Under the pieces are notes generated by a model, which ran no database searches, was not told where the DNA came from, and saw only the letters and a program-made list of their open reading frames with translations. DNA of 64,000 bases from Auricularia sp. M13 (lineage: Eukaryota; Basidiomycota; Agaricomycetes; Auriculariales; Auriculariaceae): the NCBI GenBank assembly GCA_037042915.1, contig CM073199.1, positions 2,976,001-3,040,000 of the forward strand, written 5' to 3'. Of the stretch, positions 1-64,000 are shown piece by piece (the first letter of the stretch is position 1; each line of letters starts with the position of its first letter). Position numbers and translations under genes: made by a program.

Positions 1-3000
1 GACCGCCTCGCGGTGCGTCGCGCACTTGCGCACAACCTCGCTTACAGCCTGTCCGAGCGCATCCTCCGCGCGCCCCTCGGCGACGCGCGCGTGCCAGCCG
101 TCGTCGGGCGGCGGGACGAGCAGGTACGCCGCGAGTGCGAGCGCGTCGGACGTCGACGGGCGTAAGGCAAGATGCGCGAGGATCCACAAGTTATCCTTCG
201 CCAGCGCGCGCTCGGCACTGAAGAGCGGGAGCAATGCACCCAGCACGCGCTCGTAGGCCGTCTTGCCATGCGCGTCCACCCTCTTCCCAGCCCCCGACGA
301 CGATGAGGAGCTCGAGGCCGCGCCGACCGCAAGCGGCTCAACGACCGCCCACCCAGCGGGGAACGGCTCCCTCGCAGCGTCCGCGCGCATGCGCTCGAGC
401 ACCGCAGGCTGCGGGACGAGCAAATTGAGCACGCGCCGCGCATCGTCCGCCGCGGCGCGCATCGCCGCGTCCAGGATCTGCGCGGGCGTCGGCAGCGCGG
501 TCGTATCGACCAGCAAGTCCGCGAGGTCCAGCAGCACCGCATCGCGCTCCTCCTCGGTGAGCGCGACGACGACGTCGCCGGGCAGCGCGCCGGGCACCAG
601 GCGCGCGATGAGGAACGCCTTGGGCCGCACGCCGCGCCACGCGCGTGCCGGGCTGGCGCCGACGAGCGCGAGCGCCGCGCGCGCGGCGGTGAGGTCGACG
701 TGCGGGTCGCGCAGCAGCGCCGCGGCCGTCGCGCCGACGCTCTCCGCGACGCGCGCCTCCGCGGCGTCCAGCGCGTCCGGCGAGAGGAACGGCGCGGGGT
801 GCGCGAGCAGGCGAGCGGCGAGCGTCGGCGGCGTCCTCCCCGCCAGGACGTCCGACAGCAGCGCGTCGAAGAACGCGTCGAGCTCGCGCGCGGCGGGGCG
901 CAGCGCCTGCAGCGCTGGAGAGTTCGGCAGGGCGTCCAGGACGAGTTCCAGGACGGCGCTGTCCGCGCGCGAGAGGACGTTGTGCCAGATTTGCGCGCGG
1001 AGGGCGCCGTCGGCGCGGTGCGTCAGGTACGCGATGAGCACGGCTGGCGCCGCATTATCTTCTCCGACGAGTGCGTCAAGCGTCTGCCGCAGAATTTCAG
1101 TCAATTTTGTCGCGCGAAACGCGCAATGGCTACGACGTACCGAGCAGAATTCCTCGTCGGCCATGAGCGACGCGCTGAACGCGCCAAGCAGCTTCACGAG
1201 TGCAGCATCGTCGCGCCTCGCCACGGCGTCGCGCGCCAAATCGCGCACCAAAGTCTGCAGCTCCGGCCTCGCATGCAGCTCAGTGAGCAGCGCAACAGCA
1301 TGCGCCTTATCGCCCTCCGCAGACGCCAAAACATCCTTCGAACTCTGAACGATGGCCGCCCACGCCTTCTCGTACGCAGCTACGTATCAAAAACATCAGT
1401 CTACCGCGCAAAGCAATGGCGTGTCGCGCACCAGCATCCATCTTGGCCAGCTTGCCCAACCCGTCCGCAAACGCAGCCACATGCGCGTTCTTCAGCTCCT
1501 TGGCGAGCAGCGCGTCCCACGCGCGCGCAAACTGCGCCGGCGCGAGCCCGCCCGGTGCGCGGCGGCTGGCGAAGAAGAGCGCGCACTCGACGAGCGCCTG
1601 GAGGAACGCGCGCGCTGCGCCCGGCGTGCCCAGCGCGCGGCCGTCCACCGCCGCCCAGAGTGCCGCGAAGAACGCGCTGCCGTCGCCGATTATCTGCATT
1701 CCGGCGGGGCATGAGTTCAAAGAGGGAGAGGCAGCGGGAGACGCGGAATGGCGAACGCACGTCTGGCGGGATGGTGCTCAGCGCGACGAGCACGATGGGA
1801 TACCCGCGCGCGGGCGAGCCGCTGCAGCCCAGGGTGAGGAAGTGCAGGAACTCGGCGTACGCGCGCGATTCGCGCGGTGCGGGGCTTGAGGACCGTTGCT
1901 CGTGTTCGTGCTCCTCTTCGTGCTCTTCGTCGTCGTCAGAGTGCTCAGCTTCATGTTCATGTTCGTCATGATCGCGTTCCAAATGCCATGCTTGCGGATA
2001 TTCTGTGACAGTCCGCATTGAGTATTATGATGAATACTACGTACACGGTACGCACTCGTCAAGAACACGAGCAGCGGCTCCCACATCGCCAGGCGGACAG
2101 CAGCGTCCGCCTCCACCCACGCAGACCGTAATACCGCCACGCTCAGGGCGGGCAGCTCATCGTCACGCACGCCGCGTGCCGCCAGCGCGCCGACGAGCGT
2201 CCAGCACGCCCGCCGTACTGGCGGTTGCCCATCGCCGAACGCACGACGCTCCGCGCTGAGGCTGGTCCATAGATCTGAGGAATGAAGCACCGCAGGCCGA
2301 ATGTCGCTAGCCACGAGCCAGGACAGCGCGCCAAGTGCGCCCACGCGCAGACAGGCGTTGCGGTCCGCTGGCGCCTCGTCGTCGCCCTCGGCCTTCTCGC
2401 GCGGCGGCGGCGTAGCAGCTACGCCTTTTCGTCCAGGCGTCATTGGCGCTGGCGGAGGTGCCGGGTTAAGGTCGGCGTGCACGGCGGCGGGATCGGTCGC
2501 CGCGCGCGACACGAACTCCTCGACGGCCTCGCGCTCGTAGTCGCCGCGCGCAACGAGCGGCGCGCCGTGCGCGTCCCATGCAGAACGCGCAGCTACCGCG
2601 ATGCTGCGGTCAATATCGTGTGCGAGCATGCACCAGGGCCCGAGCAGCGGCGCCATGTCCACGTTGTCGCGAAGCACGGGCAGAAGCGCGAGGTGCGTGC
2701 TGGCGGTCAGCGCGCGCACGCGGCGCTCGGCGTGCAGCGCCAGCGAGGGGAAATGGTGTGCCCAGACGGGCGCGGCGTCGACTACGGCGTCGCGTGAGGC
2801 GGCGGCGAGGGCGGCGAGCTCGTCGAGCGCGCGGCGCTTTGTCACTGCGTCCTTCTTGCCGAGCCTGCGCAGGACGACGAGCAGATCGGGGTCGATGCGC
2901 GCGGCGAGGCCGGGCGCGTCGAGCGGGTCGGGCCTGGGCGGCGCGGGCTTGCTGGGCGGGATGTACTGCTTGACCTTGGGCGCGTGCTTGTCCTTCTTGC

Positions 3001-3136
3001 CCTTGCCCTTCTTCGCCCCGCCCTCGTTCACCGCGGGCAGCGGACCCGCCTGGGCATCGGCGCCTGACGCGGCGGCCGCCTTGCGCGCGTGCTTCTTGCG
3101 CGTCGCGGACGACGCCGACGATTTCTGTTTTGCCAT
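1..3136 (-). CDS. LTN1: Listerin E3 ubiquitin ligase (N-terminal part, runs off the left edge)
   Basis: Listerin is the RING E3 ligase of the ribosome quality control complex. It binds 60S subunits with stalled nascent chains and ubiquitinates those chains. The start is ATG at 3136-3134 (MAKQKSS). A Lys/Ala-rich leader is followed by the family-typical RLGKKDAVTKRRALDEL segment and HEAT-like helical repeats. Exons on the minus strand are 3136-2056, 2002-1761, 1693-1432, 1379-1141 and 1083 to the edge; the four introns of 52-67 nt have GT..AG ends and keep the frame (e.g. FLT/KYPQAWH and STIPPD/IIGDG). An acidic His/Glu-rich loop (EHEHEAEHSDDDEEHEEE) lies in exon 2. The RING domain would lie far to the left, outside the window. 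An upstream in-frame ATG at 3250 is less likely because MAKQK starts the conserved basic leader. The family call is from remembered conserved motifs; the exon structure is seen directly. Confidence 0.88.
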
Positions 3137-3786
3137 TGCTGGACGCGACCGACGATGGCAAGGGACAAGTAAGTGATGACGGAGCCGCGTTCCGGGTCCG
3201 ATCGAGCGCATCATTTGCTTCCGCGTCCGCGACACGCGCCGCACAACCATGACTCCTCCTGACTCCAGCCAAGCATCTGCAATAAAAATTACGTGAAATG
3301 GTGAAATGAATCTATGACTCGAGCTGACATGGCAGCGGTGTCGAAGAAATAACGGCTAAGAAATTCGCAACTGTGGACAGCGAGCCGCGGGCGGCAGTGA
3401 GAGTAGCGTAATATACGATGCATGCAAGCCAGGCCATGGCCAGGCTGAGTACAGCACATCCCAGAGAGCCAGTGGACGTACGCCAGCCAGCTCTGCGGTA
3501 ATACCGCCGGACATCAGGTGTGTTCGACTCAGCCGCGACAGAAGGTCTAGGGCAGCCGCATTCTCGACTTTTCCATTCATTTTATCGTGGATATGGTAGC
3601 TATATGCGGGATGGGGATGGGGATTCCAGCAGGAGAAGACCAGAGTCAGAAGGAAGGGGCAGCAGGGAACAACTCATCGTAAAGCTCGACATCCCAAGCA
3701 CGATCCCAGATAGATTCGGTCGGTACAAGTTGAGAGGCACAGGTTCAGTATTTGTCGGGGTCAGCAGTGAGAGTGTAATTGTCCGC
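3137..3786. other. Intergenic DNA upstream of LTN1, up to the LINE insertion site
   Basis: This stretch holds the presumed LTN1 promoter and about 0.5 kb of unique DNA. No convincing gene was found. Short minus-strand ORFs (e.g. 3356-3580) lack clear splice or family support, apart from the interrupted frame described at 3600-3802. Confidence 0.5.
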
Positions 3787-3802
3787 GAGGAATTGACGAC
3801 CG
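3600..3802 (-). pseudogene. Host reading frame interrupted by the LINE (3' half)
   Basis: A minus-strand frame ends at a stop near 3600 and reads into the 16-nt target-site duplication at 3787-3802. If the LINE and one duplication copy are removed, this frame joins the minus-strand frame at 17810-18000 without a stop; both sides read VVNSS at the join. The upstream half contains TAKSLIDRVTLENDG, which weakly resembles the SLIDRL segment of DUF6534-type basidiomycete membrane proteins; the rest is degenerate. The LINE lies antisense to this frame. It may be a relic gene or a chance open frame in GC-rich DNA. Confidence 0.3.
3787..3802. repeat. Left target-site duplication of the LINE
   Basis: The 16 bases gaggaattgacgaccg occur here and again at 17810-17825, directly after the LINE poly(A) tail. 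The bases on either side of the two copies differ. This is the signature of target-primed reverse transcription and sets the element's 5' end at 3803. Confidence 0.9.
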
Positions 3803-5941
3803 GGGCGGCTCTTCCCCGTACCACCATGTACGGAAGCAATACCATGCTGAAGAGCAAACCAAACGCCTCCCCCCTCGCTTCACTGCCATACCATGGCCCA
3901 GAAGCTAAGGCCGCTGAGCATAACACTATCCAGCGAAGAACACGCCGCGTTATTTCTACCCAGCCTCCTTACTCGTGCCGTGAAACCAATTGATATCAAC
4001 GCGCGTCACGCGTAGAAACATGGAAAATACAGGCCTCGAAGGCAAGAAACGATACTGTGAGTCTCTGCGCAGAAGGGTGGGGACGTGGCGCTCTCCTGGA
4101 CATCGACGCGGGCGCTGTTAAGCGTCATGAGCGGTCAGAGGACCTAGGCAGTGACAAAGACTCACAGATCGGCCAGCCGAGCGCCGGTCTACAGTAACGT
4201 AAGCAGATCAGCCAGCAAGGCTGCGACGACGCAGCACGTACGTTGTGGGCCTAAGCAAAAGACGAGCCCTAGGCAGCGGCGCCGCTGCCGCCGTTGCCGC
4301 GGCGGTTAATTGGCTGAAGCCCGTGGTTAGGGCAGCGGTAGGCGAGAGTGCAAAGGCACCCAGGAAGCGGACCGCAGGAGGGGCAGGTGGTGCGCGAGCG
4401 AAGAATCCGCGTGTTCGCCGGCGTCTGAGGAACGATCAGCGGACCCCTTCGGACAGATTGTCACGCACGTCATGGCAATGAACACATTCGCAAGACACGC
4501 AAATAAGCCAGTCAGCGTCGACGCAGTCCGGAGAGGGACACTCGAATAATATCTCGGGATGAACCCAGTCGCTCAGTTCGTGCTGAGAAAAATGAGAGGA
4601 GGAAGAAAAATTGAATAGACGTACGTCGCAGCGATACTTGACGATGATCCTACGAACAGTCAAGACCCACAAAATGAGAGCGAGGAGCTGGAGCTCACTT
4701 AAATGGACGACACATGCTGGAACTGCGCTGCGAGTACGAGGACGCGCTGTAGGGATGTGAGGCCTTCCTGACTGGAGGGGAACGTACCTTTATACCTCGG
4801 GCCCCAGCAGCGATTTGCGAGTCCCCGTGGTCCCAAATGACGCGTCACGCAGCTCGAGACGTGGAAGTAGAACTCAACGTGTAAGCAGTGCCAATTACGA
4901 GGACAGGACGAGCAAGCATGGTGAGAAGCGGAGACGATGCAGATCTCGCTCTGTACCGTGAAATGTCGCATAGATATACGGCTCCTGTCCAAGCTCCAGA
5001 CTTTGAGTCCTGTCGGAACACGGTAGATTAATATGAGAGACGACAGGCGAAGAGTCTTCTAAACGGGGCGCGCAGTGTCCATGCAATGTCCGCGCTAGCG
5101 GAAGACGCGCTGTCAGCGAGGGCAACGAAGAGCATGGCTCCTTACCGAGGTCCTAACTCTCGTGCTCCCGTCCCATCCCGTAACCTCGCTCCGTCCGCAG
5201 CGGGTGCTCTAGATCCCGGAACAGGAAGGACAGCCGGAAAGGAGAATATCCCCGCTGAACTGAGCGATGTTCAACGGCATGAAGCTGCGTAATCAGCGCG
5301 CGCGAGCCAATGCTGGAGTACTCACAAAAAGCAACGCCAGCAACCGCACCCGGCGCTATCGCCAAGCAACGTGCAAAGCGGTGAATAGCACCGCACAGCC
5401 CGGTATCCCAGCCATGCGCGCTGGGAATAATCAGACTGACGCCGGGATAAGCCGGAAAATACATACTCCGCAACCGCAATGTAGCGTAACCCTGCGAATA
5501 CGCTCAACGGATGCGCTGCAGAGCACTCGACCTACGCGACAAGTCGACACATTTTCTGAAAGCAACGGGGCAGAGTCTAGAAAGCTTTGGCACGAACCGA
5601 GAGTTGATCAGCCTTTTAAGAAAATGCTGACAAGGCAAGACGCAAGGAGAGTGCCTGTCGCCCTCGATAGAAAATGGATAACCAAGCATCGTCATCGACC
5701 CCGATATCATCCAGCTCAGCCGAGGGCGAAAACCATTCTCCTTGAGTCTCGACCTGGATGACGTGAGACGCCAGGAGGCGAATTGCTCTAAGGCATTGAC
5801 TCCTCAGCGCTCTCACCCCTTCATGATGACGTCCTCAGGAGGTCAAAGGGAAGACGATCCTGCAAACAGTAAGCCTTTAAAGCAGGTCGCACACCATCGT
5901 ACACACGTCAGGACCTCCCTGTCCGAGACGTCCACCATCTG
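3803..5941 (+). other. LINE 5' region without a recognisable gene
   Basis: This 2.1 kb lies inside the target-site duplications, before the first plausible ORF. It carries only short shadow ORFs, and no promoter motif could be assigned. It could be LINE 5' UTR, or DNA of another insertion nested in the element; nothing visible (inverted repeats, second duplication) supports a nested element. Confidence 0.45.
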
Positions 5942-6535
5942 ATGGAACCGATTCCCACAATGCTATACAGCACAACGACAGTCCCAGACGACGAGCAGAC
6001 CTATCCTCCTAGCCGCTCGCCCACACCAACGTGGAACATCACTGTGCACAACGCATGTGACGAACACGCAGCTGCGCGCGCGAGAAACGGAGAGCCCGAG
6101 GCCACAGGCCCATCGCCGACTGCACAGGTCCTGGCCAAACCAATAGGGCAAAGGGTACAAGACGGCAGACAGCCACGCAGCGCGTACGGAGAGCAACGAG
6201 CCCGCGCGCCGTCTGCGCCGTCTGGACGAATCTCGGCGCGCATCGATGACATCTTGCAAAATGTCCCGCCGCCTCCTGCGCCGTACCACGCAAAGCGCTC
6301 ATATCCATGCCTGGGAGGGTGCGGCGGGAAATGGGGCCAACGGGACAGAAGGGACATGCACTGGCTCCAGCATCCAGCATGCGAAAAAGATCACATTGCT
6401 GCGATTAAAGGAACGCACCTCGTAATCGACTACAACAAAACATTGGAGTGGCGCAAGAAGCGCAAGGAGGGTCGAACGAGACGATCGCGTTTTGGAGAAT
6501 CCGAGGGATCATCAGTCCGCAGCATCCCGGAGTGA
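5942..6535 (+). CDS. Hypothetical 197-aa protein with one C2H2-type zinc finger, in the LINE 5' region
   Basis: An ATG-started ORF on the same strand as ORF1 and ORF2. The N-terminal 120 residues are Pro/Ala/Thr-rich and probably disordered. Residues C123, C127, H140 and H144 (CLGGCGG..DMHWLQH) have classical C-x3-C-x12-H-x3-H spacing, followed by another Cys (C147). The C-terminus is basic (EWRKKRKEGRTRRSR). It may be an accessory nucleic-acid-binding ORF of the LINE or a captured host fragment. The finger spacing is seen directly; function is unknown. Confidence 0.5.
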   Translation: MEPIPTMLYSTTTVPDDEQTYPPSRSPTPTWNITVHNACDEHAAARARNGEPEATGPSPTAQVLAKPIGQRVQDGRQPRSAYGEQRARAPSAPSGRISARIDDILQNVPPPPAPYHAKRSYPCLGGCGGKWGQRDRRDMHWLQHPACEKDHIAAIKGTHLVIDYNKTLEWRKKRKEGRTRRSRFGESEGSSVRSIPE

Positions 6536-6546
6536 CTTGCCCCACA

Positions 6547-6624
6547 TATCCCGGCGACAAGAATAGCACTATCACGTGAACCATGTATCCCGGCGCCAAA
6601 AATAGCACTACCACGTGAAATCAC
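6547..6624 (+). repeat. 39-nt direct repeat, two copies
   Basis: The block beginning tatcccggcg and containing aatagcacta and cacgtga starts at 6547 and again at 6586, with a few substitutions. It directly follows the stop of the C2H2 ORF inside the LINE. Each copy holds a CACGTG-like core. Confidence 0.8.
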
Positions 6625-6680
6625 AAATAGCCAAGCACCGGGCCGCCCGGAAGCACATCAGCCGAACGTCGGCCCCGGAC

Positions 6681-6755
6681 AGTGCGAACGTCGGCTCAGA
6701 ACAATGCGAGCGTCGCCCCCGAATAGCGCGATCGCCGCCTATGAATAGCGAGAGG
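6681..6755 (+). repeat. 22-nt tandem repeat, about 3.4 units
   Basis: Units of 22 nt with the pattern a(g/a)(t/c)gcga(a/g/t)cg(t/c)cg recur in tandem with moderate divergence. It lies in the LINE between the C2H2 ORF and ORF1. Tandem units upstream of ORF1 are common in LINE 5' UTRs and can act as promoter repeats; that role is inference here. Confidence 0.65.
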
Positions 6756-7437
6756 CCTCGAGGCTGGGCCCAGAGAAAAAGAAACGCCTGCCGACCATGC
6801 AATGCGTGATCAGCGACAGGCTCGACCCTCAAGCTGCAGCATGAGCACACGGCGGGTCAAGCGTCATCAATGACCTCAAATGATGCGCGGGGGGTCTGGA
6901 GCGCGATTCGCACGCCCTGGACGTGGAAAATGCCATTGATGGGGCCGGGCAGGAAGCTGACGTGGCCCCATGCCTTTCAAACTCCGATCATCCCCCAGCG
7001 TACGGCCCCGTATCGCGCACTTCAACGCCGCCACGACACACGGGCGCCAGACGTATGTGGCGCATGCGTCTGGCGCCCACCGACAGGCTTCGATGAGCCC
7101 AGCATGACAACGTCGCGTCCAGACCCTGGACGACGCAATCCGCAGTGAGCTGAACCATTTCAGTGGCGACCTACGCCCTCTGACGACTCTGTCCGGGCAA
7201 CAGGGACTGCAATGGCGTAGATCTGCGAGCAAAGAGCCCCAGTCATCCAAGCCCCTCGGCCCCTACGCCATCGACTCATGCGAGACCGTGGCACCCTCAC
7301 GCAATCGCCATATCTCGAGCCCCGCGCTCGCTTCTGCTCACAGCCCTCTGCACGTCCTGCTTGCCGCGTCCACCTCTCCCCCCGTGCCTCTACAGTGCGC
7401 GACTGCGACTACCAGGCCACACCAGCGCGCCGTCAAA
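6756..7437 (+). other. LINE leader between tandem repeats and ORF1
   Basis: This 0.7 kb has no supported ORF. It becomes pyrimidine- and AC-rich toward the ORF1 start, as expected for a 5' UTR. The context gtcaaaATGg around the ATG at 7438 is a good fungal start context. Confidence 0.5.
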
Positions 7438-9570
7438 ATGGCTGAAGGTACGCTAGCCTCCATGCTGCGGCAGCCCAATGCTCAATACTTCATTTCAAAG
7501 AAGAAATCCTCGTCCCAGCAACTGCGCCGACGCCCCTTATCGAAAAGAACGTGCCCGACGAACTCGAGACCACGACAGCGGCGCCGCTGCTTCCCTCCTC
7601 ACCGCCTCCTGCCGCAATCCACTCGGCAGGCTTCTCCCCTGCGCGGCCAGCCCAAACGCGAACGGCCGAAGAAGCAGCAACGCCGAGCGACAAGGCAGCA
7701 CAGCGCGCACTCGTCGACGAGCGATGGACGCGCCGCCGCCGCTCCTTCGACATCGGGGACGACACGGATTGGCCGCGACTGCAGCGCCCGGCAACGGTGG
7801 AACCGCCGAATTCCACCAAGCCGGAGCTGGGCCCCGTGAGCGTGGACAAGCGCGTCATCGCGAAGCCGCGCCACCAGCACCAAGACGTCTCCCAGCCGCT
7901 TCCCCAGCCACGACAAGGCCCGCCAGCGCACGCAGACACCAGCGGCGCGGCCCGAGACGTTTCGGCGCCGCCGCCGCGGGCCAGCCACACTGGGCAGCCA
8001 CAGTTGCATGCCCCGCGCCCTGTGTGGGGACGCGACCAGGCGCCAATCCCGCCACGCCCAGAGGCGACCCGCAAGCCGACGCAGCGGCCCCTGCCCGTAG
8101 CACCGCACTCCACGGTCTTCAGACCATCCTCGCAGCAGCCCACGCGTGGCATCTTCGCGCCGCGCACTGCCACGCTTGACCGGGAACAGGCAGAGGACGG
8201 CGGGGACCCAGCAAGCATCTATGAACTACCGGACCGCCAAGTCTCCCCCTCTGAGCGCCGCGCGAAGATCGCAGCCGACCGCAGACAGAGTGCGTCGGCA
8301 CTGCAAGCCCAGCCCGAAGACACGCAGGGGAACAAGAGCCAGCGTGGGAAGCCCGCGCCCGTCCTCAGTGCGCACGAGATGGACATCGACCTCGACGACC
8401 CCATACAGGACTACAACGAGCAGGAGATGGCGTTCATCGCTCAGGGCCAGCGTCCCCGCCGCGACACACCGGACGAGGACCCAGACAGTGGGTTCGAAGA
8501 CGACGACGATGATGTCGAGGACACCGACGACGAGGCGGAGAACGACGACTTCTCACTCCACCCCGCGTTCAACGAGCGCACAGTCCACGTCGCGTCAAAC
8601 GGCAACAACAACAGGATCGACGGCATGCTCGCCGGGGCACACCTCGCGAACCTATGCCCAATCCAACGGGAAGCTTGGACAGCGCACAAGAAAGCCAAGG
8701 CGATTTTTGTCTGCGACAGCATCGGTGGACAAGACCCCACATCTATGCACCCCCTGGCAGTCGTCAAGAAACTCGCCAAAATTATTAAGGGGGCCTTCCC
8801 CTCCAGCAAGCCGCAGGTCACCCGCGCAGAGTCCGACCCGAGGAGCGTCAAGCCCATCCGAAAAAATACGTTCCTTCTCACGGGCATCTCCCGCGACCAG
8901 GAAGATGCAATTTGCCATCGCCGGCATTATGTCATCGACAACGCCAGCCTCACCACCTTCCGCTTTACTCTACTCGCGTCCCAACACCTCGGCACGGTCA
9001 CAAACTCGGAGCTGCGAGGCGTGCAAATCCGCGACAGCCTGAAACCGTCCTGGGGGGCAAACGAGAAGTTCCGCGCACCCTTCGAGAAGTGGGTACACGA
9101 CGGCCACATCCCCACTCCTTGCACTAACCACACACAGGCACGCGGCCCGCAACAAAATCCCGACGCAAGCACTGATCGACGTGTTCCTCGACTCCGTGTC
9201 AGTACGCGCGCTAACCACGACGGCGAGCACCGAGTCGATCAAGGAGTACAACGTCTACGCTGACGTTGACTTCTTGCCAAACGACCTAATCCTGGAGCTG
9301 CGCGAAGCCATAAGCAATATCCCGATCCGCCACCCTTTCAAAGGCCATGGCAAGATCAGGAAACCGGCCTGGCTATGCTCAACCTGTGGTAGTGCAGGCC
9401 ACCCCACCGGAAAGTGCCCCACCGCAGAAATCGAGGGCTGGACGAACTCCATCCAGCCCCTCAAGCTTACCACGAGCGGCCAGACCGCGACCGGCGCCTC
9501 ACGCGGAGCAACGGGCAACAGGAGCCGCGGCGGGGCGCCGCGAGGAGGCCGACGGGGCAGGGGGTATTAA
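7438..9570 (+). CDS. LINE ORF1: gag-like RNA-binding protein with CCHC zinc knuckle (676 aa, two apparent introns)
   Basis: The model is 7438-7447, 7501-9088 and 9138-9570, which totals exactly 677 codons. Intron 1 (7448-7500, GTACGC..AAAG) joins MAE to EEILVPA. Intron 2 (9089-9137, 49 nt, with CTAAC 10 nt before the terminal CACAG) joins ..FRAPFEK to HAARNKIP; unspliced, the frame shifts here. Order: disordered Pro/Arg-rich N-terminal half, an acidic stretch (DDDDDVEDTDDE), a central region (about 330-530) that could form the RNA-binding fold, then a CCHC knuckle at C613, C616, H621, C626 (CSTCGSAGHPTGKC), and a Gly/Arg-rich tail. ORF1 proteins coat LINE RNA and act as chaperones. Introns are odd in a LINE; a plain frameshift is the alternative for intron 2. 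Confidence 0.75.
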
Positions 9571-10104
9571 GAACGCGAAGCACGCTCACGAGAAGCAACG
9601 CCCGCGCAGTGCGCCGCCCCCACCCTCCCAGTAATGTCTATTGCCTCCCCCTCCATCCTCCCTTCCTTTCTTCTCTTCCCACACGCCCCCACACCGGGCG
9701 GCACACACACACCCCGCTACTCCCTGCTCAACCCTCCCAAACCCCTTTCTTGAAATAACGGGAGGCTGTCGTATATCTTGAAACCCACCAAAAACCCCCA
9801 CTCCTTCTCGATACGTCTCTCGAGCACCCAAAATCCTCTAGATGCCCAGGAACCCCAACACACTGACCATGCGGCCTAGTAACCACCGCCCAATCTTCTT
9901 GCTACACCAACGCCGCCCACCAGTCAGCCTCCACACATTAGATACCTCGGCCAAAGAATAGAATCGCCCGTAAAGGCACGTCTGCGACCAGACCAGCGAG
10001 ATCAGCCAGCCCTAAGCAAGACCCAGAACCCTGCGTACCGTACCCATGTTTGCCAATACTGACACCTGCAGCACGTTGCGCCTCTCGCGCTGACACGCGC
10101 GCTA
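9571..10104 (+). other. C-rich stretch after LINE ORF1
   Basis: About 530 nt dominated by C, CA and CT tracts (ccccaccctccc, cacacacaca). No ORF is supported. It links ORF1 to the tandem array. Confidence 0.5.
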
Positions 10105-11480
10105 TGCTCCATCATATCGAGGCGCGCGCACCGCGCTCTCTTGCATCAGCGCGGACACTGCGCTCTCTCGCGCCAATGCGCGCACCGCGATTTCTCGTGC
10201 CGGCGCGCATCAACATACCTTTCCCGCGCCGGCGCGCGCACCGGCCTCTCTCACGCCTGCGTGCACCTCGCGCCTCCTCGCGCCAGCGCGCACACCACTT
10301 TCCCCCGTGCCGGCACGCCCCGCCGCGTCTCTCGCACCGATGCACACGCTGCGCCCCTCGCGCTGGCACGCACGCAGTACTTCATCATATCGAGGCGCGC
10401 GCACCGCGCTCTCTTGCATCAGCGCGGACACTGCGCTCTCTCGCGCCAACGCGCGCACCGCGATTTCTCGTGCCGGCGCGCATCAACATACTTTTCCCGC
10501 GCCGGAGCGCGCACCGCCTCCCGTCACGCCTGCGTGCACCTTGCACCTCCTCGCGACAACGCGCACATTGCGCCCTTTCGCGCCAACGCGCATACCACTT
10601 TCCCCCGTACCGGCACGCCTCGCCGCGTCTCTCACACCGATGCACACGTTGCGCCTCCTCGCGCTGACACGCACGCCGTGCTCCATCATATCGAGGCGTG
10701 CGCACCGCGCTCTCGTGCATCAACGCGCATAATGCGCTCTCTCGCGCCAACGCGCGCACCGCGATTTCTCGTGCCGGCGCGCATCAACATACTTTTTCCG
10801 CGCCGGCGCGCGCACCGCCTTCTCTCACGCCTGCGTGCACCCCGCGCCTCCTCGCGCCAACGCGCACACCACTTTCCCCCATGCCGGCACGTCTCGCCGC
10901 GTCTCTCACACCGATGCACACGTTGCGCCTCCTCGCGCTGACACGCACGCCGTGCTCCATCATATCGAGGCGTGCGCACCGCGCTCTCGTGCATCAACGC
11001 GCACAATGCGCTCTCTCGCGCCAACGCGTGCACCGCGATCCCTCGTGCCGGCGCGCATCAACGCACTTTCCCGCGCAGGCGCGCGCACCACCTTCTCCCA
11101 CGCCAGCGCGCACATTGTTCCTCCTCGCGCCAACGCGCACATTATACCTTCTCGCGCCGACGCGCACACCACTTTCCCCCGTGCCGGCACGCCTCGCCGC
11201 GTCTCCCGCACCGATGCAAACGTTGCGCCTCCCCGCGGGGGCATGCACGCCGTGCTCCCTCATACCGAAGCGCGCCCTGCGCCCATTTGCACCAGCGCGC
11301 ACAATGCGCTCTCTCGCGCCAACGCGCGCGGCGCGATTCTTCGTGCCGACGTGCATCAACGCGCGTCTCCCGCGCTAGCGCGCGCACCGCCCTCTCCCAC
11401 GCCAGCATGCACGCTGCGCCTCCTCGCACCAACGCGAGATACACCTTCCACCGCGCAGACGTGCGCCGCCACGTTTTCTC
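10105..11480 (+). repeat. GC-rich tandem array between LINE ORF1 and ORF2 (units alternating about 273 and 301 nt)
   Basis: The landmark catcatatcgagg recurs at 10110, 10383, 10684 and 10958 and, diverged, at 11258, giving spacings of 273, 301, 274 and 300 nt. Each unit is itself made of 24-30 nt subrepeats built on tctcgcgccaacgcgc and the reverse-palindromic core ggcgcgc. The last unit is the most diverged. The array opens long Arg/Ala/Ser/His ORFs in several frames; these are a composition effect. It belongs to the LINE because it lies inside the target-site duplications and between its ORFs. Confidence 0.85.
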
Positions 11481-12527
11481 ACGCTGAGGCGAATACCATG
11501 CCTCCTCGCAACTACACGCGAAATGCGCAGTCTCACAGGGATCATCATACCGTATTTACAATACAAATATACAGTATCCTCTACCCTCTTTCCGCTGACA
11601 CATGCCGGGGACTCCTACAAAATGCATGCCGTGCATCCTCGCGGCGACGCACGTCGTACACCATCATGACGACGTCCGTTGGACCTCACAGGAAAACACA
11701 CCCTGCGCTTCTCTTGGAAAACACAATATACGCTATCACGCCAAACAAAACATGACGTTTTTTTTCACCGATACACGCCGTGCACCTCTGCGCAGATGCA
11801 CTCCGTGCTCCTAGGGCAAAATTAATCACCCTCACACTAACACACTCTCCTACCATACACTACACCCTGCGCAGGTGACATGTAAGCAACACCGCGGATA
11901 CACCTTGGCAACACCTCAGCCGCGTCTCGGTGACTCCTCGGCCATTCTCCGGCAATACCACGGCCACATCTCGGACAAACTCCGAACAATATCCGCCTCT
12001 GCCCTAACTACACAGGGAGGAACACACATAGCATAGCGCACGTCCTTCTGACACCTCCCCCCCACAACATAGAGCTACACAGCGCCCTGAACCGGCAACG
12101 GCCCTGGTAGTCTCACACCCTGGCTACGCACAACCCAAGCTAGTGCCCTCCTGCGGCCTAATTTACTGACCTTCGGGGACAGGAAGCAGCGGGAGTGAGC
12201 GGAGGTCTATTTAGATCAAGAGCGAGCCGCGCGGAGACGCTGAAGCCTGATGGAAATTGCACAGTCCGGACTGTGCGAGTAGTACTGACTGGCATAGCTC
12301 ACCGTGCTGGCCGGCATGCCAGCTGCGCGAGATGGGTGCGCTGGCCCCTCTCTGCAAGATTTACAGCGCGAAGCCCAATTATCACCAACAACTCATCTCA
12401 GGTGACAATCGATCGGTCTGGTTACACGTTCCAGAGCACCGAACCAGAGGTTTCTGATGCTGCCCTTCCCTCTGTGGATGATGGTGCTCAGGAAGCAGGA
12501 GGCAGCGCTTCGGGGGGAGAGTTCGTG
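11481..12527 (+). other. Region between the array and LINE ORF2
   Basis: About 1 kb of AC-rich DNA. The ORF2 frame is open back to about 12195 but has no ATG before 12528, so the first 110 codons of that frame may be translated by a non-standard route, joined by splicing, or untranslated. Confidence 0.45.
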
Positions 12528-15500
12528 ATGAACAACATTCTGACGCCAGAAGGCTGGCGTCAGGATTCGCATCAGTCTGGCAAATCCAGTACTAATGCAA
12601 GCGACCTCATTATGCCGCGATCAGTGGCAGGGTCGAGCTCAGCATACATACAGACACCATCTGATGCTGGGAATAACTACTCAAACCATGCAGTATTACC
12701 AATAATGCAGGACAATCAGATGCGCTCAAAGAAGAGCACCAAGGCCTATATCAAACTGGCCTCTGAGAATATGAAAGGCCGGGGCGCACAGAGGGTAGCT
12801 GGCAGCATCAAATGGAAAAAGATTGCCGAAGACATTCGCAGTCATAAAATTGGAATCATGGCCATCCAGGAGACTCACCTCGATGCGCAGCACATTGATG
12901 AGATTCACCAGTACTACGAGCACCTCCACGTAGAAAATAGTGCGCTGCCAGCAAATCCCACAGGTGCTGGAGGTGTGGCGCTGGTCTTCAACAAACTGCT
13001 CACAAACTATCGCACTATTGACACTCACGTCCTAGTTCCAGGAAGGGCGATAGTGTGCAAAATCGAATGGCACAGGAACTCAAGCCTGGCCGTCCTTGCC
13101 ATATATGCACCCACCACTGCCAAGGCAAATAGAGAATTCTGGGAAGCTCTTAAAAAGACTCTCAAGCGTGCAAAGGGTAAGATCCCTAAGCCAGATGTCA
13201 TGTTGGGAGATTTCAACCAGGTGGAAGACCCCATCGATCGCTTCCCTGCAAAATTGTCAAAGATAGACGCACCACAGTCCTTTGAAGACCTTAAACGATA
13301 TCTAAAAGTCACCGATGGGTGGAGAGACACTTTCCCTGATAGCATCGAATGGACATGGCGAAACATGTCTCTGTCCTCCATGTCTCGCATTGACAGGATC
13401 TACCTGACCAACAAAATGCGTGCGGTCAGCAGACAGTGGGAAATTAATGTGTCTGGCATAAATACATATGACCACAGCAGAATCTCTGTGGAACTAGTGT
13501 GCAGAGATGCTCCAGACATTGGTCCTGGACGCTGGACCATGTCTGAGAACCTAACAAGGGACAAAGTTTTCATGTCAGAGGTGTACAAACTTGGCAAAAG
13601 CGCCCAGTCAGAGATGGACACCATTGCCTTCTTGGGCAGGACAGCATTCAACAACCCCCAGCGCACCTGGGAGCGTCTGAAAGAGCAGATAAGAAAGGCA
13701 GCCAAGGCCAGAAGCAAAGATCTCAATTGCGCCAGGCGCACAAAATTGACAAAAGCGCAAGAACAGAGAAACTCTGCCAAAACCCGCCTGAGAGCAGCAT
13801 CCTCGCCTGATGAAATCACAGAGGCAAAAGCGCAGCTCAGAAAAGCTGAAATGGAGATCTACAATCTACAGGATGGCTCGCACACCTCCATATTCCAGAA
13901 TAGATCAACACGTGTCTGGCTGGAAGCAGAGACCATGTCCAAGTCCTGGTTCAGTTGGGTGAAAAGTAAAAAACCGCGTGATACCATGATGCAACTCAAG
14001 CGCCCAGGGTGTGAACCAGCACAGTATGTTCTGGAATCACGCGATATGGCAGATTTGGCTGGAGAATACCACAACTCGATCCAGTCCAAAGATCTGGACG
14101 TAGATGAAGCTGCGCGCTCACTGGCCATAGAGCACGCTTTAGATCACCTGGAGCGTCGCGCAGAAACAAGTGCGCGTGCCAAACTAGCAGCTGTAATATC
14201 AAGAGAGGACGTAACAGAATCTCTGGCGTCCTCGAAAAGTGGGAAAGCTGCTGGCTTAGATGGACTCATATATGAACTCTGGAAAGTCATCCACAAGCAG
14301 TTCTGTAAATCCAGGGGCAAAGAAGATCAAACCTTTGACGTCGTGGGTATGATGACAATGGTCTTTGAAGATATTGAACTCCATGGCTTAGACGCAGACT
14401 CCAAATTCGCAGAAGGCTGGCTGTGCCCCTTGTACAAGAAGGGAGATAGAAGTGAGATCGCGAATTATAGGCCGATCACACTCCTCAACACAGACTACAA
14501 AATTTACACCAAGGCCTTGGCGCTCAGGCTGGCTAGCATTGCGCCCCAGCTCATTCATGAATCTCAGGCTGGCTTTGTCCAGGGCCGCAGTATCACAGAC
14601 CATTCCAAAATCACGAGTCTCATCCTTGATTACGCTGAAGCCAAGGAAGAAAATGGCGCCATTGTGGCACTGGACCAGGAAAAAGCTTATGATCGCATAA
14701 GACATGACTATCTGCACAAGATTCTCAAAGCCTTTGGCTTCCCAGAGCACTTTGTGAATGCGGTCAGGACGCTGTATGAAAATGCTTTCACTGTGGTCAT
14801 GATCAACGGCTTCGCAAGCAAAAAGTTTAGAGTTACCAGAGGCGTCAGGCAGGGAGATCCGCTCTCCTGCTTGCTTTTTAACTTGGCAATAGAGCCGCTC
14901 TCAGCTATGCTCAGACGCTCTGAGCTGCAAGGCTACAAGATTGATGGCATTGAGGGCAAATTAATTGCCACATTATATGCAGATGATACAACAGTATACA
15001 TGAGTGAGAAGGACTCTTACCAGCGCCTCTTCCAGATCCTGGACCAGTGGTGCCTTGCAGCAGGTGCTCGCTTCAATGTGCAGAAAACTGAAATCGTTCC
15101 AATGGGTACAAAAGAGTACAGGACACAGGTCCTGGATTCGAGATGCCTCAAAGATGGGGACCCTGCCATCCCAGACTCAGTGCGCATTGCCAGAGATGGC
15201 GAACCCATTCGCATACTTGGTACCTGGCCAGGCAATGGAGTGCAGAATGTGAATGCCTGGTCCTCCATCCAGGACAAAATTGCCGAAACTCTACAAAGAT
15301 GGGAAAGTAAGCGCCCCTCGCTTAATGGTAGAAGCATTATATCACAGGTTGTGGTAGGCGGATTTACCCAGTACCTTACTGCTGCCCAAGGCATGCCAAC
15401 CAAGCTGGAAAAACGCCTGGATAAAATGACGCTTGACTTCCTCTGGGCAGGCTCTCGCCGTCACCCAATTAATATGGATACTCTGCGCCTGGGCAGAGAC

Positions 15501-17624
15501 CATGGAGGTCTGGGCCTGTTCCACACTGAGAGCAGAAATGATGCGCAATACCTGAAATGGGTGGGCGCATATATCAAAAATGATGAGACGCGTCCAATGT
15601 GGACCTACCTGGCAGACTTCATCTTCAGAATTGCCATCATCAACAAGGACAAGAAATGGGTGCCAACCGACGCACGCATCAACCCCTTCCAACAGGTGTG
15701 GCGACCCAACAAGCAGAAACTACCTTTCATCTTGCAGCAAATGGTGAGGGTTGCAGCAAAATATAATGTCGCCCTCGATGCGCCTCAGATCCCAGAGCAG
15801 ATAAGGGAAGATATGCCCATATGGGCACACCCAGCCATGGGACAACCAGATGTTCTGCGAGAATACAGGAGAGAAGTGCGATGCCTAAAGACCTCTCATG
15901 CGGTCTGTACGGTTGAAGATCTCGAAGAGATAGCTGAACCTGATGACTTTGACCATGAGGAGTCTAGTACCTGCATATGCGACAATTGCATGACTGATAG
16001 AACAGAGGGCTGCAAGAACCCCTTCAAATGCCAGGAGTTTGCTCGTGACATACTGAGCGAGCTTGCGCCCAAGTGGAACACTGCGACCACGCAGGCTGAA
16101 GTAGACTCCAGCATGTGGGAAACTTTCGTAGAGGGTCGCATGGAGGCAATTCAGACTGGTGAACCAATAATTTTCGACCCAACCCTACACCAAGGTGATG
16201 ATCTGGCCAGCTACTACAGAGCTTTCGTGGACACAATGGCCCTCAGTGGGAGAGGGGTGACAGATACCATATGTGATGCAGCACCTGTACGACCACATGG
16301 AGACAAGGATGCGGAGGCTGTGGAAGTGGTCGTCTGCGGTGCAATCATAAATGGAGACTCAGCAATTGCCAAGGGCGGCTTTGCAGCATATTTTCCAGAA
16401 CACGATTTCGACGACAAAGTGGGCTTCTGCCCAGGGGATACACACTCCTATGTGCGCAGTGTGGCCACAGCAGTAAAAATGGCAGCAACAACGGCACCAA
16501 GACATCGCCCTCTGCACATGATCAGCACCAGTGCAGCAGTGGTAAGAATGCTCACCCTCGATTTATCCAAGCATGAGTCCACTGGATGGATGGACTTGCC
16601 AAATGAGGCAGACGCCATGCGAGCAGCGGCTGCAGCTCTGCGCGCCAGAGGTGCACCGACCTCATTCACATGCATAGCCAAGAACAGAGTCAAGCACTGG
16701 CCACAGGTTGGAGAGGCAAGAAAAATGGCCCTTGTGGCTGCAGAAGTGGGCCCACCTTTTGATTTGGACCTCGAGGAGCTGGTGCCCTTTGATAAGCCTG
16801 GGCTCGCAATTGCAAATATCACTCAGAGAGAAGCACATAGAGCCATAAAATGGCTCGCCCAGAAAAAAGTCAAACAGCGAAAAGCGACTCTGGAAAATCT
16901 CAAACTAATAAAATGGCGTGTACATCATGCGACAGACTTCATGCCACTGGAGTCTCAATTCTGGCAGAGTCTGCAATCCAAAAACCTTTCGCGCAGTGTG
17001 CGCAACTTCCTCTGGAAAATGGCCCATGGTGCGCACAAAGTTGGCGACTATTTCAGCAAAATGCCAGAACCATGGGCGTCATATGCCACATGTCCATCAT
17101 GCCAGGAAACTGAGACCATGGAACACATCCTCCTAAAATGCGAGAGCTCAGGTTTTGAAACAGTATGGGCCTTGGCCCAGGACTTCCTGAAGAGTCGCAA
17201 GATCAACATAGACATAGACATCGGGGTTATCATGGGTTGTGCGACCATGCGAATTGGACACATGGGGTCTGCAAGAAATCGTGCGCTGGAGCGCATCTTC
17301 TGCATTATTGTGTCAGAATCCGCCTTCCTGATCTGGAAGATAAGGTGTGAAACCCGTATTGAGCACGCTGAGGATCCAGACTGGGCCATGCCTGAAGAGG
17401 AGGTGGCCAAAAGATGGAAGAAAATGTGCGAATCACGTCGCGTGCAGGATAAACTTCTCACAAATAAACATCGTTACAAAACAAAGGCACTGTGCAATGT
17501 ACTATATGAAGATACTTGGATAGATCGCAGTGCCAACCCTGATTACTGGAAAGCACAATTTTGGAATAAACAGACCGGTTTTTTAGTGGGTACGGGGAAT
17601 GATGCCAGGAACGGTGTCGGTTGA
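12528..17624 (+). CDS. LINE ORF2: APE endonuclease / reverse transcriptase (1,698 aa from the first ATG)
   Basis: This protein nicks the target and copies the LINE RNA in place. APE endonuclease motifs: ETH (E115), GDFN (D228), SRIDRIY, and YDHS (D315, H316). RT: SGKAAGLDG, NYRPITLL, ALDQEKAYDRI (catalytic D716), RQGDPLS and YADDT (D819, D820). After the thumb comes a Cys cluster from C1149 (CICDNC..GCKNPFKC). About residues 1265-1410 look like a ribonuclease H fold in which the usual acidic positions are not acidic (NGDSAIAKGG, ISTSAAVV). A C-terminal zf-RVT motif CPSCQETETMEHILLKC has C1522, C1525, H1533 and C1538. The frame is fully open, so the enzyme may be active. Start choice is uncertain because the frame is open upstream without ATG. 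Confidence 0.93.
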   Translation: MNNILTPEGWRQDSHQSGKSSTNASDLIMPRSVAGSSSAYIQTPSDAGNNYSNHAVLPIMQDNQMRSKKSTKAYIKLASENMKGRGAQRVAGSIKWKKIAEDIRSHKIGIMAIQETHLDAQHIDEIHQYYEHLHVENSALPANPTGAGGVALVFNKLLTNYRTIDTHVLVPGRAIVCKIEWHRNSSLAVLAIYAPTTAKANREFWEALKKTLKRAKGKIPKPDVMLGDFNQVEDPIDRFPAKLSKIDAPQSFEDLKRYLKVTDGWRDTFPDSIEWTWRNMSLSSMSRIDRIYLTNKMRAVSRQWEINVSGINTYDHSRISVELVCRDAPDIGPGRWTMSENLTRDKVFMSEVYKLGKSAQSEMDTIAFLGRTAFNNPQRTWERLKEQIRKAAKARSKDLNCARRTKLTKAQEQRNSAKTRLRAASSPDEITEAKAQLRKAEMEIYNLQDGSHTSIFQNRSTRVWLEAETMSKSWFSWVKSKKPRDTMMQLKRPGCEPAQYVLESRDMADLAGEYHNSIQSKDLDVDEAARSLAIEHALDHLERRAETSARAKLAAVISREDVTESLASSKSGKAAGLDGLIYELWKVIHKQFCKSRGKEDQTFDVVGMMTMVFEDIELHGLDADSKFAEGWLCPLYKKGDRSEIANYRPITLLNTDYKIYTKALALRLASIAPQLIHESQAGFVQGRSITDHSKITSLILDYAEAKEENGAIVALDQEKAYDRIRHDYLHKILKAFGFPEHFVNAVRTLYENAFTVVMINGFASKKFRVTRGVRQGDPLSCLLFNLAIEPLSAMLRRSELQGYKIDGIEGKLIATLYADDTTVYMSEKDSYQRLFQILDQWCLAAGARFNVQKTEIVPMGTKEYRTQVLDSRCLKDGDPAIPDSVRIARDGEPIRILGTWPGNGVQNVNAWSSIQDKIAETLQRWESKRPSLNGRSIISQVVVGGFTQYLTAAQGMPTKLEKRLDKMTLDFLWAGSRRHPINMDTLRLGRDHGGLGLFHTESRNDAQYLKWVGAYIKNDETRPMWTYLADFIFRIAIINKDKKWVPTDARINPFQQVWRPNKQKLPFILQQMVRVAAKYNVALDAPQIPEQIREDMPIWAHPAMGQPDVLREYRREVRCLKTSHAVCTVEDLEEIAEPDDFDHEESSTCICDNCMTDRTEGCKNPFKCQEFARDILSELAPKWNTATTQAEVDSSMWETFVEGRMEAIQTGEPIIFDPTLHQGDDLASYYRAFVDTMALSGRGVTDTICDAAPVRPHGDKDAEAVEVVVCGAIINGDSAIAKGGFAAYFPEHDFDDKVGFCPGDTHSYVRSVATAVKMAATTAPRHRPLHMISTSAAVVRMLTLDLSKHESTGWMDLPNEADAMRAAAAALRARGAPTSFTCIAKNRVKHWPQVGEARKMALVAAEVGPPFDLDLEELVPFDKPGLAIANITQREAHRAIKWLAQKKVKQRKATLENLKLIKWRVHHATDFMPLESQFWQSLQSKNLSRSVRNFLWKMAHGAHKVGDYFSKMPEPWASYATCPSCQETETMEHILLKCESSGFETVWALAQDFLKSRKINIDIDIGVIMGCATMRIGHMGSARNRALERIFCIIVSESAFLIWKIRCETRIEHAEDPDWAMPEEEVAKRWKKMCESRRVQDKLLTNKHRYKTKALCNVLYEDTWIDRSANPDYWKAQFWNKQTGFLVGTGNDARNGVG

Positions 17625-17723
17625 TTCCCAAGCCCCACACTACCCCAACAGGTGTGCTAAAGGCTATTTTTCCGGTCGGTGTCGTCGTTTCATATGGACT
17701 GCCTCCCAGTCCTAACTCCAGCA

Positions 17724-17739
17724 GCCCGCCACGGCGGGC
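17724..17739 (+). promoter_or_regulatory. GC hairpin in the LINE 3' UTR
   Basis: GCCCGC CACG GCGGGC forms a perfect 6-bp stem with a 4-nt loop, about 50 nt before the poly(A). A 3' UTR stem-loop is used by some LINEs for reverse-transcriptase recognition; that role is inferred here. Confidence 0.5.
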
Positions 17740-17790
17740 AAGGATGGGCAAGGGATAACTATGTTATTCTAACCCTATCTGACGCTCCAC

Positions 17791-17809
17791 AAAAAAAAAA
17801 AAAAAAAAA
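17791..17809 (+). other. LINE poly(A) tail
   Basis: Nineteen uninterrupted A residues after tgacgctccac, immediately followed by the right target-site duplication. It marks the 3' end of the element. Confidence 0.93.
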
Positions 17810-17825
17810 GAGGAATTGACGACCG
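17810..17825. repeat. Right target-site duplication of the LINE
   Basis: Exact 16-nt copy of 3787-3802 (gaggaattgacgaccg), adjoining the poly(A) tail. Confidence 0.9.
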
Positions 17826-18000
17826 TGACGGTATGCATCAGACGTCGATACAGTAATATCTGGCAGAGACAGAGTGACGACAGCTCAAGAGGAATATCCT
17901 GGGGTCCATCATTCTCCAGGGTGACGCGGTCGATCAAGGACTTTGCAGTAGGCTCCGAGTGCCCCTGTACCACGGCGATCAGGACCCTGACAAAGTCCAA
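17810..18000 (-). pseudogene. Host reading frame interrupted by the LINE (5' half)
   Basis: A minus-strand frame from ATG at 18000 reads VLIAVVQGHSEP, TAKSLIDRVTLENDG, and ends in the duplicated target site (VVNSS), where the LINE tail then adds poly-Phe. Without the LINE it would continue in frame into 3802-3600. See that entry for the weak DUF6534-like resemblance. Confidence 0.3.
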
Positions 18001-19503
18001 AGGTCACCTTGACCAGCTTGTGGACGTGCTGCTTCCCAGAGTTCAAAAGCGGAAATAAAACAAAGGATAGCAGGGTATCCACGAAGGAGAAAACTTCCCG
18101 AGCACAATTGCAATATACGTATGCCAGGCAGGAACGTGGTAGACAGTAGCGCTGCGTTGCAAAATCGCGAGAAGCATTCTAGGCGGACCCCCAAGGGGAA
18201 TTCATTTGCAGCCTAATGAGCGTAAAAAGACGGTTCAAGCGCAAGAGGGGAGGCTCGGAGCGTATTCTGGGTAGTCTGTGCCCGCGCGCCGGCTGGTCCT
18301 CGCTGGTTGTACTCGTGCGGCCCGTATGCGGCGCAAAAAGCAATGCTGTGACAGGAATGAGGAGCTAGAGTCGTGTCACGAGCGCGCGCTAATTAGCGTA
18401 TAAGCAGCGCGGCGGGCGGGCAGATTGACGCGTCGAGCGCGTGAGCGTACAAAAGGTAAAGCGTCGGGTTCGGAGCTTGAAAGCAGGCTGCTTCCGACCG
18501 AGGCAAGGGTCACATGATGAGGTTCCCTTAGTTCAGCCCATTTTCACTGAGGAAACTAAGCTCGGTGAATGCTCGGTCAATCAGCAAAACAGTTCTTAAA
18601 CAGTGGTTAGATAAAGTGCTCCTGCAAGAGGAGCTAGCGATTATCAATCGCGATTAGCGAACTCCAAGTTGTCACTCTGCACATGATTCACAGCGCAATA
18701 TGCGTTGTCGTAGTAGACAGCATTTATAACTCTTCTCCAGTATTGTCTCTTTGCCAATCATGGTTCCGCCACTAGACGGCGCCAATTGGTAGCGAGAGTG
18801 GGAGCTGCGAGTCCGTTCACATTGCTGCTCGGCGACCCACTGGCAAGATATCGGCCCCAGACATGCAGCTTTTAACAGTGTTGGGTTTTCAACTTACCGT
18901 GTCCCAGCGCTGCAGGTCAGGGGACGCACACCACTCGTTCTCACCAACTCTGCCGTCGACTCGCGCTTCGGGAGGTTTAAATCGGCTTTGGAAATTGGAA
19001 TTCGTGGCATTCGGCATTCGCACCAATTCTACATTGCCGAGTACTAACAGCGTTCCTCATCAATTCCTTCCTACGACATTTATTTCACGGACTGGCTGTC
19101 TGCTGTAAACTCAAATCGACGCCACTTCCTCCAAGATGCCCAGCCTGTAATATGATGCGCCATGAACAGAGCCCGCAAAACATGTGATTGCACGCCGCTA
19201 CACACGCAAAACAATACGTAAGGAAGTGTCAGGAGCAGCCAATCGCCGAGAAGCTGCATCTGCACCCTGAACAAGTAGGTATTAGATAAGCCACAAGTTG
19301 CCTTTTGCAGCCAGATGCCGTCGAAAACGAAAACGGACGCGGGGCATTATCTGACAAGAATCCTCGACCCTGACGGCTTGAGGTTCGGCATTGGTGATCC
19401 CGTGCTCCCATTGGCGCTGCCTTGGTTTTCTGGCAGGAAAATATATGTGCGGGAAAGAGCTACACACACACGCGGTGTCGAAATACCTCCGGATAGCGTT
19501 GAG

Positions 19504-19524
19504 CACGTGACGTCACGTCACGTG
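19504..19524. promoter_or_regulatory. E-box / CRE cluster
   Basis: CACGTG at 19504-19509 overlaps TGACGTCA at 19508-19515, then a second TCACGTG ends at 19524. Such palindromes bind bHLH and bZIP factors. It is isolated, 2.7 kb upstream of the GATA start, so a functional link is a guess. Confidence 0.4.
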
Positions 19525-20249
19525 GCACTTCCGCAATCTGAGATCTCCTTGGCAGTGCCACTGGCAGCGAAAACGTGCGCCTCCCGGGCGGCCGCGCGAA
19601 ACGCCGGATACTGTATTGCTGTGAGCGGTCTCAGTACACGGTCGAGGCGAGCCTGTCGTCCGTGGGGTCCGGGTGTATGCGATTGTGGAGCGGTCAGGCG
19701 ACGCGGGTACTTATAGTGAGGTCGAACTCTGCACGCTGCGGCGGCGTTGTTTGTGCCAGTGCACAGGTGCCTGGAACGTGCTGCTGGAGATTGCAGTGCA
19801 TTCGGGTCTGTCGCGGCGTCACGGTAGATCTCCGTCGGGTTGCGTGCGGCAGCCCTATAAAACATACTATGGGATACCGTCTACTTATCTGTAGTGGATG
19901 GCTTGCTGCGTTCCCTGCGGGTCGTTGTCAATGTAGTAGGTCGGCGCTCTTACTGACCCGATGCCGGTGCGCTGTGTCACCGAGCGGCACAGGCGTGACA
20001 GTGGCAGAGGTCGAGTGAGACCCGGTCTCGGACGACGTGTGCTGAGCGGTCGTCTACTGTCACTGGCAGACGCTCTCACTATTTACAATAGGGGCATTGG
20101 ATTCTCTACGCAGTCGACGCGTAGCTCGGGCGTCACGCCTCAGCACCAGTTCGCTACTCTACTCGATTCAGCAAGTTCAAGCCGAATCCCAATTTTTGGC
20201 GCCGTGGGCCGCCTAAGATACAGCGTGAAGTATGCGATGCATGACAACT

Positions 20250-20298
20250 CGAATTCGAATACCAATTCGAATTCGAACTCGAACTCGAACTCGAAGCA
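20250..20298. repeat. Hexanucleotide microsatellite (AAYTCG)n
   Basis: Tandem aattcg and aactcg units, about eight, with one interruption near the start. It produces an Asn/Ser-repeat shadow ORF. No gene is implied. Confidence 0.8.
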
Positions 20299-22268
20299 TC
20301 CCCCTGGCCACTCTCCCAAAGCACCCACATCCGGATTTCGGCCAGCGCTTGGCCAGCGTGAAATGCCCCAAGAATAAATGATGGGGACTTGGGAAGGGAA
20401 GGGACGAGGGACGAGGCACTAACGCGCCCTAGTGTGCCAATGCGTGGCCGGGATATGAGAAGCCTCGAAGCCTGAGAATCATCAGGGACGTGGTGCTGGT
20501 GCGCGGGCGGATTGCAGCTGTCATTCCGAGAATTCTTGATGCGAATTGGGTGCACCGCATACATGCACCGTGCTCGCGTGCCTGCTGCAACGTGCACTCT
20601 GCTAGTTCCGGCAAGAGACGAATTCTCCGAGTCGCCTCTCAGCCTGAGTCGCAGTAGCAGCACTGGCAGCAGTGATGAGAACCTGGTGCGCTGGCGCTGC
20701 AGCGTGTTTGATGAGTTGGTGTTTGTGAGAGTCCGAGAGAGAGAGAGAGAGACGTGCATGCCGAAGCCCGTTCGAAGCTGAGACTAGTGGCGCGCACGCA
20801 GGCTCCTCAGTGACTCTGCACTGTGCCGGCCCAAGCGGGGAGAGAGAGCGCCACGTACGCGGTTAAGATGCGGTGGGCTTTATTGTTACTCAACTCGGGA
20901 TTGTGTTGTTAGCGGGAGGTCGGGAGTCCGGGGAACGACCCCGACGGCCGACGCAGGCTCGCGTAGATGAGCCTGCGGGAGGCCGCAGCGAGATTAGACG
21001 TAAGCCGACACCGACCTCGAGTCGCAGAGTTTGATTATGCTCTCGCGAGCCCGCTCTCGCCCCACGTCCTCACAAGGTATAGTCTGAGCGTGCGTGCGTT
21101 GTCGCCCCATCTGCGCGACGTCGGACCGCATCCCGCGCGCGTTCCCCACCAGAACAAGCTGGGTGAGAACAATTAGGGGGATCCCCCAGCACAGTGACAA
21201 AGTCTCTTTTTGTGGGCCATGCGCACGGGGTCCCTGATTAATGATCCCAGTTCAGTTGGGGATCATTGCATGCATGCATTCGGATGCACGGGTCGGAACT
21301 CGCGCCGGACCTCCTCCCTCTTTGCATTGAGAATTGGGATCTTGAGAGGTTCGCGCGCAGGCCCCCTGACCACCGCATCAAGTCGAGAAGACGCAAAGCG
21401 ATCCGGGACGTGGTGCATTGAATGGATAGTAAGCGGTCGCGGGATTTTCCAGTACTAGTGAAGTGAAGGGCGAGGGTGCAGTTAAAGACAGAGAATCCGC
21501 GGTGACGGCGCTGGCAGCGGGTCGAGGGAGCAGTGAGGGAGCGGTCGCTGAGACTGACTGGGGGAGTCGGGGTCAAGGGCAAGAACGGATAGTTCGGGCG
21601 CAGGCGCCGGAGGGGGTGCATGTGATGCAGGTGCCAGATGATCTACGCGCGCGCGAAGCCACGACCCGCTGCTGGAGCCGCAGCGGGCGTTGCTGGAGTA
21701 GTGTGTGGGCACGAGGCATATATATTGGCAGCACGAGCAGCTGGCTATCTAGGGTCCGGCGGGCCTGGGCGAGGAAATGCCGAGCTCAGCTGGTGCGGCC
21801 GGAAGGAGTCGGTGTGTGCTGGGCTGAGGGTTTTTTCTGCTTCCGGGACGTGTAAACTGTACAGTTATTTTTTTTTATACAGCCGCTAATGCGAAGCAGG
21901 GAGCCGGGAGCAGCGTTCGCATAGGGGCTGTTCCTCGCTGGCCGCTACGGGCTACGCTGGCCAGGGCCCTTCATGACGAGGCGAGTCGTGCAGGGTGGGA
22001 GTTGGGGGTCGGGCGACGCGGACCGAAGATCCTTGGGGCCGAGGACTTTCCGGGGTCCTCCGTCGCTCGGCAGCTACACGTTTTTTGCTGTGCACGCGGA
22101 CTCTGGCGCAAGTACAAAGCTCGCCGACTGTTCTGCTTTCTTTCCTCCTCAGCCTCCTCTCTCCCGCACCCAGCCCCCAGCCCCCAGGCCCCCCTCCACC
22201 CGCACCCCGCGCCCCCGCCACCCCCGTCCGCGAGGAGAGCAGGGCGCACGCAGCATACACCCACCGCC

Positions 22269-25200
22269 ATGGCTCCTTTTGTGCTCAAGTTCAAGGTCGG
22301 TGGCCGGCGTAAATGCGCATATAAAAAAACTTATTTTATTTTATTTTACGACAGGGCAACCGGTCCTTTGTCGCGTTCCAGTCGATGGCCGACGCCGACG
22401 CGCTGACCAAGACGTGGAAGGTGTGCACCAAGGTCGCCCAGCACCTCGAGCAGGGCGCCCGGCTCGAGAACCTGTCCTGGCGGCTCTGGCACCTGCATAA
22501 CCTCATCGTCGAGGCCGACAACGCCAAGTCCAAGCGCGACTTCAAGAAGCTTTCCAAGAATATGGGCGACAAGCTGGACCGCGAGAAGGGCAGGTACGCA
22601 TATATTCTGCCCTCGTTGCCCAGCCCAGTCATCCAGTTCTGACCCCGACGTCCGCAGGAGCATCGAGGAACTGCCCGCGCCCGGCTTTAAGCCCACGCCC
22701 GCCCAGGAGAAGCTCCGCCAGCGCGCAGAGGAAAAGGAGCGCGCGCGCGAGGCCGTCAGCAACGGCACCGTCCCGCCCAAGGCTCATTACAACTACACTT
22801 TTTCAGTTGAGCCCGCCGCGGCCCCGCACACCGAGCGCAGGCCCAGCTTCGGCACCAGCGGCACCAAGTCACACAAGAAGGCCGGCGGAGCCCTCAGGAT
22901 GACCTCCGCGGACAAGGCGGCGACGACGGTCCGCTTCCCCGCGGTCTTCGGCGATTCGAGCTTTGAGCCGCACGCGCTGCTTTATTCGTCTACGGCGCAC
23001 TCAACCGCCACCGCCCGGACGTACGGCGAGGGAGCGCCGACGAACGCCGACGAGCGCGCGGCCGAGTTCGGCGTTGTCAGGCCAACGTTCGAGCTCGCGC
23101 TCGACGACCTGCTCTCCGACGGCCAGTCGCCCGAGGCCGGCGGCCACAACGCCATGCTCGACTCGCAGGCGACGCTCGTCGACGCCCACGCCATGTCCTA
23201 CGCCGACAGCGCCAGCCAGGCCAGCGGCTCCGGCTCGGGCGGCACGCCGCCCACCGCGAGCACCGAAACACACTTCGACTACGCGCCCTTCGCGTTCTAC
23301 AGCGCCCTGCACCAGCACGTGGTGTCCACCAGCCAGGCGTCAGCCTTCTCGCCACCCAACGCCGGCGCCACGTTTTCGCCATCGGCCACGGCCCACACCG
23401 GCTTCTCCTTCGGCTCCCCGCACGCATCTGGCCTCGGCCTGCAGATGAACGACGTCGACTGGGCGAGCCCGCTCAACCTCAACGTCTCCTACATGGACCC
23501 GCAGTCGCTGGAGCCCGCTGCCCAGGTACGAGAATTTTAGTTTGCTGTTACAGCCGTTTGCATAAAAACCGGAATCGCGTTGAAGCGTGAAAACGGCCCC
23601 TCAGGGCAGAACGAGCAGAGTGCGGGTCTCAATCTATTGCCTGAGGTTGTGCTTCAGGTCCCTCGGACGAAGTTGCACAATTTTCAGAGCAGTTTTTCCG
23701 CACTGCTGTTGCCTCTGCCCTCTGGCTGTTGTTGGGACCGTCGACTAATGTCGGTACAAAGTGGGGTTTGGTGCGCTGTGGGGCCGTTTTCAAGAGAAAA
23801 GCGATTCCGGTTCTTTTATGCGAACGGCTGTCGAGAGGTGGCACGGCAACTGACGCGCGCGAAACGCTCCTGTGTAGCCCGACACCGCCATGGAGCTGTT
23901 CCACGACGAGCCCCAGCACGAACTAAACAACCACAACAACAACGCCGACGATGCAGCGGAGCGCAGCCCGTCGCCGCTCGTCGCGCCCATGCCCAGCCCG
24001 GAGATCCCGCTCGCGCAGGTCAAGGCCGAGTCGCTCAAGGACGGCTCGACGTCGCCGTACGCCTACAACAACAGCAGCGGGAGTGGCAACGAGTACAATG
24101 CGTCCGCGGAGCCGTCGCCGCCGCCCCCGCCGCCGCCGCCGCCAATGCCGGCCGCGCGCCCGATCGCCGGGCGCAGCACGAACAACAGCGCGAGCACGTC
24201 GATGCCGCCGCCGGCCGCGCCGACGGGCGCGCGCCGCCAGCGCAGCGAGGACGATAGCGGTTACGAGGACAATGTGGGTGGGATGCGCACGCCCAGCGCG
24301 ACGGCCACGCCGCGCAACCCCGACGGCAAGACCGAGTGCTCGAACTGCGGCGCGACGCACACGCCGCTGTGGCGCCGCGGGCTTAACGACGAGCTTAACT
24401 GCAACGCGTGCGGGCTCTACTGCAAGCTGGTACGTTGCCGTTGCTGTCTTCTTCGTTTTGCGGCCCTGGCGCTGACGCTTCGTGTGATACCTTCCAGCAC
24501 AAGCGCCCGCGACCGAAGAACTTCCGCAACGGCCAGGACGGCGCGCGCGCGGGTGCCCGTGCGGGCGCTGGCTTCGTCGACGGCGGCGACGGCGGCCCTG
24601 CGGAGCCCGTCAGCTGCTATAATTGCCATACGACGACTACGCCGCTGTGGCGCAAGGACGAGGAGGGCCGGACGGTGTGCAACGCGTGAGTGTCCCTCAC
24701 TATTTCCGTCCCGTGCCGGCCGACGTCGGAGCGGCTGCTGACCCTTGCTTGCAGATGCGGACTGTATTCGAAGCTGCATGGCTCGTCGCGGCCCATGTCG
24801 ATGAAGAGCGAGTCGATTCGCAAGCGCGCGCGCCACGAGGGCGGCGCGGCGGCGACGCGGCGCTCGTCGGTGTCTTCGCGCCACCACGCGACGAATCCCG
24901 CCCGACGGCGGCGCTCGCCTACACCGCCTGCTCAACTGCCTGCTCCCCAGCAGCAGGTGCAGCCGATGAGCCCGCCGGTGATGCAGGTGCAGGCGCACGA
25001 CGTCGCAGAGACGTACAACGGCGTGCTCGACGCGAACGGGCGCATTAACCTCGGCGACCTCGACCCGCTCGAGGACGGGCTCGCGAGCCTCGGCATGAGC
25101 TTCGGGCCTGTCACTTACGAGCAGCACGTCACGTCCTCCGGCTCGAGCCAGCGGTACGACGTCCCGAACTACAACGCGGTCGAGAACCAGCAGGCGGCCG

Positions 25201-25682
25201 TGAGCCACCAGCAACAGCAGCAGATGAGCGACGAGCAGTACGCGCAGATGCTCTCGCAGGAGGTCGCGCAGAGCGCGTGGGCGCAACCTCAGGCCGGCCC
25301 GTCGCAGCAGCAGCAGCAGCAGGGGGAGGAGGCGCCGACGTTCGTGACGACCGTTAACTCGCCGCAGTCCAACAAGCGGCGACGGCTGAGCATGGACACC
25401 GCGTCGCAGCTCAGCTTCGCCGCGTGGGCAGGCGCAGGTGTGCCACTGCCCGACGGCTACCTCTACGGCCATGGCTACCACCCGCCGCTCAACTCGGCAG
25501 GCGGTGCGGTGCCGGAAAGCCCAGTCATGCACCCGCCGCTGAACTTGCCTGGCGGTGCCCTTCAGCAGCAGCACGACCAGCACGACCAGATGGACGGCCT
25601 CGACGGCCAGATGGACCAGATCGTCGACATGAACGCGTTCTGGGCCGACGAGGGCAGCAGCCTGTGGTGCAGCAGGGCGTAA
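22269..25682 (+). CDS. GATA-type transcription factor, AreA/Gaf1-like, two zinc fingers (copy A, complete, 933 aa)
   Basis: Exons 22269-22295, 22355-22593, 22658-23525, 23878-24429, 24498-24685 and 24755-25682 add to 934 codons including the stop. N-terminus: DUF1752 segment [24 protein letters not shown] (about residues 26-75), found in fungal nitrogen-regulatory GATA factors. The middle is Ser/Ala/Thr-rich, probably activating. Finger 1: C532, C535, C553, C556. Finger 2: C602, C605, C623, C626. Both have C-x2-C-x17-C-x2-C spacing with TPLWR; the basic tail is [19 protein letters not shown]. The C-terminus is Gln-rich. Such factors bind GATA sites in nutrient (nitrogen, sometimes iron) control; two fingers also occur in iron repressors, but DUF1752 and the lack of a Cys-rich linker favour the nitrogen type. 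Intron 3 is long (352 nt) because it holds a MITE. This is the only copy with exon 1 and a whole frame. Confidence 0.9.
23551..23830. mobile_element. MITE-like element in intron 3 of GATA copy A (280 bp)
   Basis: The ends read CAGCCGTTTGCAT.. and ..ATGCGAACGGCTG, imperfect terminal inverted repeats of about 50 bp; the inner parts (gaaaacggccc / gggccgttttc) also pair. TA flanks the left end and TC the right; both flanks are TA in copies B and C. This fits a Tc1/mariner-type non-autonomous element with a TA target. It has no coding capacity. Confidence 0.65.
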
Positions 25683-26916
25683 TCGGCTTGCAGCCTGCCC
25701 GTTCCCTCTCGTATTTTTGGTCTCGTCTACATCGCCAACCTACGATTTTATCTCGCCCGCGTCTCATCTTCGCATCTGTCGCGCTTCAAGTTATCCATTC
25801 GTGCTATCCTCGTCTTAACTGGGTTTTATTCTGGGTGTGTGGTGGTGGTGGTCGTTCTGCTTCTGCTTTCGCCGTTTGTTGTTGGCTCGTTCCCGCCTCT
25901 CGAACTTCGCTTTCCGGCGCGCGGCGCTGTTTTCTCCCCCGCCTCGACTTGCTGCATCTCTCGATCCGTGTCTCCGCCATCGCCTCTATCGTACCGCACC
26001 GCTCTTGCTCTGGTCCGCTCGCCTCTACGACCTGTCACGAAGCAACCTCGGTTCTCGCTCACCGCGTGCGGCCGTATTGCGCCGCCATACCATACACTCC
26101 CCGCGTTGCCAATCCGCGCACGCGCGCCCTCGCCTCCGATCCGCATTCACCCTCGCCTTGACACCGCACACCCGGCCTGCGGAGGACATTCGAGTCCCCC
26201 TCGCCGGTACTCACACAGCCGCACACAGCGGCTGTTCCCTTACGACGTTTCTCATCTCTCTCGTCTCATCTTCTCGCTCTCGAAACGCCAATAAACCGTG
26301 ATCTTTCCCGCCGCCTGTACCCGTAGCGATGTAGACCATCATCTCTCCGCCCTATCTCTTTCCCCAGATACTTGCCCAATACCGCTCTCCCGCCCCACCC
26401 GGTACGCCCCGCTGCGTCCCTCGCATAGAGGGGCACAGGGAGGGCGCGCCGGGTCTGCATTGCTGACTCTGCCCTATTTTTTCTCTTTTTTGTTTGCTTG
26501 CTACTGTCTCGTCTCGAAGGAATGAATGAAGAAGATGCGCAGTGCGCCGCGTCTCGTTTCTCGCTGTATACATGCCATGTGTCCGATCGCAAGTGTTGAA
26601 CTTCAAGCTGCTCGGTGCAATCTCGCTACCGTGTTTGTCGGGATCCTGAGGAATCGACCTCAATCGTGCTCGCCGCGGAGTGCAGTTTACGTCCGCGCAG
26701 GACGCTCTCAGAGTTAGTCCGCGGCTCCCCCGTATCGTACCGCAGCCCCCGTCATTGTGTTTGGGCTGCGACACGACCCTTGGGCGTGCACGAACGGGTC
26801 CCAGTTGCAGCAGGGCGCGAGTAGCTGCAGCCAGCCGGATCTTGCGCGAAGCTCGCACACGTTGCAGCGCGCCTGCCTATCCGGGCCCGACCCTGAGCAG
26901 TTCCTGCGAACGTGGG
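25683..26916 (+). other. 3' flank of GATA copy A (3' UTR and downstream)
   Basis: Pyrimidine-rich DNA starting with the GATA 3' UTR and shared by all three copies. A possible polyadenylation signal AATAAA lies near 26290 (gccaataaaccg). It carries the single 23-nt unit cctccgatccgc.. (26133-26155) that marks the recombination point described for copy B. No gene is supported; the open frames are shadows. Confidence 0.55.
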
Positions 26917-27892
26917 GTGCGTGACTGACATGGGGTACTGTGCACTTGCATGCCGAGATGCACCGAGCCGTGTGAAACGCGCCGTGCCCGAGGACAGGGA
27001 GAGACGGAGATAGAGTGACCGATAAGAACGTTTTTCGAGGAAAGTTGCAAGTAGAAATTGTTGGTCCGTCAGACAACAAAACTTCATGGTCTCTTTTCCT
27101 ATTGCTCGCTCTGAGGCGCCCGGGCGCCCGTCTCGTGGGCACCCGGGCGCGCAGTTCAAAGGATTATGTACATGACCGGGAACACGGTGCTGGCTACGAT
27201 TTTCCCACTCTCCGGCGCCGTCGTGCAAATCCCGTGCAAGTGCAAGTCAGTGCCTGCTGATGGACTTGAGCTGCAGCTCACCTGATCTGTCTGCAAGCCG
27301 TCAGAGTCGCAATAAGCGCTGGCGAGCAGAAAATGCGCAAATATGTCTGAAATGCAAAGTCAGATTGAGAGTGCGGGGCAGAAACATCTGAGACTCACCG
27401 ACGCGGGCGAGCTGGACGCATCCAGAGGCGACATATGCGCCGGACGACGAGAAAAGTCACGCTCCGCGCCGGCGCTTGTGCCGGCGGGACGGATGCGGTC
27501 AAGACGGTCGTATTGAACACAAAACTAGCTATTTCGCAAAGAGCGCGGTAGGGCGCGGGATGGCGATTGGAACGTGGGAATGTATACATAATCCGCATAT
27601 GAAAACGACGAGGGGTGGACGGTGGGAGTGCCGGTGCGGGGAGCGCGCGATGGGGAGGATATCGCGACAACCGCGGGCACGACTCGCGAACGGGGAGGAG
27701 GACGGGGACGAGAAGTGGGCGCTTATGTAGAGGTAGATGGCGCGAGCTCGTGTGCGCGAGGACGTAGCGCGGAACGGCGAGATGCGCGCTGGCTGCCCGA
27801 TCTCCGTCGCCGCCGATACAAAAATCGACGCTGCGCGACCAGCTCGCCGCCAGCGCTGCCCCCGCGCATCTCGCGTAAGTCACGGACATCAG
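26917..27892. other. Start of spacer A, no gene seen
   Basis: This part follows the junction with the GATA flank. It includes a short GC palindrome near 27118-27152 (ggcgcccgggcgcc.. and gggcacccgggcg). From about 27400 it contains a diverged duplicate of the last coding exon of the minus-strand gene (see 27893-29736), with a period near 298 nt. Confidence 0.45.
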
Positions 27893-29736
27893 CTAATCTC
27901 GGCCCACGCACCATTTCGACGCTCCTGCGAGGTTTTCAAAACTCGCGTTTTGCGCGGTGTCGTCGCAGTCGGATTTTCTGCACGTCGACCCAATGAGATC
28001 CGCTGCAAAAAAGCGTGACTAGGTGGTAGATGCATGTCATATGACGTACTTACCACACTCGGAGACGAGGTAGGCGCGCGAAATCGCGAGGCAGCGGCCG
28101 GAAGGGTCGCGGTCGTGACAAAAATCGAAGCCCCGCCGCGACGCTGGTCTCGGCTCGAGCTTCGTGCGTCGCGGGACGGTCGTAGGCATGAAATGAGTCA
28201 GGGCGACGCACCATTTCGACCTCCCGCGCACGTTTCTGAAACGACGCGTTTGCGCGATTTCCATTACGCTCGAATTAAATCGGCGTATCCGGAGCGATTC
28301 CTGCACTGCAGAATCGTGAGCAAGCATCAAACACATTCATATCAAGCGCACATACCATGCTCAACGAGACGAGGTCGCAGCGCTCGAGCTCGGCGGTCCG
28401 CGGCTCGTCGGTGCTGCGGCTCGGCGCTTGCAAAAACGGCGGTTGCGCAACGTCCTGGCAGCGGCACACCTAAAATCCGCGATGGGCAACGTCCTACCAT
28501 CGGAGCGACGCTGCCCTCACCCCCAGATGGCCGTGGGACGCGAATGGCTGCAAAACCGCGGTCAGCTTCAACGCGTTACTAATAATAGCAGACACGTACC
28601 AGCAGCAGCAAGCGCATAGTGGAGCACGGGCAGTGGTAGAGCGCATGTACCGCGTCCTTCTTGCGCCGCGAGAAGTCGCGAGGTGCAGCGGCGGGCGAGA
28701 AATCGGCCGGTTGCTCTCGCCGGAGTGGACAACCGCGACCCCGCTCCCGGGCGGGCGGTGGCGATGCGCACGCCCGCGACCGCTCCGTGAGCATTGAGGG
28801 CATGCCACGCGGCGCATGGAGCGTTGAGGTACGCTCGCGGGATGAAGAAAGCTGCAAAAAAAAATTGTTCAGACCGAGACGACATTGCGGAGGCACCTTC
28901 TTACCAGTCGCGCCGCAGAAAGCCCGGGGAGCATGCCCAGCACGTCAGTGCTGCATCCCCCATCCCCGCGTATTCCATGCAGAGTCCGTGTGCTGGCGTG
29001 CATCCCGCGGCACGGCCGGGAGAGCTCGCGAGGTCGTACTGCGCGACTGTGGACGAGAATCTGCAAGATGAGAACCGTCAGCGACTGCAACGCGGAATAC
29101 AAAGCTGCAAGAACGTACCAAAAGCGCAGCGCCGCCTCCAACATTGGAGGACTGCGCGTGCCGATGGTGGGGTCGGGGAAGCAGCAGACCGCGCGCTGGA
29201 GACTGCACAAAATGCCGTTAGCCCGGCGTCCACAAGGTAGCACCAGACTGAGCACGTACCCCGTGAGAAGCCGGCCATAGGCGCAGTGTTGGCGGCGTAT
29301 AAGGGAAGCTGGGTGTGGGTGCGAACGACGCGGAGCGCGTCGGCGGATGGTGGGCGAGCGGAAAGAGTCTGCGGCAAACATGAGCAAAGAACGCGCAAAA
29401 CGAAAGCGCCGACGATCAGCTCACCTCCGCGAGTTTGAGCACAGCGCCAGCGCGTCGTAGACTGCAGCGTTCCGCAGCCAGCACGCATGAGAGCGTCGAC
29501 GCGGGGGAGGAAGCGCCGAGCGATGGCGCAACCGCAGACGATGAGCGCAGCAATGCGACGAGGGGGTCGACGCGTCGGTTTTGAGCTGAACTGCGCGCAG
29601 CCTGGGTTTTGAGTCTGGCTGTAAGGAATGAAGAGCGAAACCGGCGCGTGACAAAACGGAAATTTTTTGCCGTGCGGGGTGTCGTGACTTCTCTCCGCGA
29701 GCCGAGTGCGGTGCTCCCGGGCTCGATCATTTCCAT
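27893..29736 (-). pseudogene. Nine-exon gene of unknown function, spacer A copy (one-base frameshift)
   Basis: Eight introns have canonical ends, lengths of 51-58 nt and mostly clear branch points: 29424-29369, 29259-29203 (CTAAC), 29118-29061 (CTGAC), 28904-28852, 28599-28548 (CTGAC), 28520-28470, 28355-28301, 28053-28003. The ATG at 29736 (MEMIEPGST) starts the model and the stop is at 27893. Exon 3 (29202-29119) has one base more than the spacer B copy (gtcgggg vs gtcggg near 29176), which shifts the frame. No family is recognised: the product would be Arg/Ser/Ala-rich with scattered Cys. Start position is the weakest part. Confidence 0.45.
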
Positions 29737-32003
29737 GGAGTGCTTCCCACGCTCGTGAATCCATTGAACCAATATACATGCCTTGTAAAGCGATATTCCG
29801 ACGCCGCAGCGCCGAAGCGATATGGAAGGCACGCATTTGGCCTACCATCATCGTCATCTATGCAACGTCACCGCCCTCCGAGTTCTCTGGAGCACAGTCG
29901 GCGGGAGGGCTTTGATCTGTCACCTCTACGTCGTACGACGCTCAGAGGAGTGTAAGTGCTCAATATTTTCACGTCAATCGAGAATGCAGACACTGGCGCC
30001 GGCGGCGACTCTGCGCCGCAACGTGGACTACCGAAGTCGGCCAATCACGGGATGCAGTCACCGGCGCAGCAGTGAGAAAGCGCATCAGTGGCTGTGCTTG
30101 TGTTTGGAATGACACAGCGACCGCTTGAACTCGCTGGAAGTTCGAAGTTCTGAGCGGGAAGAGCAGTTTCAAGCTCCGTTCAGCATGCATACCTCGTCGG
30201 AAGACGAGCAGACGCAGTCTCACGCTCATATTCTGCATTAATCATACGGATACCTACAGCGTAGAGCTGCACGCAATGCGATCTCCTCAAAAAAATTGCA
30301 GTAACTTCGCCAGCGACGCAAACAACGTTGTGGGAAAGACAGCCGAAAACGCACTGGGCGCGAACGCCGCAGTACAGTCACAGCCTTGCCACATGGAGCG
30401 GTCCAGAGCAGCTCCATTGATAGAGCTGTGTGTCATTTGGCGGCGAAGAGACGCGAGCGGAAACCGCTCAGCAGACGAAAACGCGGTTTCCATTCGAACC
30501 GCTGACGACTCCCGGGTTCCCACGTTACAGCCATCATTACTGACTCACTGATTGCTGATCGTGATGCGCCTAGAGCGCGAGAAGCGCGCTGCGCCGTCGG
30601 GAAACGCGACCGCCGCTGGGATGGGGTTTTTGTGCATACAGAGACGATACCCCTCGCTCCCCTGCTAACTCATCCTCTGTTGTGGTCACGTGACCTTATA
30701 TTAGGCGTCTATATGCAAGAGAGAGCGTGCGCGATGCGGGACAAGTCCAGAATGCCAAACTCAGTCTGGAAATTTAAATCGCAGTCTGGGATTCACGGGC
30801 GCTTATTTCGCTCAAATACCATCGAATATATTAAGCGCCCAAGATGTGAGGCGGGGAAAGGTCGGCTTGGTGCAAGAAACGGGTGGGATTGCGGGCACGG
30901 GACCAGGAAGGCGTGTTCCAAACTCCGCTCAGCATGGACAACGCCCGCACTCGGTCGGCCTCCGCGGCCGCGGGCAGCGTTCCCGGCCCTCAGCTAAGCA
31001 AAAGTCATGTTAAATGACGTTTTCAGCTTGATTTGCGTAAAATCGAAGTGGGACGAGGCCTGGAAACGCGCCGGAGATCGAGCAACCGATTGAGCCATTC
31101 AGCGAAAACGGCGGGTATCGCGTTGACTCCTCGTTTCACGGCCATCAGCACTGTATTAGAAGCATGATGGCGCGTAGATCCCGCCGAGATCGAGCGGTTA
31201 CATCGCGTCGGTTGGCGATACGCGCAGAATGCTCATCCGGGGGTGTATGGGACCGCTGGCACCCACCCTCGCCAGTACGGGCGCTTATTTGGGCTCAGCC
31301 AGACGAGTACATGCGCTGACTAAGCAATTACGGCGTCTGGGGGCTTGCGGGCGACGAAATTCTCATTCTCACGTGCGGGAGCGGGCGGGAAGGCACCGTG
31401 CAAACTCCGCTCGTGACAGCGACAACAGCCCAGAACTCGCCGCCAACGGCCGGCGCTTGCGTCTCTCCTACGTCACATGCTGCGCATGGATGACGGCATT
31501 TAGATTCTGCATAGAAACGAAAGAAATAACGCGGAAATGAGGTGTGGAACGAGATCTGCGTACGCGGCGCGTTTCGCGCGCTGTTCAGTTCTCCTTGGTT
31601 TCCCGGGCTTCTCAGCGCACGGCCATCAATCTCCGGTCGATCACGCGTCAGAACCGCCGATGATACGCGCAGGAAACGCGCTTGAGCGGTGCCCGAGCTC
31701 TAGCACCCTTTCTGCGTTCAGCGGGCATAGGGGTACTCCCCGCGCTCTCTCTCTGCTGAACAGGCGCTTAATTAAAATCTGGATGGTGGGTCAACTTGCG
31801 CGTGCAAAAAATTGGGCAGGGGACGCGTCGGGCGGCGCAGAATGGGCGTTGCGAGCGGTTGCCGGGGGTGGCTAAATGCGTTGCACAGGCACACCGGGGC
31901 CTCGGCACCCGAATCGTTGTGCTTCCCACGGAATCCATCGTACGATCCGCCGCGTGTAAGCCTGCGCAGCTACCGCCCGGAATAGATACGGGCGCGGCGA
32001 GGG
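29737..32003. other. Spacer A middle, no gene supported
   Basis: 2.3 kb between the minus-strand gene and the plus-strand secreted-protein gene. It probably contains the divergent promoters of both. Only short overlapping frames are present. The corresponding part of spacer B is 42975-45243. Confidence 0.45.
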
Positions 32004-32009
32004 TATAAA
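32004..32009 (+). promoter_or_regulatory. TATA box of the secreted-protein gene (spacer A)
   Basis: TATAAA in gagggtataaag, exactly 100 nt before the ATG at 32104, followed by a pyrimidine-rich leader (cttcccctccctttcc). Position and leader fit a fungal core promoter. Confidence 0.6.
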
Positions 32010-32103
32010 GTCGATGCGGAACGCCTCACTCTCACCATCCGACCTTCCCCTCCCTTTCCGTTCTTCCTTCCTCCCGTCCTCAACACCTCGCTCATGCTTC
32101 TCA

Positions 32104-33204
32104 ATGCAGTTAACGACCTCGATCCTGCTCTCGACGATCTGCGCTGACCGTCCGTCGCTGGCAGACCGAGCTGCGTGCGTGCAGTTCGTACCCTCGGCGG
32201 GCGTCGTCGCCGTTCCCAGCGTCGTCCGACCTCGTCGTCAATCGTACAGGTAAATGGCATCCATTCCCTAACGCTATATACTACCGATGGCTGATTCTGC
32301 CGTCGATTGGACGCAGGGTACGCCTGTTGGCATGCAAGTCGTCCGATCGCGAGTGCGCATGCACAGCGCTGGCCGTCGCCGCCGCCATGCTCGTCGCTAC
32401 ATTCGGTGAGTCCCCTATTTGAATTACCACGATGAGCCGCGCTGATACATCATCATCTCCTGGAATTCAGATCAGGAGACGGGCATCGCAGTCGACGGCG
32501 CGTTCGCTCAATCCGCGCCGTCCGATCCAACGACCGTCAACACAAGCAAGTACGTGTCTTTTCGCATTTTCCGTTCAGCCTATCCTTGGCGCTGATATCC
32601 CGATACATCAGGCTCATCCACACGACGCGGAACGGGTGGGCGTGCAAAATGTCCGACGTGTTTATTGATAACTACTCTACGGTACGTACACATCCTCCCC
32701 GTCATTTTTCTGCCCATCGAACACATCCAATCCACTCCCTGCACCCCTGCGCACGTCCAGCGGCCGGAATTACGCGCGCTACGCATTCTTGCCGTTGCTG
32801 CGTGTCCGAGTCGGTCGGGTCGGCCAAAGGCTGTATCACCCGAACCGCGCCTCGACACGCGCGCTGCGTGCGATCTGTCGATGCACGATGATCGTGCGAG
32901 CGACCGGCGGCCGTCCGAGCGTCTGCGCGAAGTTCGTGAGCCCGATGCGCTCGCCGGACGACACCTATTTATTCCTCGAAATCCGCGCTTCGGGCGGTCG
33001 GGGGTGATGCAGTGGATATCCCTGAGTCATATCATGAGCGCGGAATCGCGGAATTACGAGCGCACCGTCTGGGGTGCATCTCGATGCTCCGGACACCATC
33101 CGAGTCGGCGGCGTCCCCGCCGACTCGGGGCGTTATTCCTTCACGGGGGTCATCGAGGAACACGAGGCCTCTGTGAAAATGCGCTCGAATGCCGCGATTG
33201 TTGA
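32104..33204 (+). CDS. Predicted secreted or signal-anchored protein of unknown family (275 aa), spacer A copy
   Basis: Exons 32104-32249, 32317-32405, 32471-32549, 32612-32681 and 32761-33204 sum to 276 codons with stop. Introns of 62-79 nt have GT..AG ends and phases that match. The start MQLTTSILLSTICA looks like a signal peptide with an AXA-like end. A second hydrophobic stretch (TALAVAAAMLVATFG) spans the exon 2/3 join. The segment DQETGIAVDGAFAQS follows. Exon 5 is Arg-rich and ends CENALECRDC, with paired Cys. An in-frame ATG at 32014 lies only 10 nt after the TATA box and is rejected. The duplicate at 45344 keeps the same frame. Function unknown; a small secreted protein is a guess. 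Confidence 0.55.
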
Positions 33205-33724
33205 GCGCGCGCGGCGGTGGAGTCGGTGCTCGTCCGAATCGCGAGCCGAAGTTTTCGAGCTCGCAGGAATTTTCCGCGCGCGCTGACACTTCGTGAGCGG
33301 CATATTGGGCATGTGGGCATGGCCTGGCTTACGTTGATGAGCCGGGATTTTGCGCGGTGGTGGCGATCGCGAGATTTGGGTCGGCGGGGCCATCCAAGGT
33401 CGCCAAAGTCGAACCGCGTGTTGCCCGCGCAGTTGAACGGCGCGCGTTGAGTCGAGTGAACCCTATGATCGTCCCACGCCCATTTATAGCGGCTCCTGGG
33501 CCCCTATCGCAAGCGCGCGACACACGGGATAATGACCTAACCACAACAAGTCGTCAGCAAACGAGCAAAGCGAATTGAGTAAATTGGCGCATACCTATCG
33601 AAAGCCTGCATCGAGGAGATCCTAACGCGAACTCCGTGAGCGAATTGGATTTTTTCTGCGGGCTCTACAACAAATTCGGTCAGAAAGAACTTTTAGATAA
33701 AAGTTATCAGATTAAGATGGGAAA

Positions 33725-34460
33725 GGTACGCACTTGAAGCCCCAACTCGCGCGCACACGCTGATATAAATTTCGTAGGATATAATTAACGGGTTCGGCGG
33801 CGAGAAGAGATTACTGTCCGGCCTTCACCGGCCAGCGCGCAGAGTTTCTTCGCGGTCGCGGACTCGGGCCTACTGCTTCAAACAAGTCGAAGGGGTCGGA
33901 GGTGTACGGGCCGAGGTCCAGCGCGGTGCCTGGGTCAAGAAAAGGTCAGCTTCACGTTGCAATCGAGCCAGGCTAACGAATTGCGACTTATCCAGATTGT
34001 TTTCAAATTTCAAATTTAAGGGTACGTACCGTAAGCCCTAACTCGCGCGCACACGCTGATATAATTTGCATAGGATATAATTAACGGGTTCGGTGGCGAG
34101 AAGAGAATCCTGTCCGGCCTTCACCGGCCAGCGCGCAGAGGTTCTTCGCGGCCGGGGACTCGGGCCTGCACCCTCAAACGAGCGGACAAGGTCGGGGCCA
34201 TAAGACTCGAGCTCTAGCGCGGCGCCTGTGGCAAACAAAGGTCAGCTTCATGTTGCAGTCGCGCAATGCTAACGAGTCGCGACTTGTACAGATTGTTTTC
34301 ATATTTCAAATACAAAGGTACGTACGTGTAGCCCTCATTGGTGCGCACGCGCTCATATAATTTGTAGCGCATATAATTGAGGCGTTCGAGGGCGGGGAAG
34401 GAGTCTTGAGCGGCCGTCGCCGGCCAGCGCGCAGAGCTTGGGTCGTGGCCGCGGACTCGT
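33725..34460. repeat. 296-nt tandem repeat with intron-like signals, about 2.5 units (spacer A)
   Basis: Units begin with ggtacg at 33725, 34021 and 34317. On the minus strand each unit reads as an exon-like block (SARWPVKAGQ, VNYILCKLYQRVR and variants such as LNYMRYKLYERVR) followed by GTACGTACC and a stretch of about 103 nt ending in gctgacct..CAG. The units share a frame at several places (ALDLGPY / ALELESY / ALHLEHD), hinting at former coding. Stops in two units argue against a working gene now. Confidence 0.7.
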
Positions 34461-34754
34461 TCCATCGAGGATGGAACGACTTGGGGTGGTCGAGGATGTC
34501 ATGCTCGAGGTGTAGCGCCGCGGTCTGTGCGGATAAAGCTCGGGATGTCGTTAGTGTAGAGCAGCTGCAAGTCGGCGCGCGCGGGCTCGGGGCGGTAGCG
34601 CCGGGCTCGCGGGCGGAGACGGAGGCGGCGCTGGTCCCGCGGAGCGCGCGAGTTAGCGCGCGACGACGACGCGGCTGTGGGGCGAGAAGGAGGAGAGGGA
34701 GAGGTAAAGTGGCCAACCCCTATTCTGACTCCGGCCCGGGAATGCTGACTCGCG
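34461..34754. other. Junction DNA upstream of GATA copy B
   Basis: Purine-rich DNA that replaces exon 1, intron 1 and the native upstream region of the GATA gene. The same sequence precedes copy C, so B and C share one breakpoint. Whether it drives transcription is unknown. Confidence 0.5.
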
Positions 34755-35877
34755 CCTTTGTCGCGTTCCAGTCGATGGCCGACGCCGACGCGCTGACCAA
34801 GACGTGGAAGGCGTGCACCAAGGTCGCCCAGCACCTCGAGCAGGGCGCCCGGCTCGACAACCTGTCCTGGCGGCTCTGGCACCTGCACAACCTCATCGTC
34901 GAGGTCGACAACGCCAAGTCCAGCGCGACTTCAAGAAGCTTTCCAAGAACATGGGCGACAAGCTGGACCGCGAGAAGGGCCGGTACGTATACATTCTGCC
35001 CTCGTCGCCCAGTCATCCAGTTCTGACCTCGACGTCCGCAGGAGCATCGAGGAACTGCACGCGCCCGGCTTCAAGTCCACGCCCGCCCAGGAGAAGCTCC
35101 GCCAGCGCGCAGAGGAAAAGGAGCGCGCGCGAGGTCGTCAGCAACGCCACCGTCCCGCCAAACGCCCATTACAACTACACTTTTTCTGTCGATCCCGCTG
35201 CGGCCCAGCACACTGAGCGCAGGCCCAGCTTCGGCACCAAGTCCCACAACAAGTCCGCGCTCAGGATGACGTCCGCGCACAAGGCGGCGACGACGGTCCG
35301 CTTCCCCGCCGTCTTTGGCCATTCGAGCTTCGAGCTCCAGGCGCTGCTTTATTCGTCCATGACCCACTCCACCGCCACCGCCCGGACGTACGGCGAGGGC
35401 GCGCAGACGACCGCCGACGAGCGCGCGGCCCGAGTTCAGCGTTGACAGGCCGATGTTCAATCTCGCGCTCGACGACCTGCTCGCCGACGGTCACCCTCTC
35501 GCCGCCGCGGGCCACAACGCCAAGCTCGACTCCGACTCCACGCTCGTCGACGACCACGCCATGTCCTACGCCGACAGCGCCAGCCAGGTCAGCGTCTCCG
35601 GCTCTGGCGGCACCCCGCCCACTGCCAGCACCGAGACGCACTTGGACTCTGCGCCGTTCGCGTTCTATAGCTCCCTGCCAGCGGCCACGCCCCAGCCTTC
35701 TCACCACCCAACGCCGGCGCTCCGTGTTCTCCAATGGCCACGGCCCACACCGGCTTCTCCTTCGGCTCCCCGCACGCATCTGGCCTCGGCCTGCAGATGA
35801 ACGACGTCGACTGGGCGAGCCCGCTCAACCTCAACGTCTCCTACATGGACCCGCAGTCGCTGGAGCCCGCCGCCCAG
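34755..35877 (+). pseudogene. GATA copy B, broken N-terminal half
   Basis: Homologous to exons 2-3 of copy A (22365-23525) but without exon 1. Relative to A there is a 1-nt loss near 34921, a 2-nt loss near 35130 (together restoring frame), a 1-nt gain near 35430 that leads to a stop, and a 16-nt loss near 35680. DUF1752 and the middle region therefore cannot be read as one protein. Confidence 0.85.
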
Positions 35878-35902
35878 GTACGAGAATTTGAGTTTGCTGT
35901 TA

Positions 35903-35995
35903 CAGCCGTTTGCATGAAAAAACCGGAATCGCTTTTCTCTTGAAAACGGCCCCACAGGGTTTGTAGCGATTCCGGTTTTTTCATGCAAACGGCTG
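35903..35995. mobile_element. Collapsed MITE in GATA copy B (93 bp, perfect 31-bp inverted repeats)
   Basis: Left arm 35903-35933 and right arm 35965-35995 are perfect reverse complements and are flanked by TA on both sides (35901-35902, 35996-35997). It is a shorter form of the 280-bp element in copy A; the interior is only 31 nt. Confidence 0.75.
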
Positions 35996-36054
35996 TAGAG
36001 AGGTGGCACGGCAACTGACGCGCGCGAAACGCTCCTGTGTAGCCCGACACCGCC

Positions 36055-38925
36055 ATGGAGCTGTTCCACGACGAGCCCCAGCACGAACTAGACAACACCA
36101 GCAACAACAACGACGACGCGGCGGAGCGCAGCCCGTCGCCGCTCGTCGCGCCCATGCCCAGCCCGGAGATCCCGCTCGCGCATGTCAAGGCCGAGTCGCT
36201 CAAGGACGGCTCGACGTCGCCGTACGCCTACAACAACAGCAGCGGGAGTGGCAACGAGTACAATGCGTCCGCGGAGCCGTCGCCGCCGCCTCCACCGCCG
36301 CCGCCGCCGATGCCGGCCGCGCGCCCCATCGCCGGGCGCAGCACGAACAACAGCGCGAGCACGTCGATGCCGCCGCCGGCCGCGCCGACGGGCGCGCGCC
36401 GCCAGCGCAGCGAGGACGATAGCGGTTACGAGGACAATGTGGGTGGGATGCGCACGCCCAGCGCGACGGCGACGCCGCGCAACCCCGACGGCAAGACGGA
36501 GTGCTCGAACTGCGGCGCGACGCACACGCCGCTGTGGCGCCGCGGGCTTAACGACGAGCTCAACTGTAACGCGTGCGGGCTCTACTGCAAGCTGGTCAGT
36601 CCCTCCCGCCGCCGTGGTCTTCTTTGCTTTCCGGCCCTGACGCTGACGCTTCGTGTGATACCTTATAGCACAAGCGCCCGCGGCCGAAGAATTTCCGTAA
36701 CGGCCAGGACGGCGCGCGCGCGGGCGCCCGTGCGGGCGCTGGTTTCGTTGATGGCGGCGACGGCGGCCCTGCGGAGCCCGTCAGCTGCTATAACTGCCAT
36801 ACGACGACTACGCCGCTGTGGCGCAAGGACGAGGAGGGCCGGACGGTGTGCAACGCGTGAGTCTCTTTTCATCCCTCTTCCGTCCATCCTTCTTCCGTGC
36901 ACCTCCGGCTGTCCCGTCATCATTGTGATGATGGGACTTGGGTTGCAAACCGTACCCGTGCTGCAGACCATGTACGGACGCGGGTGCCGTAGCGTGGTCG
37001 TTGCATTCCCAGGCTGCGACGCGCTCTCTACGGGTCCAGCGCCCCCGTACCCGCGGTGACGTGAGCTGTACGGCTCTCTGCCCAGGCTGCGAAACGTCTT
37101 GAATCGCCGCGGCGCAGATAAGGCCATTGCGGTCTTTTAGGCGCCGTAACACCGTGACGGTCGTTTCAAAGCCGAATTTTATGGGTGCAACGCCGTACTG
37201 TCCACACTCTGAGAGCTGGACGTACCCGAGGTGTACGGCTGCCCGCCCTGGCTGCGAGGCGCTTGAACTGCCGCCATGGCGCGGACAAGGCGCTCGGGCA
37301 CCTTGATACCGCAACGGCCGTGAAACGGGTCGTTTCAAGGCCGTATCTTACGGTCCAGCGAGTCAACGCTCCGAGTACGGCCGTGGCACTGCGGGTGCGG
37401 CTTGCAGCCACACTGTCCCTCTTCCCGTCCCCCATCTCCAACTCGTTTTTCCATCCCCCATGTTTTACGCCCATGTTTTACGGTTCCTGCGCCCGTGTCT
37501 TCTACGCTCTCAGAGCTGGACGTATCTACGCTGGCGTGAGCTGTACGGCTCTCCGCTCAGGCTGCGGGGCACTTGAACCGCCTCGGCGCGGGCAAGGCGC
37601 GTAGGCGCCGTATTACCGGCCCTTTAAGGCCGTATTTTACTGGCTCAGCACCGTAACGTCCTCGCTCTGAGAGCTGGACGTAGCCGCGGTGATGGGAGCT
37701 GTACGACTGCCTGCCCAGGCTGCGAGTGGCTTGAGCCGCTGCGGCGCGGGCAAGGCTAATTACGGCCGTATTTTGGGAGTCCCGAGCCCGTGCCGTCCAC
37801 GCTCTCAGGGCTTAACGTACCCGCGGTGACGCGAGCTGTACCCGTGGCAATTGCGGGTACGCGTTGCAACCCAACCAGTCCTCTTCCATCCCCCATCTCC
37901 GTCCGACCCGTGCTTCCATCCTCCCACTTCCGGCCAACCGTGCCGGCCGACGTCGGAGCGGCTGCTGACCCTTACTTTGCTTTGCTTGCAGATGCGGACT
38001 GTACTCGAAGCTGCACGGCTCGTCGCGGCCCATGTCGATGAAGAGCGAGTCGATTCGTAAGCGCGCGCGCCACGAGGGCGGCGCAGCGGCGACGCGGCGC
38101 TCGTCGGTGTCTTCGCGCCACCACCACGCGACGAACCCCGCGCGACGGCGGCGCTCGCCTACGCCGCCCGCGCAGCTGCCCGCCCCGCAGCAGCAGGTGC
38201 AGCCGATGAGCCCGCCGGTGATGCAGGTGCAGGCGCACGACGTCGCAGAGACGTACAACGGCGTGCTCGACGCGAACGGGCGCATTAACCTCGGCGACCT
38301 CGACCCGCTCGAGGACGGCCTCGCGAGCCTCGGCATGAGCTTCGGGCCTGTTACTTACGAGCAGCACGTCACGTCCTCCGGCTCGAGCCAGCGGTACGAC
38401 GTCCCGAACTACAACGCGGTCGAGAACCAGCAGGCGGCCGTGAGCCACCAGCAGCAACAGCAGCAGTTGAGCGACGAGCAGTACGCGCAGATGCTCTCGC
38501 AGGAGGTCGCGCAGAGCGCGTGGGCGCAGCCTCAGGCCGGCCCGTCGCAGCAGCAGCAGCAGCAGCCGGAGGAGGCGCCGACGTTCGTGACGACCGTCAA
38601 CTCGCCGCAGTCCAACAAGCGGCGACGGCTGAGCATGGACACCGCGTCGCAGCTGAGCTTCGCCGCGTGGGCAGGCGCAGGCGTGCCACTGCCCGACGGC
38701 TATCTGTACGGCCATGGCTACCACCCGCCGCTCAACTCGGCGGGCGGCGCGGTGCCCGAGAGCCCGGTCATGCACCCGCCGCTGAACTTGCCTGGCGGTG
38801 CCCTTCAGCAGCAGCACGAGCAGCACGACCAGATGGACGGCCTCGACGGCCAGATGGACCAGATCGTCGACATGAACGCGTTCTGGGCCGACGAGGGCAG
38901 CAGCCTGTGGTGCAGCAGGGCGTAA
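36055..38925 (+). CDS. Truncated GATA factor from copy B: both zinc fingers, no DUF1752 (553 aa)
   Basis: From the internal ATG at 36055 (MELFHDEPQ) the exons 36055-36594, 36669-36856 and 37992-38925 give exactly 554 codons with stop. Both GATA fingers are intact, with the same Cys spacing as copy A, and so are the basic tail and Gln-rich C-terminus. The first donor is GTCAGT instead of GTACGT. The last intron is 1,135 nt against 69 nt in A. If expressed, it could bind GATA sites without the N-terminal region and so compete with copy A. Expression is unknown; the native promoter is missing, so this may be a pseudogene whose 3' half is still intact by recency. Confidence 0.6.
36857..37991 (+). 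repeat. Expanded last intron of GATA copy B carrying decayed repeats
   Basis: The intron shares only its first and last bases with the 69-nt intron of copy A (gtgag.. and ccgtgccggccgacgtcgg..). The insert of about 1.07 kb holds at least four diverged repeats around gagagctggacgta (37213, 37511, 37671, and a variant near 37805), gagctgtacggct and gcgcgggcaaggc, spaced about 130-300 nt. No ORF or inverted terminal repeat was seen. Confidence 0.7.
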
Positions 38926-40153
38926 TCGGCTTGCAGCCTGCCCTTTCCCTCTCGTATCTTTGGTCTCGTCTACATCGCCGACTTTTATCTCGCCCGCGTC
39001 TCATCTTCGCATCTGTCGCGCTTCAAGTTATCAATTCGTGCTATCCTCGTCTTAACTGGGTCTTATTCTGGGTGTGTGGTGGTGGTGGTCGTTCTGCTTC
39101 TGCTTTCGCCGTTTGTTGTTGGCTCGTTCCCGCCTCTCGAACTTCGCTTTCCGGCGCGCGGCGCTGTTTTCTCCCCCGCCTCGACTTGCTGCATCTCTCG
39201 ATCCGTGTCTCCGCCATCGCCTCTATCGTACCGCACCGCTCTTGCTCTGGTCCGCTCGCCTCTACGACCTGTCACGAAGCAACCTCGGTTCTCGCTCACC
39301 GCATGCGGCCGTATTGCGCCGCCATACCATACACTCCCCGCGTTGCCAATCCGCGCACGCGCGCCCTCGCCTCCGACCCGCTTTCACCCTCGCCTTGACA
39401 CCGCACACCCGGCCTGCGGAGGACATTCGAGTCCCCCTCGCCGGTACTCACACAGCCGCACACAGCGGCTGTTCCCTTACGACGTTTCTCATCTCTCTCG
39501 TCTCATCTTCTCGCTCTCGAAACGCCAATAAACCGTGATCTTTCCCGCCGCCTGTACCCGTAGCGATGTAGACCATCATCTCTCCGCCCTATCTCTTTCC
39601 CCAGATACTTGCCCAATACCGCTCTCCCGCCCCACCCGGTACGCCCCGCTGCGTCCCTCGCATAGAGGGGCACAGGGAGGGCGCGCCGGGTCTGCATTGC
39701 TGACTCTGCCCTATTTTTTCTCTTTTTTGTTTGCTTGCTACTGTCTCGTCTCGAAGGAATGAATGAAGAAGATGCGCAGTGCGCCGCGTCTCGTTTCTCG
39801 CTGTATACATGCCATGTGTCCGATCGCAAGTGTTGAACTTCAAGCTGCTCGGTGCAATCTCGCTACCGTGTTTGTCGGGATCCTGAGGAATCGACCTCAA
39901 TCGTGCTCGCCGCGGAGTGCAGTTTACGTCCGCGCAGGACGCTCTCAGAGTTAGTCCGCGGCTCCCCCGTATCGTACCGCAGCCCCCGTCATTGTGTTTG
40001 GGCTGCGACACGACCCTTGGGCGTGCACGAACGGGTCCCAGTTGCAGCAGGGCGCGAGTAGCTGCAGCCAGCCGGATCTTGCGCGAAGCTCGCACACGTT
40101 GCAGCGCGCCTGCCTATCCGGGCCCGACCCTGAGCAGTTCCTGCGAACGTGGG
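38926..40153 (+). other. 3' flank of GATA copy B, mosaic
   Basis: The first 460 nt match copy C where A and C differ (e.g. ccgacttttatc, caccgcatgcgg). From the 23-nt unit at 39370-39392 onward it matches copy A (ccttgacaccgcacaccc). This switch marks the crossover that made the third copy. The candidate AATAAA is near 39527. No gene is supported. Confidence 0.7.
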
Positions 40154-41131
40154 GTGCGTGACTGACATGGGGTACTGTGCACTTGCATGCCGAGATGCAC
40201 CGAGCCGTGTGAAACGCGCCGTGCCCGAGGACAGGGAGAGACGGAGATAGAGTGACCGATAAGAACGTTTTTCGAGGAAAGTTGCAAGTAGAAATTGTTG
40301 GTCCGTCAGACAACAAAACTTCATGGTCTCTTTTCCTATTGCTCGCTCTGAGGCGCCCGGGCGCCCGTCTCGTGGGCACCCGGGCGCGCAGTTCAAAGGA
40401 TTATGTACATGACCGGGAACACGGTGCTGGCTACGATTTTCCCACTCTCCGGCGCCGTCGTGCAAATCCCGTGCAAGTGCAAGTCAGTGCCTGCTGATGG
40501 ACTTGAGCTGCAGCTCACCTGATCTGTCTGCAAGCCGTCAGAGTCGCAATAAGCGCTGGCGAGCAGAAAATGCGCAAATATGTCTGAAATGCAAAGTCAG
40601 ATTGAGAGTGCGGGGCAGAAACATCTGAGACTCACCGACGCGGGCGAGCTGGACGCATCCAGAGGCGACATATGCGCCGGACGACGAGAAAAGTCACGCT
40701 CCGCGCCGGCGCTTGTGCCGGCGGGACGGATGCGGTCAAGACGGTCGTATTGAACACAAAACTAGCTATTTCGCAAAGAGCGCGGTAGGGCGCGGGATGG
40801 CGATTGGAACGTGGGAATGTATACATAATCCGCATATGAAAACGACGAGGGGTGGACGGTGGGAGTGCCGGTGCGGGGAGCGCGCGCGATGGGGAGGATA
40901 TCGCGACAACCGCGGGCACGACTCGCGAACGGGGAGGAGGACGGGGACGAGAAGTGGGCGCTTATGTAGAGGTAGATGGCGCGAGCTCGTGTGCGCGAGG
41001 ACGTAGCGCGGAACGGCGAGATGCGCGCTGGCTGCCCGATCTCCGTCGCCGCCGATACAAAAATCGACGCTGCGCGACCAGCTCGCCGCCAGCGCTGCCC
41101 CCGCGCATCTCGCGTAAGTCACGGACATCAG
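40154..41131. other. Start of spacer B, no gene seen
   Basis: Near-identical to 26917-27892; one visible difference is an extra GC dinucleotide near 40888 (gagcgcgcgcgatgg). Confidence 0.5.
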
Positions 41132-42974
41132 CTAATCTCGGCCCACGCACCATTTCGACGCTCCTGCGAGGTTTTCAAAACTCGCGTTTTGCGCGGTGTC
41201 GTCGCAGTCGGATTTTCTGCACGTCGACCCAATGAGATCCGCTGCAAAAAAGCGTGACTAGGTGGTAGATGCATGTCATATGACGTACTTACCACACTCG
41301 GAGACGAGGTAGGCGCGCGAAATCGCGAGGCAGCGGCCGGAAGGGTCGCGGTCGTGACAAAAATCGAAGCCCCGCCGCGACGCTGGTCTCGGCTCGAGCT
41401 TCGTGCGTCGCGGGACGGTCGTAGGCATGAAATGAGTCAGGGCGACGCACCATTTCGACCTCCCGCGCACGTTTCTGAAACGACGCGTTTGCGCGATTTC
41501 CATTACGCTCGAATTAAATCGGCGTATCCGGAGCGATTCCTGCACTGCAGAATCGTGAGCAAGCATCAAACACATTCATATCAAGCGCACATACCATGCT
41601 CAACGAGACGAGGTCGCAGCGCTCGAGCTCGGCGGTCCGCGGCTCGTCGGTGCTGCGGCTCGGCGCTTGCAAAAACGGCGGTTGCGCAACGTCCTGGCAG
41701 CGGCACACCTAAAATCCGCGATGGGCAACGTCCTACCATCGGAGCGACGCTGCCCTCACCCCCAGATGGCCGTGGGACGCGAATGGCTGCAAAACCGCGG
41801 TCAGCTTCAACGCGTTACTAATAATAGCAGACACGTACCAGCAGCAGCAAGCGCATAGTGGAGCACGGGCAGTGGTAGAGCGCATGTACCGCGTCCTTCT
41901 TGCGCCGCGAGAAGTCGCGAGGTGCAGCGGCGGGCGAGAAATCGGCCGGTTGCTCTCGCCGGAGTGGACAACCGCGACCCCGCTCCCGGGCGGGCGGTGG
42001 CGATGCGCACGCCCGCGACCGCTCCGTGAGCATTGAGGGCATGCCACGCGGCGCATGGAGCGTTGAGGTACGCTCGCGGGATGAAGAAAGCTGCAAAAAA
42101 AAATTGTTCAGACCGAGACGACATTGCGGAGGCACCTTCTTACCAGTCGCGCCGCAGAAAGCCCGGGGAGCATGCCCAGCACGTCAGTGCTGCATCCCCC
42201 ATCCCCGCGTATTCCATGCAGAGTCCGTGTGCTGGCGTGCATCCCGCGGCACGGCCGGGAGAGCTCGCGAGGTCGTACTGCGCGACTGTGGACGAGAATC
42301 TGCAAGATGAGAACCGTCAGCGACTGCAACGCGGAATACAAAGCTGCAAGAACGTACCAAAAGCGCAGCGCCGCCTCCAACATTGGAGGACTGCGCGTGC
42401 CGATGGTGGGGTCGGGAAGCAGCAGACCGCGCGCTGGAGACTGCACAAAATGCCGTTAGCCCGGCGTCCACAAGGTAGCACCAGACTGAGCACGTACCCC
42501 GTGAGAAGCCGGCCATAGGCGCAGTGTTGGCGGCGTATAAGGGAAGCTGGGTGTGGGTGCGAACGACGCGGAGCGCGTCGGCGGATGGTGGGCGAGCGGA
42601 AAGAGTCTGCGGCAAACATGAGCAAAGAACGCGCAAAACGAAAGCGCCGACGATCAGCTCACCTCCGCGAGTTTGAGCACAGCGCCAGCGCGTCGTAGAC
42701 TGCAGCGTTCCGCAGCCAGCACGCATGAGAGCGTCGACGCGGGGGAGGAAGCGCCGAGCGATGGCGCAACCGCAGACGATGAGCGCAGCAATGCGACGAG
42801 GGGGTCGACGCGTCGGTTTTGAGCTGAACTGCGCGCAGCCTGGGTTTTGAGTCTGGCTGTAAGGAATGAAGAGCGAAACCGGCGCGTGACAAAACGGAAA
42901 TTTTTTGCCGTGCGGGGTGTCGTGACTTCTCTCCGCGAGCCGAGTGCGGTGCTCCCGGGCTCGATCATTTCCAT
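41132..42974 (-). CDS. Nine-exon gene of unknown function, spacer B copy (open, 469 aa)
   Basis: Same architecture as 27893-29736 but with the frame open throughout. Introns are 42662-42607, 42497-42441, 42357-42300, 42143-42091, 41838-41787, 41759-41709, 41594-41540 and 41292-41242. The coding sum is 470 codons with stop. Exon 6 is only 27 nt. The 3' acceptor of intron 7 is a tandem tgcagtgcag; only the second AG keeps the frame. Readable segments are DFSRRKKDAVHALYHCPCS, CRCQDVAQPPFLQAPS, GFDFCHDRDPSGRCLA and the end GASKWCVGRD. SKWCV occurs twice because the last exon is a diverged duplicate of the one before. No family recognised. Confidence 0.5.
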
Positions 42975-45243
42975 GGAGTGCTTCCCACGCTCGTGAATCC
43001 ATTGAACCAATATACATGCCTTGTAAAGCGATATTCCGACGCCGCAGCGCCGAAGCGATATGGAAGGCACGCATTTGGCCTACCATCATCGTCATCTATG
43101 CAACGTCACCGCCCTCCGAGTTCTCTGGAGCACAGTCGGCGGGAGGGCTTTGATCTGTCACCTCTACGTCGTACGACGCTCAGAGGAGTGTAAGTGCTCA
43201 ATATTTTCACGTCAATCGAGAATGCAGACACTGGCGCCGGCGGCGACTCTGCGCCGCAACGTGGACTACCGAAGTCGGCCAATCACGGGATGCAGTCACC
43301 GGCGCAGCAGTGAGAAAGCGCATCAGTGGCTGTGCTTGTGTTTGGAATGACACAGCGACCGCTTGAACTCGCTGGAAGTTCGAAGTTCTGAGCGGGAAGA
43401 GCAGTTTCAAGCTCCGTTCAGCATGCATACCTCGTCGGAAGACGAGCAGACGCAGTCTCACGCTCATATTCTGCATTAATCATACGGATACCTACAGCGT
43501 AGAGCTGCACGCAATGCGATCTCCTCAAAAAAATTGCAGTAACTTCGCCAGCGACGCAAACAACGTTGTGGGAAAGACAGCCGAAAACGCACTGGGCGCG
43601 AACGCCGCAGTACAGTCACAGCCTTGCCACATGGAGCGGTCCAGAGCAGCTCCATTGATAGAGCTGTGTGTCATTTGGCGGCGAAGAGACGCGAGCGGAA
43701 ACCGCTCAGCAGACGAAAACGCGGTTTCCATTCGAACCGCTGACGACTCCCGGGTTCCCACGTTACAGCCATCATTACTGACTCACTGATTGCTGATCGT
43801 GATGCGCCTAGAGCGCGAGAAGCGCGCTGCGCCGTCGGGAAACGCGACCGCCGCTGGGATGGGGTTTTTGTGCATACAGAGACGATACCCCTCGCTCCCC
43901 TGCTAACTCATCCTCTGTTGTGGTCACGTGACCTTATATTAGGCGTCTATATGCAAGAGAGAGCGTGCGCGATGCGGGACAAGTCCAGAATGCCAAACTC
44001 AGTCTGGAAATTTAAATCGCAGTCTGGGATTCACGGGCGCTTATTTCGCTCAAATACCATCGAATATATTAAGCGCCCAAGATGTGAGGCGGGGAAAGGT
44101 CGGCTTGGTGCAAGAAACGGGTGGGATTGCGGGCACGGGACCAGGAAGGCGTGTTCCAAACTCCGCTCAGCATGGACAACGCCCGCACTCGGTCGGCCTC
44201 CGCGGCCGCGGGGCAGCGTTCCCGGCCCTCAGCTAAGCAAAAGTCATGTTAAATGACGTTTTCAGCTTGATTTGCGTAAAATCGAAGTGGGACGAGGCCT
44301 GGAAACGCGCCGGAGATCGAGCAACCGATTGAGCCATTCAGCGAAAACGGCGGGTATCGCGTTGACTCCTCGTTTCACGGCCATCAGCACTGTATTAGAA
44401 GCATGATGGCGCGTAGATCCCGCCGAGATCGAGCGGTTACATCGCGTCGGTTGGCGATACGCGCAGAATGCTCATCCGGGGGGTGTATGGGACCGCTGGC
44501 ACCCACCCTCGCCAGTACGGGCGCTTATTTGGGCTCAGCCAGACGAGTACATGCGCTGACTAAGCAATTACGGCGTCTGGGGGCTTGCGGGCGACGAAAT
44601 TCTCATTCTCACGTGCGGGAGCGGGCGGGAAGGCACCGTGCAAACTCCGCTCGTGACAGCGACAACAGCCCAGAACTCGCCGCCAACGGCCGGCGCTTGC
44701 GTCTCTCCTACGTCACATGCTGCGCATGGATGACGGCATTTAGATTCTGCATAGAAACGAAAGAAATAACGCGGAAATGAGGTGTGGAACGAGATCTGCG
44801 TACGCGGCGCGTTTCGCGCGCTGTTCAGTTCTCCTTGGTTTCCCGGGCTTCTCAGCGCACGGCCATCAATCTCCGGTCGATCACGCGTCAGAACCGCCGA
44901 TGATACGCGCAGGAAACGCGCTTGAGCGGTGCCCGAGCTCTAGCACCCTTTCTGCGTTCAGCGGGCATAGGGGTACTCCCCGCGCTCTCTCTCTGCTGAA
45001 CAGGCGCTTAATTAAAATCTGGATGGTGGGTCAACTTGCGCGTGCAAAAAATTGGGCAGGGGACGCGTCGGGCGGCGCAGAATGGGCGTTGCGAGCGGTT
45101 GCCGGGGGTGGCTAAATGCGTTGCACAGGCACACCGGGGCCTCGGCACCCGAATCGTTGTGCTTCCCACGGAATCCATCGTACGATCCGCCGCGTGTAAG
45201 CCTGCGCAGCTACCGCCCGGAATAGATACGGGCGCGGCGAGGG
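42975..45243. other. Spacer B middle, no gene supported
   Basis: Near-identical to 29737-32003, with single-base insertions near 44212 and 44480. It contains only short frames. Confidence 0.45.
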
Positions 45244-45249
45244 TATAAA
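45244..45249 (+). promoter_or_regulatory. TATA box of the secreted-protein gene (spacer B)
   Basis: TATAAA 100 nt before the ATG at 45344, same context as in spacer A. Confidence 0.6.
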
Positions 45250-45343
45250 GTCGATGCGGAACGCCTCACTCTCACCATCCGACCTTCCCCTCCCTTTCCG
45301 TTCTTCCTTCCTCCCGTCCTCAACACCTCGCTCATGCTTCTCA

Positions 45344-46444
45344 ATGCAGTTAACGACCTCGATCCTGCTCTCGACGATCTGCGCTGACCGTCCGTCGCTG
45401 GCAGACCGAGCTGCGTGCGTGCAGTTCGTACCCTCGGCGGGCGTCGTCGCCGTTCCCAGCGTCGTCCGACCTCGTCGTCAATCGTACAGGTAAATGGCAT
45501 CCATTCCCTAACGCTATATACTACCGATGGCTGATTCTGCCGTCGATTGGACGCAGGGTACGCCTGTTGGCATGCAAGTCGTCCGATCGCGAGTGCGCAT
45601 GCACAGCGCTGGCCGTCGCCGCCGCCATGCTCGTCGCTACATTCGGTGAGTCCCCTATTTGAATTACCACGATGAGCCGCGCTGATACATCATCATCTCC
45701 TGGAATTCAGATCAGGAGACGGGCATCGCAGTCGACGGCGCGTTCGCTCAATCCGCGCCGTCCGATCCAACGACCGTCAACACAAGCAAGTACGTGTCTT
45801 TTCGCATTTTCCGTTCAGCCTATCCTTGGCGCTGATATCCCGATACATCAGGCTCATCCACACGACGCGGAACGGGTGGGCGTGCAAAATGTCCGACGTG
45901 TTTATTGATAACTACTCTACGGTACGTACACATCCTCCCCGTCATTTTTCTGCCCATCGAACACATCCAATCCACTCCCTGCACCCCTGCGCACGTCCAG
46001 CGGCCGGAATTACGCGCGCTACGCATTCTTGCCGTTGCTGCGTGTCCGAGTCGGTCGGGTCGGCCAAAGGCTGTATCACCCGAACCGCGCCTCGACACGC
46101 GCGCTGCGTGCGATCTGTCGATGCACGATGATCGTGCGAGCGACCGGCGGCCGTCCGAGCGTCTGCGCGAAGTTCGTGAGCCCGATGCGCTCGCCGGACG
46201 ACACCTATTTATTCCTCGAAATCCGCGCTTCGGGCGGTCGGGGGTGATGCAGTGGATATCCCTGAGTCATATCATGAGCGCGGAATCGCGGAATTACGAG
46301 CGCACCGTCTGGGGTGCATCTCGATGCTCCGGACACCATCCGAGTCGGCGGCGTCCCCGCCGACTCGGGGCGTTATTCCTTCACGGGGGTCATCGAGGAA
46401 CACGAGGCCTCTGTGAAAATGCGCTCGAATGCCGCGATTGTTGA
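45344..46444 (+). CDS. Predicted secreted or signal-anchored protein of unknown family (275 aa), spacer B copy
   Basis: Exons 45344-45489, 45557-45645, 45711-45789, 45852-45921 and 46001-46444. The predicted protein appears the same as that at 32104-33204: signal peptide MQLTTSILLSTICA, hydrophobic stretch, Arg-rich C-terminus ending ECRDC. The frame is kept although single-base indels occur elsewhere in the spacers. Confidence 0.55.
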
Positions 46445-46963
46445 GCGCGCGCGGCGGTGGAGTCGGTGCTCGTCCGAATCGCGAGCCGAAGTTTTCGAGC
46501 TCGCAGGAATTTTCCGCGCGCGCTGACACTTCGTGAGCGGCATATTGGGCATGTGGGCATGGCCTGGCTTACGTTGATGAGCCGGGATTTTGCGCGGTGG
46601 TGGCGATCGCGAGATTTGGGTCGGCGGGGCCATCCAAGGTCGCCAAAGTCGAACCGCGTGTTGCCCGCGCAGTTGAACGGCGCGCGTTGAGTCGAGTGAA
46701 CCCTATGATCGTCCCACGCCCATTTATAGCGGCTCCTGGGCCCCTATCGCAAGCGCGCGACACACGGGATAATGACCTAACCACAACAAGTCGTCAGCAA
46801 ACGAGCAAAGCGAATTGAGTAAATTGGCGCATACCTATCGAAAGCCTGCATCGAGGAGATCCTAACGCGAACTCCGTGAGCGAATTGGATTTTTCTGCGG
46901 GCTCTACAACAAATTCGGTCAGAAAGAACTTTTAGATAAAAGTTATCAGATTAAGATGGGAAA

Positions 46964-47699
46964 GGTACGCACTTGAAGCCCCAACTCGCGCGCACACGCT
47001 GATATAAATTTCGTAGGATATAATTAACGGGTTCGGCGGCGAGAAGAGATTACTGTCCGGCCTTCACCGGCCAGCGCGCAGAGTTTCTTCGCGGTCGCGG
47101 ACTCGGGCCTACTGCTTCAAACAAGTCGAAGGGGTCGGAGGTGTACGGGCCGAGGTCCAGCGCGGTGCCTGGGTCAAGAAAAGGTCAGCTTCACGTTGCA
47201 ATCGAGCCAGGCTAACGAATTGCGACTTATCCAGATTGTTTTCAAATTTCAAATTTAAGGGTACGTACCGAAAGCCCTAACTCGCGCGCACACGCTGATA
47301 TAATTTGCATAGGATATAATTAACGGGTTCGGTGGCGAGAAGAGAATCCTGTCCGGCCTTCACCGGCCAGCGCGCAGAGGTTCTTCGCGGCCGGGGACTC
47401 GGGCCTGCACCCTCAAACGAGCGGACAAGGTCGGGGCCATAAGACTCGAGCTCTAGCGCGGCGCCTGTGGCAAACAAAGGTCAGCTTCATGTTGCAGTCG
47501 CGCAATGCTAACGAGTCGCGACTTGTACAGATTGTTTTCATATTTCAAATACAAAGGTACGTACGTGTAGCCCTCATTGGTGCGCACGCGCTCATATAAT
47601 TTGTAGCGCATATAATTGAGGCGTTCGAGGGCGGGGAAGGAGTCTTGAGCGGCCGTCGCCGGCCAGCGCGCAGAGCTTGGGTCGTGGCCGCGGACTCGT
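46964..47699. repeat. 296-nt tandem repeat with intron-like signals (spacer B)
   Basis: Copy of 33725-34460, with units starting at 46964, 47260 and 47556. One substitution is visible in the second unit (gtaccgaaagccc vs gtaccgtaagccc). Confidence 0.7.
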
Positions 47700-47993
47700 T
47701 CCATCGAGGATGGAACGACTTGGGGTGGTCGAGGATGTCATGCTCGAGGTGTAGCGCCGCGGTCTGTGCGGATAAAGCTCGGGATGTCGTTAGTGTAGAG
47801 CAGCTGCAAGTCGGCGCGCGCGGGCTCGGGGCGGTAGCGCCGGGCTCGCGGGCGGAGACGGAGGCGGCGCTGGTCCCGCGGAGCGCGCGAGTTAGCGCGC
47901 GACGACGACGCGGCTGTGGGGCGAGAAGGAGGAGAGGGAGAGGTAAAGTGGCCAACCCCTATTCTGACTCCGGCCCGGGAATGCTGACTCGCG
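47700..47993. other. Junction DNA upstream of GATA copy C
   Basis: Same sequence as 34461-34754, showing that copies B and C share the exon-1 breakpoint. Confidence 0.5.
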
Positions 47994-49141
47994 CCTTTGT
48001 CGCGTTCCAGTCGATGGCCGACGCCGACGCGCTGACCAAGACGTGGAAGGCGTGCACCAAGGTCGCCCAGCACCTCGAGCAGGGCGCCCGGCTCGACAAC
48101 CTGTCCTGGCGGCTCTGGCACCTGCACAACCTCATCGTCGAGGTCGACAACGCCAAGTCCAGCGCGACTTCAAGAAGCTTTCCAAGAACATGGGCGACAA
48201 GCTGGACCGCGAGAAGGGCCGGTACGTATACATTCTGCCCTCGTCGCCCAGTCATCCAGTTCTGACCTCGACGTCCGCAGGAGCATCGAGGAACTGCACG
48301 CGCCCGGCTTCAAGTCCACGCCCGCCCAGGAGAAGCTCCGCCAGCGCGCAGAGGAAAAGGAGCGCGCGCGAGGTCGTCAGCAACGCCACCGTCCCGCCAA
48401 ACGCCCATTACAACTACACTTTTTCTGTCGATCCCGCTGCGGCCCAGCACACTGAGCGCAGGCCCAGCTTCGGCACCAAGTCCCACAACAAGTCCGCGCT
48501 CAGGATGACGTCCGCGCACAAGGCGGCGACGACGGTCCGCTTCCCCGCCGTCTTTGGCCATTCGAGCTTCGAGCTCCAGGCGCTGCTTTATTCGTCCATG
48601 ACCCACTCCACCGCCACCGCCCGGACGTACGGCGAGGGCGCGCAGACGACCGCCGACGAGCGCGCGGCCCGAGTTCAGCGTTGACAGGCCGATGTTCAAT
48701 CTCGCGCTCGACGACCTGCTCGCCGACGGTCACCCTCTCGCCGCCGCGGGCCACAACGCCAAGCTCGACTCCGACTCCACGCTCGTCGACGACCACGCCA
48801 TGTCCTACGCCGACAGCGCCAGCCAGGTCAGCGTCTCCGGCTCTGGCGGCACCCCGCCCACTGCCAGCACCGAGACGCACTTGGACTCTGCGCCGTTCGC
48901 GTTCTATAGCTCCCTGCCAGCGGCCACGCCCCAGCCTTCTCACCACCCAACGCCGGCGCTCCGTGTTCTCCAATGGCCACGGCCCACACCGGCTTCTCCT
49001 TCGGCTCCCCGCACGCATCTGGCCTCGGCCTGCAGATGAACGACGTCGACTGGGCGAGCCCGCTCAACCTCAACGTCTCCTACATGGACCCGCAGTCGCT
49101 GGAGCCCGCCGCCCAGGTACGAGAATTTGAGTTTGCTGTTA

Positions 49142-49234
49142 CAGCCGTTTGCATGAAAAAACCGGAATCGCTTTTCTCTTGAAAACGGCCCCACAGGGTT
49201 TGTAGCGATTCCGGTTTTTTCATGCAAACGGCTG
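49142..49234. mobile_element. Collapsed MITE in GATA copy C (93 bp)
   Basis: Same as 35903-35995: perfect 31-bp inverted repeats, TA on both sides. Confidence 0.75.
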
Positions 49235-50095
49235 TAGAGAGGTGGCACGGCAACTGACGCGCGCGAAACGCTCCTGTGTAGCCCGACACCGCCATGGAGC
49301 TGTTCCACGACGAGCCCCAGCACGAACTAGACAACACCAGCAACAACAACGACGACGCGGCGGAGCGCAGCCCGTCGCCGCTCGTCGCGCCCATGCCCAG
49401 CCCGGAGATCCCGCTCGCGCATGTCAAGGCCGAGTCGCTCAAGGACGGCTCGACGTCGCCGTACGCCTACAACAACAGCAGCGGGAGTGGCAACGAGTAC
49501 AATGCGTCCGCGGAGCCGTCGCCGCCGCCTCCACCGCCGCCGCCGCCGATGCCGGCCGCGCGCCCCATCGCCGGGCGCAGCACGAACAACAGCGCGAGCA
49601 CGTCGATGCCGCCGCCGGCCGCGCCGACGGGCGCGCGCCGCCAGCGCAGCGAGGACGATAGCGGTTACGAGGACAATGTGGGTGGGATGCGCACGCCCAG
49701 CGCGACGGCGACGCCGCGCAACCCCGACGGCAAGACGGAGTGCTCGAACTGCGGCGCGACGCACACGCCGCTGTGGCGCCGCGGGCTTAACGACGAGCTC
49801 AACTGTAACGCGTGCGGGCTCTACTGCAAGCTGGTCAGTCCCTCCCGCCGCCGTGGTCTTCTTTGCTTTCCGGCCCTGACGCTGACGCTTCGTGTGATAC
49901 CTTATAGCACAAGCGCCCGCGGCCGAAGAATTTCCGTAACGGCCAGGACGGCGCGCGCGCGGGCGCCCGTGCGGGCGCTGGTTTCGTTGATGGCGGCGAC
50001 GGCGGCCCTGCGGAGCCCGTCAGCTGCTATAACTGCCATACGACGACTACGCCGCTGTGGCGCAAGGACGAGGAGGGCCGGACGGTGTGCAACGC

Positions 50096-51230
50096 GTGAG
50101 TCTCTTTTCATCCCTCTTCCGTCCATCCTTCTTCCGTGCACCTCCGGCTGTCCCGTCATCATTGTGATGATGGGACTTGGGTTGCAAACCGTACCCGTGC
50201 TGCAGACCATGTACGGACGCGGGTGCCGTAGCGTGGTCGTTGCATTCCCAGGCTGCGACGCGCTCTCTACGGGTCCAGCGCCCCCGTACCCGCGGTGACG
50301 TGAGCTGTACGGCTCTCTGCCCAGGCTGCGAAACGTCTTGAATCGCCGCGGCGCAGATAAGGCCATTGCGGTCTTTTAGGCGCCGTAACACCGTGACGGT
50401 CGTTTCAAAGCCGAATTTTATGGGTGCAACGCCGTACTGTCCACACTCTGAGAGCTGGACGTACCCGAGGTGTACGGCTGCCCGCCCTGGCTGCGAGGCG
50501 CTTGAACTGCCGCCATGGCGCGGACAAGGCGCTCGGGCACCTTGATACCGCAACGGCCGTGAAACGGGTCGTTTCAAGGCCGTATCTTACGGTCCAGCGA
50601 GTCAACGCTCCGAGTACGGCCGTGGCACTGCGGGTGCGGCTTGCAGCCACACTGTCCCTCTTCCCGTCCCCCATCTCCAACTCGTTTTTCCATCCCCCAT
50701 GTTTTACGCCCATGTTTTACGGTTCCTGCGCCCGTGTCTTCTACGCTCTCAGAGCTGGACGTATCTACGCTGGCGTGAGCTGTACGGCTCTCCGCTCAGG
50801 CTGCGGGGCACTTGAACCGCCTCGGCGCGGGCAAGGCGCGTAGGCGCCGTATTACCGGCCCTTTAAGGCCGTATTTTACTGGCTCAGCACCGTAACGTCC
50901 TCGCTCTGAGAGCTGGACGTAGCCGCGGTGATGGGAGCTGTACGACTGCCTGCCCAGGCTGCGAGTGGCTTGAGCCGCTGCGGCGCGGGCAAGGCTAATT
51001 ACGGCCGTATTTTGGGAGTCCCGAGCCCGTGCCGTCCACGCTCTCAGGGCTTAACGTACCCGCGGTGACGCGAGCTGTACCCGTGGCAATTGCGGGTACG
51101 CGTTGCAACCCAACCAGTCCTCTTCCATCCCCCATCTCCGTCCGACCCGTGCTTCCATCCTCCCACTTCCGGCCAACCGTGCCGGCCGACGTCGGAGCGG
51201 CTGCTGACCCTTACTTTGCTTTGCTTGCAG
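50096..51230 (+). repeat. Expanded last intron of GATA copy C
   Basis: Same 1,135-nt intron and decayed repeats as 36857-37991. Confidence 0.7.
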
Positions 51231-52163
51231 ATGCGGACTGTACTCGAAGCTGCACGGCTCGTCGCGGCCCATGTCGATGAAGAGCGAGTCGATTCGTAAG
51301 CGCGCGCGCCACGAGGGCGGCGCAGCGGCGACGCGGCGCTCGTCGGTGTCTTCGCGCCACCACCACGCGACGAACCCCGCGCGACGGCGGCGCTCGCCTA
51401 CGCCGCCCGCGCAGCTGCCCGCCCGCAGCAGCAGGTGCAGCCGATGAGCCCGCCGGTGATGCAGGTGCAGGCGCACGACGTCGCAGAGACGTACAACGGC
51501 GTGCTCGACGCGAACGGGCGCATTAACCTCGGCGACCTCGACCCGCTCGAGGACGGCCTCGCGAGCCTCGGCATGAGCTTCGGGCCTGTTACTTACGAGC
51601 AGCACGTCACGTCCTCCGGCTCGAGCCAGCGGTACGACGTCCCGAACTACAACGCGGTCGAGAACCAGCAGGCGGCCGTGAGCCACCAGCAGCAACAGCA
51701 GCAGTTGAGCGACGAGCAGTACGCGCAGATGCTCTCGCAGGAGGTCGCGCAGAGCGCGTGGGCGCAGCCTCAGGCCGGCCCGTCGCAGCAGCAGCAGCAG
51801 CAGCCGGAGGAGGCGCCGACGTTCGTGACGACCGTCAACTCGCCGCAGTCCAACAAGCGGCGACGGCTGAGCATGGACACCGCGTCGCAGCTGAGCTTCG
51901 CCGCGTGGGCAGGCGCAGGCGTGCCACTGCCCGACGGCTATCTGTACGGCCATGGCTACCACCCGCCGCTCAACTCGGCGGGCGGCGCGGTGCCCGAGAG
52001 CCCGGTCATGCACCCGCCGCTGAACTTGCCTGGCGGTGCCCTTCAGCAGCAGCACGAGCAGCACGACCAGATGGACGGCCTCGACGGCCAGATGGACCAG
52101 ATCGTCGACATGAACGCGTTCTGGGCCGACGAGGGCAGCAGCCTGTGGTGCAGCAGGGCGTAA

Positions 52164-53431
52164 TCGGCTTGCAGCCTGCCCTTTCCCTCTCGTATCTTTG
52201 GTCTCGTCTACATCGCCGACTTTTATCTCGCCCGCGTCTCATCTTCGCATCTGTCGCGCTTCAAGTTATCAATTCGTGCTATCCTCGTCTTAACTGGGTC
52301 TTATTCTGGGTGTGTGGTGGTGGTGGTCGTTCTGCTTCTGCTTTCGCCGTTTGTTGTTGGCTCGTTCCCGCCTCTCGAACTTCGCTTTCCGGCGCGCGGC
52401 GCTGTTTTCTCCCCCGCCTCGACTTGCTGCATCTCTCGATCCGTGTCTCCGCCATCGCCTCTATCGTACCGCACCGCTCTTGCTCTGGTCCGCTCGCCTC
52501 TACGACCTGTCACGAAGCAACCTCGGTTCTCGCTCACCGCATGCGGCCGTATTGCGCCGCCATACCATACACTCCCCGCGTTGCCAATCCGCGCACGCGC
52601 GCCCTCGCCTCCGACCCGCTTTCACCCTCGCCTCCGATCCGCATTCACCCTCGCCTTGACACCGCCCGGAGGACATTCGAGTCCCCCCCGCCGATACTCG
52701 GGCAGCCGCACACAGCGGCTGTTCCCTTACGACGTTTCTCATCTCCTCTCTCGTCTCATCTTCTCGCTCTCGAAACGCCAATAAACCGTGATCTTTCCCG
52801 CCGCCTGTACCCGTAGCGATGTAGACCATCATCTCTCCGCCATATCTCTTTCCCCAGATACTTGCCCAATACCGCTCTCCCGCCCCACCCGGTACGCCCC
52901 GCTGCGTCCCTCGCATAGAGGGGCACAGGGAGGGCGCGCCGGGTCTGCATTGCTGACTCTGCCCTATTTTTTCTCTTTTTTTTGTTTGCTTGCTACTGTC
53001 TCGTCTCGAAGGAATGAATGAAGAAGATGCGCAGTGCGCCGCGTCTCGTTTCTCGCTGTATACATGCCATGTGTCCGATCGCAAGTGTTGAACTTCAAGC
53101 TGCTCGGCGCAATCTCGCTACCGTGTTTGTCGGGATCCTCAGGAATCGACCTCAATCGTGCTCGCCGCCGCCGCGGAGTGCAGTTTACGTCCGCGCAGGA
53201 CGCTCTCAGAGTTAGTCCGCGGCTCCCCCGTATCGCACCGCAGCCCCCGTCATTGTGTTTGGGCTGCGACACGACCCTTGGGCGTGCACGAACGGGTCCC
53301 AGTTGCAGCAGGGCGCGAGCAGCTGCAGCCAGCCGGATCTTGCGCGAAGCTCGCACACGTTGCAGCGCGCCTGCCTATCCGGGCCCGACCCTGAGCAGTT
53401 CCTGCGTTCCTGGATTTCCCGGCCAACGTGG
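52164..53431 (+). other. 3' flank of GATA copy C, most diverged flank
   Basis: Contains two adjacent 23-nt units (52608-52630 and 52631-52653) where A and B each have one. It also differs from A and B at several places after them (e.g. tcccccccgccgatactcggg; a triplicated gccgcc near 53166). Homology to A and B ends at aacgtggg, which here is preceded by an 18-nt segment absent from A and B. This is probably the ancestral downstream flank of the locus. Confidence 0.65.
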
Positions 53432-55127
53432 GTCGTGGTGGGGGATTGCGCGATGCCTCGCTCGGCCGCTCCGACGCCCCGAGCCTCGCAGAGACCCCGG
53501 GAAGCGCACGTGGCCGCTTCATATGCGCTGCGGCCAGGGCTAGATCGTGCTGGTCGTACTCCTGCTTGCAGCGATAAGATTGCCGCCAAAGTTGATCACG
53601 CTGGGGCCGTGTGGGGAAAGGGGCTCCGTGGGCATGCGTGCTCCCAGTCCTGCATTTCCTTCACAGTTGGTATGGCAGAGACGAGGTAACTATCGCTATT
53701 GGAAGCTCTGAAGCGTGCACAGCACACAATCGCGGGTTTCCGGCGGATATATGTGGCTGCCGTAAGGAAGAGATTCCTCGCGCCGAAGACCGCCCCATAT
53801 TCGAAGGGTGGTGCACCGTAACCATAACCGAAATTCTGAGAATACGTTCACGTTCGGTGCGGCTCTCAACCTCTTCTTGGCGCGAATAGTCGAAATTGGA
53901 TGCCGGAGTCGGTGGAAAAGACTCGGAGGCGGGAACAATGAGGGCGCGTTGAGGCATCTTGCAGCAGCTGTGCGAAGCCTATGAAACGGTGCGCGTTGAG
54001 GACATGAGGCACGAAACGCTGGCGGTGCCCGCGGTGGAATTTCGCAGCTGCTTCTGAGGCTCAGTAAGTCCCAGACCGTTCTAGTTGCAGTGATGTCGCG
54101 ATGCGTCCTTCGCATATGCTGCTACGCGGGTTTCCAACAGAATGGTGGGAACGTCGCAAATATTGAGCCAAGCCGTCCTGGATATTCTTTGGACCGAATT
54201 GCGACGGAACCGTGAGACGCTGTCTCGTCCAGTCACAGGTAACCCGTCGAACACGTATATAGGGAAAACAGATATGCAATCTGTTTTATCATCTACATAG
54301 TTCACGAGCCAGGGAAGGATCCCAGCCGTTGTGTAGATCTCCGAGTAGGTTACGACGAACTCAGGACAAATTCCACGATGAAATTCTGCCCTCAACTGCA
54401 AGCTTGGGATTCCTATCTATCATCCAGTATCATATAGACACGCGCTCTACTTCTCAGTATGGATATATGCCATCGCAGTCGCAGGTTGTGCTCGCGGCAT
54501 GTGGTGCTGGCACATGATTTGCCAGAGTCACGGCGGCCCGCTCCGTGAACAGCCACCGCGCCGAACTCCCGAGTTTAGCGTGCGGATCTGACATAAGCTG
54601 CCAAATGACGTCAAGTTATTTTTCATCGCCGTGCCTCAGGCCTTAGGACCGATCTCTTAACTTGCAAAGTCTGCCTATCGGTACCTAGTCCCTGATCTCA
54701 GAGAATCATCCTGAGCGATGCAAATTGAACGCCAAGAAGTGGGATGCTTGCCTGAAGGCAAGGAACGGTGATTAAGGAAATGGCTTGAGTCCTGCAGACA
54801 GAGTGCGAGGAACCCAAGACCTTCTATTGTGGCATTACATAGCACAGGCTCTGGTCTGGTACAACCCCCACTCTGGCTACGTGATATTTCAACGGATGGT
54901 GTCACCGAGCACTCCGCCGCAGCCACAACGCACCAGTGCTCGCAGCGAACGATTTTATGAGCAATGCGAATTCCTCGTATGTGCAGGCAAGAGCCTGTCG
55001 GCGCGGTCGGCGCGACATTGCAGGCCCACGCTGCATACTACGGGTTGCAGCGGGAAACCGTTTTGTTTTCAACTTCAATGACGCGCTGCACCATGAGCAA
55101 AATTCTGGCCATTGAGTCGATACATTA
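53432..55127. other. Unique intergenic DNA between the GATA array and the Atg22-like gene
   Basis: 1.7 kb with a lower GC content than the array. No gene supported; short overlapping minus-strand frames near 53696-54400 lack splice support or recognisable motifs. The right part is the 3' side of the Atg22-like gene. Confidence 0.5.
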
Positions 55128-58077
55128 TCAAGAAGATGCAGGCAATTCTTCTTTCGCCTTCCCCACTCCTTCTTCACTTGCAGCTTCCTGCGTGTACTGA
55201 TATTTCGGCCCCCCGCGCTCTTCGATTCCCGAATCTGTCGCGCGCCTTGCCAAGGCAAACGCAACAGCGTCGCGCCGCCCTTTGCTGACGTCGACGCCGA
55301 ACCAGATAACGAGTGATGCGGCAGCGCAGAGCGCGAACAGGAATGCTATGCGATATTCCGTTTAGCCTTCGTAATTCCTGCAAACGCATTCAGGGAGACG
55401 GCGAACTCACGGAAACCCATCCAGTTATTGCCAGACTTATCGATAATGGCCTGAATCACGTTTGGCCCTATCATGCTGGAGGCGCGGTTGCTCAGCCCAA
55501 ACAGTCCAAAGAACTGCAAGGCGTCAGCACCCTGCAGGACGTTGGTCGCGAAGCCAAGGTACGGACCATGTTGTCGAAGCCAGGTGGCGTTAGCTCTGCC
55601 ATCATCGCTATCGTCGGGAAACCGGTAAAATGAGCACTGGTGGCTATCATCGGATACAACGGTTCAGGACACACTTTGGCTGAAGGAGTAATACGGCGCT
55701 TGGAATATTCCAAAGAAGACGTTGTAAAGCCTGCCGCGAAACGGATCAGCGGGCTATTCGTAACGAGGGCATTCGGTATGCGAACCAGAATTCCCAGGTG
55801 TGGTGGAATCCTGGTCGTACAAGTCACACCTACGGAAATCCAATAATTATGCCAGTACGCACCGATCTTGGTCGTCCAGAGACCAATCATTCCCCTGATA
55901 GCGACGGTTAAGAGACATCCTTCACGGCGAGAAGAACGGGACTGACCACAACGGAATGATGACAGTCGCAACATTCGTGACAGCAAACTAACACAAATCA
56001 GTAGGTTTACGTTTGGCGCTACAACCTGGGGACAACTGACCATGGTTTTCGTATTGAGTTTGTACCGCCTCTGGATCAGCCAGAATCCGTACGTGCTGAC
56101 CGAGCTGAATCAGGATACTATCTGCCTTCGTCAAGTGTTTACTCACGCGCATGTGCTGGTGACCGCTTGCGCAATACCGTAGTACGTGTTTGTGAGGAAC
56201 GAGAAGTGGACCTTCTCATTTTGAACTGTAGATATCTTAGCTACACAACCACGTGAGCGGAAGGATGGGCAACGCACTAATGCTGACGAGCGTGCCAGTC
56301 GTGTTCAGGCCCTACGACACGGCACTTAAGACTTGTTTCGGGAACCAGGAGGCATGACTTACATCTGCGATTGGCATCAGTCAGGAAGGGAATGTGGCGC
56401 AGAGATGCGTACCTGCGAGCAGGAAGAACGCAAATAAGTACGCGAAGGTGTACGGGAGCTCTCTGTATTGGCGGAACGCGCTCCATATCTGAAGCACGAT
56501 GTGAGAATCCTTGATGAGGCAGGGCAAGTCCAATCACCTGTTTCCAGCCTATTGTGAAGTAACTTTCGCTCTTCGGAAGAGGCGGACCTGGGCGAGGTTG
56601 CTGGAAGATGACTGATAGTGCAAGGATCAGATCGCGAATTGTTGTTGTCGGCAGACTTACACCACCAAATTCCGCAAACGACCCAGTACGCGTTGGTCCT
56701 AGGAAAGAAATCGCTCAGAATGCGTAGGCGAGATCTGCCAAGATACATACAGGACAATCGCGTAGTTGTTAGCACGTGGATTATCCATGAGCGGCAACAA
56801 GACGCTTGGATCAGTTAGCAAGGCAGCTCCGGCCACTGCGATCGATGCTCACCTGAGGTTGATCAGGAGCACAAATAGGTAGCCGATATTGCTATGCGTC
56901 TGTGGGCGTCCAACGTCAAACGCGAATGCCTACCAGAAGATTGTACTTCACGTACAGTAGAGATATTGCTTATGCGATTTTTCTCAAGGCTTTCCTCCTG
57001 TTCGTAGACTGCCGCTGTGATATCGCCGTTCTCAAGCTTCCGGCGAAGTTCACGAGAGTGGGGCGTATTGCGAGCCAAACGCGGAAACAGAGCAGCGTAG
57101 AATACAAGCGTCGCGCCGTCTTGAATTTGCTGAGAACTAGGTGCATTGGAACGGCGGAGGACTTACAAGAGATGAACGAGACCATGTACAGGCCCATCGC
57201 AACGCGCCATAGGTTGGGGCCTCCAGAGACTCAGTAAACAATAACCAGGTATCTGAGAGGGCTGAGAGACGTACCAACAAGTGCGACACTAGCAAATTGG
57301 GCACCCCAGCAGATGATGGTGACTACCATGAGAAGCCACCGTCCAAAGTTTCCATAGTCAGCTGCAGAGCCGACGGTCGTGAAGATGAGAGTCATAAACT
57401 AAACATGTCAGTGATCTTCGATACTACAGGGGCCAAGTTGACACACCATGAAAGATAAACCGTTTGCGACGAGGACGACAGAGCTGACTTGCTTGGTGCC
57501 GCCCGCCCAGGGAAGAACGCACTGTCCAGACGCATCCGGTGCTGAACACGACGAGCCACGCCCCTTCACTGGGTCCCAACCTGGCGCGGAAGACACGCAT
57601 CAGCGCTTTCAAACGCGCCATTCGTTTCTCTGGCTCACCTGCGCCAAAAGCAAGCGACTGGAAGAGCGTCTGGCCGTAGCTCAGCGGTCCAACGCCATTG
57701 CTGTCAGGCGCACGAGTACCCGTTATCCCTCGGGATCAACACAATATAACAAAGCACTCACTCGCCATTGTAGTACAAGTAGTACGACCTAAGTGACCGT
57801 CAGGTCTCGCAACCGTGAGGCGAAGCAGCGTGCTCACCAGAGTTCGCGGCGCGTGACGATCTTGACGGCAGGAGGGAAACAACCATCAGACAGCTGCGGA
57901 ACGGTCGCGGGCAGCACTCACCGGGCCGTCGTGGTCGACGCTCACCAGGCCGACAGCGTCCGCGCGCACAACCTCTGCGACGGCCGCGTCCTTGGAGTCT
58001 TCGAGGGGCTCGGCCTGGACCGCGTTGGTCGCCGCGGGCGGGTGAAACACGTTCTCGACCGGCGCTGGGTGCGACAT
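55128..58077 (-). CDS. Atg22-like vacuolar MFS transporter (about 24 exons)
   Basis: Atg22-family proteins sit in the vacuole membrane and export amino acids released by autophagy. The start is ATG at 58077 (MSHPAPVENVF). In order along the minus strand: RRELWSYYLYYNGDNGVGP, SYGQTLFQSLAFGA, ASGQCVLPWAGGTKQVSS, GSAADYGNFGRWLLM, YGATLVFYAALFPRLARNTP, EESLEKNRISNIST, THSNIGYLFVLLINL, DNPRANNYAI, YWVVCGIWWFIFQQPRPG, GWKQIWSAFRQY, ADGLNTTGTLVSI, FLTNTYYGIAQAVTS, YKLNTKTM, GIFQAPYYSFSQTMMAELTP, FFGLFGLSNRASSMIGPNV, and GFPFLFALCAAASLVIWFGV. The end is GKAKEELPASS then stop at 55128. Introns are mostly 45-70 nt. One exon seems to be the 2 bases AT at 56363-56364. No frame break was found, so the gene looks functional. 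The family is assigned from remembered motifs. Confidence 0.88.
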
Positions 58078-58506
58078 TGAGGGGGACAATGGCAGCCGCG
58101 ATACGCGCGGGCTGGCGCTCGCTGCTGTATATATACCGCAGCACGCGGGCCATATCGGCACGACAGGAGATAGAAGCGCTCTCCCATGGAGCCGGGACGG
58201 GCGGCTTGCTTCTTGAAAGTTGACGCGCGGTTAGGAATCTATTATCTCCGCACTGGGACATTCAGGCCTCAGGTCTGGAATTGCAGACGATGTAACGGTC
58301 AGGTTGCGCGTTCGCGACGATCCCGAAAGCGGGAAGGACGGCGCAAGGCGGCATGGCAGACTTGGGACGATGAAGCTCTGCACTTGAAGGACATTCGCCG
58401 CAATCACTGCTCACTTGCAAAACGCCGTAAACGGCATGATTCACATATCCACCGCAGGTGGAAACCTGTGTGGCGGGCTGCCGCTCGCCGTAGGGAGCAT
58501 GCTGTT

Positions 58507-59650
58507 CAGTGCATGTACCTGATATTCGAAACAGCTTTTGTACGCGGAAATTTCTCCACAGCGATAGCGTCCTCATTCTACGGCCAGATGAATCAATAAG
58601 TAAATCAGACCAAAAGACGTGACTTACATTCCAGAACACGAATGGATCTAATCGGAGAATGACGCCTTTCTGTGCACAAACGTTTTTTAGAGCTTGAAAG
58701 TCGTCCTGTTCCTGCGTGTAGGTGTCGTACGTCACAACGCGCAGCCGTGGTAGCGCTTGAACAAGGCCTATGATGGGCGCCAGCGGATCGCGGCCAAGGT
58801 TGGCGAACGCAAGGTGCACTACGGTCGGGGGCAGGTCGGGAGACAGCAGGGTGGGTATGCGGATCATCTTGTACTCCTCAAGCGCCGTGCACGCCGCCAA
58901 CCAGTGCTTCCATGGGAGCGAGTGCAGATACACCCGCAAAGACCTCAGTTGCGCGCCATGGAGCTCCAGGAAGTTCTTCAGAGGCGGGCTGGGAAAGTCC
59001 CAAGATTCCAGAATCTGCAAGTTCTTCGCCGCCGAAAGGATCCATGTCAATGCGTTGTTGCTGGGCGGTCGCCGCAGGACGAGCTCGTAGAGTTCGAAGC
59101 GCGGAGGCACGTCTGGCACGCGACACGAGAGCTCACTTTGAAGCCGTAGGTGGCGCAGCGCAGGCGTATGCTCGAGAATATCAAACGGCAGCCGCGACAT
59201 GGTTGGCCATGTCTGCAGAATGAGCGAGCGCACATTCGGCATGTCGCACAGCGGCTGGTCGAGCTCTTGCACCTTAATGCTCACGCGGAGCTGGTACAGC
59301 CGCGGGCAGGCCAGTACGACGAGGTCGAAAGGTATATCAGCTTGCAACGCCATGTCGAGCGAGCTGATAGATTCTGCCAGATGCCGGCTGGCTAAGGCGT
59401 TGGTAAACCGACCGAATGCAACCAAGCCGTATGAGTCGATTGAAACCGAGCGCCAAAGGTAGGGCTGGGCGCAGGCGCGCCATTGTCTGTTCACGAGGCA
59501 CAGGTTCGCGAGCGTCTGGAAATTCGGGTTACCATCGGTCTTGTAGTATAGCTGTTTGTGTATTATGAGTAGCCGGGAAAGGTAAAGTAGTAAAGCTCGC
59601 ACCCGTTCAATTATTTCCTGGACAGTATCGTTGTTGAGTTGGAGGGACAT
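58507..59650 (-). CDS. F-box-like protein with LRR-type C-terminus
   Basis: Start ATG at 59650 (MSLQLNND). The N-terminus NNDTVQEII..., then TLANLCLVNRQWRACAQPYLW, matches the basidiomycete F-box-like pattern, in which the motif is stretched by an insert. Leucine-rich segments follow (LACPRLYQLRVSI, TPALRHLRL, LPRLRVVTYDT). F-box proteins recruit substrates to SCF ubiquitin ligases. A probable last intron is 58627-58578 (50 nt, GTAAGT..CGTAG), giving the end FWN/NEDAIAVEKF..RYMH and a stop at about 58507. Without splicing the frame runs on to 58262. The gene lies in the same direction as the Atg22-like gene, whose start is 0.2-0.4 kb further along. Confidence 0.72.
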
Positions 59651-59865
59651 GAGCACGTGCAAGCCACAAGTCGACCGGTTTCTACCGCATATCCGATCAT
59701 ATCATATCCTTTGCTGCTAATAGTTTGACTCGAAGCGCAAGTTGTTTTACTTCGAATGATTGTATTCGATGCGGGCTGCAGCTGGCAACGTTGTTGCAGC
59801 AGAAATATCGAGCGTAAAGGAGAGAAGAGACGGAGTCGTCATCGCGATTTGCCGAGAACACGATC

Positions 59866-60228
59866 ATGTCTTTTGCCGCAGACCTTGACCCTGACGCCGG
59901 CTGGGCGGCCGTCGCTGAGCCCCCCGCGCCTCGAGATGTGGTCAAGGAGGCTATAGAGAAAGACAAAATCATAAAGTAGCTGACACTTTGCACAGAGCGC
60001 GCTCCAATCGCTTACATTGATTTGCAGGGATATTACAGCAGCGCAGAATGATCTTCGTGGTGCGTGCACGATTCGTATGCATGGCTAGGGATGCCTGGTC
60101 AACTGTTTGTAGTTATACTATCCAAGATACAGACCGCAGAAGCCGACTGCGACAAGCTGTCTTCCGGCAATGCCATGCTCCAGATGTACATCGACAACTT
60201 GACGAAGCAAATCGCATCCCGGCGCTGA
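59866..60228 (+). CDS. Short coiled-coil protein (SCOC / DUF2205-like)
   Basis: Exons 59866-59975, 60028-60059 and 60113-60228, joined by introns of 52 and 53 nt, give an 85-residue protein. The start is MSFAADLDPDAGWAAVAEP. The C-terminal half, VILSKIQTAEADCDKLSSGN followed by AMLQMYIDNLTKQIASRR, is a heptad-rich helix like the end of SCOC proteins (…LQ.YID.LT…), which act at the Golgi and in autophagy regulation in animals. It is divergent to the F-box gene, with starts about 215 nt apart, so they may share a promoter. The gene is too small and too spliced to appear as a single long ORF. Confidence 0.7.
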
Positions 60229-60249
60229 ATCTGCGTCTTCCGTCGGCCA

Positions 60250-60890
60250 TGCGCGTGCTCTATGCCTTGACCATGCACTTGCTGTACCGTTCGACTTCCA
60301 GAGACTTCACAGCATTCTCTGGTGCACGTCAACATTCGCAATTCATTCGACTCGAAATTTCTCACGATGCCGACGTCCCTTTGAGCCTTTGCCTTTGACT
60401 TCAATGCCCTGCTTTTCTTGTTTTCGAGGAAATTTATTCCCGTTATTTGCCGCAATGTCCTCGACTCATCGTGCTAACCTTGTGCATCTTTGTCGCCCCT
60501 CCGCACCCTTCGCAACTTCGCAGTCCCATAACGCATCCGGCCTTGAAAGTACTACATTGCCTCGGGGCCTACAGCAGCAGCGAGTTACTGCAACTGATGC
60601 AGGGACCCTGGCTCGTTTACTGGCTGACTTCGTTGTTTTCTCCATTTCGGGCCGCCGAGATCATCACCACGTTCTTCTGGTCCGACTTGCTTGGATGGAC
60701 AGCAGCATCAACACACAATGCAACCATCTTGAGCTGCATGGGCCTTACAATAAATCTGCAAAAGTCGTGTTATTTACGAATCCAGCAATTCTGCTTGATG
60801 GATCATCGATCAGATCTGAATGTAGGTCAATGCAGTCACAAAAGCAGGTCCAACTTTGAAGAGACCCATGGTGCCTGGTCAATGTGAGCA
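60250..60890 (+). pseudogene. Possible F-box/LRR relic
   Basis: One frame reads LPQCPRLIVLTLC and, further on, ITHPALKVLHCLGAYSSSELL, in the style of LRR segments of fungal F-box proteins. An upstream frame has SQFIRLEISHDADVPLSLCL before a stop. No F-box, start or consistent splice set was found. It may be a degraded paralogue of the neighbouring F-box gene, or a chance frame. Confidence 0.3.
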
Positions 60891-61528
60891 AAATACGGTG
60901 AGAATTGCGGGTGCAAGTGTGCTCCTACCAATTATTAATATGGGAATACTTCAGTTGCATCCACAGGGACTCAGCCTTGCTTTTGCTTGCTCTCCAATGT
61001 AATGGGGCGATTCAGGTGACTCAACAGGACAGTGTTCAGTTGTTTTGTGAGTCCTGGAAAACCACATAGAGCTGGTCGGTTTAGTGCCTTGGTCAATGTC
61101 TGCGATGTGTCGGTAGCTCCGAGCCGATCCGTGGGAAAAGTTGACTCGAGGCTGACTGAGGACGGCTGAGCACCTTGCAGAGGCTCCGAGGGCAAGACTG
61201 AGCTGGAGCTGGTCCTTAGTAATGACAACAAAACATGATCCGGAGCAAGCTAGTCCTAAATGAACAGATTATCTAGGGAGACAATGACCTTTTCATAATA
61301 TATAATAAATTTTATAATGCGATAATGAAGGGACCCGTTGTAATTATTGAGTTTGTGGTGGTCCATCGGACAAGTCGGAGCGCGAAAGGACTTCAGCATA
61401 GCGAACCGGCAGCTCTTGGGATTTTTTGAAGTCCCTTTTTCTGATCACCCACACGACCTGGCACTGGGCGCACGCGCACTGCTGGCCGTGCCCCTGGACT
61501 CTGCTGAGCCCCCTGGATCCTCGTATTC
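60891..61528. other. Intergenic region upstream of NST1
   Basis: Includes an AT-rich patch at about 61280-61330 (ataatatataataaattttataat) that could be a nucleosome-poor promoter area. No ORF supported. Confidence 0.5.
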
Positions 61529-64000
61529 ATGTCCGCCGCCGCGAAAGCCAAGGGCAAGCAACCCCCGGCGCGAGCACCAGCCGCGTCGACGCCCGCGCCG
61601 TCCCAGCCGCTCCCAGCGCCGCCGCCGACCCCCGAGCCAGTCGCCGCGCTGAACGGCAAGAAGAAGAAAAAGAAGAAGGGCAAAGCCAAGGCCGGCGCGA
61701 CCCAGACGGACCTGCCCGCGCCCGTCGACGACGACGAGCTGGACGACGAGGACGGCGGCCCCGGCGCGCACACGGGCCTCAGCCCCGAGCTCGAGTCGGT
61801 GCATCTGAGCACCACGGCCTCGCTCTCGGCGTCCATGACGGCGTCGACGCGCATTGCAAAGCAGGCCGAGCTCACGCAGCACGCCGAGCAGCTGTTCGAG
61901 CACATCGACGCCCACGGCCTGGCCGAGGACGACGACTACCTGGCGAGCCTGCCGCAGAGCATACGCAACTTCATGCGCTCGACCTACGCCGCCGCCGGCA
62001 ACGGCGAGCGCATCAAGCCCCAGGCCATGTACGCCGCGTTTGCCCAGGGCATGCTGCAGGCGGGCAACAAGGCCGCCGGCGGCCAGTTCCAGATCGACCC
62101 CAGCTTCTTCGCCGACCCGCAGCTGGCGGCCGCGATGGAGCAGATGGGCCACGTCGCCGCCCGCCAGACAGTCAACGCGGCCGCGGTCAGCGAGCTGCAA
62201 TACGAGGGCGAGCTGCAGTACGACGACGAGTACTTCTCCGAGGACGACCAGGACGACGACGGCGGGTGCCGCCGCCGTCGCCTGTGGCCGCCCAGACGAC
62301 GACGACAGCGGCGAGCAAGAAGAAAAAGAAGAAAAAGAAGAAGAACAGCGCCCAGCAGCAGCAGCAGCAGCAGCCCGCCGCCGTCGCGCCGCCGCCGTCG
62401 AACCCGTTGCCCGTGCCGCCGCCAGCGCCGACGCCAGCGCCCGCGCCATACGTCGCGCCAGCACGGACCGCCCCGCACGTGCGCCTCCACCGTCCTCACG
62501 TGCCGCGGGCAAGCAACCCATGACCTATGCGCCCGCGCCTGCAGCCATCCCGCCCGCGACGCGGACCAAGGCGCCCGCAGGCTATCACCCGTCGCCACCG
62601 TCGTCGAACGCTTCGCGCGCACCTGCGGCCAAAGCTGCACCGCCGCCGCAACCCAACAAGATATGGTCGACGAATTCGTCCGAGGAGCGGCAGCGGATCA
62701 AGGAGTTCTGGCTCGGCTTGCGCGAGGACGAGCGGCGTGCTCTCGTACAAGTCGAGAAAGAGGCTGTCCTGCGCAAGATGAAAGAGCAGCAGAAGCATAG
62801 TTGCTCTTGCGCCGTCTGCGGACGAAAGCGGCATGCGATCGAGGAGGAGCTCGAGGTGCTTTATGACGCCTATTACGAGGAGCTCGAGCATTATGCCAAC
62901 CGTCAACAGCAGCACGAATCCTCAGGCGGCCGTATCCCTGCACCGCCGGGTCCTGGCCCGTTCCCCGGCAGCGTCGAACTCGACAAGGACGGCGCGCTCG
63001 TGCGGCACCATACTGCTCCAGCCAAGAAAGCGCCTCCTGCGAAACAGGAAAGCGAATTTGACGGCGAAGAGGAGGACGAGTATGACGATGACGACGGCTA
63101 CGACGACGAGGAAGAGGAGGAAGAGGAAGAGGAAGCCGACGACGAGGGTGAGGACGAGGACGACGATCAAGCGCCGCCGCCCAAGCCTCGCGCGCCCGCC
63201 GCCAACACACGGCCCAAGGTCAACGGCGTCAAGCACGCCCCGCCACCTAGAAAGGACTTTTTCAATTTCGGCAACAGTCTAACTGTTAACGGTGCGTGTA
63301 TCATTTATTCTATTTCGCATCTGCTCATGATAGTATACAGGTCCTGGCGGGATTCTGACTGTCGCTGATGACCTGCTCAAGAATGACGGCCAAAAGTTCC
63401 TCGAGATGATGGAGACGCTTGCCGAGCGTCGCATGCAGCGCGAGGAAGAGGCCGCGGACGCCGTCGAGATGGAGAGCGACGAGGAGGACGATGTCGAGGG
63501 TGAGGAGGACGACGAGGACGAGGAAGACGAGGAGGAGGATGAAGATGATGAGGAAGACGAGGTAATGAATTGTTTGTTCTTGCCGTTGCCTTCGCTGATG
63601 TTGCTACCAGCCTGCCATGACCGAAGAGCAGAAGACGGAGGAGGGCAAGAAGATGTTCTCCATCTTTGCCGCTCGGATGTTCGAGCAGCGCGTCCTGCAG
63701 GCCTATCGGGAAAAGGTCGCGCAGGAACGTCAGCTGCAACTTCTCCGCGAGCTCGAGGAAGAAACCAGGGCGAAGGAACGTCGCGAAGAAGAGAAGCAGA
63801 ACGCAAAACAGAAGAAAAAAGACAAGAAGAAGTGCGCTGTCGTCTGCTATTCTTTCGTGTCGCGTGGCTCATCGGATTGCAGGCAGCTCAAGGAAGCCAA
63901 GGACCAGGAGCGCGCGGCCCAGGCATCCAAGAAGGCGGCTGAGGAGGCGGCTCTCAAGGCCAAGCAGGCTGCGCAGGAAGAGGAGCAGCGCAAGAAGCGC
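61529..64000 (+). CDS. NST1: Stress response protein NST1 (5' part; runs off the right edge; two apparent frameshifts)
   Basis: NST1 proteins influence salt tolerance and RNA-granule biology in yeasts. The start is ATG at 61529 ([11 protein letters not shown]). Then come a Lys cluster ([14 protein letters not shown]), an acidic stretch, a conserved helical part ([20 protein letters not shown]), the signature [17 protein letters not shown] and [12 protein letters not shown] with its C-x-C-x2-C motif, a long Asp/Glu run, and [10 protein letters not shown]. After intron 63292-63340: [17 protein letters not shown]. Introns 63562-63610 and 63832-63882 follow. The last part is a Glu/Lys/Ala coiled coil. 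Between 62265 and 62490 the coding frame changes twice in the same direction, in Pro/Ala/Gln repeats; no intron of normal size explains it. Sequencing error or decay are both possible. Confidence 0.82.

Follow-up and report, generated by a model that had tools for sequence, protein, structure and literature searches.

The gene of a GATA factor is present in three direct tandem copies in the window, a stretch of 64,000 nucleotides of the Auricularia sp. M13 genome, and the copies alternate with two copies of a repeat element in which no coding signal is found. With G for the GATA gene and E for the repeat element, the locus reads G-E-G-E-G. The regulator gene probably came to exist in triplicate because two older copies flanking a promoter-like element recombined out of step. 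The complete explanation, which combines unequal exchange at the GATA locus with a family of E elements in G-(E-G)n arrays and with a proposed origin and function of that family, is given a probability of about two thirds.

As listed in Table 1, the three copies, here named A, B and C, lie where the initial annotation had placed them, and the length and identity of the matches between them exclude chance as their source. The same annotation described units of 13.2 kb, and this holds for the offset from B to C (13,239 bp) but not for that from A to B (12,390 bp, both at the 5' edges), so the units are unequal. Intron 5 is about 1.07 kb longer in B and C than in A, and intron 3 is about 190 bp longer in A than in B and C.

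Table 1. Features of the GATA array, in positions of the window
Feature	Position	Strand	Remarks
GATA copy A, intact six-exon model	22269-25682	+	933 aa; GATA_AreA domain and two GATA fingers
Exons of copy A	22269-22295, 22355-22593, 22658-23525, 23878-24429, 24498-24685, 24755-25682	+	model predicted from the sequence
Part of copy A common to B and C	22365-26908	+	exon 2 to 3' flank
First spacer element, E1	27017-34459	+	no coding signal; 88% copy at C7:2949734-2956383
Promoter-like core of E1	31300-32120	+	conserved; TATAAA at 32004-32009
Intron-like 65-nt unit in E1	32406-32470	+	predicted; GTGAGT...CTGAT...CAG, with motif m1
296-bp tandem repeat, end of E1	33722-34459	+	2.5 copies
Junction stretch, E1 to copy B	34460-34754	+	related sequence also on C5, C2 and C3
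GATA copy B	34755-40145	+	mosaic, left as C and right as A; exons 2-3 broken
Open frame of copy B	36055-36594, 36669-36856, 37992-38925 (span 36055-38925)	+	553 aa with both fingers
Expansion of about 1.07 kb	36866-37937 (copy B)	+	intron inside finger 2; B and C only
Exchange interval in B	39383-39395 (A 26146-26158, C 52621-52633)		3'-UTR; adjoins 23-bp tandem repeat of C
Second spacer element, E2	40254-47698	+	near-identical to E1
Promoter-like core of E2	44540-45360 (C7:3020540-3021360)	+	TATA box at 45244
GATA copy C	47994-53406	+	exons 2-3 broken as in B

The history of the array can be read from the middle copy. Copies A and C form an older, diverged pair, with BLAST identities of 88.4%, 94.6% and 95.5% over three stretches. 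To the left of about 39,383-39,395, copy B equals C at all 192 diagnostic sites, and to the right of this interval it equals A at all 23. Copy B is thus a clean mosaic of the two with a single switch point, which fits the outcome of one unequal exchange between members of the older pair. The near identity of the spacers was borne out, since one substitution is found in 8,607 aligned bases to the right of the exchange point, together with a few indels of 1-2 bases. The array had also been described as a recent amplification. This is true of copy B, which shows no substitution against C in 4,627 aligned bases and a single one against A in 8,607, but not of three equal duplications; the pattern indicates instead that a pair of copies became three in a single event, with A and C diverged and B recombinant.

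The protein encoded by copy A resembles the AreA-type GATA factors of Agaricomycetes in having an N-terminal GATA_AreA domain and two fingers, with PF08550 and two PF00320 matches in a single open reading frame set; the best match of the factor is Exidia glandulosa EXIGLDRAFT_707952. Iron repressors of the Fep1/SRE type are reported to carry four cysteines, C-X5-C-X8-C-X2-C, between their fingers (PMC4992955). This identity was rejected for copy A, in which the stretch separating the zinc ligands of one finger from those of the other holds a single cysteine, that of GLYCKL. Unlike the AreA-type factors, B and C retain an open frame only from exon 4 onward, and the combination of PF08550 with two PF00320 matches is absent from the open frames of both, although the fingers are open in each. 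The reading of one complete gene followed by two 5'-truncated copies therefore stands for the intact copy A and for the missing exon 1 of B and C, but it overlooks that exons 4-6 of B are open with both fingers. Exons 2-3 of B and C are broken, with 4 of 6 indels changing the frame. In exons 4-6 of B there are two in-frame insertions of 3 bases, and the frame stays open across 553 codons; copy C has one base fewer at 51422, and its finger-bearing frame stops after 314 aa. Further pieces of the GATA gene are scattered on C5, C2 and C3.

Comparison of A and B in exons 4-6 gives 44 synonymous and 11 non-synonymous changes, and omega is 0.35 for exons 2-3 of A against C. Judging from these substitutions, exons 4-6 of B, including both zinc fingers, are constrained (omega 0.07). 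Divergence in the 3'-UTR is 1.7%, compared with a dS of 0.12 in exons 4-6. This difference indicates gene conversion, and the low omega may therefore stem in part from copying off a functional gene.

The spacers had been thought to hold two unrecognised genes. Substitutions in the spacer lack a three-base periodicity, and a coding test run with no positive control on 780 combinations of window, strand and frame, from which windows with gaps or with identity under 60% were left out, reached a maximal z of 3.2, with 0.26% of values above 3. Since no coding signal appears, the two genes are unsupported. Judged by its sequence, E bears a conserved promoter-like block with TATA and E-box motifs, oriented toward the downstream GATA copy. 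No target duplication was seen at the left boundary of E, and the alignment of its near-identical copies from C1 and C7 extends over more than 11 kb without coming to a right end.

The GATA array is not an isolated case, because it is itself among about ten tandem arrays that have sequence in common and resemble one another in unit size. These arrays are marked by the E family, their units are mostly 8.4-13.2 kb long, and those elsewhere in the assembly contain 2 to 10 units. Strict alternation of the type gene-(element-gene)n is seen in the GATA array (3 GATA copies with 2 E cores) and in the Med12 array on C9 (6 Med12 matches with 5 E cores), and the G-(E-G)n order rests on these two, where every gene copy could be listed. 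The C11 array is consistent with alternation, as all 196 bp preceding the element of its first unit match the end of the cargo region. In 5 of the 6 arrays having an identified reading frame, C11 not counted, the gene lies downstream of the element on the same strand; the identified frames of the unit at 3.40 Mb on C9 are on the other strand. The promoter-like core is conserved between units of seven array loci and L011, and the TATA stretch is absent in L047 and L049. Motif matches number 51 and 96, whereas the backwards controls gave 0 and 2. Many motif matches fall outside the arrays.

The genes carried by the arrays vary; besides GATA and Med12 they include a phosphatase, a palmitoyltransferase and an oxygenase. 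The C4 unit encodes residues 2-654 of a 746-aa palmitoyltransferase of A. subglabra by tblastn, in which the last 90 or so residues were not found, and its 498-aa frame by itself has no Pfam match. The cargo of C11, which may resemble an amidohydrolase, gave no convincing match in Pfam, NCBIfam and PDB searches and is left unnamed. No description of such arrays was recognised in the open-access journal literature searched.

In the proposed mechanism, the arrival of E at each locus would have gone hand in hand with duplication of the resident gene in direct orientation, possibly by an insertion-duplication involving a molecule that carried E and a gene piece. The gene copies on both sides of E would afterwards be the homologous stretches at which more rounds of unequal exchange, and also gene conversion, take place, and one such exchange within the GATA 3'-UTR, suggested by the mosaic B, would have turned G-E-G into G-E-G-E-G. 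Copies B and C may have their transcription start in E and may yield an N-terminally shortened GATA protein with two fingers, which could compete with the full-length factor. A bolder proposal, which is speculative and on balance unlikely, sees in E a family of non-coding, intron-like elements equipped with a promoter. Each would settle at a single-copy host gene, leave a copy of that gene on either side of itself (G-E-G) and from then on drive one unequal exchange after another. Such elements might be portable modules of gene amplification, or selfish elements using host-gene homology instead of a transposase, and might yield shortened, dominant-acting forms of regulators, GATA and Med12 being examples.

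The strongest competitor concerns the role of the extra copies. B and C may be mere pseudogenes copied by chance with the repeat, a reading with a considerable chance of being right, if a somewhat smaller one than its opposite; the missing exon 1, the frame-changing indels in exons 2-3, the further one-base loss in copy C and the scattered GATA pieces all agree with it. The open 553 codons of B, with their two in-frame insertions and omega of 0.07, speak against it, as many more non-synonymous changes would be expected in a neutral copy, though recent conversion from A could also account for this pattern. It is rather improbable that the third copy is an assembly artefact, produced at a true G-E-G locus by an assembler that looped once too often through the similar GATA 3' ends. 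A single substitution in about 13.2 kb and some short indels separate copy B from its neighbours, and differences between units are mostly indels of 1-2 bases, as such an error would have it; similar arrays elsewhere carry substitutions between their units and so exist in the assembly, seven copies on C7 differing by 1 to 17 substitutions per roughly 6.3 kb (21 pairs). This argument is weakened by the C11 unit pair, with no substitution in 8,518 bases. The read type is uncertain because the paper describing this assembly (PMC12113221) gives Nanopore reads and NECAT in its methods but PacBio HiFi in its abstract and results. Joined haplotypes are unlikely, because the spacers differ by one substitution in 8,607 bases and the same source reports a genome heterozygosity of 2.34% (PMC12113221).

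Least probable, and by a clear step, is the reading of E as a Helitron, or another transposon of the rolling-circle kind, which picked up pieces of genes and formed multimers joined head to tail. Helitrons are known to occur in head-to-tail copies and to carry parts of genes, Helitron_like_N has 51 matches genome-wide, and segments related to E are dispersed as 98-99% copies. No Helitron_like_N match falls within the listed arrays, however; the closest ones lie some 21 kb away from the C5 copy and some 51 kb away from the array at 2.16 Mb on C7, and the GATA and Med12 genes are apparently at their own loci.

Tandem arrays are a well-known means of altering gene dosage. A dispersed non-coding element found again and again among arrays of different genes, with the order G-(E-G)n in the two that could be followed, would be a natural system in which to ask whether a non-coding promoter makes ordinary genes into unstable arrays. 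The model of the GATA locus predicts that copy number varies between strains, and that an edible mushroom makes a short two-finger protein which may oppose the full factor.

Several known systems share features with these arrays. Gene-piece-carrying Helitrons (PMC4289320), as reported there, likewise tie repeats to gene pieces in a mushroom, but the Auricularia arrays have no helicase match and show the order G-(E-G)n at what seems to be the native site of the gene. Macrosatellites of the D4Z4/DUX4 type are also kilobase tandem units that each hold a transcription-factor gene or gene piece; in the present family it is the non-coding part that is common and the genes that vary. In yeast rDNA, transcription from E-pro is reported to favour unequal sister-chromatid recombination (PMC3616922), and the likeness lies in tandem units of about 10 kb with an internal, non-coding, Pol II-type promoter-like block, recognised here from sequence features; as an E-pro-like module would have it, this putative block of TATA and E-box motifs is kept across units. 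The arrays themselves are not ribosomal DNA, as no Rfam match, and so none to rRNA, was found in the window or at 14 loci, among them entire units of C11, C7:2.16, C9:3.05, C4 and C1, and they differ further from the yeast system, as it is reported, in occupying several loci with different genes. With gene arrays formed by unequal crossing-over, the GATA locus shares direct repeats, a mosaic middle copy and near-identical units; it differs from them in that several arrays, whose genes are unrelated, have a non-coding element in common, which recurs from one gene copy to the next.

As seen in the table, the three GATA copies (A, B, and C) lie in direct order, as the initial annotation had proposed, with spacers of 7.8 kb each. 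The spacers are as nearly identical as was claimed: the 3' part of the gene plus the spacer shows 1 substitution in 8,607 aligned bases between A and B, and the remaining differences from unit to unit are indels of 1-2 bases, most within short runs. No substitution separates B from C over 4,627 aligned bases. A and C share 88.4%, 94.6%, and 95.5% identity over three stretches, with several indels besides; judged by sequence divergence, they are the older pair. At 215 diagnostic sites (A differing from C, with a base present in A, B, and C), B matches C at all 192 sites left of its position 39,383 and A at all 23 from 39,396 onward. The three-copy array is present in the assembled sequence, and B is a mosaic of the older pair. 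A single unequal exchange within the GATA 3'-UTR, where a 23-bp tandem repeat of C adjoins the exchange point, would have produced the third copy, and would explain the mosaic, the near-zero divergence of B from both C and A, and the older A/C pair.

Coordinates and layout of the GATA locus, its flanking frames, and related arrays (array counts are lower bounds)
Feature	Position	Strand or order	Details
Flanking open frame	1778-3355	-	listerin N-terminal domain match
GATA copy A	22365-26908	direct order with B, C	
Element E (first spacer)	27017-34459		
E core	31300-32120		best-conserved part of E
GATA copy B	34755-40145	direct order with A, C	
GATA copy C	47994-53406	direct order with A, B	
Flanking open frame	58262-59701	-	F-box-like match, below cut-off
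Flanking open frame	61839-63368	+	NST1 match
Window array		cargo on same strand as E core	2 units of 13.24 kb; GATA
C11 array	C11		at least 2 units of 10.29 kb
C7:2.16 array	C7:2.16 Mb	cargo on same strand as E core	at least 7 units of 10.57-10.59 kb; dual-specificity phosphatase (E 5.9e-13)
C9:3.05 array	C9:3.05 Mb	cargo on same strand as E core	at least 5 units of 9.73-9.76 kb; Med12 N-terminal domain (E 8.6e-25)
C4 array	C4:3.61 Mb	cargo on same strand as E core	at least 4 units, spacings 9.70, 9.64, and 25.3 kb; palmitoyltransferase (746 aa), encoded as far as residue 654
C1 array	C1:0.45 Mb	cargo on same strand as E core	at least 2 units of 8.40 kb; 2OG-Fe(II) oxygenase (E 4.8e-16)
C9:3.40 frames (sixth array)	C9:3.40 Mb	opposite strand	DDE_1 and Tc5-type transposase pieces
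C6 array	C6:2.02 Mb		at least 4 units of 10.67 kb; 17-base motif only
C7:0.84 array	C7:0.84 Mb		at least 7 units of 9.3-9.7 kb; 17-base motif only
C7:3.38 array	C7:3.38 Mb		at least 4 units of 10.25 kb; 17-base motif only (m2, one mismatch)
C14 array	C14		at least 10 units of 8.4-8.8 kb; 17-base motif only

An assembly-graph loop would give the same picture as an unequal exchange. Pairs among the seven copies at 2.16 Mb of C7 (21 pairs) show 1 to 17 substitutions over approximately 6.3 kb, indicating that the assembly does contain genuine arrays of this type; the C11 pair, however, has no substitution in 8,518 bases. Set against each other, these arrays indicate that near-identity alone cannot separate a real array from a false one. 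For one assembly, PacBio HiFi is named in the abstract and results of PMC12113221, and Nanopore with NECAT in its methods and Table 1, a conflict which leaves the read error profile uncertain.

Two unrecognised genes had been suggested within the spacer. Substitutions compared with three relatives lack three-base periodicity, and 780 tests gave no coding signal (z of 3.2 at most, with 0.26% above 3; no positive control; windows with gaps or identity below 60% dropped), so that such genes find no support here. Further copies of the spacer element, E, occur at C7:2949734-2956383 (88%) and, at 70-75%, on C11 and C7. Its promoter-like core carries CACGTG, CAAACTCCGCTCG, GGGCGCTTA, and a TATAAA (32004-32009) that precedes a pyrimidine-rich stretch. 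Units of the window, C11, C7:2.16, C9:3.05, C4, and C1 can be aligned over the core, as can a single copy elsewhere (L011) and, more weakly, the C9:3.40 units; a 2.5-kb piece of C14, read by eye, has comparable motifs in matching order. Downstream of the core, a 65-nt intron-like unit (putatively spliced) holds motif m1. Core relatives are also contained in three loci, L047 (C1:281001), L048 (C7:2244540), and L049 (C8:829742), in 8-kb stretches shared at approximately 99% (more than 11 kb between L047 and L048, on C1 and C7), together with a 397-aa frame that we take to resemble F-box/LRR. The TATA stretch is absent from the relatives in L047 and L049.

The genome searched comprised 52,096,326 bases in 14 contigs, and the window corresponds to C7:2976001-3040000. 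With one mismatch allowed, m1 (ATACATCATCATCTCYTGGA) gave 51 matches and m2 (TGTGCCCGTTGTTGTAC) 96, against 0 and 2 for the backwards patterns, and the core gave 41. Together these mark at least 10 regular arrays among the best-scoring candidates, with the less regular C9:3.40 as an eleventh if counted; numerous motif matches fall outside arrays. Among the four arrays marked by the 17-base motif only, one piece of C14 was read. On that contig (86,453 bp), m2 recurs ten times, 8.4-8.8 kb apart, along almost the whole length. One unit was read in each of seven arrays, and cargo was identified in six; in 5 of these it lies on the strand of the core, with the TATA box a computed 2.75-4.7 kb upstream of it. 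The frames of C11, the seventh array, carry no assigned name and stand outside this count.

Copy A, by our gene model, has six exons encoding a 933-aa protein that carries two zinc fingers and a GATA_AreA domain; among the best 120 of 269 matches, an Exidia protein leads with 784 bits, followed by 403. An A. subglabra protein is 80% identical to the product of a gene other than GATA in the genome. The description of B and C as 5'-truncated holds in that exon 1 is missing and exons 2-3 share six indels (-1, -2, -9, -6, +1, -16), 4 of them frame-changing, but in B exons 4-6 keep an open frame of 553 aa from an ATG in GCCATGG context, with two in-frame 3-base insertions. In C, one C fewer in a run stops the frame after 314 aa, with both fingers retained. 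By the Nei-Gojobori method, 44 of the changes between A and B in exons 4-6 are synonymous and 11 non-synonymous (dS 0.12, dN 0.009, omega 0.07), and omega for exons 2-3 of A and C is 0.35. Since the 3'-UTR diverges by only 1.7%, gene conversion has probably acted between the copies, and the low omega of exons 4-6 may partly reflect copying from the functional gene.

Several other features were observed. Intron 3 of A holds a MITE-like inverted repeat (23553-23831), which is shorter in B (35902-35997) and C and has short matches at C4:3981218-3981550. The 69-bp intron inside finger 2 is expanded by 1.07 kb at 36866-37937 and 50105-51176, with only one 69-bp match elsewhere in the genome, on C1. 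Two GATA finger matches approximately 520 bp apart at C8:2798148-2798749 (minus strand) are perhaps a second two-finger GATA gene. Upstream of the array lie a degenerate GC-rich minisatellite (10059-11474; periods 27 bp and 274-301 bp) and an open frame of LINE type (12162-17624, plus strand; 1,820 aa) that matches endonuclease/exonuclease (PF03372) and reverse transcriptase (PF00078) and, below threshold, zf-RVT. An 850-bp insertion at 2915-3767 of L026, a locus on C5, recurs genome-wide and is probably an LTR, since it is often paired approximately 3.46 kb apart.

Med12 has six matches, on C9 only (3038577, 3050273, 3060018, 3069763, 3079506, and 3089214), with five E cores between them (3045158, 3054883, 3064628, 3074371, and 3084126). 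Genes alternate with E in this way at the GATA locus too. Where listing is possible (GATA and Med12), the sequence thus gives n+1 genes per n elements, or G-(E-G)n. C11 is consistent with this alternation: the stretch leading up to its first core opens with 196 bp that are identical (196/196 positions) to the end of the cargo region. Had gene and element simply been duplicated together in tandem, one outer end would carry an element; this order fits better with insertion-duplication, in which a molecule carrying E and a piece of a local gene would recombine with that gene. Alternatively, E could originate where the two copies of a duplicated gene meet. Sequence spanning the E-GATA junction is also present on C5, C2, and C3 (78-92% against the window, 98-99% among themselves), implying that the fusion was copied elsewhere and probably predates the present array. 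With a gene copy on either side of E, the copies could then undergo unequal exchange. In yeast rDNA, unequal recombination between sister chromatids is reported in PMC3616922 to be promoted by transcription from E-pro; the promoter-like core of E, recognized by its motifs, invites comparison with that system.
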